In this document: positions 1 to 36,701 of the stretch, piece after piece
Layout: each line of letters opens with the position of its first letter
Numbering within the stretch: position 1 is the first letter of the stretch
Assembly: GCA_900551915.1 (NCBI GenBank)
Contig: URXT01000017.1
Location: 1-36,701, forward strand
DNA length: 36,701 nucleotides
Direction: 5' to 3'
DNA from: an uncultured bacterium
GTDB taxonomy: Bacteria; Cyanobacteriota; Vampirovibrionia; Gastranaerophilales; Gastranaerophilaceae
Translations under genes and position numbers: made by a program
The notes under the pieces: model-generated
What the model was told of the DNA's origin: nothing
Database searches by the model: none
Seen by the model: the letters and a program-made list of their open reading frames with translations, nothing else

Positions 1-621
1 ATCGATAGCATCCATCAATTCCCAAATTTTATCAACCCATTTATCTTCGCCGCGTGCAATAGTCGGGTTAGCTTGAGCTGCTTCAAGAGCTTTCAAAGCA
101 GAACCGTGGATGAACGGGATATTGTCGCCGTCGAATTCGTAAGAAGAAAGAAGTTCACGAACTTCCATTTCAACCAATTCCAACAATTCCGGATCATCAA
201 CCATATCGCATTTATTAAGGAATACAACCAAGTTCGGAACGCCAACCTGTCTAGCTAACAGGATGTGTTCACGAGTTTGAGGCATAGCACCGTCAGTTGC
301 GGCAACAACAAGGATTGCACCGTCCATCTGAGCGGCACCGGTAATCATGTTTTTAACATAGTCAGCGTGACCAGGGCAGTCAACGTGAGCATAGTGTCTT
401 GCTGCTGTTTCGTATTCTACGTGAGCTGTAGAAATTGTAATACCTCTTGCTTTTTCTTCAGGAGCTGCGTCGATTTCATCGAATTTTTTCAATGCAGCTT
501 GGCCTTGAGCAGCCAATACTGCAGTAATAGCAGCTGTCAAAGTTGTTTTACCGTGGTCAACGTGGCCGATTGTACCGATGTTGACGTGCGGTTTGGTACG
601 TTCATACTTTTCTCTTGCCAT
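1..621 (-). CDS. tuf: Elongation factor Tu, N-terminal half (runs off the left edge)
   Basis: EF-Tu is the GTPase that carries aminoacyl-tRNA to the ribosome. The 207 visible codons form the G domain: the P-loop GHVDHGKT lies at residues 19-26, followed by the switch region with RGITI, then DCPGH and NKCD, all as in canonical bacterial EF-Tu. The rest of the G domain and domains 2-3 lie outside the window; the usual length is about 395-400 residues. The ATG at 619-621 is preceded by a strong AAAGGAG ribosome site. The reading frame is intact to the window edge. Identification is certain; whether a second tuf copy exists cannot be seen. Confidence 0.97.
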
Positions 622-754
622 GAGATTAATCTCCTTTTTACTACTTATACTACTTTCTAATTTGGTATTTTAAGCCATATAATATATAATATTTGCTCAA
701 TTTTTTTTGTCAAGGCGCGTGGCATGACAAAGCCGCGCATGTATTGAAGGAGAT

Positions 755-795
755 AAAAAACAAGTATCGAAAAATTTCCGGTACTTGTTTTGTCT
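755..795 (-). terminator. Rho-independent terminator of the 821-2275 gene
   Basis: On the minus strand the arm AAAACAAGTA (791-782) pairs with TACTTGTTTT (766-757), giving a 10-bp stem, and the RNA then ends in a U-rich run. It sits about 30 bases past the stop codon at 821 and before the tuf upstream region. Confidence 0.7.
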
Positions 796-820
796 TTTTT
801 ATAAAAGTTTGCGGCAGGAG

Positions 821-2275
821 TTATTCAACAGGTTTGCGTACAAATCCGCCATTTTCGTCTAATTCAAAGTTCAGACCTTCCAGGCAGTAATTGTAATATA
901 CTAAAAATGTCCAATCCTCTTTGCTTACAGAATCTGCTTTACCGGCCTTCTGGAAAGCCCGTAAATCTTTTTCGCCCTGAAGCAGTTCTATATATTTATC
1001 TTTTCCCGCAGTAAGCATGCTGCAAACCGTTTTAGCCAGCGGTTTTACGTTTTCAAATTCTTCCTCGGAGGACGTACAGAATCCGCCTTTTGAATAACTT
1101 ACGCCCAGAGAACCGTCAGAAAAGCCAGAAATCGGAGTATTTTCCCAAAATTCGGAATATAAATTTTCTGCTTCATCTTTTTGTTTGATAGTCATATTTT
1201 TCTCAACTGATTCATAAGGCGTCAAATCCACAGTGTCTCCGCGGCGTCTGTCAAATAAAACCTCAGATGCTGTTTCCATCAAACTTCCGAAATTTTCAGG
1301 TAATTTGACTCCGGTATTGTTTTGAGCCGGATTTTCTTCATCGTCAAACTTTTGCAAGGTTTGAATAGATTGCAAAACAGGCTTGCCGGCTTCATAGCTA
1401 TATTGATACACAACAGAAGTTCCATCCTGCTGCTCAATCAAAGAACCCTGGAGCGGCTTTCCATCCTTGTTGTAAACTATAGAATTAAGATTCTCGCCTG
1501 AGGAATATGTAACCTGGGTGGCACCATTTTCTACAAGCAGAGCTTCAAAAGAGGATATTCTTATACTTTCGCCATTTGAGTTAGTATAAGTTCTGCCGCC
1601 GTTTTTATCCATAACGTAATTCAAGCCGTCTTCATCCATAAGGGTAATATTATACTTTCCATTGCCGTTTTTTGCAGCACCAAAACCTCCGGCTTTTAAA
1701 TAATCGGCATCAGGCACAGTGTCTGAAATTTCAAATCCGGCCAGCGCTTCATTAAACTCCTGTTTTTGCTTTTCAGTAATTTGAGACTGGGCGGATTCAT
1801 GTTCAGTTATGTCAGAAGTTTGTACCGGAGGGTCTGATGGTGACGGGCCGTGTGTTTGGGTGGTTTGCGGGGCTGATGTCGGAGGTGCTGCCGCGTCTGA
1901 AGCTTGTCCGGTATTTTGAGTATTTTGAGCAGCTTCCTGCTGAACCGGCAAATTCTGCTCCTGCTGTTCTGGTTTAGATAAATTAAGCCCCATTGCACTA
2001 TAAATCTTGTTCATTTGTTCATCAGACAAGCTTATTTTATCGCCGGTCTGAATTGCATAACTTTTGCCCCAGCCGGCGCGGGTTTTGTCCGTGCCGCCGC
2101 GGAATAACCTTTGACCTTCGGCCTGTTCTTCTTTTTGAATTTCGTCGAAGACTGACATGACATTTTGCCAGTTGATTTTCTTGCTCCCGTCAAAACCGGC
2201 TTGTTTTTTGGCCTGCTCCAGAAAAATATAGGTTAAACCTAAATCATCTTTTGATACAGTGTAGTCAAATCCCAT
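821..2275 (-). CDS. Large hydrophilic protein of unknown function with P/Q-rich linker
   Basis: I do not recognise this 484-residue protein. It has no signal peptide or membrane segment. Residues 1-100 form a compact-looking N-terminal region beginning MGFDYTVSKDD. Residues about 100-165 are a low-complexity Q/P/T/A-rich linker. Residues about 180-330 are rich in YxxGxx and NxDGK-like strands, loosely reminiscent of YD-type beta repeats. The start is well supported by AAGGAGG six bases upstream. The gene is monocistronic, with its own terminator at 755-795. A decayed copy of its promoter and first eight codons lies at 7593-7810. A pentanucleotide repeat sits in its predicted 5' UTR. Function is open; a surface or effector-like role would be speculation. 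Confidence 0.8.
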   Translation of the reverse strand: MGFDYTVSKDDLGLTYIFLEQAKKQAGFDGSKKINWQNVMSVFDEIQKEEQAEGQRLFRGGTDKTRAGWGKSYAIQTGDKISLSDEQMNKIYSAMGLNLSKPEQQEQNLPVQQEAAQNTQNTGQASDAAAPPTSAPQTTQTHGPSPSDPPVQTSDITEHESAQSQITEKQKQEFNEALAGFEISDTVPDADYLKAGGFGAAKNGNGKYNITLMDEDGLNYVMDKNGGRTYTNSNGESIRISSFEALLVENGATQVTYSSGENLNSIVYNKDGKPLQGSLIEQQDGTSVVYQYSYEAGKPVLQSIQTLQKFDDEENPAQNNTGVKLPENFGSLMETASEVLFDRRRGDTVDLTPYESVEKNMTIKQKDEAENLYSEFWENTPISGFSDGSLGVSYSKGGFCTSSEEEFENVKPLAKTVCSMLTAGKDKYIELLQGEKDLRAFQKAGKADSVSKEDWTFLVYYNYCLEGLNFELDENGGFVRKPVE

Positions 2276-2444
2276 TTGATATCCTCCTTTTTATACTCGT
2301 TTAAGCACACATTGCTTATACTGGTATAAACGGATTTATCCTGAAAAAATTGACAGCTCGCCTACATACCATACCATACCATACCATACAGCAGATTATA
2401 CCTGGATTTGAGGCATTATAAAACTCATATTTACAATTCGTTAC
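2276..2444 (-). promoter_or_regulatory. Promoter and 5' UTR of the 821-2275 gene
   Basis: A TATAAT hexamer (minus strand, 2400-2395) precedes the predicted start of transcription. The -35 is weak. The whole 169-base block is repeated, diverged, at 7659-7810, where TATAAT, the central CTGGTATAAAC-like segment and the distal ACAATTCGTTAC block are kept. That conservation is the main argument that it is the promoter and leader. Confidence 0.5.
2366..2390. repeat. ATACC pentanucleotide tandem repeat (4 copies plus a partial fifth)
   Basis: Four exact ATACC units run from 2366 to 2385, followed by ATACA. The repeat lies immediately downstream of the TATAAT of the 821-2275 gene, so it would start the transcript. 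The related block at 7741-7770 has no repeat there, so it expanded in this copy only. Confidence 0.85.
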
Positions 2445-2485
2445 ATTTGAAATTGGTTTATATTTTTGCCGCGGCAGAGTTGGTT

Positions 2486-2507
2486 CCCCCTCTCCTAAAT
2501 TAGGATA
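2486..2507. repeat. Left copy of the CTCTCCTAAATTAGGA palindrome-type repeat
   Basis: This partial copy, ending in AAATTAGGATAC, matches the 16-base core of the perfect palindrome at 2940-2962. It lies downstream of the DUF559 gene, so the two copies bracket that gene. Confidence 0.7.
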
Positions 2508-2582
2508 CAAAGCGAACCACAGCAACGAAGTGAGGATGAGTGAGCCTGTATGCCTTGTACTGAGGGGATGGGGTAAGTTCTT

Positions 2583-2924
2583 TTACTCACAAATTAATGC
2601 TGCCAATTTAAGATAAACACCTTCAATATTATTATCTATTTCATTATTCCACAATCTTAAAACTTTATAACCTTTAGAAATCAAATATTCCGTTCTTTTA
2701 TCATCATTAATCTTATTTTGAATTTCATTATGCTGACCGCCGTCAAGTTCAATAACTATCCTCTTTTTTCGGCCTGCAAAATCTACGATATAAGATCCTA
2801 TAGGATATTGCTTGACAAATTTAACCCCATTAAATTTTCTATTTCTTAACAATGCCCATAGTTTATATTCCTGAGGCGTCATATTTTGTCTTAATTCTCT
2901 TGCCTGCAAATATTTTTTATACAT
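2583..2924 (-). CDS. DUF559 / Vsr-like endonuclease-domain protein
   Basis: This 113-residue protein has the DUF559 layout: an N-terminal helix (RELRQNMTPQEYKLWALLRNR), then KFVKQYPIGSYIVDF (D48), then VIELDGGQH (E59, D61) and a C-terminal KVLRLWNNEI. D48, E59 and the H/Q following fit the PD-(D/E)XK-like fold shared with Vsr mismatch endonucleases, so nuclease activity is a family-based inference. The full-length family is about 110-130 residues, so it is intact. A GAGG ribosome site lies seven bases before the ATG and is contributed by the adjoining repeat. Palindromic repeats lie on both sides, suggesting a gene-plus-repeat unit that can move or was acquired. Confidence 0.85.
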   Translation of the reverse strand: MYKKYLQARELRQNMTPQEYKLWALLRNRKFNGVKFVKQYPIGSYIVDFAGRKKRIVIELDGGQHNEIQNKINDDKRTEYLISKGYKVLRLWNNEIDNNIEGVYLKLAALICE

Positions 2925-2939
2925 TTAACCTCATCCTAA

Positions 2940-2962
2940 CCCTCTCCTAAATTAGGAGAGGG
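2940..2962. repeat. Perfect 23-bp palindrome upstream of the DUF559 gene
   Basis: The arms CCCTCTCCTAA and TTAGGAGAGGG are exact reverse complements around a single central base at 2951. It belongs to the REP-like family seen at 2486-2507 and lies 15 bases before the DUF559 start codon. Confidence 0.85.
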
Positions 2963-3060
2963 AACTTGATTAAACCGAACTCTTTTTTCATTTTTGAACA
3001 CTTATCGACTGTTGCAGGAAAGGAGATAAAATTGAAGATAATCTTCATTTCTTTCACGAA

Positions 3061-3090
3061 TTAAAAGAGGCTCAAACGAGCCTCTTTTAA
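3061..3090 (-). terminator. Strong terminator of the rimP-nusA operon
   Basis: A perfect 13-bp stem TTAAAAGAGGCTC / GAGCCTCTTTTAA closes a 4-base loop (3074-3077), two bases past the nusA stop. The A/U-rich stem base makes it potentially active in both directions. Confidence 0.88.
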
Positions 3091-3092
3091 AA

Positions 3093-4325
3093 TTATTCAT
3101 CTTCTGAAATTTCTTCTTCAACCGGCTCTTCATGCTGAATGTCTTCTTCATCATAAGCCTGCTGGTTCATTTCTTCTTCGATTTCTTGTTTTAATTCATC
3201 GTCTTCGTCTTCGGCTTCTTCTTCGCGAACATCTTCTTCATAATTTTGAAGATTTTGAGCCTCAGCTTTCTCCATTTGAGAAACACTCTTGATATCTATT
3301 TTCCAGCCTGTAAGCTTATGTGCAAGTCTTACGTTTTGACCTTCGCGTCCTATTGCAAGGCTTAATTGATCATCAGGAACAACAACCATTGCATCATGAG
3401 CATACTCATCATCTGCAAGCACATCCACTGAAACAACTCTTGCAGGTGAAAGGGCATTAACGATATATTCAACAGGGTCATCAGAATATCTTACGATATC
3501 GATTTTTTCGTTCTTCAATTCTGAAACGATTGTCTGAATTCTGCTTCCGCGAGGTCCAATACAAGCTCCCACAGAATCAACTTCAGGGTCATTTGACCAG
3601 ACGGCGATTTTTGTTCTGTATCCTGCTTCACGTGAGATTGATTTAATTTCAACAATTCCATCTTCGATTTCAGGAACTTCAAGTTCAAACAGCTCGCGCA
3701 CGATTTCTGCATGAGCATGAGAAACAATAACTTGAGGAAGTCTTGTAGTTTCTTTTACGTTCAATACAAAAACTCTTATGCGGTTGCCGGGTTTGTAATA
3801 TTCACCGGGGATTTGTTCTTTTTGCGGCATTATCGCGTCAGTTTTACCGATATTAACAATTACGTTGCGGTTTTCAACTCTCTGGATAATTCCGGTTACA
3901 AGAGTACCTTTTTTATCCATAAATTCTTGAAGAACAAGATTTCTTTCAGCTTCTCTTATGCGCTGTGTAATAACTTGTTTTGCAGATTGCGCTGCTATAC
4001 GGCCGAACTGGTCTGGTGTAACTTCGATTTTAACTTCATCATCAACTTCTACATCTTCATCAATTTCTTTTGCATCTGCCAAAGAAATTTGTAATTCAGG
4101 ATCTTCCACTTCTTCAACTACGGTTTTAGTGCTGAAAACACCGATTTCGCCGGATTGTTCGTCCAAAATTGCTTCGATATTAGCTGATTCTTTAATTTTC
4201 ATGTGTTTTTTGTAAGCAGCTACCATTGCATCGCAGAGTGAAGCTATCAAAACTTCTTTTGATATTCCACGTTCTCTTTCAAGTTCTTCGCATGCTTCAA
4301 AAAGTGCTGTTCCGATTTTAATCAT
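3093..4325 (-). CDS. nusA: Transcription termination/antitermination factor NusA
   Basis: NusA binds RNA polymerase and nascent RNA to control pausing, termination and antitermination. The 410 residues show the N-terminal RNAP-binding domain (ISKEVLIASLCDAMVAAYKK), an S1 domain around residues 133-200 (GIIQRVENRNVIVNIG), and two KH domains: VGACIGPRGSRIQ is the GxxG of the first and LAIGREGQNVRLA that of the second. The last 45 or so residues are an acidic, low-complexity tail in place of the C-terminal repeats of E. coli NusA. AAAGGA precedes the ATG. It lies 50 bases downstream of rimP on the same strand, as in most bacteria, but the usual ylxR-infB genes do not follow; a terminator closes the operon. 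Confidence 0.97.
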   Translation of the reverse strand: MIKIGTALFEACEELERERGISKEVLIASLCDAMVAAYKKHMKIKESANIEAILDEQSGEIGVFSTKTVVEEVEDPELQISLADAKEIDEDVEVDDEVKIEVTPDQFGRIAAQSAKQVITQRIREAERNLVLQEFMDKKGTLVTGIIQRVENRNVIVNIGKTDAIMPQKEQIPGEYYKPGNRIRVFVLNVKETTRLPQVIVSHAHAEIVRELFELEVPEIEDGIVEIKSISREAGYRTKIAVWSNDPEVDSVGACIGPRGSRIQTIVSELKNEKIDIVRYSDDPVEYIVNALSPARVVSVDVLADDEYAHDAMVVVPDDQLSLAIGREGQNVRLAHKLTGWKIDIKSVSQMEKAEAQNLQNYEEDVREEEAEDEDDELKQEIEEEMNQQAYDEEDIQHEEPVEEEISEDE

Positions 4326-4375
4326 TTTTTTATCCTTTCATTTATTATGTAAATATTTTTTATTCTGACAGGCTT

Positions 4376-4858
4376 TTAATCAATATATAATTTTGCGGAC
4401 TGAATGTTGCTTCTCGGAATTTGAAGCTCTTTAGCGTCTTCAAATCTGAAAAATTTTAATCCTTCATTTTCGTTAAAGTCGAGGATTTCACCCTTGAAAA
4501 CCTTTTCTTCCTCGCCATCGAGAGGCGTTTTCAGCTTTATACTTACATTACGGCCTTTGAATATTATAAATTCTTTATCGGATTTGAACTTTCGCTCAAG
4601 GCCGGGTGAAGAAACCTCTAAATAATATTTTACGGGAATAAGTTCATCCAAAAAGTCAGATAGACTTCTTGTAACCTTTTCACAATCGTCAAGAGTTACG
4701 TCCTTCTCGGAAGAATACAAATAAATCCTCAAAAACCAGCGGTGATTTTCTTTTGAAAAATCCACCTCAAGAGGAATATATCCAAAGCGCATTGCAGTAT
4801 TTTCAATTAACGGATTAATCTTTTCAAGAACTTCATATCTGTTAATTTCCTGTTTCAT
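4376..4858 (-). CDS. rimP: Ribosome maturation factor RimP
   Basis: RimP is needed for 30S subunit maturation. The 160-residue length is typical. The hallmark LEVSSPGLER motif is at residues 80-89, preceded by DDCEKVTRSLSDFLDE, the conserved helix of the N-terminal domain; the C-terminal part (KVFKGEILDFNENEG) resembles the SH3-like domain. GGAAGG precedes the ATG. It is the first gene of a rimP-nusA operon. Confidence 0.95.
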   Translation of the reverse strand: MKQEINRYEVLEKINPLIENTAMRFGYIPLEVDFSKENHRWFLRIYLYSSEKDVTLDDCEKVTRSLSDFLDELIPVKYYLEVSSPGLERKFKSDKEFIIFKGRNVSIKLKTPLDGEEEKVFKGEILDFNENEGLKFFRFEDAKELQIPRSNIQSAKLYID

Positions 4859-4945
4859 AACACTTCCTTCCTTCGCTTTTGAACCTAACCAACATTTGCG
4901 GTCTTTCAGCCGCCGTGTTTCCCGGCAAAACGCCCTGATGATAGA

Positions 4946-4971
4946 AAAAGAACGGGGGTTCCCGTTCTTTT
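4946..4971 (-). terminator. Terminator of the 5038-6342 gene
   Basis: An 11-bp stem AAAAGAACGGG / CCCGTTCTTTT closes a 4-base loop (4957-4960). On the minus strand it ends in a U-rich run. It separates the coiled-coil gene from the rimP promoter region. Confidence 0.85.
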
Positions 4972-5037
4972 CTCTAAAAATATTATAAATTATTAAAACT
5001 TAAATGTAAAGTCTTATGTAAAGTTTTTAAAACCGGA

Positions 5038-6342
5038 TTAAAAACCTGATTGTGCAAGCAAACCTTTTGCATCAACTAAATTCGGTTCTTCGCTTACAGG
5101 TGTGAAACCTTGAACTGTCGTGTTTGCAACAAGTGCGTTATAAGTTGTTGCAATGCCTTTGTATTCTTTAATAATCTCTTGTTTTTTAGTTTCGTCGGTT
5201 TCTTTTTCTGCTTTTTGCGCAAGCTTTTTAAGCTCATTGTAAGATTTATTCAAATCTTTTTCTTCAGATTTTGCCATCTTTGTCATTTTTTCAGAGTAAT
5301 TTTGTTCTGCACTCTTGAGTTGTTTAAGCTCGCCGTTTGCTTTTTCTTTAAGTGAGGTATTATCAGCAATTGATTTATCAAGATTTGAAATTTCTGTTTC
5401 TTTATCAGTTTGATTTTTTTCTAGTGTTTTAAGATCATTTTCAAGCTGCTGTTTTTTCTGTTCTAGTTGAGTTAGCTGAGATTGAAGAGAACTTACATTC
5501 TGACCTGCAGCCTGTGCAGTTGCAATTTGTGACTGCAAACGTGTAATCTGGCTTTGAGTACCTGTAATTGAAGTTTTTGTTGTAGATATATTTTCTTTTA
5601 TTGTAGCAAGTTCTTTTTCAGCATTTGTTTTACTTTCACTGTCAGCATCTATCTGTCCCTGATATTGTTCAACGAGTTTGGATTTTGTATCGATTTTTGA
5701 GCCGAGAGAGCTTAACTCTGACTTGAGTGCCTTTGTATTAGTTGCACTTGAAAGATTTGTTAAAACATTTGCAGCATCTGCGCTTAGATTAGCCGCTGGA
5801 GTTGAGCTGTTTGATACTACTGAAGGTTTTGAAGCTTTTGTTGAAGCAACAGCTTTTGTAATACTGCCGATTGTCTGGTTAAGCATGCTGATAGCACTCA
5901 TTGTACCTGCAGCTTTATTTGTTCCAGTGTTTGCATATGCTCTTTGAGAATTTACATACTGTACATATTTTTGAAGATCAGCATTAAGTCTGTCAGCTTC
6001 TCTTCTTGCAGAGCGCGGAGTTGGTGCAAAACCTGTTGCAATACTTTGAGTTAATTGTGCATCTACATTTCTTAGCGTATAGTCAGAAGGATTAACAAAT
6101 CTTGTTCCGCCTTGTCTAACAGCGCCTGATTGGATGGATTGTCTTGAAGTTGTTCCAAGTGCGCTTAATGCAGTATATTTAATTGATTTGTCACTCTTTG
6201 ATGTTGAGGATGATGAAGTTGAAGCAGTAGAAGTGCTTGATGAAGTTTGTGTTTCCTGAAACTTAGGCAAAGTGCGGGTGCTGTTCAAGTTAGTCTTGAT
6301 ACCAGGTCTTTTATAAGATTGTGCTGCTAATTCTACGCCCAT
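5038..6342 (-). CDS. Long coiled-coil protein, Ser/Thr-rich N-terminus, unknown function
   Basis: This 434-residue protein has no signal peptide or membrane helix. Residues 32-50 are almost entirely S and T. Residues about 204-395 show heptad-like patterns with many Q, K, E and L (for example SQLTQLEQKKQQLENDLK), predicting a long coiled coil of about 190 residues. The C-terminus ends PNLVDAKGLLAQSGF. Such composition resembles cytoskeletal or scaffold proteins but also appears by convergence, so no role is assigned. The ribosome site before the ATG is weak (AGAGAG). It is monocistronic, with a terminator at 4946-4971. Confidence 0.8.
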   Translation of the reverse strand: MGVELAAQSYKRPGIKTNLNSTRTLPKFQETQTSSSTSTASTSSSSTSKSDKSIKYTALSALGTTSRQSIQSGAVRQGGTRFVNPSDYTLRNVDAQLTQSIATGFAPTPRSARREADRLNADLQKYVQYVNSQRAYANTGTNKAAGTMSAISMLNQTIGSITKAVASTKASKPSVVSNSSTPAANLSADAANVLTNLSSATNTKALKSELSSLGSKIDTKSKLVEQYQGQIDADSESKTNAEKELATIKENISTTKTSITGTQSQITRLQSQIATAQAAGQNVSSLQSQLTQLEQKKQQLENDLKTLEKNQTDKETEISNLDKSIADNTSLKEKANGELKQLKSAEQNYSEKMTKMAKSEEKDLNKSYNELKKLAQKAEKETDETKKQEIIKEYKGIATTYNALVANTTVQGFTPVSEEPNLVDAKGLLAQSGF

Positions 6343-6905
6343 AATTCTCTCTTTTTATATACCTTTATATATATAAAGTATATAACACTTTAAAAATTGC
6401 TTATTCTTACGTTATAACTTTACAAATATTAACATATCCTCTAACTTTGTCTTCATAAATATTATACCCGCTTTTTAGCCTGCTTTAGCATGTTTAATTA
6501 CACCTGTTAAAAAACTTTTAGTAAATGTAAAATATCTTAATTTAACAAAACCCTGAAAACACACTAAACAAGAGTTCTTTGAGATTTTGCAAGTAATTAT
6601 TACACTAAGTTTACAAAAATTATGTAAATTTTTTGCTGTATTTTTCAAATGCCCAAATCCGCCCTAAATCTAAATCTTTAGATTTAAAGAAAATTTAATT
6701 GTAAAAAGATTGGCATGGAATGCAAAAAAAGTGTTTCATATTAGAAAATTTGTTCTATGATGAATTTACATCTTGGGAGGCGGGGATTATAAAAAAATAC
6801 ATCCTCACCTGTAGTCTAATCAATCCATAGAACGATTAAAGACTATTCAAATATCGTTTAAAATATGGATAACAATATCAGTTTGTATTTGGAGGTAGTA
6901 AAGAA
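6343..6905. other. 563-base AT-rich intergenic region between divergent genes
   Basis: I see no gene here. It contains divergent upstream regions for the coiled-coil gene and the adenosyltransferase gene, a small dyad TAAATC-TTTA-GATTTA at 6671-6686, and the GGAGG ribosome site at 6891-6895. I looked for a cobalamin riboswitch, expected before a corrinoid gene, and did not find the conserved B12 box. Confidence 0.6.
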
Positions 6906-7439
6906 GTGTTAGAGCATGGTTATATTCAAATTTACACAGGAGATGGAAAAGGGAAAACAACAGCATCATTAGGTCTGGCACTTCGTGCGCTCGGACATGG
7001 ATGGAAAGTTTTAATCATCCAGTTTACTAAGGGCGACAGCGCAACATCTTATGGAGAAATTGTTTCATCATCTAAATTCCTGCCAAATTTGGATGTAGTA
7101 CAGTTTGGAATGGACAGAGTATGCTATTCACATAATGTTTGTATGGACGATTTTAAAGAAGCAAAAAAAGGCTGGGAATATGCCAAAAAAGCAATTCAAT
7201 CCGGTGAATATCAGCTTATTATTTTAGATGAAATCAATATTTGCACATCTATGAATATGATTAAGGTTTCGGAAGTTAAAGAAGCTTTAATGAACAAACC
7301 CGAAAACCTTGAAATCGTATTGACGGGCAGATATGCACACCCTGAATTAAAAGCTATGGCGCATCTTGTAACAGAGATGAAACCTATCAAACATTATTTT
7401 GATATGGGCGTAATGGCAAGACAGGGAATTGAATATTAG
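6906..7439 (+). CDS. cobO: Corrinoid (cob(I)yrinic acid a,c-diamide) adenosyltransferase, CobA/BtuR type
   Basis: This enzyme family transfers the adenosyl group of ATP to Co(I) corrinoid to make the adenosylated cofactor. The 177 residues carry the P-loop TGDGKGKTTA at 11-20, then LIIQFTKGD, the Walker-B-like YQLIILDEIN and VLTGRYAHPEL, which together are diagnostic for the CobA/CobO/BtuR family. Length is normal. The start is GTG at 6906 with GGAGG ten bases upstream; no in-frame ATG is available nearby. No other cobalamin gene is in the window, so it may act in corrinoid salvage rather than synthesis. Symbol is cobO or btuR; sequence alone does not separate them. Confidence 0.93.
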   Translation: MLEHGYIQIYTGDGKGKTTASLGLALRALGHGWKVLIIQFTKGDSATSYGEIVSSSKFLPNLDVVQFGMDRVCYSHNVCMDDFKEAKKGWEYAKKAIQSGEYQLIILDEINICTSMNMIKVSEVKEALMNKPENLEIVLTGRYAHPELKAMAHLVTEMKPIKHYFDMGVMARQGIEY

Positions 7440-7446
7440 GGGAGGA

Positions 7447-7481
7447 AAAAGCAGCAGAGAGGAATTTTGTATGCTGCTTTT
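7447..7481 (+). terminator. Possible terminator after the adenosyltransferase gene
   Basis: The arms AAAAGCAGCA (7447-7456) and TGCTGCTTTT (7472-7481) pair perfectly around a 15-base loop, seven bases after the stop. The long loop and short U run make it weaker than others in the window. Confidence 0.5.
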
Positions 7482-7592
7482 ATGCGAAAAGGTATTAATG
7501 TAAATCCTTTTTGTTTCAGAAATGAAATACCGGACTGACTTTAGGGGAGGTCCGATTTTTTTGCGGACGAAGTCCGCCCTTACACATTTGAA

Positions 7593-7810
7593 TTAGCATA
7601 CTAAATGCGCTTTTGTAGAAATTAAGATAAAAACTGATACGGCGTAGTCAAAACCCATTTGCTATCATCCTTTTATACTCGAATAAGCACAAATTGTTTA
7701 TACTGGTACAAACGGCTTCTCCTGGAAAAAGTTGATATGGCGTCTCCATACATATAGTGGATTATAACCAGGTTTCAGCCTATTTTAAGCTAATTTTTAC
7801 AATTCGTTAC
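7593..7810 (-). pseudogene. Decayed copy of the promoter, 5' UTR and first codons of the 821-2275 gene
   Basis: The minus strand from 7658 reads ATG GGT TTT GAC TAC GCC GTA, giving MGFDYAV against MGFDYTV in the 821-2275 protein. After the eighth codon similarity ends and a stop follows at 7593, leaving a 21-residue ORF. Upstream, 7659-7810 matches 2276-2444 almost throughout, including AAAGGAT in place of the ribosome site, the TACTGGTA-AAACGG block, the TATAAT hexamer and ACAATTCGTTAC. The ATACC repeat is absent. It is best read as a truncated duplication; a short regulatory transcript remains possible. Confidence 0.75.
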
Positions 7811-7819
7811 AATAAAGAT

Positions 7820-7848
7820 TTTACGAAATTTTATGTTTGTAATATTAT
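7820..7848 (+). promoter_or_regulatory. rpsB promoter
   Basis: TTTACG (7820-7825) and TATTAT (7843-7848) are separated by 17 bases, a sound sigma70-type promoter. Transcription would start near 7855. Confidence 0.65.
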
Positions 7849-7854
7849 ATTATT

Positions 7855-7986
7855 GGTTACACTAGTCTGATAGGTTTGCCCTAGTTCGGGGTGGCGTAAT
7901 TCCCAGCTACAAAACGGATAACTACACATAACACCGAATGAGACAGTTTAGCCCGTAGTACTAAGTTAAAATAAAGGAGAAAACCG
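7855..7986 (+). promoter_or_regulatory. Long, locally GC-rich rpsB leader, possibly structured
   Basis: The predicted leader is about 130 bases. It is distinctly richer in G and C than the surrounding intergenic DNA and contains short complementary pieces (CCC-tagttc-GGG around 7881-7893; ACTAC near 7922 with GTAGT near 7955). Autoregulatory rpsB leaders are known in other bacteria; that this is one is inference. It ends with the AAAGGAG ribosome site. Confidence 0.4.
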
Positions 7987-8766
7987 ATGCCAGCAGCATC
8001 TATGATTGAACTTTTGGAAGCAGGTGTACACTTCGGTCACCAAACTCAAAGATGGAACCCTAAAATGAAACCGTATATTTACGGTGCAAGAAATGGTATT
8101 TATGTATTTGATTTACGCAAAACTACAGAACTTCTCGACGAAGCTTACAACGTTGTAAGAGATTTTGCAGCACGTAATAAAAATATATTGTTTGTAGGTA
8201 CTAAAAAACAAGCAGCAGAAGTTATTGCTGAAGAAGCTCAAAGAGCAGGCGCTTATTACATCAACAGAAGATGGTTAGGCGGTATGCTTACTAACTTTGA
8301 TACTATCAGAGGAAGAGTCAGCAAACTTAGAGAATTGGAAGATTTCTTAAACAGCGGTCATGCTGAAAAATTACCGAAAAAAGAAATCGCTCAGCTTAAC
8401 AGACAGCTTTCTAAATTGAGCAAAACTTTAGGCGGTATTAAAGAAATGAGAGGATTACCTGATTTAATCTTCATCATAGACCAGCAGAAAGAAAATATCG
8501 CAATTCTTGAAGCTAACAAACTTAACATACCTGTAATCTGCCTTGCTGATACAAACGCAGACCCTACAAATGTTAACTATATTATCCCAGGCAACGATGA
8601 TGCAATCCGTTCTATCAGATTAATTACTTCAAAACTTGCTGACGCTGTTATTGAAGGCAAACAGCTTAAAGAAAACAAAGCTAACACTACAGCTAAAATT
8701 GAAGAAATTAAAGCTGAAGATGCAGGCGTTGTTACTGAAGAAACAGCAGAAGTTACTGCTGAATAG
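7987..8766 (+). CDS. rpsB: 30S ribosomal protein S2
   Basis: S2 is a late-assembling 30S protein. The 259 residues carry the family signatures [55 protein letters not shown] and [23 protein letters not shown]. The last 30 residues are an E/A/T-rich tail. AAAGGAG lies seven bases before the ATG. It is the first gene of the rpsB-tsf pair, but the two are separated by a 138-base gap holding a repeat element. Confidence 0.98.
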
Positions 8767-8775
8767 TTAAAAATT

Positions 8776-8881
8776 GTGAAAAGTGAATGGTGAAAAGTTC
8801 TTTACAAAAATGAAATTAGTGATATCTAACAAAATTATTTTTATGTAACGGACTTTTCACTTCTCACATTTCACTTTTCAC
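8776..8881. repeat. Palindromic repeat element (GTGAAAAGTGA family) between rpsB and tsf
   Basis: A left arm at 8776-8798 (GTGAAAAGTGAATGG...) is the near reverse complement of a right arm at 8852-8881 (...CATTTCACTTTTCAC), with a 53-base AT-rich centre. The right arm plus its inner GTAACGG is repeated at 36497-36535. The layout suggests a small non-autonomous element inserted in the operon. Confidence 0.7.
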
Positions 8882-8904
8882 TCAACAATAAAGGAGAGAA
8901 TTAA

Positions 8905-9768
8905 ATGAACATTACAGCTCAAATGGTTAAAGAACTCCGTGACAAAACAGGTGCAGGTATGATGGATGCGAAAAAAGCACTTGTTGAAACCGACGGTGAT
9001 ATGGAAAAAGCAATGGATGTACTTCGCCAAAAAGGTATTGCTTCTGCTGAAAAGAAAATGGGCAGAATTGCAGCTGAAGGTTTAATTGCATCAGCAATCA
9101 TTGACAATGCAGGTGCTATGGTTGAAGTTAACTGCGAAACTGACTTTGTTGCTAAAAACGAAGAGTTTAAAGAACTTGCAAACTGTTTAGCAAAAGCAGT
9201 TGCAGAAACTAACCCGGCTGATGTTGAGTCTTTCGTTGCTTCAACTTGCCCAAAATGCGGTAAAACTATCGAAGAAGTTCTTAAAGAAAAAATCGCTTCT
9301 ATCGGTGAAAAAATCACTTTCAGAAGATTTGTCCGCTATGAAGGAAATGTAGCAACATACATTCACAACGGCAAAATCGGCGTTCTTCTCGAAACAGACA
9401 AAAAAGATGAGGAATTAATGAATGACATTTGTCTTCACATCGCATCAAATGCTCCGGAATTCCTATCAAGAGCCGAAATTCCGCAGTCTGCAATCGACCA
9501 TGAAACAGAAATTGAAATGGGTAAAGAAGATTTGCAGAAAAAGCCTGAAAATATCAGAGCTAAAATTGTTGAAGGCAGAGTTAACAAACTTATGGCAGCA
9601 AAAGTTCTTCTTGAACAGCCATTTGTTAAAAACCCTGATGTTACAATTGAACAGTTAATCGAAGGCAAACTGACAATCAAAGCTTTCTCAAGATATGTTC
9701 TTGGTGAAGGACTTGAAAAACGTCAGGACAACTTTGCCGAAGAAGTAATGAGCCAGGTAAAAGGCTAA
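8905..9768 (+). CDS. tsf: Elongation factor Ts
   Basis: EF-Ts is the nucleotide exchange factor for EF-Tu. The N-terminus (VKELRDKTGAGMMDAKKALVE) is the diagnostic UBA-like region, followed by AEGLIAS and EVNCETDFVAKNEEF of the core domain. The 287-residue length is close to E. coli (283). A CPKCG pair in the core region is unusual, but there is no second pair to complete a zinc site. AAAGGAGA precedes the ATG. Transcription ends at the strong hairpin 9788-9822. Confidence 0.97.
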   Translation: MNITAQMVKELRDKTGAGMMDAKKALVETDGDMEKAMDVLRQKGIASAEKKMGRIAAEGLIASAIIDNAGAMVEVNCETDFVAKNEEFKELANCLAKAVAETNPADVESFVASTCPKCGKTIEEVLKEKIASIGEKITFRRFVRYEGNVATYIHNGKIGVLLETDKKDEELMNDICLHIASNAPEFLSRAEIPQSAIDHETEIEMGKEDLQKKPENIRAKIVEGRVNKLMAAKVLLEQPFVKNPDVTIEQLIEGKLTIKAFSRYVLGEGLEKRQDNFAEEVMSQVKG

Positions 9769-9787
9769 TTTATAAAAACAATTAACA

Positions 9788-9822
9788 AAAAAAGAGGACT
9801 GATTATACCAGTCCTCTTTTTT
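9788..9822 (+). terminator. Terminator of the rpsB-tsf operon
   Basis: A perfect 14-bp stem AAAAAAGAGGACTG / CAGTCCTCTTTTTT closes a 7-base loop, with the U run in the 3' arm. It lies 20 bases past the tsf stop and could also end transcripts from the convergent 9863-10075 gene. Confidence 0.92.
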
Positions 9823-9862
9823 GTTTCCTCCGAAAATCCTTCAAAAACGTTAAACACAGATT

Positions 9863-10075
9863 CTATCGATGTAAATCAATAAACTCAACTCTGTAGTCCA
9901 AAATTTTTGCAATTATCTCAGCTTCCTTCAAGGATAAACTTTCTCTGTTTAGTTTGCCGAGAAGACTATTATAGGAATAATTTTCAGATGTAACCTCTGA
10001 TAACATAATAGCAAGCTTTTTAAGAGTAACTCCACGTGAAGCTGTAAGCATCTTAATTTTTGTTTTAATACTCAT
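9863..10075 (-). CDS. Small helix-turn-helix-like regulator, divergent to a prepilin gene
   Basis: The 70-residue protein looks like a minimal XRE-like DNA-binding domain: TLKKLAIMLSE followed by YSYNSLLGKLNRESLSLKEAEIIAKIL, matching helices 2-5 of the Cro/C1 fold. I see no other domain. There is no Shine-Dalgarno; a TATAAT (minus strand, 10087-10082) lies six bases before the ATG, predicting a leaderless mRNA. The promoter region is shared with the divergent prepilin gene at 10196 and contains a long dyad, so autoregulation and control of the prepilin are the natural inference. Confidence 0.72.
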   Translation of the reverse strand: MSIKTKIKMLTASRGVTLKKLAIMLSEVTSENYSYNSLLGKLNRESLSLKEAEIIAKILDYRVEFIDLHR

Positions 10076-10081
10076 ACAAAA

Positions 10082-10162
10082 ATTATAGCGATATTGACAT
10101 TATATAAAAAACTACATATAATAATATTCGAATATGAATACTATTAATCATATTCAAATATT
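10082..10162 (+). promoter_or_regulatory. Divergent promoter region with twin palindromic operators (10196 prepilin)
   Basis: On the plus strand, TTGACA (10094-10099) and TATAAT (10117-10122) are 17 bases apart, a perfect consensus promoter. Directly downstream lie ATATTCGAATAT (10124-10135, perfect palindrome) and ATATTCAAATAT (10150-10161, one mismatch), which also form a 15-bp inverted repeat with each other (10123-10137 against 10148-10162). The sites cover the predicted transcription start. The divergent regulator's -10 lies at 10082-10087. Confidence 0.75.
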
Positions 10163-10195
10163 AGCATTTACATTTGAACAAAAAGGAGCAGACAG

Positions 10196-10885
10196 ATGAG
10201 AAACAGCCAGAAAAACTATAAAGCTTTTACTTTATCCGAAGTAATGATAACACTGGGGATACTTGGGGTAGTAATAGCCATGACGCTTCCGGTACTTATG
10301 AGCAAGTACAGAAAGCAGGAAGTATCAGCCCGTTTGAAGAAGTTCTACACAATCATGAACCAGGCAATCATGATGAGCGAACTCGAAAACGGAGATATTA
10401 AATACTGGGAGATTGAGGCAGCCTATACTACTGACGACGGGTCTTACGATTACAATGTTGGAGGGGAAAATTGTAACAAATTTTTCAACAGATATCTGGC
10501 TAAATACATCAAATACTACAAACTTACTCAGGGCTACTCTAAAGAAAACGATGATGGTACAACTTCCAGTGAATTGTCTAAAATTTACTTCTTCGATGGC
10601 TCAACTTCAACTATCAAACAGGGAACCTGTATTGATTTTGGTTTTGATATAAATGGAGATAAGAAACCTAATAAGAATGGTGAAGATAAATTCTATTTTT
10701 TTATCTGTCCGCATGACAAAGGTTATAGACTATACGCAACCGAAAGATTTTCGACAATAGGCCAGAGGACAATAAATACCCATGAAAAAGCTATGGAAGC
10801 TTGTAAAAATAGTAGAGGCTCCTGTTCACGGCTAATACAGATAGACGGGTGGGAAATTAAAAAGGATTATCCTTACAAAATTTAA
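10196..10885 (+). CDS. Prepilin-like protein (type IV pilin / pseudopilin N-terminus)
   Basis: Residues 1-10 are a short basic leader ending in Ala, followed by FTLSEVMITLGILGVVIAM, the prepilin peptidase site plus hydrophobic assembly helix; cleavage is predicted before Phe11 with Glu at +5. The globular part has KFYTIMNQAIMMSE, the shared DIKYW motif, DINGDKKPNKNGEDKF (a possible metal-binding loop) and the C-terminal signature CSRLIQIDGWEIKKDYPY. Length is 229 residues. AAAGGAG precedes the ATG. It faces the small regulator at 9863-10075. The exact machine (type IV pilus or type II secretion) is unknown. Confidence 0.9.
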   Translation: MRNSQKNYKAFTLSEVMITLGILGVVIAMTLPVLMSKYRKQEVSARLKKFYTIMNQAIMMSELENGDIKYWEIEAAYTTDDGSYDYNVGGENCNKFFNRYLAKYIKYYKLTQGYSKENDDGTTSSELSKIYFFDGSTSTIKQGTCIDFGFDINGDKKPNKNGEDKFYFFICPHDKGYRLYATERFSTIGQRTINTHEKAMEACKNSRGSCSRLIQIDGWEIKKDYPYKI

Positions 10886-10948
10886 CTTCAATGTTGAAAA
10901 ACTCTTTAAAACTTGTTATCATAATGAATAAGTTAGAAAGGGACTGTG

Positions 10949-11095
10949 ATGACTTTGGAAATAAAAGAAATTACAAACTTTTTTGAAGATGGCAAAAATA
11001 AAACAAAACTCGTTTTCTGCGAAGATAATAACGAAAAAAAAGAAATTTTGTTTGAAGGCGAAGGCAAACTCAAGTCAGCCGTTGCCGAGCTTTGA
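10949..11095 (+). CDS. Small acidic/lysine-rich protein, 48 residues, unknown
   Basis: The ORF begins MTLEIKEITNFFEDGKNK and ends SAVAEL. AAAGG lies six bases before the ATG; an in-frame GTG sits directly in front of the ATG and could also be used. It follows the prepilin gene by 63 bases and ends three bases before the convergent 11099-12160 gene. No motif is recognised. Codon use resembles its neighbours and the frame is bounded by good signals, so it is probably real but not certain. Confidence 0.55.
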   Translation: MTLEIKEITNFFEDGKNKTKLVFCEDNNEKKEILFEGEGKLKSAVAEL

Positions 11096-11098
11096 TTT

Positions 11099-12160
11099 TT
11101 AATTAGAAAAAGGAAGCTCAAGCGGAGCTAATGATTCAGAAGGGATTTCTGCAGGTGTATAAGCCGGATAAGTTGACTTCAGAACTTCTTCTAAGTGTTC
11201 GGCAGATGTTGAATGGTTAATCCGTTGGTCTTCAATATTTTTGGGTGCTACAGATTTATTCATTTGAGGTTCGGAACTCTGTTGCTTCTTGATTTCGTTG
11301 CCGGTTTCCTGTATTTGGTCTTCTGCTTGCGGAACAGGCTTTTGAATTTTGTCAAGCTCTTCCGGTACCTGTTTTGAAGGTTCAGAAACTGAATTGTCTG
11401 CAGGTTTTTCAGGTAAAGGCTCTTTTATTTCCGTTTGCACATTTTCAGCCGGTTCTTGAATTGTTTCTGTTTCAGCAGCAGAAGCATTATCCGTAGAATT
11501 TACAGGTTTGATTGAATCCTTTGAGTCGTCCGAAACAGCGTTTTCTCCAGATTTGTCCTGCTCTGTATATTCGTAATTAGGTTCATCTTTTTCATCTTTT
11601 AGTTTAAAATTCAGAATAAAAACCTGGTCTTTTTTTATGACAATATCTTCCCCTTTTTCAACATAAGAAATTGGAGTGCTTTCATAAAGCGAAATTGCCC
11701 CGGATTTAAACCGATTACCTTCTTCATTTTTAATAGCGCCTTCAACCGCAGCGTATGCAGAGGAAAGACCTTTTACAAAATAACTTCCCACGCCCAAAGC
11801 TGCCGATTTAGCCGCGCTTTTGTAGTCGAATTTAGTTGTAAACTTACCTTTGACAAGCGAATCCACCTTATGTGTTTCACCGTTGTTGTCAGTATACTCT
11901 TTCAAAATAAATGCAAAAGAAGCATCGCGTTTCAGGCGTTTTGGACTTGAAACGTCAACGATATCGCCTTTTAAGATATACCCTTCATTTATAATTAGAA
12001 ATCCGTCATCAAGAATTAAGTCGGTAACAGCCTTCACAGTAAGAGTTTCCGATGGGTTTTCTGTTGTAAAATCCGACTGTGATTGAACTTTAATAGTTGC
12101 CGCCAAAACTGACGCCTGACACATAAATAACAAAATCAAAGATAAAATAAATTTTTTCAT
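11099..12160 (-). CDS. Exported protein of unknown function with disordered C-terminal half
   Basis: A signal peptide is clear: MKKFILSLILLFMCQASVLA, with cleavage after ALA. Residues about 25-190 look structured, with beta-rich stretches (LILDDGFLIINEGYILKGDI, VFILNFKLK) and a Gly/Ala-rich segment AAKSAALGVGSYFVKGLSS. Residues about 200-353 are E/P/Q/S-rich and probably disordered. A GAGGA ribosome site precedes the ATG. Its start is 42 bases beyond the uvrA stop, so it may be co-transcribed with uvrA. No family is recognised. Confidence 0.8.
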   Translation of the reverse strand: MKKFILSLILLFMCQASVLAATIKVQSQSDFTTENPSETLTVKAVTDLILDDGFLIINEGYILKGDIVDVSSPKRLKRDASFAFILKEYTDNNGETHKVDSLVKGKFTTKFDYKSAAKSAALGVGSYFVKGLSSAYAAVEGAIKNEEGNRFKSGAISLYESTPISYVEKGEDIVIKKDQVFILNFKLKDEKDEPNYEYTEQDKSGENAVSDDSKDSIKPVNSTDNASAAETETIQEPAENVQTEIKEPLPEKPADNSVSEPSKQVPEELDKIQKPVPQAEDQIQETGNEIKKQQSSEPQMNKSVAPKNIEDQRINHSTSAEHLEEVLKSTYPAYTPAEIPSESLAPLELPFSN

Positions 12161-12202
12161 ACCATCCTCACAAAATTATTAAATCATTATTTTTCAAAAG
12201 TG

Positions 12203-15046
12203 TCAAGAAAATAACGGTTTAAGGTACTGGCCAGTGTAAGATTTTTTAACCTTTGAAACCTGCTTTGGCGTTCCGGCTGCAACGATTTGTCCGCCGCCAT
12301 TTCCGCCTTCGGGGCCAAGGTCTATTATGTAATCTGCTACTTTAATCAGGTCAAGATTGTGTTCAATGATTAAAATCGTATTTCCCTGGTCAGCAAGCGC
12401 CTGAATAATTTTAATAAGTTTATCCAAATCCGCCCAGTGAAGCCCGACAGAAGGCTCATCCATAAGATAAAGTGTTTTGCCGGTTGCACGCTTGTTAAGT
12501 TCTGACGCAAGCTTAATTCGCTGCGCTTCGCCGCCCGAAAGCGTTGTTGCACTTTGACCAAGCTTGATATAATCAAGTCCGACATCGTTTAAGGTTTGAA
12601 GTTTGTTTTTGATTGACGGAACATTTTCAAAAAACGCCAGCGCTTCTTTTACGCTCATATCAAGCACATCAGCAATTGTCTTGCCTTTGTATTTAACCTC
12701 TAAAGTTTCGCGGTTGTAGCGTTTGCCTTTGCAAATCGGACATTTCACATAAACATCTGATAAGAAGTTCATTTCAATTTTGTTTACGCCGTCTCCCTTG
12801 CAAGCCTCGCATCGCCCGCCTTTTACGTTAAAGCTGAAGCGTCCGGCTTTGTAACCGCGAAGTTTTGCCTCATTGGTTTTCGCATACAAATCACGAATAT
12901 GCGTAAACAAATCCGTGTAAGTTGCAGGGTTTGAACGCGGAGTTCTGCCGATTGGCGATTGGTCAATGTCAATAATCTTGTCTATGTTTTCAAATCCTGT
13001 AATCTCATCAACGCCCTGCGGTTTCGGTTTGTTTTTGCGAAGTTTATGAACTGCATATTCATAAATCAATTCCTGCATCAAGGTTGATTTGCCAGACCCT
13101 GAAACGCCGGTTAAAACAACGATTTTACCGAGCGGAATCTCGACATTTATATTTTTCAAATTGTTCAAATGCGCGTTTTTAACGCTTAAGAAATTCCCGT
13201 TGCCCTCGCGGATTTTGTCAGGAATAGGAATAACCTTTTCGCCGCTTAAATATTTACCTGTAATCGACCTTTCAGCCGCAATTATATCGTCAATTGTGCC
13301 GGAAGCAATGACTTCGCCGCCCAAAACGCCAGCCCGCGGCCCGATATCAACCAGATAATCCGCATTTCTGATAGTTTCTTCGTCGTGTTCAACAACAATC
13401 AATGTATTTCCAAGGTTGCGAAGTTTGATAAGGGTTTTAATCAATCTGTCGTTATCGCGCTGGTGAAGCCCGATTGAGGGTTCATCCAAAACATACAAAA
13501 CTCCTGAAAGCCCGCTTCCGATTTGGGTTGCAAGTCTGATACGCTGTGCTTCGCCGCCGGAAAGTGTTCCTGCCATACGCGAAAGGTTCAGATAACTTAA
13601 CCCTACATCTTTCAAGAATTTTAAACGCGCACGAATTTCATCTAAAATCTGTTTTGCTATTTGAATATGATATTCGCTCAGCTCCAAATACAAATCCGAT
13701 ATAAAGTCATACTCTTCATTAATCGGCATCAGCGTAAATTCATAAATATTTTTACCTTTAATCGTCACTGCGAGCGGAAACGGTTTTAATCTTGCGCCCT
13801 TGCAGGATTTACACGGAGTCATGACCATGTATTTTTCGATTTCCTCGCGCCAGTAATCCGCATCAGACTCATGATATTTTTTCATCAGGTACGGAATAAC
13901 GCCCGGATAGCTGTGATAACGGGTTTCGTAACGTTTTGACGCGAAACCTTTTATTTTCATTTTGATAATATCCGGCGAACCGTAAAGAATAATATTTTGA
14001 TGCTCTTTTGGCAAATCTTCAAATGGCGTATCAGGGTTTATGCCGAAATTTGAACACACTGCAGCGAGCATGTCTTTGTAATATGAAGTTGAAGACTTAT
14101 CCCATGGATAAATTGCGCCGTCATTAATTGATTTTGTGCGGTCTGGCACGACTAAATCCGGAGAAATTTCGTAATCCACGCCGATTCCGGAGCATCTTTC
14201 GCACGCGCCGTAAGGATTGTTAAATGAAAAAATCCGCGGAGCAAGTTCTTCAAAGCTGATATTACAATTCGGGCAGGCAAGTTTTTCACTGAAAATAATT
14301 TCCTGATTTTTGCCTTCGGCAGATTTTCCGACAACCTCGGCAATTGCAATTCCGTCAGCTTTATGCAAAGCAATTCCAACGCTGTCTGCAATTCTTGACT
14401 GCGCCTCTGGTTTCACAACAATTCTGTCAACCACGACCGAAATATCATGTTTTTTTGTTTTTGCAAGTTCAATTTCGTCTTCGTCAAGGTTATAAATTTC
14501 ACCATCGACTTTTACGCGCACAAAGCCTTCCTGACGAAGTTCTTCAAAAAGCGACTGATATTCACCTTTTTTGCCGCGGATAATCGGTGCTAAAATCTGA
14601 ATTTTTGTACCCTCGCCAAGCTTCATAATGCTTGTTACGATTTCATCAATCGTCTGCGGCCTAATTTCCTCGCCGCACTGAGGGCAATGAGGCGTTCCGA
14701 CACGTGCGTAAAGAAGCCTCAAATAATCATAAATTTCCGTAACAGTTCCGACAGTTGAACGCGGGTTGTTGCTTGTGGATTTCTGGTCAATTGAGATTGC
14801 CGGCGAAAGCCCGTCAATATATTCAACATCGGGTTTATCCATCTGTCCCAAAAATTGGCGTGCGTAAGTGGAAAGGCTTTCGATATAACGTCTTTGGCCT
14901 TCAGCGAAAATCGTATCAAAAGCAAGCGAACTTTTGCCGGAACCTGAAACCCCTGTAAATACAACGAGTTCGTTCTTCGGAATTTCCAGCGAAACATCCT
15001 TTAAGTTATGCTCTTTTGCCCCTTTTATTTTAATCGTGTCTGACAT
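12203..15046 (-). CDS. uvrA: Excinuclease ABC subunit A
   Basis: UvrA recognises bulky DNA damage and loads UvrB in nucleotide excision repair. The 947 residues are full length. Two ABC ATPase halves are visible: Walker [10 protein letters not shown] at 32-40 and GVSGSGKST in the second half, each with an LSGGEAQRI signature. The zinc-binding CPQC, CPNC/CERC, CKSC and CEAC/CPIC pairs are all in place. There is no Shine-Dalgarno; the ATG follows a -10 hexamer by six bases, predicting a leaderless transcript. Confidence 0.98.
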
Positions 15047-15052
15047 AATTAT

Positions 15053-15080
15053 ATTTTACATCAAGAAAAAAGCCTGACAA
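15053..15080 (-). promoter_or_regulatory. uvrA promoter predicting a leaderless mRNA
   Basis: On the minus strand, TTGTCA (15080-15075) and TAAAAT (15058-15053) are 16 bases apart. The -10 ends six bases before the uvrA ATG, so transcription should start at or beside the start codon. Confidence 0.6.
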
Positions 15081-15084
15081 GAAA

Positions 15085-15303
15085 TTACTTATGCCAGATT
15101 GTATTTAATTCAATGTCAAGCACAGAACAGATTTTTATGACAATAACAATTGTAGGATTAGCTTTTCGATTTTCAATCATATTCAAATATTTTGTTGATA
15201 TATCGACCATTTCTGCAAGTTTTTCCTGGGAAAGACGTTGCTGAAGACGCGCAAGCCTGATATTATCGGAAACCTTATCCAAAATCATTTTATCATCATT
15301 CAT
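15085..15303 (-). CDS. XRE/Cro-C1 family transcriptional regulator, divergent to a prepilin gene
   Basis: The 72-residue protein is a single HTH domain: IRLARLQQRLSQEKLAEMVDISTKYLNMIENRKANPTI is a textbook Cro/C1 helix-turn-helix, ending in the usual LDIELN. There is no effector domain. The ATG at 15303 lacks a Shine-Dalgarno and lies six bases after a TAGAAT hexamer. It is divergent from the prepilin gene at 15394 and shares the 90-base control region, which has an 8-bp inverted repeat over the prepilin -10. Repression of that gene and of itself is inferred. Confidence 0.9.
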   Translation of the reverse strand: MNDDKMILDKVSDNIRLARLQQRLSQEKLAEMVDISTKYLNMIENRKANPTIVIVIKICSVLDIELNTIWHK

Positions 15304-15321
15304 AGCTATATTCTACATAGG

Positions 15322-15367
15322 TTGACAAACAAAAAATATCTACTATAATTCATAATATAGAATTATA
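15322..15367 (+). promoter_or_regulatory. Promoter and operator of the 15394 prepilin gene
   Basis: TTGACA (15322-15327) and TATAAT (15344-15349) are 16 bases apart. The perfect inverted repeat TATAATTC (15344-15351) / GAATTATA (15360-15367), with an 8-base spacer, overlaps the -10 and the predicted start site, where a repressor would block transcription. Confidence 0.72.
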
Positions 15368-15393
15368 CTTCATGTTTATAGAAGGATATCTCA

Positions 15394-16116
15394 ATGAAAA
15401 AGAATTATAATGGATTTACGCTATCTGAAGTTCTAATTACTCTAGGTGTTATCGGGATAATTGCAGCAATGACACTGCCGGTCTTAATCGGAAACTACAA
15501 AAAGAAAGAAACCATCATAAAACTAAAAAAAATATACACTGTATTGAGTCAGCTTGTAATTTTATCACAGGAAGACAACGGCTCTGCAAACTTCTCCACC
15601 AAAGACACAGTCGATGCAAATACCGTGAAAAATTTCTTTGAAATCTACTGGCATCCTTACTTAAATGCACCTACAATCGCAAAAAATGGGGAATCATTTT
15701 ATCAATCAAATGGATTTGTTTATAAATATCTTAACGGAAATATCCGCGATATGGGCGTACAGACTTCATACGCCAATGGACGAATTTTATTTCAAACTTA
15801 TGACGGGACAATTTATTTTCTATGGATGATGGTATGGGAAACTATAAAAGATAATGATGGAAATATCATCTCCCAGACTGCCAAATATGATTCCAAACAA
15901 ACTGTATATGTCGACATAAACGGAACGAATAATCCGAACACTTTTGGCAAAGATATTTTTATTTTCGTAATAGATTTTGACAACAATAACGTCAAACCCT
16001 ACGGTTATAACACAAACAATATCAATGATCATTGCAACAAATCCAGTTCCGGTTTTTATTGTGCCGCAAAGATTATGGCAGACGGTTGGAAAATTAAAGA
16101 CGACTACCCGTGGTAA
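15394..16116 (+). CDS. Prepilin-like protein
   Basis: A seven-residue leader MKKNYNG is followed by FTLSEVLITLGVIGIIAAM, the prepilin cleavage site (Gly-Phe) and assembly helix. Downstream are KLKKIYTVLSQLV, VDINGTNNPNTFGKDIF (shared possible metal-binding loop) and the C-terminal CAAKIMADGWKIKDDYPW. The 240-residue protein lacks the DIKYW motif of its relatives. Its Gly at -1 is the canonical prepilin residue, whereas the other five copies in the window have Ala. A weak AAGGA ribosome site precedes the ATG. It converges with folP, leaving an 11-base gap. Confidence 0.9.
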   Translation: MKKNYNGFTLSEVLITLGVIGIIAAMTLPVLIGNYKKKETIIKLKKIYTVLSQLVILSQEDNGSANFSTKDTVDANTVKNFFEIYWHPYLNAPTIAKNGESFYQSNGFVYKYLNGNIRDMGVQTSYANGRILFQTYDGTIYFLWMMVWETIKDNDGNIISQTAKYDSKQTVYVDINGTNNPNTFGKDIFIFVIDFDNNNVKPYGYNTNNINDHCNKSSSGFYCAAKIMADGWKIKDDYPW

Positions 16117-16127
16117 ACAGGCAAAAC

Positions 16128-17267
16128 TCACGCTTTCATTAAATTTAAAAGCATCTTGTGCAGCGGCACATTATGGACTCTTATATAATCAACCTTACGC
16201 TCAATCGCAAGCGTATTCAAGGCAACAGAGAAAATATCTTTCATATCGTTGTCAGCGTCAGGCATATTGAGAAGCGATTTTCGCGAAAGCCCGAGCATAA
16301 CTTCGCAGCCAAGACCGTAAAACTCCTCAATCCGCTTTATAATCTCAAAATTATCTTTGCGAGTTTTGCCAAAGCCAATTCCGGGGTCAAGAATTATGTT
16401 TTCGCGCGCAATGCCTTTTGAAATCGCATAATCAATTTTTTCTTTTAATTTCAAATAAATTTCATCCATCAGGCTTTCGTAAACCGGATTTTCCTGCATG
16501 TTTTCGGGCGTGCCTTTGGAATGCTGAATTATAACTTTAACGCCGCAATTTGCAATTATCTCCACCATGTTTTTATCAAAATCAAAGCCCGAAACATCAT
16601 TTATTATTGACGCTCCGGCTTTTATGCACTCCTGCGCAACTAGAGCGCTTCTGGTGTCAATGCTAATCGGAATTTGAAGATTTTCCGACTTGGCAAATTC
16701 TAAAACAGGCAAAAGCCGGCTGATTTGCGCTTGCGCCGAAACCGGCGTCGAGTATGGCTTTGTAGATTCTGCGCCAATATCAATAATATCAGCCCCTGAA
16801 TCCGCCATGTACTTAAAATGCTCTTTTGCTTTGTCGTAATCCAAAAATTCACCGCCGTCTGAAAACGAATCCGGTGTCAGGTTCAAAATTCCGACGATTT
16901 TGGTTTTTGCAGATTTTGAAAACTCTGCCATGCCGGAAATTTTTTCACCCAGAAGTTTCAAACCAAACGGCTGGCTTGTGAGTTTTTGTGAAATCTTTTT
17001 TAATTGCGAAATACTTCCGCCCAAAATGCAGTCGCTGGTTTCAATATTTGCGGTTATTGTTTCGCGGTGGGTTGCACAGTCCGCACCGACTGACAATGCG
17101 GTTTGTTTCAAAATATTTGCCTGAGCCGGCGTCAAGGAGTAAATTTTTATATTTTTATATTTGAATTTTTGTGACGCTTGAGTGCGATAAGATTTGTCAA
17201 ACCCGATTTTCTTTAATTCAGACGGAATGTCTTCTGTCACAATCTCTTTTAAGATGAATTCTTTCAT
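16128..17267 (-). CDS. folP: Dihydropteroate synthase with N-terminal extension
   Basis: DHPS joins the pterin pyrophosphate to p-aminobenzoate in folate synthesis and is the sulfonamide target. The catalytic domain begins near residue 123: VGILNLTPDSFSDGG at 125-139, DIGAESTKP, SIDTR, INDVSGF, the IQHSKGTP loop (equivalent of MH..G.P), DPGIGFGK and LGLSRKS. At 379 residues it is about 100 longer than E. coli FolP, with an extra N-terminal domain of about 115 residues, as in the long DHPS forms of some Firmicutes. The AbrB-like gene lies 38 bases upstream on the same strand. No ribosome site is evident before the ATG. Confidence 0.95.
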   Translation of the reverse strand: MKEFILKEIVTEDIPSELKKIGFDKSYRTQASQKFKYKNIKIYSLTPAQANILKQTALSVGADCATHRETITANIETSDCILGGSISQLKKISQKLTSQPFGLKLLGEKISGMAEFSKSAKTKIVGILNLTPDSFSDGGEFLDYDKAKEHFKYMADSGADIIDIGAESTKPYSTPVSAQAQISRLLPVLEFAKSENLQIPISIDTRSALVAQECIKAGASIINDVSGFDFDKNMVEIIANCGVKVIIQHSKGTPENMQENPVYESLMDEIYLKLKEKIDYAISKGIARENIILDPGIGFGKTRKDNFEIIKRIEEFYGLGCEVMLGLSRKSLLNMPDADNDMKDIFSVALNTLAIERKVDYIRVHNVPLHKMLLNLMKA

Positions 17268-17305
17268 AAAATCAGTTTAGCAGAAAAAAAGATTTAATAA
17301 AGTTG

Positions 17306-17479
17306 TCAATCATCAAGTGCATCCTCGCGTTTTTTATCGCTTTTGGTAATTATGAGCTTGTCACGTTCAATTGTATATTCAACCATATCGGTTTTCGGGT
17401 TGACTTTCAAAAGGTCAAGAATTGTGGCATTAAGGCAAAGCGCCCACCCGTTACCGTTACGCATAAGTTTTCTATCCAT
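17306..17479 (-). CDS. AbrB/MazE-like small DNA-binding protein, divergent to a prepilin gene
   Basis: This 57-residue gene reads MDRKLMRNGNGWALCLNAT, then ILDLLKVNPKTDMVEYTI and ERDKLIITK. The pattern (basic strand, NG-G turn, ALCLN, helix ILDLL, then V-Y-I and L-I-I strands) is the swapped-hairpin SpoVT/AbrB fold found in AbrB regulators and MazE antitoxins. No toxin gene lies beside it, so a regulator is more likely than an antitoxin. AAGGA lies seven bases before the ATG. It is divergent from the prepilin gene at 17583 and upstream of folP on the same strand. Confidence 0.82.
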   Translation of the reverse strand: MDRKLMRNGNGWALCLNATILDLLKVNPKTDMVEYTIERDKLIITKSDKKREDALDD

Positions 17480-17499
17480 ACATTATCCTTACATTTGAC

Positions 17500-17564
17500 T
17501 TGACAATATCATATTAGATGTGCTATAAAGTTTCTAACATTACATTTAACCATTAAATGAATGT
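17500..17564 (+). promoter_or_regulatory. Promoter and operator-like dyad of the 17583 prepilin gene
   Basis: TTGACA (17500-17505) and TATAAA (17524-17529) are 18 bases apart. At and after the predicted start site lies CATTTAA-CCA-TTAAATG (17543-17559), flanked by ACATT (17537-17541) and AATGT (17560-17564), together a near-perfect dyad. Confidence 0.68.
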
Positions 17565-17582
17565 ACATAAGAAAGGAAGTTT

Positions 17583-18326
17583 ATGAGTACTGTTACAATA
17601 CAAAGGAAAAATTCTTATAGGTTAAGTATCAAAAAGAATAGCTGTAATATTTTGAGAAAGAAAAACCACAGCGCCTTCACATTGGCAGAAGTCCTTATAA
17701 CTCTCGGCATAATCGGAATTGTTGCGGCAATGACATTACCTTCAATAATTGAAAAACATCAAAAAATAGTTACAGCAAATAAGTTAAAAAAATTTTATAC
17801 AGTAATGGAACAAGCAATCATGCAGGAAGAAGTTCATAACGAAGATATTAAATACTGGCTTCCAACTGAAGATAATTTTGAAGATTGGTTTAATCTGCAT
17901 TTAGCGAAACACCTGCAAATAATCCACGCAAAAGCTCTGAGTGGTACAAAATACTATACAGTAGCATTGGCAGATGGTTCAGGATTTGTTGCATATAAAA
18001 CATCTTCAACCAGTTCATCCGCAACAGTCAACCGAATACACTTTTTTTACTGTACGGAGTTAAAATATTGTGGAAAGGAAAGATATGATGGCAGAACATC
18101 ATTTTTATTCTCAATATGCGGAGATGGCAGCTTTGTGACCTCGCTCTGTAATACTAAAAGCTTGACCCGCGAGGAATTCCTTGACAGTTGCGCAAAAGGT
18201 AATCATGATAACCCGGAAGTAAGCTCAAAAGATAAAAGACATGAATGTGCACGCCTTATACAATATGACGGGTGGGAAATAAAACCGGATTATCCCTGGA
18301 GGCAAATTATGCTTGAACAGAAGTAA
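17583..18326 (+). CDS. Prepilin-like protein with a longer leader
   Basis: A 33-residue basic leader ending HSA precedes FTLAEVLITLGIIGIVAAM. The body has KKFYTVMEQAIMQEE, the DIKYW motif, several Cys residues (FYC, KYC, CGDGSF) and the C-terminal CARLIQYDGWEIKPDYPW. It lacks the DINGxxxPN loop of the other copies. Length is 247 residues. AAAGGAAG precedes the ATG. It faces the AbrB/MazE-like gene, which is the likely specific regulator. Confidence 0.9.
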   Translation: MSTVTIQRKNSYRLSIKKNSCNILRKKNHSAFTLAEVLITLGIIGIVAAMTLPSIIEKHQKIVTANKLKKFYTVMEQAIMQEEVHNEDIKYWLPTEDNFEDWFNLHLAKHLQIIHAKALSGTKYYTVALADGSGFVAYKTSSTSSSATVNRIHFFYCTELKYCGKERYDGRTSFLFSICGDGSFVTSLCNTKSLTREEFLDSCAKGNHDNPEVSSKDKRHECARLIQYDGWEIKPDYPWRQIMLEQK

Positions 18327-18341
18327 ATTTAAGAGAGAGTG

Positions 18342-18368
18342 GATTCTTCGCTTACGCTCAGAATGACA
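18342..18368. repeat. Fragment of a common short intergenic repeat
   Basis: ATTCT-tcgcttacgctc-AGAAT forms a small dyad of the kind found scattered in intergenic regions of many bacteria (a TTCTTCGCTT..GCTCAGAATGACA core). It lies just after the 17583 prepilin gene. Only one copy is in the window, so identification rests on recall. Confidence 0.35.
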
Positions 18369-18487
18369 ATAACTTTATGACAAAAATCCATCAGAACCAA
18401 CCTAGTCATTTTAACACACAACAATGCAGAAACATCTTCTTAATCTCGCATTTTCTAAGCACTGAATTGTATTTGACTCTACAACTA

Positions 18488-18976
18488 CTAATCATTGTCT
18501 TGTTCGTCTAATGAATTTAAAAATTTGGATTTTTCAATATGGTCGCTGTAGGCTGTTGTGGAGGCTTTTACGATATTTGTCAAACCTGTAAGAAGCGTCA
18601 GCACTGCAAGGCCAAATCCTAAGAAAGAGGCTGTTCCAAGGAATAATTTACTTTTTACAACTTTGCCGATAACCGGAGCTTTCTGAACCCAGTTCGTGAT
18701 ACCGTCAGCAAACCCTTTTGCCATTTTGCCAAATTTTCCGAATAAAGATTTGGTTTCTTTTATAGGTTTGTTTGCAAATTTGATATTATCAACAACTTCC
18801 TGCGATAAATATCCCATTTTTTTTGTTGATTTAAACATCTTAAATCCGGCTCTGTTTCCGGCAGCGGCAACCGCGCTTGTGCCGACTGCTGCTTCGCCGA
18901 CTTTTTTCTTCTTATTTTCAATTTCTGCCTGACTATTTCGTTCATTGGCAGTGAATGAAATTGAAGAAATATGCAT
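18488..18976 (-). CDS. Membrane protein of unknown function, pair partner 1
   Basis: The 162-residue protein starts MHISSISFTAN, an ISF-type N-terminus I associate with lineage-specific proteins of Gastranaerophilales. One membrane segment is predicted near residues 113-137 (LFLGTASFLGFGLAVLTLLTG). The rest is basic and amphipathic. Its start overlaps the stop of the upstream gene by one base (TAATG), with GGAGG just before it inside that gene, so the two are translationally coupled. Function unknown. Confidence 0.75.
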   Translation of the reverse strand: MHISSISFTANERNSQAEIENKKKKVGEAAVGTSAVAAAGNRAGFKMFKSTKKMGYLSQEVVDNIKFANKPIKETKSLFGKFGKMAKGFADGITNWVQKAPVIGKVVKSKLFLGTASFLGFGLAVLTLLTGLTNIVKASTTAYSDHIEKSKFLNSLDEQDND

Positions 18977-19779
18977 TATATTTCCTCCTCAATATGACCA
19001 CGTTGAGAACCATCATCAGTGTTATCATTATTATCGTCCGGCTTTTTGACTTCATCCATCAAAGCAACGGCTCCGGTTGAAATACCGCCGGCTACACCAA
19101 GAGTATCTGCGACTGCATTTTTGTAATTTACGCCTGTAAGTTTGTTATAAACACTTACAACCCCGTTGCCAATTCCGCTGAATACAGTATCAATTGCGCC
19201 TGTAACTTTTTTAACGGTTTTGTTATCTGCGATTTTTTGTCCGTAGCCTTTGAGAGTTGTGGCAAATTTAGAAGCTTTAAACGCGTTGTATTTTTTCTCG
19301 AACTTAGCTGTGCCGTTTTTGTAAGAATCTGTTTTCTTAAGTTTTGCAAGCTGGTTTGATGCAAATTTCTTAACAGCTTTGAAACCGTTTGCAATCGGTA
19401 TTGAAATATGTTTTTTAATTCCTTTAACAAGAGACTGGATTTGTTTTGCCTTGTACATTTTCCGGAAGGCTTCAATTATATAGCGTGCGCTGTAACCGGT
19501 TGCAATACCGCCAAGAACGCCAGCTGCGAAAATTGCTCCGCCTTTCATAGTTGTTTTAAGGGGTTTTGGTATTTTAGCTTCTTTCTCCTGAAGCATTTGT
19601 TCAAGAGATTGCTTTTGCTCAATCCATTCTTCGCGTTCTTCGTCATATTGAGCTTTTAATTTATCAAGTTCTGATAGGTTCTGTTCATCCTGTTCACGGT
19701 TTCGATTTGCGTTACTGCGTTTGCCGAATGCAGGATTAAGTTGATAATTTTGATTGATACCAGAATGAATTGTTAACAT
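18976..19779 (-). CDS. Membrane-associated protein of unknown function, pair partner 2
   Basis: The chosen start is the ATG at 19779, giving MLTIHSGINQNYQLNPAFG and 267 residues; GGAG lies five bases upstream. An ATG at 19797 is in frame but has no ribosome site. Residues about 30-70 form an acidic coiled-coil region, followed by a Gly-rich hydrophobic segment (GGAIFAAGVLGGIATGYSA), a long Lys-rich helical part and a second Gly-rich stretch (DTLGVAGGISTGAVALM). The C-terminus is Asp/Asn-rich. It overlaps the next gene by one base. No family is recognised. Confidence 0.72.
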   Translation of the reverse strand: MLTIHSGINQNYQLNPAFGKRSNANRNREQDEQNLSELDKLKAQYDEEREEWIEQKQSLEQMLQEKEAKIPKPLKTTMKGGAIFAAGVLGGIATGYSARYIIEAFRKMYKAKQIQSLVKGIKKHISIPIANGFKAVKKFASNQLAKLKKTDSYKNGTAKFEKKYNAFKASKFATTLKGYGQKIADNKTVKKVTGAIDTVFSGIGNGVVSVYNKLTGVNYKNAVADTLGVAGGISTGAVALMDEVKKPDDNNDNTDDGSQRGHIEEEI

Positions 19780-19927
19780 ATTTTCTCCATTTCTCATACA
19801 GGCTTATGCCAATAGATTAAAAGAAGTAAAAAACTTTTTTTGCGGGTAATTCCGCATTATTTTAATAAAAATTTACAAACCATTTTCTGAATAAATTATC
19901 TCATATTTTGCAGCTTTTGTAAACTTT

Positions 19928-20851
19928 TTATGAAGTTTTACAACCTTGATAAGAATTACGTTTCACAAACTCTCTGTCAATCTTATTTAGGCAGTCGAAT
20001 TTTTTGCCAAGCCATTGCGGCGCAATTAAGGTTTTGCTGAAGCCGTTGCCCGCAAGTCTGTGAATTGTAGTGTCAGGCGGAAGATATTCCAAAAAATCAC
20101 AAACGGTTTGCACATATTCATCTTCGCTCATAAAATCAATTTCTCCGGCTCTGTACAAGTTCGCAAGTTTTGTATTTTCAAGCGCACAAAGCATATGGAT
20201 TTTCACCCCGTCAACTTTTAACTCTGCAAGCTTTTGTGCAGTCTGCATAATCTCGTCATGACTTTCCCAAAGCCCGAAAATTACATGAACACAAACTTTT
20301 ATATGATTTTCTTTTGTTTTTTCATAAGCTTTTAAAAAGCAATCAAAATCATGTCCGCGGTTTATGCGTTCCAAGGTTTTGTCATGAATTGACTGAAGCC
20401 CGTATTCCACCCAGGTTTCGTAATCCTGCGCGTATGAAGAAATCAATTTAAGTTTTTCATCATCAACGCAATCAGGACGCGTGCCGATTGAAAGCCCGAC
20501 AATTCGGTCATCGCAAAGCGACGCATTATAGATTTTTTCAAGTTCAGTGACGGGTTTGTAAGTATTTGAAAACGCTTGAAAATATGACATAAATTTTTCG
20601 GCTTTAAAACGCCCGCTGAGAGTTTTTATACCCGTTTGAACCTGTTCTTCAATTGAGAGAAGGTTTGAATGCGCCTGCGAAAAGCTTCCGCCGTCGTCGC
20701 AAAAAATACAGCCGCCTGTTGAGATTTTGCCGTCCCTGTTCGGACACGAAAAGCCGGCATCAAGTGTTATTTTATAAACCTTGACGCCGAATTTATCTTT
20801 CAAATATGCGCTGAATTGATTATAACGCTTCTCCGTATTGTAAAATTGCAT
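19928..20851 (-). CDS. Radical SAM protein, TIGR01212/YhcC family
   Basis: The 307-residue protein carries the cluster motif CPNRDGKISTGGCIFC, a CX(11)CX2C spacing typical of the TIGR01212 (YhcC) branch rather than CX3CX2C. Other family marks are the MQFYNTEKRYNQFSAYLK start, GLSIGTRPDCVDDE, WVEYGLQSIHDKTLERINRGH and HVIFGLW. Full length is normal. The substrate of this family is not established to my knowledge; tRNA or other modification is speculation. The start overlaps the stop of the upstream zinc-ribbon gene by one base, so both are made together. Confidence 0.92.
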   Translation of the reverse strand: MQFYNTEKRYNQFSAYLKDKFGVKVYKITLDAGFSCPNRDGKISTGGCIFCDDGGSFSQAHSNLLSIEEQVQTGIKTLSGRFKAEKFMSYFQAFSNTYKPVTELEKIYNASLCDDRIVGLSIGTRPDCVDDEKLKLISSYAQDYETWVEYGLQSIHDKTLERINRGHDFDCFLKAYEKTKENHIKVCVHVIFGLWESHDEIMQTAQKLAELKVDGVKIHMLCALENTKLANLYRAGEIDFMSEDEYVQTVCDFLEYLPPDTTIHRLAGNGFSKTLIAPQWLGKKFDCLNKIDREFVKRNSYQGCKTS

Positions 20852-21021
20852 TATTTTTCTTCATCATTGTCGCCGATAATCGGATAAACATAATGTTCAC
20901 CGCAATTCGGACAAACAACTTCCTGCTGTTTCCCGTCTTCAAGTTTTGCAACTTCAAATAAAGTTTTGCATCCTGATTGCACGCATCTGATTGCCCAGGT
21001 CGGTCTAATTAATCTTGCCAT
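20851..21021 (-). CDS. Small zinc-ribbon protein coupled to the radical SAM gene
   Basis: The 56-residue protein starts MARLIRPTWAIRCVQSGC and has two cysteine pairs: C13/C18 and C37/C40 (CPNCG), giving a small zinc ribbon. It ends GDNDEEK. GAGGG precedes the ATG. Its TAA overlaps the ATG of the radical SAM gene (TAATG), a strong sign of joint function. The zinc-ribbon reading is from motif only. Confidence 0.8.
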   Translation of the reverse strand: MARLIRPTWAIRCVQSGCKTLFEVAKLEDGKQQEVVCPNCGEHYVYPIIGDNDEEK

Positions 21022-21177
21022 ATAAGTCCCTCTTAATTACTCTTGTTTTACAACTACATTTTATCATCAGAGTTGAGTTTATGCAAGACATAAAGATTTC
21101 ACGGAAAAAAGCCTGCCCGAAAGAGGAATTTATTAAACGGATTTGGGTTTTATAATGGACAAAACGGAGGGAACATT

Positions 21178-21486
21178 ATGAAACGCTATCTTATATTATT
21201 TTCCATACTGGTTGTCGGAATGCTGGCAATTGTTGATGCTAAAACCAGGCTTGAAGAACTGGAAGAAGTTGCGGCAACAACACCAAGCCAGGTAGAAATG
21301 AAAAGAGAAATTCCAAAATCCTCAGGGGCGGGAATTCAAGAAAAAATGGACAACACTCCTTCACAGCTTGCGTTTCCTAAAAGTCCTAATAACAATCCGC
21401 AGGTTCAAAACAGCCCGCAAAAATTGAGTCCTCAATTTAGAGATTCCACAACACCAAAACCCATGGAAAATCTTCAAAGTCCATAG
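21178..21486 (+). CDS. Small exported protein, Pro/Ser/Asn-rich, unknown
   Basis: A signal peptide MKRYLILFSILVVGMLAIVDA is followed by about 80 residues rich in P, S, Q and N with repeated SPQ/TPSQ-like elements (TTPSQV, NTPSQL, NSPQKLSPQ). No domain is recognised; it is probably disordered after export. GGAGGG precedes the ATG. Its last 13 bases overlap the end of the convergent 21474-22292 gene. Confidence 0.72.
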   Translation: MKRYLILFSILVVGMLAIVDAKTRLEELEEVAATTPSQVEMKREIPKSSGAGIQEKMDNTPSQLAFPKSPNNNPQVQNSPQKLSPQFRDSTTPKPMENLQSP

Positions 21487-22292
21487 ATAATTTCACCGAA
21501 ATCACTTTCATGTGCACCTTTGATATCCGGATTTTTCATGTCAATTCCGGGAATCGGAGTATTCATCCTGAAGAAAGCGCTTGGAGAAGCGTTCTCCATA
21601 CTTTTGGGAGAAACTACCGGATTTGAAGTTTTCGGGAAAAATCTAAGCGTTACATTTTGTGAAATACTTTTTGCTGCAACGGCTTTGCTGTATAAACGAA
21701 TTTGTTCCAGTTTTGCAGCAGCCTGCGAAGGTGATTTGGCCTGAAATTCATTGTTATTGTTGCCCAGCTTTTTGGTAAAATTTCCGCTCCACATGACAAG
21801 ACCGTTTACGGTATCAATTAAAACTGCATTAGTTTCAAGTTCAAACGGATAAACGATATTAAAACCGCTGGCCAGGTCAAGAACTTCCCAGACGCCGCGT
21901 CTTAAATTACTTTTGCGTGTCATTGCCGAACTTGAAATTAAAAGAACTGATTTTGCCGAAAATTCATTTGAAATATTTTTTACTGCCGCCATATCAAGAT
22001 TGCCGGCTTTGTTATATTTTCTGAGAGTATTTACCGTTGTTGATTTCAAGGCAGGATTTGCATTGAGTTTTGCTCTTACCAAATCCAATGACGGCGCCTG
22101 AATTGCATTTGAGGCAGAAAAGTTTTCAATAACATCCTCTGCTACAATATTTGAAACTTCGTCATAGCAATAATAATTATTACAGATATTAAGAATATCT
22201 GCCGGAAGAACAAGTACATTAAAAGTTATAGCTGATGCTTTCAACGGAATAAATAAAATAACTGCAAGTAAAATCTTAAAAATATTTTTCAT
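21474..22292 (-). CDS. Exported protein of unknown function
   Basis: The best start is the ATG at 22292, giving MKNIFKILLAVILFIPLKASA, a clear signal peptide, and 272 residues. In-frame ATGs at 22325 and 22310 would place 11 or 6 extra residues before it and have no ribosome site either. The block TACAATAAAATTATGAAAA at this start is identical at the 29086 start, which suggests a leaderless mRNA. The mature part has ADILNICNNYYCYDEVSNIVAEDVIENF and a segment VLLISSSAMTRKSN..RGVWEVLDLASGF that resembles proteins assembling into secretion or envelope systems, but I cannot name a family. Confidence 0.75.
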   Translation of the reverse strand: MKNIFKILLAVILFIPLKASAITFNVLVLPADILNICNNYYCYDEVSNIVAEDVIENFSASNAIQAPSLDLVRAKLNANPALKSTTVNTLRKYNKAGNLDMAAVKNISNEFSAKSVLLISSSAMTRKSNLRRGVWEVLDLASGFNIVYPFELETNAVLIDTVNGLVMWSGNFTKKLGNNNNEFQAKSPSQAAAKLEQIRLYSKAVAAKSISQNVTLRFFPKTSNPVVSPKSMENASPSAFFRMNTPIPGIDMKNPDIKGAHESDFGEIIYGL

Positions 22293-22383
22293 AATTTTAT
22301 TGTAACACATAAATTTCTCATACAAGTAATGGATTATTTTTCGTATTGAATAAATTAAGATAGTTTAAAAACAGGAGATTTTG

Positions 22384-22767
22384 ATGGACTATCAATTTTT
22401 AATGGACAAAGCAATAGAAGCCTCAAAAAATTCATATTCACCGTATTCTCACTTTGCTGTCGGAGCGTGTGTTTTAGGAGAATGCGGCAACTATTATTAC
22501 GGCTGCAATTTTGAAAATTCGAGTTTCGGCCTGACAATCTGCGCCGAGCGAAACGCTATTGGCAACGCCATTGCGAACGGAGAAAAACAGATTAAAGCAA
22601 TTGCAATATTTTCACCAAACATGGAGGACTGCCTTCCTTGCGGAGCATGCCGGCAGGTGATTTCAGAATTTTGCGGGGAAGAAGGAATTGATATTATTAC
22701 AAAAACTCAAGAAGGACTGAAAATCCGTAATATTAACGAACTTCTTCCTGGAAGATTTCATTTGTAA
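22384..22767 (+). CDS. cdd: Cytidine deaminase
   Basis: The enzyme deaminates cytidine and deoxycytidine in pyrimidine salvage. The 127-residue protein has the short homotetrameric form with all catalytic parts: YSHFAVGACV, then CAERNAI (zinc-binding Cys plus catalytic Glu) and PCGACRQ (two zinc-binding Cys). The chosen start is the ATG at 22384 with CAGGAG upstream; the preceding in-frame TTG is less likely. A small zinc-binding protein gene follows after three bases. Confidence 0.96.
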   Translation: MDYQFLMDKAIEASKNSYSPYSHFAVGACVLGECGNYYYGCNFENSSFGLTICAERNAIGNAIANGEKQIKAIAIFSPNMEDCLPCGACRQVISEFCGEEGIDIITKTQEGLKIRNINELLPGRFHL

Positions 22768-22770
22768 AAG

Positions 22771-23019
22771 ATGTATATTTTTGAACTTTTAGTGAAATAT
22801 TTTCAAAAGAATAAAGTTGAAGATTTGATTGAAAAATACGAAGGCGAACGCGCCAAAGACCCTCTCTACGAAACCTTTAACACGGAAGATGACAGCGAAA
22901 CCTGCGAACATATTTTTCTTCCGATTGACAGCACAAAAGAAGTTTTTGCCTGTTCAAAGTGCGGTCTTGTGATTGACAGGAGAGCGTATGAAAAAAGGAA
23001 CTTTTTTAAAGATAAGTAA
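22771..23019 (+). CDS. Small putative zinc-binding protein downstream of cdd
   Basis: The 82-residue protein has an acidic N-terminal half and a CEH (C45, H47) plus CSKCG (C61, C64) set that could bind one zinc. It begins three bases after the cdd stop, without its own strong ribosome site, so it is probably translated by coupling. No family is recognised. Confidence 0.7.
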   Translation: MYIFELLVKYFQKNKVEDLIEKYEGERAKDPLYETFNTEDDSETCEHIFLPIDSTKEVFACSKCGLVIDRRAYEKRNFFKDK

Positions 23020-23090
23020 ATTCTGGCTGACAATGCGATAAATAGAGTCTTAAATTAGTGAATTAGCTCAATGTATCATAATCATGACTA

Positions 23091-23965
23091 TTATTTACTA
23101 CACTTACTTTTTCCGCTCCAGGATAAGTCACTACAATGGAGATAGTCCATATTTTCGTTCACAATGACCCATGCCGCGCATCTGCCAGGATATGCAGCAT
23201 CTATTTTTTTGCCTATACATAGGTCAAAAGAATCCACCCAAACTGTATCGTTAGCTTTACCAAAAGGCGTTATTCCATCTTTGTAAATACTGAATGCAAA
23301 CAAATCTCTATCACTAATATTTGGTCTGCCTACAGAATTCAAATCAACATATATACTGCCGCAATTACCAGTATATCTATTCATATGACGAGTATTTGCC
23401 AAAGAAGCAGCACACCACGTACTTCGATTACGATCGCCATTGATTGAACTTACCGCAACAGCAACTCCATTTGTCATTACAAATCCTAACCAATCAGAGC
23501 TAGGCTTCCACGTAGAGCTGGAATAACGATTTAAATACGACTTTGACAAACAAATATTTTTATCTTTAGAGAAATCATAGCAATCGCGAAGTTTTTTAAC
23601 ATAACGTCCAAGAATATTTGTCATTTTAACAGAACAATCATTATATGTCTCACTGCCGCCATTAATATTACACCAGTTTTCAACAGGTCCTTCTTCATTA
23701 ATAGCCTGTTCAAATGCCTGAGATAATAGAGAATAAGTTTGTTTAAGTTTATTTACAGTAACTTTCTCCTGATATCGGCCTACTAATGAAGGCAGTGTCA
23801 TTGCTGCAACAATTCCTATTACAGCAAGGGTTATCAACGTTTCTGCCAAAGTAAATGCAGGTTTAATAACATATTGACAAAGATTTATTTTCTTTGCCCT
23901 AAAGGAGCTTAATCTCGGGTGCCCCCCCCCCCGCAAAATGCAACAATATCAACAATTTTAGACAT
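23091..23965 (-). CDS. Prepilin-like protein, frame broken by an 11-base G tract (probably phase variable)
   Basis: The body is a normal prepilin: KPA then FTLAETLITLAVIGIVAAM, KLKQTYSLLSQAFEQ, DLNSVGRPNISDRDLFAF, and a Cys-rich C-terminus lacking the DGW-DYPW signature. The best start, ATG at 23965 with AAAGGAG five bases upstream, reads MSKIVDIVAFC and then enters the G11 tract (23932-23922). In that frame a stop follows about seven codons later, so the start and body are off by one base. G12 or G9 would restore one ORF of about 291 residues. The body frame alone is open only from a TTG at 23936 with no ribosome site. Confidence 0.85.
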
Positions 23966-23973
23966 ATCTGCTC

Positions 23974-24024
23974 CTTTCGTAACTGTTACAAAAGTATTTT
24001 AACAGATTGCAGGTTTTTATGCAA
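23974..24024 (-). promoter_or_regulatory. Promoter and dyad of the phase-variable prepilin gene
   Basis: On the minus strand, TTGCAT (24024-24019) and TAAAAT (24001-23996) are 17 bases apart. Downstream lies CTTTtGTAACaGTTACgAAAG (23994-23974), a 10-bp-arm inverted repeat with one mismatch that covers the predicted start site and touches the ribosome site. It could be an operator or an mRNA hairpin. Confidence 0.65.
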
Positions 24025-24029
24025 GAGAA

Positions 24030-25280
24030 TTATTTTTTGAGAGCTGTTGTTGACTCTTGTTGTATCATTTGTGAAAGAATTTTTTTAGCAGTTTCAAGTT
24101 GAATATCTTTTCTGTTTTTAACATCTTCTGCTGTAAGTTTAACTTCAATATCAGGCGAAATTCCTTTTTTATTTATGTCTGAACCGCTTGGAGTTAAATA
24201 TTTTGCAATTGTTAAATTTAGCCCGGTCTCGTTTGGAAGCGGCATTATTTTCTGAACCATGCCTTTGCCGAAGGTTTTTGTGCCCAGAAGTTTTGCGCGT
24301 TTGTAATCTTTAAGAGCGCCTGAGAGGATTTCGCTTGCGCTTGCTGAAGCTCCGTCAACAAGAACTATCATCGGCTTGTCGATTTCGAATTCAGTGTCTT
24401 GAGCGTAAATATCAAATCTGTAGTTGTCGCGGCCGACAATACTTACAATATTTCCGTCCGGAATAAACAGGTTTGCAATAAATATCGCATTCGGAAGAAG
24501 TCCGCCTGTGTTGCCGCGAAGGTCAAGAATAATGCCCTGGGTTTCTTTTGTTTTTTCTACCGCATCCATGAATTCATTCGGGGTTGAGGTGCCCAAAAAA
24601 CTTGAAATTTGAATATATCCGATATTTTTATCAACAGAACTTTTTACTGTTTTAATTTTGATTTCTTTACGCGAAACTTTCTTTATGAATTTGTCTTTAT
24701 TGCGCAGGATTGTAAGCTGAACAATTGTATTTTCAGGTCCTCTGACAAGATTCGCAACGTCTGAAAGCGGAAGTCCGTTTACTTCTTTGCCGTTGATATC
24801 AAGAATTATGTCGCCTGCCTGAAGGTTAGCAGCCTGAGCCGGTGTGCCGTCCATAACATTGATTATCTGGACTTTGCCGGAAACAGAAGCAATGTTTACA
24901 CCGATACCTGTAATTTTTGAATTTAAAGAGGTGTTTTGGTCGTTGTATTCAGCTTTGTCCATGTATCTTGAATAAGGGTCATCAAGACTTGCAAGCATTG
25001 TGTCTATTGCAACCTTTGCATCTTCATCGGTTTTAATTTTTCCGTGATAATGCTCTTTCCACCTGCTCCATGACTGACGGTTCATTGAAGGGTCATAATA
25101 ATTATTTTTTACGGCGCTCCAGACATTATCAAAAAGTTTTTGGCTCGAAACGTGCTCATGATTTACAAGTTCGCTTGTGTCAGTAATGGAGAAATTGCTA
25201 TTCACATTCATGACAAACTTGTTCAGAACAACTAAGCAAATAACCGTAATTATAAATAAAATGACCTGATTTCTTTTCAT
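24030..25280 (-). CDS. C-terminal processing protease (S41 family)
   Basis: Periplasmic CTP proteases cut proteins at the C-terminus. An N-terminal signal anchor (VILFIITVICLVVLNKFVM) is followed by a PDZ domain (ITGIGVNIASVSGKVQIINV, TPAQAANLQAGDIILDINGKEV). The protease core has FLGTSTPNEF, GIILDLRGNTGGLL, the nucleophile region GASASASEI and TFGKGMVQ. Numbered from the ATG at 25280, Ser314 and Lys339 form the catalytic pair with the usual 25-residue spacing. I chose the start MKRNQ at 25280: no Shine-Dalgarno is present and a TAAATA hexamer ends five bases upstream; a TTG at 25298 and ATG at 25295 are alternatives. Confidence 0.93.
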   Translation of the reverse strand: MKRNQVILFIITVICLVVLNKFVMNVNSNFSITDTSELVNHEHVSSQKLFDNVWSAVKNNYYDPSMNRQSWSRWKEHYHGKIKTDEDAKVAIDTMLASLDDPYSRYMDKAEYNDQNTSLNSKITGIGVNIASVSGKVQIINVMDGTPAQAANLQAGDIILDINGKEVNGLPLSDVANLVRGPENTIVQLTILRNKDKFIKKVSRKEIKIKTVKSSVDKNIGYIQISSFLGTSTPNEFMDAVEKTKETQGIILDLRGNTGGLLPNAIFIANLFIPDGNIVSIVGRDNYRFDIYAQDTEFEIDKPMIVLVDGASASASEILSGALKDYKRAKLLGTKTFGKGMVQKIMPLPNETGLNLTIAKYLTPSGSDINKKGISPDIEVKLTAEDVKNRKDIQLETAKKILSQMIQQESTTALKK

Positions 25281-25352
25281 ACGATTATTTAACATCAAGT
25301 CATTTTTTTAATCAATATACTTTATAATTAGTCGTATGAGATATTATAAAGT

Positions 25353-26039
25353 TTACAAATCTTCAAAGCCCGGAGAGGTTGCAGGAAGGCCTTTGTAACC
25401 TTCGTTTGACTGGACTGTTTTGCGTATATATTTGTTTGAATAGTTGCCCTTTTCAAAAAGTTTTTTTAATGTATTTTCGCGGTTCACCAGCGGGCTAAGA
25501 TTTTCGTTGCTTTCGGGATACATATCAAGGATTTCGCACCAGACAGAGGCCTCCATAGTCCAGGCGTAAGTTTCTTCTGCAATTGAGTTGTATTCATCCT
25601 GGTGAAGCGCTTCATGCGACAAAAGTGCGGCAATTGCGCCAGGAGGAGCGTCTTTGTGTTTCGGGTTGATAAATATATAGAGTCTTCCGCCTTTTTTCCA
25701 GCCTAATGCATCAAAATCCGCATAACCGGGATTTATTGTACTCAAATCCTTGAACATTACTCTGACCGGTTTTTGAGACAAGTTGCTCCCTAAAATTGCA
25801 CGTCTTGAAAATTCGCCGTTTGTATTTTTCAGCATATCAAGTGCAACATGAAAAATATGGTCTTCGCTTACATCTTTATAAAGCGGTTTTATTCTTTTTA
25901 CATATTCCGCATTATATTTTTCCGGATAATTCTGAGGGATTACAATCTCCTCTTTTTTACCGAAAGCATGTACCGGCACCGACATAGAAAGTGCTGTCAT
26001 CACCAGCATTAATTTCATAAATCTTCTTACATTCATCAT
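25353..26039 (-). CDS. Exported putative zinc metalloprotease with HEALH motif
   Basis: A signal peptide ends at VPVHA (residue 25). The motif HEALH at 142-146 is the HExxH zinc-binding signature, with Glu155/156 downstream in a helix, as in gluzincin-type or small zincin families. Around it, RLYIFINPKHKDAPPGAIAALL resembles the strand and helix preceding the motif in such proteins. The 228-residue length and lack of other domains leave the substrate unknown. It lies just upstream of the CTP protease on the same strand, 54 bases away. The ribosome site GGAGGAG is rather far from the ATG. Confidence 0.7.
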   Translation of the reverse strand: MMNVRRFMKLMLVMTALSMSVPVHAFGKKEEIVIPQNYPEKYNAEYVKRIKPLYKDVSEDHIFHVALDMLKNTNGEFSRRAILGSNLSQKPVRVMFKDLSTINPGYADFDALGWKKGGRLYIFINPKHKDAPPGAIAALLSHEALHQDEYNSIAEETYAWTMEASVWCEILDMYPESNENLSPLVNRENTLKKLFEKGNYSNKYIRKTVQSNEGYKGLPATSPGFEDL

Positions 26040-26132
26040 ATCCGCTATTCTCCTCCGAATTACTACATGCTTAACAGTATATACTATATATTTTTAAGGA
26101 CAAATTTTTTTTAATCAAATCGGATTTATTTG

Positions 26133-27704
26133 TTATGCTTTTCTGTTTAGCGCCGCAAGCTCTTTATAGATAAGTTTGTATTCTTCATTATTTTCATCAA
26201 GAGTTTCGGCTTCTTTGATGTATTCAAAAGCGTTTTTGCTGTCGCCTTTTTCTCTGTAAAGCCGGCTCATTTCAGCATAATATTTCGGATTGTTTATATC
26301 ATAAAAAATTGCGCGCTTCATGCATTCAAAAGCCTCATCAAAATCTCCTTCGGCCGCTCTTGCAAGAGAAAGATAACAGTAGCCTTCCGAACAATTTATA
26401 TCAAGCGCGATTGCATTTTGTGAAAACTCCTTTGTCCTCTCCAAATCACCCTTCAAATATGCAGCCTGGGCGCCAAGAAGACAGGCCTCCAAATAATTTT
26501 CATTTTCGTCTAAAATGTCATCAACCAAAGAAAGCGCTTTATCGTAATTCTTAGCTTTTATAAAAACTTTAGCAAAATCGCATCTGTATGCGAGGTTTTG
26601 CGGAAAGTCTTTGACTAAATCTTCAAGAATTTTTTCGGCTTTATCAAAAATCAAAAGCTCGGAATAGACTTTTGCCAGCGCGGACTTTGTGAAAACATCA
26701 TCGGGTGAGGTTTTCAAATTATCTTCAAGAATATTTTTTGCGCCGAGAAAATCCTTCTTCTCAAATTTCAGCAAAGCTTCAAGAACTCTTGTCTGCAAGT
26801 GTTCGGGGTTGTGTTCAAGAATAAAGCCCGCTTCTTTTTGCGCCTTTTCAAAATCCTTTTCTCTGTAATACAGATAACAAAGAGAATATCTGTAATCCGG
26901 ATTTTCAGGGTCAAGCCCGATTGCTTTTTTGTATGCGGAGGCGGCTTCTTCAAGCCAGCCGTTTAGAAAATATGCGTTTGCAAGATTGTAAAAATATACT
27001 GATTTATTTTTGTTAATTGAAGAGGCTTTTGAAAAATATTTCACAGCGTCTGTGAATTTTTCCTCTTCCATCGCAAAAAGCCCCAAATAATTCAAGACTT
27101 CATCGCTTTCAGTCACTCGTTCAAGCTTTTGGAAAATTTCGCGCGATTTTTGCATATCGTTTTTGTCAAAGTAAATTTTACCTTTAAGAATTTCCGCCTC
27201 ATCAAAATCACCGTTAATTCCGGTCAGAATTTCTAACGCTTTGTCTAAATTTCCGAGAGAATAACATGTGTTTGCGTATTCAATCAAAACATTTTCATCA
27301 ACCGGTTTTGCAGACATGTATTTTTCGATTTCGTCATAATGTTTTTGCAGGCCTAAAATCCGCACTAAATCAGCAAGACTTTTTGAGGAACCGTCAATTG
27401 CGTAGATTTTTTCAGCCATTGTTTTTGCGTCTTGCAGGTTATTTTCACGAATGAAAATCTCCTTCATAAGTCTGTAAGCTTCAATGTGAGAAGGATTTAT
27501 AGTCAAAACTTTTTCAAGATATTTTTTTGCGCGTACGTAATTGTGCAGCTGAAAATACAAATCTCCGAGTTGGTATAAAATTTCGATATTATCAACGTCA
27601 GCCTCAAGCGTTTTGTAAAGCATTTCAATAGCTTGCTTGTAACAGCCCTGCGCTTTTAATTCGAAAGCCTGTTTTATATAATCTAAAACTTCTCTATCCT
27701 GCAT
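26133..27704 (-). CDS. TPR-repeat protein
   Basis: The 523 residues are tetratricopeptide repeats almost throughout, for example AIEMLYKTLEADVDNIEILYQLGDLYF, YLEKVLTINPSHIEAYRLM and AYKKAIGLDPENPDYRYSLCYLYY. I estimate about fourteen repeats. No signal peptide, membrane segment or catalytic domain is visible, so it is probably a cytoplasmic scaffold or adaptor. GAGGAAAT precedes the ATG. The DivIC/FtsB-like gene ends 14 bases upstream on the same strand, suggesting co-transcription. Confidence 0.93.
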   Translation of the reverse strand: MQDREVLDYIKQAFELKAQGCYKQAIEMLYKTLEADVDNIEILYQLGDLYFQLHNYVRAKKYLEKVLTINPSHIEAYRLMKEIFIRENNLQDAKTMAEKIYAIDGSSKSLADLVRILGLQKHYDEIEKYMSAKPVDENVLIEYANTCYSLGNLDKALEILTGINGDFDEAEILKGKIYFDKNDMQKSREIFQKLERVTESDEVLNYLGLFAMEEEKFTDAVKYFSKASSINKNKSVYFYNLANAYFLNGWLEEAASAYKKAIGLDPENPDYRYSLCYLYYREKDFEKAQKEAGFILEHNPEHLQTRVLEALLKFEKKDFLGAKNILEDNLKTSPDDVFTKSALAKVYSELLIFDKAEKILEDLVKDFPQNLAYRCDFAKVFIKAKNYDKALSLVDDILDENENYLEACLLGAQAAYLKGDLERTKEFSQNAIALDINCSEGYCYLSLARAAEGDFDEAFECMKRAIFYDINNPKYYAEMSRLYREKGDSKNAFEYIKEAETLDENNEEYKLIYKELAALNRKA

Positions 27705-27718
27705 ATTTCCTCTGATTA

Positions 27719-28144
27719 TTATTTCTTTTTAGTTTTGCCGGTTTCTTTAGGCTCTTTGTTGATGATTACAAGAACTTCATCTTCACCGGCCATTTTAAGA
27801 TTATTTCTGGCAATGCCTTCCAGCGAGGCAGTTGTCGAAAACTGTTTGATATCATATTTTAAATCCTGATTACGCGCTTCAGCTTCATCGCGAACCTTTT
27901 CAAGCGTTTTGATTTTAGCTTTATATGAAATTGTTTTAGAAATATTCAAAATTGCACCAAACCCAACCTGAATAAGACAGAACAACAATACAAGAGTTAA
28001 AAATGAATAGTAAAAACCTTTTTTAACCTTTTGAACACGGCTTTTGTGCTTTAATTTTGCAGAGGCATCTTTTGGCTTTTGAACGTTTCCGCCTGCCGCC
28101 TGTTCGGAATTACTGTTCTGATTTTGTGTATAATCAGCCGTCAC
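27719..28144 (-). CDS. DivIC/FtsB-like septum formation protein
   Basis: Members of this family act in the divisome with FtsL and FtsQ. The 141-residue protein has a hydrophilic N-terminus, one membrane segment at about 44-66 (FYYSFLTLVLLFCLIQVGFG), a coiled-coil (KIKTLEKVRDEAEARNQDLKYDI) and the family C-terminal motif LEGIARNNLKMAGEDEVLVII. The start is GTG with GAGG five bases upstream. A short Lys-rich tail ends the protein. An FtsL-like gene is also in the window, at 33315, but not adjacent. Confidence 0.88.
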   Translation of the reverse strand: MTADYTQNQNSNSEQAAGGNVQKPKDASAKLKHKSRVQKVKKGFYYSFLTLVLLFCLIQVGFGAILNISKTISYKAKIKTLEKVRDEAEARNQDLKYDIKQFSTTASLEGIARNNLKMAGEDEVLVIINKEPKETGKTKKK

Positions 28145-28219
28145 ACATACCTCACTTATTTTAAGCTTGTTTATATTATAAACAAAATAAGCTTTGCAGA
28201 CAATAATGTTTTAATAAAT

Positions 28220-29086
28220 TTACAATTTAAATTTTGTAGTAAATTCCAACTGTGACCAAGAGTTACCTGAATTTACATCATAAGTATGTTTTGCACCGAG
28301 ATTAAAACGCATTCGGTCAACATCTTTTTTACCGAGTGGGTTAATCGATAGAACAAGCTCGCTTGAGCGTCTGTTACGCGTAATATCCGTTGAAAGAACA
28401 TCTTGAATAGCAAAAATATCATTGAATTTCAATTCTGGAATTACGCTGAAATTATCGGTTTGAATTTGAGTTACTGTCATATTGTTTTTTTTGTATTTTG
28501 AACTTAAAGAAAAGTATTTCTTTTCGTATTTCGCAAAAAGACTTGTTGTATTTTCAAGCTGAGTAAGATTTGTGGTTTCAGCATCAAACGAAGTTCCCAA
28601 AGACCAGTTACCATCCTTAAATACAATGTCTCTGCTAGCCGGTGAAACACTATATTCTTCGCCTTTGAACTTTGAAATTGAATATATATTTTTCATATCA
28701 GGAACGATTTTTTTAGTATCAGAAAACTGCTGTGAAGCCATTTGTTCAGGAGTTTTTATATTTAACACAAATTTAGTATGGTCGTCCATGTATAAAATAT
28801 CATCTGCACCTTCGGCATATTCCGCATAACCTTTAAGGGTGGTTGTCTTTAAAACAATCGGTTCTTTTTCAGGCATAAGCTCAATTACATCATCTTCTTT
28901 TGTTTCTTCATTTTTTTTAGATTTTTTTTCTTGGGTTTCAGTAGTGACAGCCCCGTCTTCATCCTCGGGGATTGCCCAGATAAAAATTTGAGGCAATTTA
29001 AGATCTTCGGCAGGCTTAACTTCTCCGGCAAAAACCGGCAGACCAAGAATTATCAAAAATGCCAACAAAAAACCTGCTCTTTTCAT
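28220..29086 (-). CDS. Exported, beta-strand-rich protein, likely outer membrane
   Basis: A signal peptide MKRAGFLLAFLIILGLPVFA is followed by an acidic linker (residues about 40-70). From about residue 140 alternating hydrophobic strands appear (WSLGTSFDAETTNL, TSLFAKYEKKYFSLSSKY, SSELVLSINPLGK, RMRFNLGAKHTYD), and the protein ends LEFTTKFKL with a C-terminal hydrophobic residue, typical of a small outer membrane beta-barrel. No family is recognised. The start region repeats the block found before the 22292 start and has no Shine-Dalgarno. Confidence 0.78.
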   Translation of the reverse strand: MKRAGFLLAFLIILGLPVFAGEVKPAEDLKLPQIFIWAIPEDEDGAVTTETQEKKSKKNEETKEDDVIELMPEKEPIVLKTTTLKGYAEYAEGADDILYMDDHTKFVLNIKTPEQMASQQFSDTKKIVPDMKNIYSISKFKGEEYSVSPASRDIVFKDGNWSLGTSFDAETTNLTQLENTTSLFAKYEKKYFSLSSKYKKNNMTVTQIQTDNFSVIPELKFNDIFAIQDVLSTDITRNRRSSELVLSINPLGKKDVDRMRFNLGAKHTYDVNSGNSWSQLEFTTKFKL

Positions 29087-29092
29087 AATTTT

Positions 29093-29120
29093 ATTGTACT
29101 CCTTTATAGAATACAGTCAA
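29093..29120 (-). promoter_or_regulatory. Promoter of the 28220-29086 gene, predicting a leaderless mRNA
   Basis: On the minus strand, TTGACT (29120-29115) and TACAAT (29098-29093) are 16 bases apart and the hexamer ends six bases before the ATG. An AAAGGAG lies between them but is 16 bases from the ATG, too far to act as a ribosome site. Confidence 0.62.
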
Positions 29121-29135
29121 ATTATTAAGATGCGG

Positions 29136-29312
29136 CTACTTCTCTTGAGAATCAAGATTTTCAAGTGCATACTCACAGCATTGCTTAACCAGATTATTTA
29201 GAGAAACACCCTGATTTTGCGCAACTGAATAAAGTTTTTCGACTAACTTTAAGGGCAGCCTGAAAGTTTTATTGACCATTTCTTCTTTTTCGACTTTAAA
29301 CATAATAAACAT
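29136..29312 (-). CDS. Ribbon-helix-helix regulator, divergent to a prepilin gene
   Basis: The gene reads MFIMFKVEKEEMVNKTFRLP, then LKLVEKLYSVAQNQGVSLNNLVKQ and CCEYALENL. The pattern NKTFRLPLKLVEKL-QGVSLNNLV is the Arc/MetJ/CopG ribbon-helix-helix fold (beta strand, then two helices). I chose the ATG at 29312 (58 residues), with a TATAAT five bases upstream and no ribosome site; the ATG at 29303 (55 residues) is also possible. The stop is TAG at 29136. It faces the prepilin gene at 29428 and should bind the AAGTG/CACTT sites between them. Confidence 0.8.
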   Translation of the reverse strand: MFIMFKVEKEEMVNKTFRLPLKLVEKLYSVAQNQGVSLNNLVKQCCEYALENLDSQEK

Positions 29313-29364
29313 TTTATATTATATTTCACCCATTATTAAACATTATATTTTTATATATAAAACT

Positions 29365-29408
29365 AAGTGCAAATTACACTTGATTTTATAAGTGCAAAAT
29401 GTTATATT
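29365..29408 (+). promoter_or_regulatory. Promoter and AAGTG operator sites of the 29428 prepilin gene
   Basis: TTGATT (29380-29385) and TATATT (29403-29408) are 17 bases apart. Three half-sites surround the -35: AAGTG (29365-29369), CACTT (29377-29381) and AAGTG (29390-29394). They form two inverted pairs, and AAGTGCAAA is directly repeated 25 bases apart, as expected for a ribbon-helix-helix repressor. Confidence 0.65.
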
Positions 29409-29427
29409 TTTATCCGAAGGAGAAAGT

Positions 29428-30192
29428 ATGAATATAAAAATAAAAAGCTTTACGCTTGCAGAAGGTGCTGCGCACGTAGAGAACTCTGGAAAAACTAGAA
29501 AAGGTGCGTTTACATTGGCTGAGGTGTTGATTACTTTAGGAATTATCGGAATTGTTGCAGCTATGACACTGCCAACAATAATAAACAACGCACGCGACAG
29601 ACAGTTTCGCGCAATGTTTAAAAAACAGTTTTCTATAATATCTCAGGCTTTTCAAATGGTTTATCTTGATGATGGCATAGAAATCGATTTTGAGGATTGG
29701 CGAGATATGACAACATATGTCTGCCAAATCGGACAAAAACTTAAAGCAGCCTATTCCGGGCTAAAATGCGACGAAATTTTGACAATGGTTCCGGATGATG
29801 CATTTGAAAATCATATAAACAAAAATGTATCATGGCACAAAAATAACACATGGTACAACGCGAAAAAACTGCCAATGGTAAGCAATTCCGGGTATTCATA
29901 CATGACATTCTATCTTCCGGATGGTGCCTGGATAAATTTTAACTGTTGGAGATACGTATTTGTTGATGTAAACGGCGCAAAAAATCCAAATACAGTAGGC
30001 CGTGATATCTTTTATTTTGTTTTGCCCAAAAGAACTTCTGCACTAAATTTTTTCGACTACACAACCGGCAAAACGTGGCCCAATGGCTGCCAAGGCGGGA
30101 TCTATTCAACAACACTAACCCCCGACAACTACGAAGATGACTGCAAAAACGGAACCGGCTGGGGATGTTCACCAATGTATATTTTGGATTAA
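29428..30192 (+). CDS. Prepilin-like protein with a doubled FTLAE leader motif and shortened C-terminus
   Basis: The ATG at 29428 has AAGGAG five bases upstream; a GTG at 29392 is in frame but unsupported. The 254-residue protein reads SFTLAEGAAHVENSGKTRKGA and then FTLAEVLITLGIIGIVAAM, so the first five residues of the mature motif occur twice, 24 residues apart. The second is the true cleavage site because only it is followed by the hydrophobic helix. It has DVNGAKNPNTVGRDIF but ends WGCSPMYILD, just where its relatives continue DGW...DYPW. The RHH gene faces it. Confidence 0.88.
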   Translation: MNIKIKSFTLAEGAAHVENSGKTRKGAFTLAEVLITLGIIGIVAAMTLPTIINNARDRQFRAMFKKQFSIISQAFQMVYLDDGIEIDFEDWRDMTTYVCQIGQKLKAAYSGLKCDEILTMVPDDAFENHINKNVSWHKNNTWYNAKKLPMVSNSGYSYMTFYLPDGAWINFNCWRYVFVDVNGAKNPNTVGRDIFYFVLPKRTSALNFFDYTTGKTWPNGCQGGIYSTTLTPDNYEDDCKNGTGWGCSPMYILD

Positions 30193-30237
30193 AAGCTCAA
30201 GTCAACTGGATTTATATACAAGTTTCTACTAAAATAG

Positions 30238-30334
30238 CGTCATTGCGAGAAAATCTTTGATTTTCGCGGTAATCCGGTTTTTATTTGTGTTGTATAAAAT
30301 TTTCCTAACAGCTTCGCTTAAACTCGCAGTGACG
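30238..30334. repeat. Small MITE-like element (CGTCATTGCGAG ends)
   Basis: CGTCATTGCGAG (30238-30249) and CTCGCAGTGACG (30323-30334) are inverted ends with one mismatch, enclosing 73 bases that begin with a hairpin GAAAATC-TTT-GATTTTC. This end sequence is a widely scattered intergenic repeat in many bacteria. It lies between the 29428 prepilin gene and gltX. Confidence 0.6.
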
Positions 30335-30450
30335 AAGGCTTTCGCATTTAGTGGAATTTTATAATAAATTCAAAATCGGCACACTTGAAAACTGAATTCG
30401 CTCGTGATATCGTTATTATGCTGATTTATAAATAAAGAAAGAAGGAAAAA

Positions 30451-31920
30451 ATGTCAGAAGTCAGAGTCAGAATTGCGCCCTCTCCGAGCGGAAATTTGCA
30501 CATCGGAACGGCAAGAACAGCTTTATTTAATTACTTATTTGCAAAGAAAAATAACGGAAAATTTGTTCTCAGAATTGAAGATACCGACGCTGAACGCACA
30601 AGCCAGGAATATATTGACAATATTTTTGACAGTTTGAAGGCTTTGGGTCTGAATTGGGATGAAGGCCCCGATGTTGGCGGTCCTTACGGCCCTTACACAC
30701 AGTCAGAACGCTTTGACCTCTACCCGAAATACGTTCAGGAATTATTGGACAAAGGCTTTGCTTACGAATGCTTCTGCACGCCGGAGGAACTTGAAGCTGA
30801 AAAAGAAGAAGCTTCAAAAAATAAAAAGCCTTATGTTTATACAAGAAAATGCGAAAATTTAACAGAAGATGAAAAAGCAAAGCTTCGCGCAGAAGGCAGA
30901 AAGCCTGCAATCAGATTTAACATAGCAAAAGCGCAAAAAGCTTTCCATGATTCATCAATGCTGACTTTTGAAGATATGGTAAAAGGCGAGCTTCACGTTG
31001 ACACAAACCTTTTGGGTGATTTCGTAATCCTAAAATCTAACGGAACTCCGACATACAACTTTGCGGTTGTAATTGATGATATGTTAATGAAAATTTCTCA
31101 CGTTATCCGCGGAGAAGACCATATTTCAAACACTTTCAAACAGATTTTGATTTTTGAAGCTTTAGGTGCAGAAGTTCCGAAATTCGGACATTTAGGAATG
31201 ATTTTGGCACCCGACAGAAGCAAACTTTCAAAACGCCACGGTGCAACTGCTGTTTCAGAATTCGTTGAAAAAGGCTATCTGACAGACGCACTGATTAACT
31301 TTGTGGCACTTCTCGGCTGGTCGCCTTCCGACGGTCAGGAAATCAAAACCGTTGACGAAATTGCGCAGGATTTCAGAATTAATGAAATTTCGTCTTCAAA
31401 TTCAATATTTGAATATGACAAGCTTAACTGGATGAACAGCCACTACATCAAAATGCTTTCAATACCCGAATTGAAAGAAAGATTGAAACCGTATTTGAAA
31501 AAATATGATTTGAATGAACTTACAGACGCACAATACACAAGAATGGTTGAAATTACTTATGAACCATTAACCCTGCTTTCAGACATCACTGAGGCTGTTC
31601 CTTATTTCTTCGGTGAAGAGGTTGAAATAGACGAAAAAGCAAAAGAAACTCTTGATACAGAAGTTTCACAAGAGGTTTTGAAGACCTTCACCGAACAGGC
31701 AAAAGATTGGGAATGGACGGAAGAAAATCTTCATGAAAAACTTGAAGCTTTCAGAGCATATTACAAAGAAAAAGGTGTAAAGCCGAAAGTTACAATGTGG
31801 GCAATTCGTGCGGCTGTAACAGGCAGAATTTGCGGAGCCGACATGACTGCAATCCTTGCGATTATCGGCAAAGAAAAAACCTTCCGCCGCGTAAATGCTG
31901 CAATGAAAGCCGTAAAATAA
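30451..31920 (+). CDS. gltX: Glutamyl-tRNA synthetase
   Basis: GluRS charges tRNA-Glu, and in many bacteria also tRNA-Gln. The class I marks are present: the HIGH-equivalent HIGT at 17-20 (SPSGNLHIGTARTALFNY) and KLSKRHG near residues 258-264. The protein is 489 residues, normal length. Other family signatures are RIEDTDAERT and GEDHISNTFKQI. AAGAAGGAAAA precedes the ATG. It appears monocistronic, between two repeat-rich gaps. Confidence 0.97.
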   Translation: MSEVRVRIAPSPSGNLHIGTARTALFNYLFAKKNNGKFVLRIEDTDAERTSQEYIDNIFDSLKALGLNWDEGPDVGGPYGPYTQSERFDLYPKYVQELLDKGFAYECFCTPEELEAEKEEASKNKKPYVYTRKCENLTEDEKAKLRAEGRKPAIRFNIAKAQKAFHDSSMLTFEDMVKGELHVDTNLLGDFVILKSNGTPTYNFAVVIDDMLMKISHVIRGEDHISNTFKQILIFEALGAEVPKFGHLGMILAPDRSKLSKRHGATAVSEFVEKGYLTDALINFVALLGWSPSDGQEIKTVDEIAQDFRINEISSSNSIFEYDKLNWMNSHYIKMLSIPELKERLKPYLKKYDLNELTDAQYTRMVEITYEPLTLLSDITEAVPYFFGEEVEIDEKAKETLDTEVSQEVLKTFTEQAKDWEWTEENLHEKLEAFRAYYKEKGVKPKVTMWAIRAAVTGRICGADMTAILAIIGKEKTFRRVNAAMKAVK

Positions 31921-31962
31921 AACAAAAACTACATACATAGCAGTTTGTAAATTTATGTAACA

Positions 31963-31999
31963 AAACTCCGTCAGATTTTAAAGAATTTAGACGGAGTTT
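31963..31999 (+). terminator. Likely terminator of gltX
   Basis: AAACTCCGTC (31963-31972) and GACGGAGTTT (31990-31999) pair perfectly around a 17-base loop, 42 bases after the stop. The U run is short. Confidence 0.55.
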
Positions 32000-32093
32000 C
32001 CGTAATGCTTATATATATTAATGGGTTGCACGAGTCCGGTAATAATAATGAGAGTATAAAAACACAGAATCGGACAATAAAAGGAGTTTTCTA

Positions 32094-32339
32094 ATGGCAG
32101 TCGTACAAAGAGCATTCGAGAAAAAGAGTTACACAGAAGTATTGGAATTTTTTACACCGGAAGAAGTCCAGAACAATCTTACCTTCCTTATGCTTGTTGA
32201 TTTTCTAATCCGCAGAGGAGTTGAAAACAAGATTATTCAGGTTATTGACCCGGATGATGAAACCAATGTTTTATATTATACTAACGACAAATTTTTAGAA
32301 GTAATCGACATGTACGGTCTTGACGGCTTTATTTATTAA
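32094..32339 (+). CDS. Small conserved-looking protein upstream of rsmH, unknown
   Basis: The 81-residue acidic protein (MAVVQRAFEKKSYTEVLEFF) has AAAGGAG seven bases before the ATG, so translation is well supported. I recognise no domain; the C-terminal half (IIQVIDPDDETNVLYYTND) looks like beta strands. It precedes rsmH by 23 bases on the same strand, in the place where mraZ often sits, but it does not look like MraZ. Confidence 0.8.
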   Translation: MAVVQRAFEKKSYTEVLEFFTPEEVQNNLTFLMLVDFLIRRGVENKIIQVIDPDDETNVLYYTNDKFLEVIDMYGLDGFIY

Positions 32340-32362
32340 TTTGAGCGTGCTAGAATTCTTGT

Positions 32363-33292
32363 ATGGAATTTAAGCATTATACTGTAATGAAGCACGAAGC
32401 AGTTGACGCATTGCAATGCCAGAGCGGTCAGATTTACGTTGACTGCACACTTGGGGGCGGCGGCCACAGCGGATTGATTTTAGAAAGAATTCAGCCTGAT
32501 GGAAGGTTGATTGCTTTTGATATTGATGAAGATGCAATTGAAGCCGCTTCCGAACGATTAAAAGATTACAAAAATTTAACAATAGTCAAATCCTCCTATA
32601 CGACTATCAAACAGACACTTGCAAACCTTGGAATTTCTAAGATAACCGGCGGTGTCTTGTTTGATTTGGGTGCAAGTTATCATCAGTTTAACAAGGCGGA
32701 ACGCGGGTTTTCATTCTCAAAAGAAGCCCCTTTAGACATGCGTTTCAATCAAGACGCGGAGTTTTCAGCCTATGAGGTTGTAAATTTCTACTCAGAAGCT
32801 GATTTGGTAAGAATTTTTTCTGAATACGGCGAAGAAAGATTTTCAAAACGAATTGCAAAAAAAATAGTAGAGGAAAGAAAAGTCAAAAAGCTTGAAACAA
32901 CAACCGAATTAGCCAATTTAATAGTTAACTGCACTCCGCGTATAAAAACCTCCATCCACCCTGCTACACGTGTGTTTCAGGCAATAAGAATTGAGGTTAA
33001 CCAAGAGTTAACAAATGTAAAAAATACTCTGAATGATGTGTTGGATTTATTGGAAGTTGGTGCTATAATAAGTGTAATAAGTTTTCATTCTCTTGAAGAC
33101 AGGTTAGTGAAAAACTTATTCAGGTATCATTCGCAAAAGTGCCACTGCAAACCAAATCAAATGATTTGCAAGTGTCCGCCTCCAAGGTTGGAACTGGTTA
33201 ATAAAAAACCGATAATTGCGAGTGAAGAGGAGATTAAAGAAAATCCGCCCTCCAGAAGTGCGAAATTAAGAATTGCAAGGTGTATTAATTAA
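32363..33292 (+). CDS. rsmH: 16S rRNA (cytosine-1402 N4) methyltransferase RsmH/MraW
   Basis: RsmH methylates C1402 of 16S rRNA and opens the division and cell wall cluster in most bacteria. The 309-residue protein has the start HYTVMKHEAVDAL, the SAM-binding motif DCTLGGGGHS (28-37), FDIDEDAI, RGFSF..PLDMRF, HPATRVFQAIRIEVN and SFHSLEDRLVK, all diagnostic. It ends PPSRSAKLRIA as usual. There is no Shine-Dalgarno; TAGAAT lies six bases before the ATG. Confidence 0.97.
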   Translation: MEFKHYTVMKHEAVDALQCQSGQIYVDCTLGGGGHSGLILERIQPDGRLIAFDIDEDAIEAASERLKDYKNLTIVKSSYTTIKQTLANLGISKITGGVLFDLGASYHQFNKAERGFSFSKEAPLDMRFNQDAEFSAYEVVNFYSEADLVRIFSEYGEERFSKRIAKKIVEERKVKKLETTTELANLIVNCTPRIKTSIHPATRVFQAIRIEVNQELTNVKNTLNDVLDLLEVGAIISVISFHSLEDRLVKNLFRYHSQKCHCKPNQMICKCPPPRLELVNKKPIIASEEEIKENPPSRSAKLRIARCIN

Positions 33293-33314
33293 GTAAAAAG
33301 ATTTTTCACATTCT

Positions 33315-33803
33315 GTGGCAGCATTGGGGAAGTTAAAGTTGAATACAGCAAGAGTAAGACAGGAAGAGTTTAATTATTCTTATACACAAACGGATTATAC
33401 TGAAAGTCCGATAACTCAAGCACCGGTAATAGAAGGACCTTTTTATTACAACAAGGAAAATCTGGTAAAAGAAATGGCAATCAGAAGAATCAACAAAACA
33501 TTAAGCGGGTTGTTAACCCTTCTCATTCTGACAGCATTTGTCAGTTATTATTTTGCCATGACAAGCGAGGTTTCTTTGAATAAACTTAGACGCCAGATTA
33601 CAACTTTGAACGAAGAAAACGCTGAATTACAAAATAATCTTGACCGCTTAAAATCTTTCAATAATGTTGACGATAAAATGGGCCAATATAACCTGCTTCA
33701 AAAAGCTGCAAAAGTTATTGAAGTTCCTGCAGTTGCTGCTACTGCTCAAATTGATAAGAAAAAAGACACAACAGCAGCTTTCAGCTGGGCAATCGGATAT
33801 TAA
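33315..33803 (+). CDS. FtsL-like cell division protein
   Basis: The 162-residue protein has a cytoplasmic N-terminus of about 60 residues, one membrane segment (TLSGLLTLLILTAFVSYYFA) and a coiled-coil (LNKLRRQITTLNEENAELQNNLDRLKSF). That layout and its place directly after rsmH are the classic position of ftsL, so I call it FtsL-like although FtsL proteins share little sequence. The start is GTG at 33315; no clear ribosome site is seen. The usual ftsI/murE genes do not follow: a strong hairpin at 33830 closes the unit. Confidence 0.75.
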   Translation: MAALGKLKLNTARVRQEEFNYSYTQTDYTESPITQAPVIEGPFYYNKENLVKEMAIRRINKTLSGLLTLLILTAFVSYYFAMTSEVSLNKLRRQITTLNEENAELQNNLDRLKSFNNVDDKMGQYNLLQKAAKVIEVPAVAATAQIDKKKDTTAAFSWAIGY

Positions 33804-33829
33804 GAAGAAATCAACACTATTTTAAATTT

Positions 33830-33857
33830 ATAGGTATTTCCTACAGGAAATACCTAT
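33830..33857 (+). terminator. Terminator-like hairpin after the rsmH-ftsL unit
   Basis: ATAGGTATTTCC (33830-33841) and GGAAATACCTAT (33846-33857) form a perfect 12-bp stem with a 4-base loop; only a short U run follows. It separates the division genes from the next promoter. Confidence 0.7.
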
Positions 33858-33858
33858 T

Positions 33859-33888
33859 TGTGACTCTAAATTAAAACTTTAGTATAAT
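33859..33888 (+). promoter_or_regulatory. Possible promoter of the HD-GYP-like gene
   Basis: A consensus TATAAT (33883-33888) is preceded 18 bases upstream by TGTGAC (33859-33864), a weak -35. Transcription would start near 33895, leaving a leader of about 90 bases. Confidence 0.45.
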
Positions 33889-33984
33889 CTTTACCCTACT
33901 AAAGTATGAAGTTTTGTAAAATTTATTAAAGTTTTTCTCATGACATGCCGTAATACATGACAAAAGGTAGTAAGTAGAGAAGGC

Positions 33985-35277
33985 ATGAGCTTAATGAAAA
34001 ATGATGAAAATAAAAACGGAGTTTCGCTTTTCAGCAAATCCGACTTCATGATGGAAAATGACCCGCTGGAAGAAATCTTTGCACTAAATTTAGGGGACTT
34101 TTTATCGGAACATTTGATATCTAAAGATTTAGCCGAAAAAATCGGCGAACATTCTCACGAAGAAAAAAAATCGCGTCTTAAAAATCAATTGACGGAACTT
34201 ATTTCTATATATGCGCTTAACAACACTCTTTGCGTTCTCAATTTTGATACAAAAGAAGATTATACAATTATAACCTCTATTGCAAAATCAATTGCACAAA
34301 TGGTTGATATTCAAACCTGCAACATTTATCTTGCAAAAGAATTCACCCGAGGACTTTCCGAATACGACATGCAGCTTGTACTTGCAGGAACCTCATCAGA
34401 ACTTCAGGTTCCGGGCTACAATGTCGACGGAGAAAACATTATTGCAAAAACTTATTTAACAAAAGACACCATTCGTGAGGAAAATTCGATTGCAATATCA
34501 ATTCACAGCACCTCTCAAAACATTGGTGTAATCGAATTAAAAACCGGCAATCTGCAAGAGGAATTTATAGAGCTTGTCGAAAGTATTGCAAATCTGTTTG
34601 CAACTTCTATAACTCTGCAAAGCCAAATTGATGAAACAAACAAACTGCTTGCTGATTCAACATCTGCAATTCAGGATTTGCAGCATATGAGAGCTGAATT
34701 AACTGCCTTAATCGGTGACTTATGCGATTATCAGCAGGTTTTTGTGGAAAATCTTGCGCATGCGGTTGACACAAAAGGCGGTTACAAAGTTTCGCACTCA
34801 CAAAACACTGCAAACCTTGCAAGAAAAATCTGCAAACAATTAGGTTTAAACGAAAAAACAACAGATTTGATATATTACGCCGGACTTTTACAGAATATCG
34901 GCAAAATAACGCTTCCTGAAAGCATTTTCGCGACAAACGGAAAGCTGTCTGATGAAGATTTCAAAAAAATTCAAAACCACTCAAATGTAGGCGTAAACCT
35001 TTTGATGAACATAAACTTCTTATCAGAAGTTGTTCCCTACATTACTTATCAAAAAGAACGCGTCGACGGCTCAGGCGCTCCGGAAGGTTTGAAAGGGCAG
35101 TCAATCCCGTTTGGTTCAAGAATTATTGCGGTTGCGGATGCGTATTCGGCAATGACATCAGACAGACCTTACAGAAAGGCCATGCCGGCAGAAAAAGCGC
35201 TTGAAATTATGAAAGAAGAAGCCGGAACAAAGTGGGACGTTGATGTTGTAAACGCTTTGGCTCAAATCGTTCACTAA
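33985..35277 (+). CDS. GAF plus degenerate HD-GYP domain protein
   Basis: The 430-residue protein has a GAF-like sensory region at about 70-215 (including GVIELKTG) joined by a coiled linker to an HD-GYP domain at about 240-430. The HD-GYP family usually hydrolyses c-di-GMP. Here H271, GKI (306-308) and H332 remain, but the HD pair is Q303-N304, the HH(E) region is Y355-Q356-K and the GYP loop is GAP (364-366), so metal binding and catalysis are probably lost. DAYDAMTSDRPYR is close to intact (DAYSAMTSDRPYR). A binding or scaffolding role is inferred. The ATG at 33985 has a tight AGAAGG; 33994 is an alternative. Confidence 0.9.
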   Translation: MSLMKNDENKNGVSLFSKSDFMMENDPLEEIFALNLGDFLSEHLISKDLAEKIGEHSHEEKKSRLKNQLTELISIYALNNTLCVLNFDTKEDYTIITSIAKSIAQMVDIQTCNIYLAKEFTRGLSEYDMQLVLAGTSSELQVPGYNVDGENIIAKTYLTKDTIREENSIAISIHSTSQNIGVIELKTGNLQEEFIELVESIANLFATSITLQSQIDETNKLLADSTSAIQDLQHMRAELTALIGDLCDYQQVFVENLAHAVDTKGGYKVSHSQNTANLARKICKQLGLNEKTTDLIYYAGLLQNIGKITLPESIFATNGKLSDEDFKKIQNHSNVGVNLLMNINFLSEVVPYITYQKERVDGSGAPEGLKGQSIPFGSRIIAVADAYSAMTSDRPYRKAMPAEKALEIMKEEAGTKWDVDVVNALAQIVH

Positions 35278-35324
35278 AATCAGCAAAATATAAATATAAT
35301 TTCTGCATTTATTATAAAAAGGAT

Positions 35325-35358
35325 TGAGGCCGTGAAAAATCACAGCCTCAGTCTTTTT
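35325..35358 (+). terminator. Terminator of the HD-GYP-like gene
   Basis: TGAGGC-C-GTGA (35325-35335) pairs with TCAC-A-GCCTCA (35340-35350) around an AAAA loop, followed by GTCTTTTT. The only flaw is one C/A mismatch. Confidence 0.8.
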
Positions 35359-35375
35359 AGACGGTCTTTTTTAGA

Positions 35376-35672
35376 TTACTCCTGCACGATACTGTATGCT
35401 GTAATATGCTCAATACAGACACTCAGCCAATCATAGCGGAAACATACATAATCATTGCATTCGCAATCATTATCATCACATGTGCAGTAATCCTCAAGAC
35501 GGCAGACAAGCGCATTTTCTAAAGCAATAAAATCGTCGTGGCATTCTTCACATTTACCTTCGGGCAGGAAAACTCTGCCGTCAATCTTCAAAGTATCTGT
35601 GAAAATAACGATTTTATCAGTGCCGTTGTCTTCAATAATCTTTTTTAAAGATTTCATCAAATTTTTACCCAT
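35376..35672 (-). CDS. Cysteine-rich small protein, unknown
   Basis: The 98-residue protein has nine Cys (41, 44, 57, 63, 65, 70, 72, 77, 86), many in CxxC or CxC spacing, within an acidic stretch (DYCTCDDNDCECNDYVC). The N-terminus is a short basic/hydrophobic helix and strand region. AGGAG lies before the ATG. Metal binding or disulfide formation is possible; no signal peptide is seen, which favours metal binding in the cytoplasm. It lies between the HD-GYP terminator and the last prepilin gene. Confidence 0.75.
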   Translation of the reverse strand: MGKNLMKSLKKIIEDNGTDKIVIFTDTLKIDGRVFLPEGKCEECHDDFIALENALVCRLEDYCTCDDNDCECNDYVCFRYDWLSVCIEHITAYSIVQE

Positions 35673-35780
35673 AATATTCTCCTGTGTTTGTCATCAAATA
35701 CAGTTAACCAGAAGTTATTAAAAATAAAATTAAACACTTAAGCTACATATTACGGGTAAATTTTTCTGCAAGCTCGCTGC

Positions 35781-36701
35781 TTACCACCTGTAATCATCAG
35801 CAATTTCCCAGCCGTCAAGCATGATTAAAGCAGTACAAAAAGCGCCGGCTTGCTCATTATTAACTCCCCCGTCTGGAGTTTCGTCCCCCGGCCGCTTGTC
35901 ACATCCACGCCAGCCGTCAGTCTTTAAGCGTTCCCTGTCATACCCATAACCGTCAGGATAAAGCCCCGGTCCCGGAACTTTATACGCGATATTTCCTTGT
36001 CCACCGTTAAAGAAATTGCTTTTTATTGGAAATATATAATAATAAAAAATATCTCTCCCCGCCAGATTAGGCTTTTGCTCACCGTTTATGTCAACTTCTA
36101 ATCTATAAAAAGTTGTAATATCATGGTTCGCCGGATTTGGATTTTTGAACATCCAGCCGGAAAAAGTTGTGCCGTCAGCTAATGCATATTTCTTTGAATT
36201 TTTGGCGGTATCAGATGAGGTTATTTCAGAGGCAATATTTTGAAAATACGGCTTCAAATAAGTATCCATAAACTCTTGAGAACTCAATTCAAAATTCCAG
36301 TATTCGATTGCCTCATGGTCTTTTACGGACATAAGCACAGCTTGAGAAAGCACAGTATATACTTTTTTCAATCTTTCAACAGTTACTTTTTTCTGGTACT
36401 TGCCGACTAAAGAAGGTAAAGTCATGGCAGCGACAATCCCAATTATCCCCAGAGTGATGAGGACTTCGGCAAGGGTGAAGGCGGGGGGTTGGGTAAGTGA
36501 AAAGTGAGAAGTGAAAGGTGAAAAGACCGTTACATTGTTATTTCTGTCATGCGAGATGAAGTTCGTTGGAGATTTGTTTTCGAAACGATAGCGAGCTAGC
36601 GAGCTGTTTAAAGAAAAGAAATCTCCAACGAATGATACTAATCGCCCCAACCACGTAAATTTAGAGAAAACCCTTACAGGAGCCGGGTTACAGGACGCCC
36701 C
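35781..36701 (-). CDS. Prepilin-like protein with a long repeat-derived leader (open to the right edge)
   Basis: The body reads PPA then FTLAEVLITLGIIGIVAAM, KKVYTVLSQAVLMSV, an EYW motif, DINGEQKPNLAGRDIF and the C-terminal CTALIMLDGWEIADDYRW, as in the other copies. The frame stays open without a stop from the cleavage site to the window edge. No in-frame ATG occurs in that stretch, only a TTG at 36650 with no ribosome site. The leader is therefore at least 56 residues, or the true start lies outside the window. Two repeat elements are translated in frame in it. Confidence 0.85.
   Translation of the reverse strand, partial: GASCNPAPVRVFSKFTWLGRLVSFVGDFFSLNSSLARYRFENKSPTNFISHDRNNNVTVFSPFTSHFSLTQPPAFTLAEVLITLGIIGIVAAMTLPSLVGKYQKKVTVERLKKVYTVLSQAVLMSVKDHEAIEYWNFELSSQEFMDTYLKPYFQNIASEITSSDTAKNSKKYALADGTTFSGWMFKNPNPANHDITTFYRLEVDINGEQKPNLAGRDIFYYYIFPIKSNFFNGGQGNIAYKVPGPGLYPDGYGYDRERLKTDGWRGCDKRPGDETPDGGVNNEQAGAFCTALIMLDGWEIADDYRW
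36497..36535. repeat. Second copy of the GTGAAAAGTGA repeat
   Basis: This block (GTGAAAAGTGAGAAG...ACCGTTACAT) matches, in reverse orientation, the right arm of the rpsB-tsf element (8841-8881), including the ending CCGTTACAT. It lies inside the leader-coding part of the 35781 prepilin gene. Confidence 0.75.
36562..36632. repeat. Inverted repeat element in the leader-coding region
   Basis: TTCGTTGGAGATTTGTTTTC (36562-36581) is the reverse complement of GAAAAGAAATCTCCAACGAA (36613-36632) with one mismatch. The centre has a doubled GCGAGCTA-like segment. Together with flanking GTCATGCGAGA it resembles the common intergenic repeats of this window. Confidence 0.65.

Follow-up and report, generated by a model that had tools for sequence, protein, structure and literature searches.

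In this study, we explored the prepilin genes of a 36,701 nt stretch of DNA from an uncultured member of the Gastranaerophilaceae (contig URXT01000017.1, hereafter the window), together with their counterparts in related genomes. Four plus-strand prepilins, each facing a divergent DNA-binding-like protein of 57–72 aa, had been described in an initial annotation, and their positions could be confirmed (Table 1); all eight genes were called by a coding-potential gene caller of our own, trained on related DNA and checked on the window by eye only. The prepilins carry the expected N-terminal motif with Glu+5 and a hydrophobic helix. For the divergent proteins, named here by their lower coordinate, the DNA-binding fold is indicated by an XRE match for 15085, by structure models for 9863 and 17306 and by sub-cut-off matches only for 29136. 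A Pfam scan gave nothing above cut-off for 9863, while its model (pLDDT 94) resembles a lambda-repressor/XRE-like fold in Foldseek, with POU domains in the top rows, followed by DdrO, HipB and SinR, and no match reaching E 1e-3. No match was obtained for 17306 in the Pfam scan, and its model (pLDDT 81) resembles MazE/AbrB (Foldseek probability 1.0, TMq 0.62, E 0.06, none at 1e-3). PADLOC gave generic XRE matches in the window, for 15085 alone. The four regulators do differ in type, as annotated, but this does not hold as a rule: the XRE type dominates (HTH_3 in 39/54 cassettes), and the idea that each pilin has its own regulator type was dropped, the variety being mostly a property of this sample of four.

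Table 1. Prepilin cassettes and associated elements in the window
Feature	Position	Strand	Basis or remark
Regulator-like protein, 70 aa	9863..10075	-	lambda-repressor/XRE-like fold by predicted model
Promoter TTGACA-17-TATAAT (10094/10117) of 10196, then dyad with 16-nt arms	10094..10122	+	0/60 shuffles as good
Prepilin, 229 aa, regulator class	10196..10885	+	N_methyl and DUF6613 above cut-off
XRE regulator, 72 aa	15085..15303	-	Pfam HTH_3, E=3e-14
Promoter TTGACA-16-TATAAT (15322/15344) of 15394	15322..15349	+	0/60 shuffles as good
Prepilin, 240 aa, regulator class	15394..16116	+	N_methyl above Pfam cut-off
MazE/AbrB-like protein, 57 aa	17306..17479	-	structure model; 95% identity in G112, same slot
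Promoter TTGACA-18-TATAAA (17500/17524) of 17583	17500..17529	+	shuffle p 0.13
Prepilin, 247 aa, regulator class	17583..18326	+	N_methyl above Pfam cut-off
Tract-class prepilin frame (motif 23858)	23091..23936	-	frame open back into tract
G11 tract on coding strand (C11 on +)	23922..23932	-	after leader ATG at 23965(-)
Ribbon-helix-helix-like protein, 58 aa	29136..29312	-	HicB/Arc, sub-cut-off in Pfam, E 0.001 to 0.03
Promoter-like site TTGATT-17-TATATT of 29428	29380..29408	+	score 9; shuffle p 0.48
Prepilin, 254 aa, regulator class	29428..30192	+	N_methyl above Pfam cut-off
Sixth prepilin, motif at 36482	35781..36701	-	motif and alignment; frame open to window end

Two further prepilins, on the minus strand with motifs at 23858 and 36482, were absent from the first list. 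The former lies under the Pfam cut-off for N_methyl and over the NCBIfam cut-off for TIGR02532; its frame differs from that of the leader preceding its G tract, and no divergent small regulator of the kind seen at the four cassettes was found beside it. The latter is cut by the window end, where its coding strand starts with GGGG and beyond which any tract would fall; it probably belongs to the same tract class.

Sigma70-like promoters and dyads had been proposed for all four intergenic regions of the regulator class. The promoters are consensus in two and near consensus in one, whereas the fourth is no better than shuffled sequence, and among the dyads that of 10196 beats all 60 shuffles, while the other three remain at p 0.12, 0.45 and 0.52. 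By eye, TTACATTTRAC-like repeats surround the 17500 promoter, and AAGTGNAAAT-like repeats near the 29380 site are partly common to L050 at the same locus. Over 53 cassettes (54 less one duplicate, for this and the Mantel analysis), a perfect TTGACA/TATAAT pair occurred in 15/53 against 0/176 ordinary divergent promoters, and a promoter score of at least 10 in 38/53 against 35/176, where the first 130 bp were taken for cassettes and intergenic regions of 70–250 bp between genes of at least 100 aa for controls. Near-consensus promoters in 38 cassettes should make an activator unneeded, which argues against reading the regulators as activators or signal-responsive switches of pilins that are condition-specific instead of off by default. 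The small size of the regulators, many of them listed at about 60–80 aa in a set defined by an upper limit of 120 aa, would likewise leave scant room for a ligand domain. In favour of activation, the sequence leaves the sign of control unfixed, 15/53 cassettes have a promoter score below 10, and 29428 scores 9. We hold activation to be rather unlikely.

Intergenic similarity was correlated more strongly with regulator similarity (Mantel r 0.25, p 0.0002) than with pilin similarity (r 0.11, p 0.002). Judged by sequence similarity, promoter DNA is co-inherited more closely with the regulator than with the pilin, and the 15322 promoter region is kept in L075 despite a different pilin and different flanking genes. 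Shared ancestry contributes to this result, because some pairs with similar regulators represent the same locus in related species, and the regulators of L052 and L073, 77% identical at different loci, have intergenic DNA without notable similarity. Evolution of regulator and pilin as pairs was considered and rejected (Mantel r 0.03, p 0.29; in another run r 0.06–0.07, p 0.06–0.11).

XRE, AbrB and RHH folds are frequent in antitoxins. The regulators could accordingly be orphan antitoxin-like or selfish autoregulatory genes, carried along with pilins without controlling them, which would suit the NCBIfam matches of 15085 and 29136, among which are antitoxin families, every one below cut-off, and an AbrB-like module at L050, where DNA resembling the 17500 promoter region by eye has no pilin behind it. 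However, the cassettes are divergent, their neighbour is a prepilin, and a co-directional toxin partner, as in a toxin-antitoxin module, was not found at them. Strong pilin promoters and promoter DNA that is inherited along with the regulator also fit control of the pilin promoter, and we regard the orphan reading as improbable.

The survey of related genomes suggested in the initial annotation was run, and small divergent neighbours proved enriched beside tract-free prepilins. In four contiguous stretches from four genomes (1.7 Mb), such a neighbour was found for 23/37 tract-free prepilins against 83/1390 other genes (p=3e-18), with edge cases left out. Distance was taken to the motif for prepilins (450 bp) and to the start for controls (350 bp). 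Among loci picked by prepilin similarity, and with a narrower prepilin motif, a divergent neighbour of at most 100 aa accompanied 42/65 tract-free prepilins against 41/945 other genes; 19/146 prepilins were left out of this survey for want of a called neighbour or of 800 bp of upstream sequence. It should be noted that the initial loci had been selected for their resemblance to a regulator-class pilin and that G001 and G003 were reached through them, whereas G112 and G046 were reached through a first-look scan of family size. An XRE-type HTH model matched at least 17/23 prepilin neighbours against 4/82 control neighbours: HTH_3 was present in 16/23 tract-free prepilin neighbours, 4/82 controls and 1/7 tract-class neighbours, and HTH_19 in 17/23, 3/82 and 1/7, respectively. 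Control neighbours also include other DNA-binding families.

The picture drawn initially is nevertheless incomplete, since most prepilins in the four stretches (84/121) belong to the tract class, which had been missed. The remainder comprises the 23 with a small divergent neighbour and 14 (of the 37 tract-free) that fit neither definition of a lock, G003 holding 6 of these; in G060, a genome with a shared palindrome module, neither lock was found in 6 prepilins examined. The two arrangements are largely alternative, with a regulator-like neighbour at only 7/84 tract prepilins. In the tract class, an RBS-ATG leader is followed by about 10–13 G or C and then by the prepilin, mostly in another frame. 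The prepilin frame is open from tract to pilin in 58/67 cases and, where this distance exceeds 60 nt, in 40/49 against 1/98 alternative frames; one tract count left out 3/29 tracts with less than 900 nt downstream. Among 120 tract pilins, 76 combine length 10 with offset 2, 23 combine length 11–13 with offset 1, and 9 are in frame, so that in-frame and out-of-frame members both occur.

Within a genome, length and offset are nearly identical. On contig G001:C1, 45/47 tracts are exactly 10 long and 32/32 leader-bearing pilins have length 10 and offset 2, the same values apply to 15/16 in G003:C2, and 16/16 leader-bearing tract pilins of G112:C1 are at offset 1. No pair of close orthologs differing in tract length was found, with one genome per species. 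Uniform lengths within genomes and the lack of ortholog length differences make simple independent phase variation a poor fit, in consensus assemblies where minority tract states are invisible. Such uniformity would be expected from programmed frameshifting, by which slippage of the ribosome or RNA polymerase at a fixed rate yields a low, constant amount of pilin from unswitched DNA, and the leader frame, judged by eye, mostly ends in a stop shortly after the tract, which also suits it. We consider this explanation somewhat unlikely for the class, given that the required shift is opposite in sign between genomes, that some tract pilins are already in frame and that 8/120 protein relatives among the matches listed show a leader-GGG/PPP-pilin pattern in a regular-expression search, though most of the 120 lack GGG or PPP. 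Furthermore, in most contigs tract polarity goes with the chromosome strand and not with the gene (47/47 in G001:C1 and 10/10 in G046:C1, edge cases left out, and a single polarity change within each of C1 and C2 of G003), a rule that a device acting on RNA does not predict. Exceptions are a 16 to 4 split in G112:C1 and mixed polarity at L042 and L043. We had at first supposed the tract base to depend on the gene, and gave this up.

At the two slots examined, cassettes appear from sequence to be present or absent as units. Beside folP, the AbrB-like gene and a pilin are both present in 4/13 genomes and both absent in 9/13, and the RHH and pilin pair is missing as a unit in G112. In one slot the lock itself has changed between counterpart pilins: 10196 has a regulator in the window, while its 66% counterpart in G112 has a G12 tract and no regulator, and L023 also holds a tract pilin there. 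The proposal of separately controlled pilin cassettes is hence supported by the survey enrichment, by promoter-regulator coupling and by joint presence or absence at two slots; the initial suggestion that a repressor selects the pilin to be made goes beyond these results.

The family is large, with 108–153 prepilin matches in each of the four genomes G001–G004, where up to 150 candidates were scored; first-look sizes of 4–255 denote candidates only, because at most 17 were scored per genome. A pattern scan gave presence in 73/146 genomes; its counts are inflated by overlapping matches, and summed counts served only in a rank correlation. A prepilin peptidase and assembly machinery were found in four related genomes; G001, G003, G060 and G081 each have a single secretin and a single prepilin peptidase. 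Phage cargo (moron) was rejected as an origin: an IMG/VR pattern scan, which reaches only relatives with the same motif patterns, confirmed 2 weak relatives (29% and 43%). Viral contigs were also searched for exact copies of the leader from the window, with 0 hits.

Taking the layout, the enrichment, the two largely exclusive classes and their frames as they stand in the sequence, we propose a model in which these cassettes form a very large type IV prepilin-like family of the Gastranaerophilales, each with its own default-off lock, either regulator or tract, and we consider this model moderately probable. Repression, switching, competition, surface exposure and function are what we infer on top of that layout. 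The cassettes stand one by one among housekeeping genes, mostly behind a good promoter. In the regulator lock, the promoter region between the two genes, a putative operator, is most likely bound by the small divergent protein, which would repress both the pilin and its own gene until relieved by chance or by some signal. The tract lock would be translational, with the RBS-ATG leader entering a G/C tract mostly out of frame with the pilin, and replication slippage changing the tract by one or two bases could yield a leader-pilin fusion. Both locks would serve one pilus or secretion machine and may limit the number of pilins competing for it. More tentatively, at a little short of even chances, we envisage a slot-based repertoire of more than 100 mostly single-pilin cassettes per genome around one export machine, with two interchangeable private locks (a dedicated repressor with its operator, or a strand-oriented homopolymer of genome-specific length), in which cells would differ in pilin, locks instead of pilins would be conserved, and pilins and locks would each be replaceable.

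No published description of this pilin-cassette layout was found in a literature search. Neisseria opa and pilC and the Campylobacter poly-G genes are examples of multi-gene surface families whose phase variation rests on simple-sequence-repeat contingency loci. Such contingency-locus families (PMC11868660) resemble the tract class in a homopolymer near the start of likely surface-protein genes, an out-of-frame state and many members. In contrast to them, the present family is type IV prepilin-like with more than 100 members in some genomes, its tract polarity goes with the chromosome strand in most contigs examined, with a genome-specific modal length, and in some members a second lock, the private regulator, takes the place of the tract. 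Cro/CI-type and SinR-type systems are autoregulated divergent repressor-target switches. Our regulator cassettes are alike in their small XRE-type protein, strong divergent promoter and some dyads, but here the arrangement is repeated over one paralogous pilin family, uses several unrelated regulator folds and places similar regulators in front of different pilins. Type IV pilus and type II secretion pseudopilins share the prepilin N-terminal motif, with GspG/ComGE-like N-terminal matches below cut-off, and a single secretin-ATPase-PilC locus in related genomes, whereas the pilins described here far exceed them in number and are mostly dispersed singletons outside a pil/gsp operon. Pilus subunits are also variably expressed through gene conversion of the gonococcal pilin, inversion in Moraxella and the Pap methylation switch (PMC11868660). 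There the variation stems from recombination, inversion or methylation and concerns a single locus or a few, in contrast to a local control element per pilin here.

The cassettes suggest a large pilin repertoire of individually switchable surface fibres. If this is true, a little-studied gut lineage near cyanobacteria would hold a repertoire of individually gated pilins that ranks, to our knowledge, among the largest, offering a testable system for the choice among many subunits by one pilus machine and two independent solutions to one gating problem inside one gene family. The strand-oriented tracts of fixed length would pose a separate puzzle concerning replication and homopolymer stability.

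All eight genes of the proposed cassettes, namely four plus-strand prepilins and the small divergent ORFs facing them, lie where the initial annotation had placed them and are also predicted by a coding-potential caller trained on related DNA. Profile matches and structure models agree with its further claim that the four regulators are of four kinds, with 29136 appearing ribbon-helix-helix-like only below Pfam cut-offs. 15085 is an XRE protein (HTH_3, E=3e-14, Pfam) and 17306 resembles MazE/AbrB. For 9863 no Pfam match passed a cut-off; its AlphaFold2 model (pLDDT 94) is similar to lambda-repressor-like folds, a structure search ranking POU domains first and DdrO, HipB and SinR next, with probabilities mostly >0.9, TMq of ~0.6–0.7 for the bacterial matches and none reaching E 1e-3. 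Two minus-strand prepilins are also present, and the pilin of 23858 has a 98% identical relative named Candidatus Gastranaerophilales bacterium. The contig end at 36701 may lie inside a homopolymer tract; locus L062 starts with G13, comparable to the terminal CCCC. By eye, we additionally observed leader peptides with a further FTLAEGAxHVE copy ahead of the real prepilin motif (window 29428–29540; ~432300–432430 in contig stretch C1 of the related genome G112), as though part of a leader had been copied or relocated.

Prepilin genes, divergent small ORFs and homopolymer runs, by window position
Feature	Position	Strand	Remark
Small ORF / prepilin	9863 / 10196	- / +	
Small ORF / prepilin	15085 / 15394	- / +	
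Small ORF / prepilin	17306 / 17583	- / +	
Small ORF / prepilin	29136 / 29428	- / +	
Prepilin	23858	-	
Prepilin	36482	-	
C11 run	23922-23932	+	within leader of minus-strand prepilin 23858; pointed to the tract class
CCCC at window end	36698-36701	+	reads GGGG in the coding direction and directly precedes the open frame of the sixth prepilin

The survey of relatives suggested in the initial annotation was carried out twice. In a set made up of the window plus 79 loci retrieved by a single scan (46 titled Candidatus Gastranaerophilales, the remainder mostly uncultured bacteria), 127 of 146 prepilin motifs had sufficient upstream DNA, and a divergent neighbour of ≤100 aa was found beside 42/65 tract-free prepilins, compared to 2/62 tract prepilins and 41/945 other genes. 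These loci had been selected by similarity to a regulator-class pilin, and the count was therefore redone on four contiguous stretches, totalling 1.7 Mb, from the genomes G001, G003, G112 and G046 with a limit of 120 aa. Small divergent neighbours were again enriched, at 23/37 tract-free prepilins versus 83/1390 other genes (Fisher p 2.6e-18) and 7/84 tract prepilins (p 1.3e-9), the latter not differing significantly from the control (p 0.35). The strength of enrichment varies among the genomes (G001 9/11, G112 8/11, G046 5/8, G003 1/7). Among the 23 neighbours, Pfam detected HTH_19 in 17 and HTH_3 in 16; among the rest, two proteins look AbrB-like and some resemble 9863 (by eye). HTH_3 occurred in 4/82 control neighbours, with HU, ArsR, RHH_1 and other DNA-binding families at 2–3 each, and in 1/7 neighbours of tract-class prepilins. 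In a further genome, G081, with 159 prepilin candidates and no match to the tract pattern, small divergent neighbours were found at 4/6 prepilins versus 7/161 controls. No published account of such a layout was found in the literature searched, which was largely without subscription papers and without bioRxiv preprints, nor in the consulted text of PMC5135748 and PMC11868660; the parts consulted of PMC4040986 and PMC3787301 mention neither pilin nor pili, and those of PMC5877343 report pilA, B, C, T and D in a termite-gut relative.

The tract class follows the order RBS, ATG, usually ~6–12 codons, tract and pilin. In 1.3 Mb of loci that had been selected by prepilins, 67 of 78 G/C runs of at least 8 have their nearest prepilin motif starting ≤632 bp downstream, and the intervening stretch is open in the pilin frame in 58 of these 67; where it exceeds 60 nt, the pilin frame is open in 40/49 and alternative frames in 1/98. 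In most cases the leader is read in a different frame from the pilin, the two sharing a frame in 6/63 in one count and in 9/120 in a larger one that includes 4 duplicates. Loci found from the leader pattern alone gave 26 tracts having 900 nt downstream, 18 with a prepilin (frame open in 16) and 8 without. The pattern occurs in 73/146 genomes of the order, its abundance correlating with that of prepilin candidates (Spearman 0.72, 145 genomes). Among 120 relatives listed in a protein search, 8 matched a regular expression for a single chain with leader, GGG/PPP and pilin, whereas 11 start near GGG/PPP, 3 have one further inside and 98 have none. After several tracts, e.g. at window 23893–23980, there is, close to a stop codon of the leader frame, a GCTCC-like stretch that is complementary to the ribosome-binding site of the leader (by eye), and the two could form a hairpin.

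Tract length is strikingly uniform: exactly 10 in 45/47 runs of G001:C1, where the frame offset is identical in 32/32 leader-bearing pilins, 12 in 9 of 10 tracts of G046:C1 and 12 in 15/20 of G112:C1. Free phase variation does not predict such uniformity, and programmed frameshifting at the tracts therefore stays a serious rival. On the other hand, tract polarity points to replication: all 47 runs of G001:C1 are C on the same strand irrespective of gene direction, all 10 of G046:C1 lie on one strand, those of G112:C1 split 16 versus 4, and in the first loci the G strand is that of positive GC skew for 65/74 tracts. In G003, polarity changes once within C1 and once, on one tract only, within C2, with no change inside C3 or C4. 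L050 3126(-) and window 23858(-) agree in slot and gene direction but have opposite tract polarity, and the GC skew of their common segment also differs (-0.008 versus +0.073). By a narrower motif, 14/47 tracts of G001:C1 (L110–L129) are not upstream of a prepilin; several of these precede variant-motif prepilins (GYTLAE), and others lie in or near other ORFs, one glycosyltransferase-like (by eye).

The cassettes of the window were compared slot by slot with those of G112. Among 383 genomes searched, G112 has the folP most similar to that of the window (80%), with tsf at 96% and uvrA at 92%. Between tsf and uvrA, the window carries a regulator and pilin 10196, while G112 has a counterpart (66%) that follows a G12 tract and lacks a regulator, and L023 likewise holds a tract pilin. 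In the uvrA–folP interval, an XRE protein and a pilin are encoded in both the window and G112, with regulators 40% and pilins 34% identical; beside folP, the AbrB-like proteins are 95% identical and the pilins 60%. In 13 genomes including G112, this folP slot holds both genes in 4 (one of the pilins being split by the gene caller), and in the other 9 it holds neither. G112 lacks, at the corresponding places, both tract pilin 23858 and the RHH cassette (29136–30192); the RHH slot is retained in L050 (regulator 75%, gltX 94%), with a pilin match limited to 60 residues.

Across 53 cassettes, promoter DNA follows the regulator more than the pilin: intergenic similarity correlates with regulator similarity (Mantel r 0.25, p 0.0002) and less with pilin similarity (r 0.11, p 0.002). 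Similarity between regulators is itself uncorrelated with that between pilins (r 0.03, p 0.29). Part of the signal comes from same-locus pairs in related species (e.g. L005/L008, L031/L055, window 29136/L050), and for the non-syntenic pair L052/L073 intergenic similarity is not notable. XRE 15085 and its L075 relative form a clean case of a promoter going with its regulator, the regulators being 81% and the pilins only 34% identical, with a common core promoter and no neighbour in common among four genes compared per side. A 79% relative of 17306 in L050 has similar promoter DNA without a pilin behind it. Cassette promoters are unusually good, with perfect TTGACA/TATAAT in 15/53 versus 0/176 ordinary divergent promoters and a score of at least 10 in 38/53 versus 35/176. 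The evidence for dyads is less clear, with p 0.1 or better in 18/54 cassettes.

G001, G003, G060 and G081 each gave one match for secretin and one for prepilin peptidase, together with assembly ATPase and PilC/GspF relatives. Prepilin matches, with no more than 150 candidates scored per genome, number 153 in G001, 152 in G002, 110 in G003 and 108 in G004. A different arrangement is found in G060, with 187 prepilin candidates and no match to the tract pattern, where long open leaders precede all 6 prepilins examined (L150–L156). Upstream of 5 of these lies a common module with palindromes GCACCAAA...TTTGGTGC, of the GCACCAAATTTTATATTTTGGTGC type (by eye). This module suggests that in G060 the pilins may answer to one common regulator rather than to private ones.
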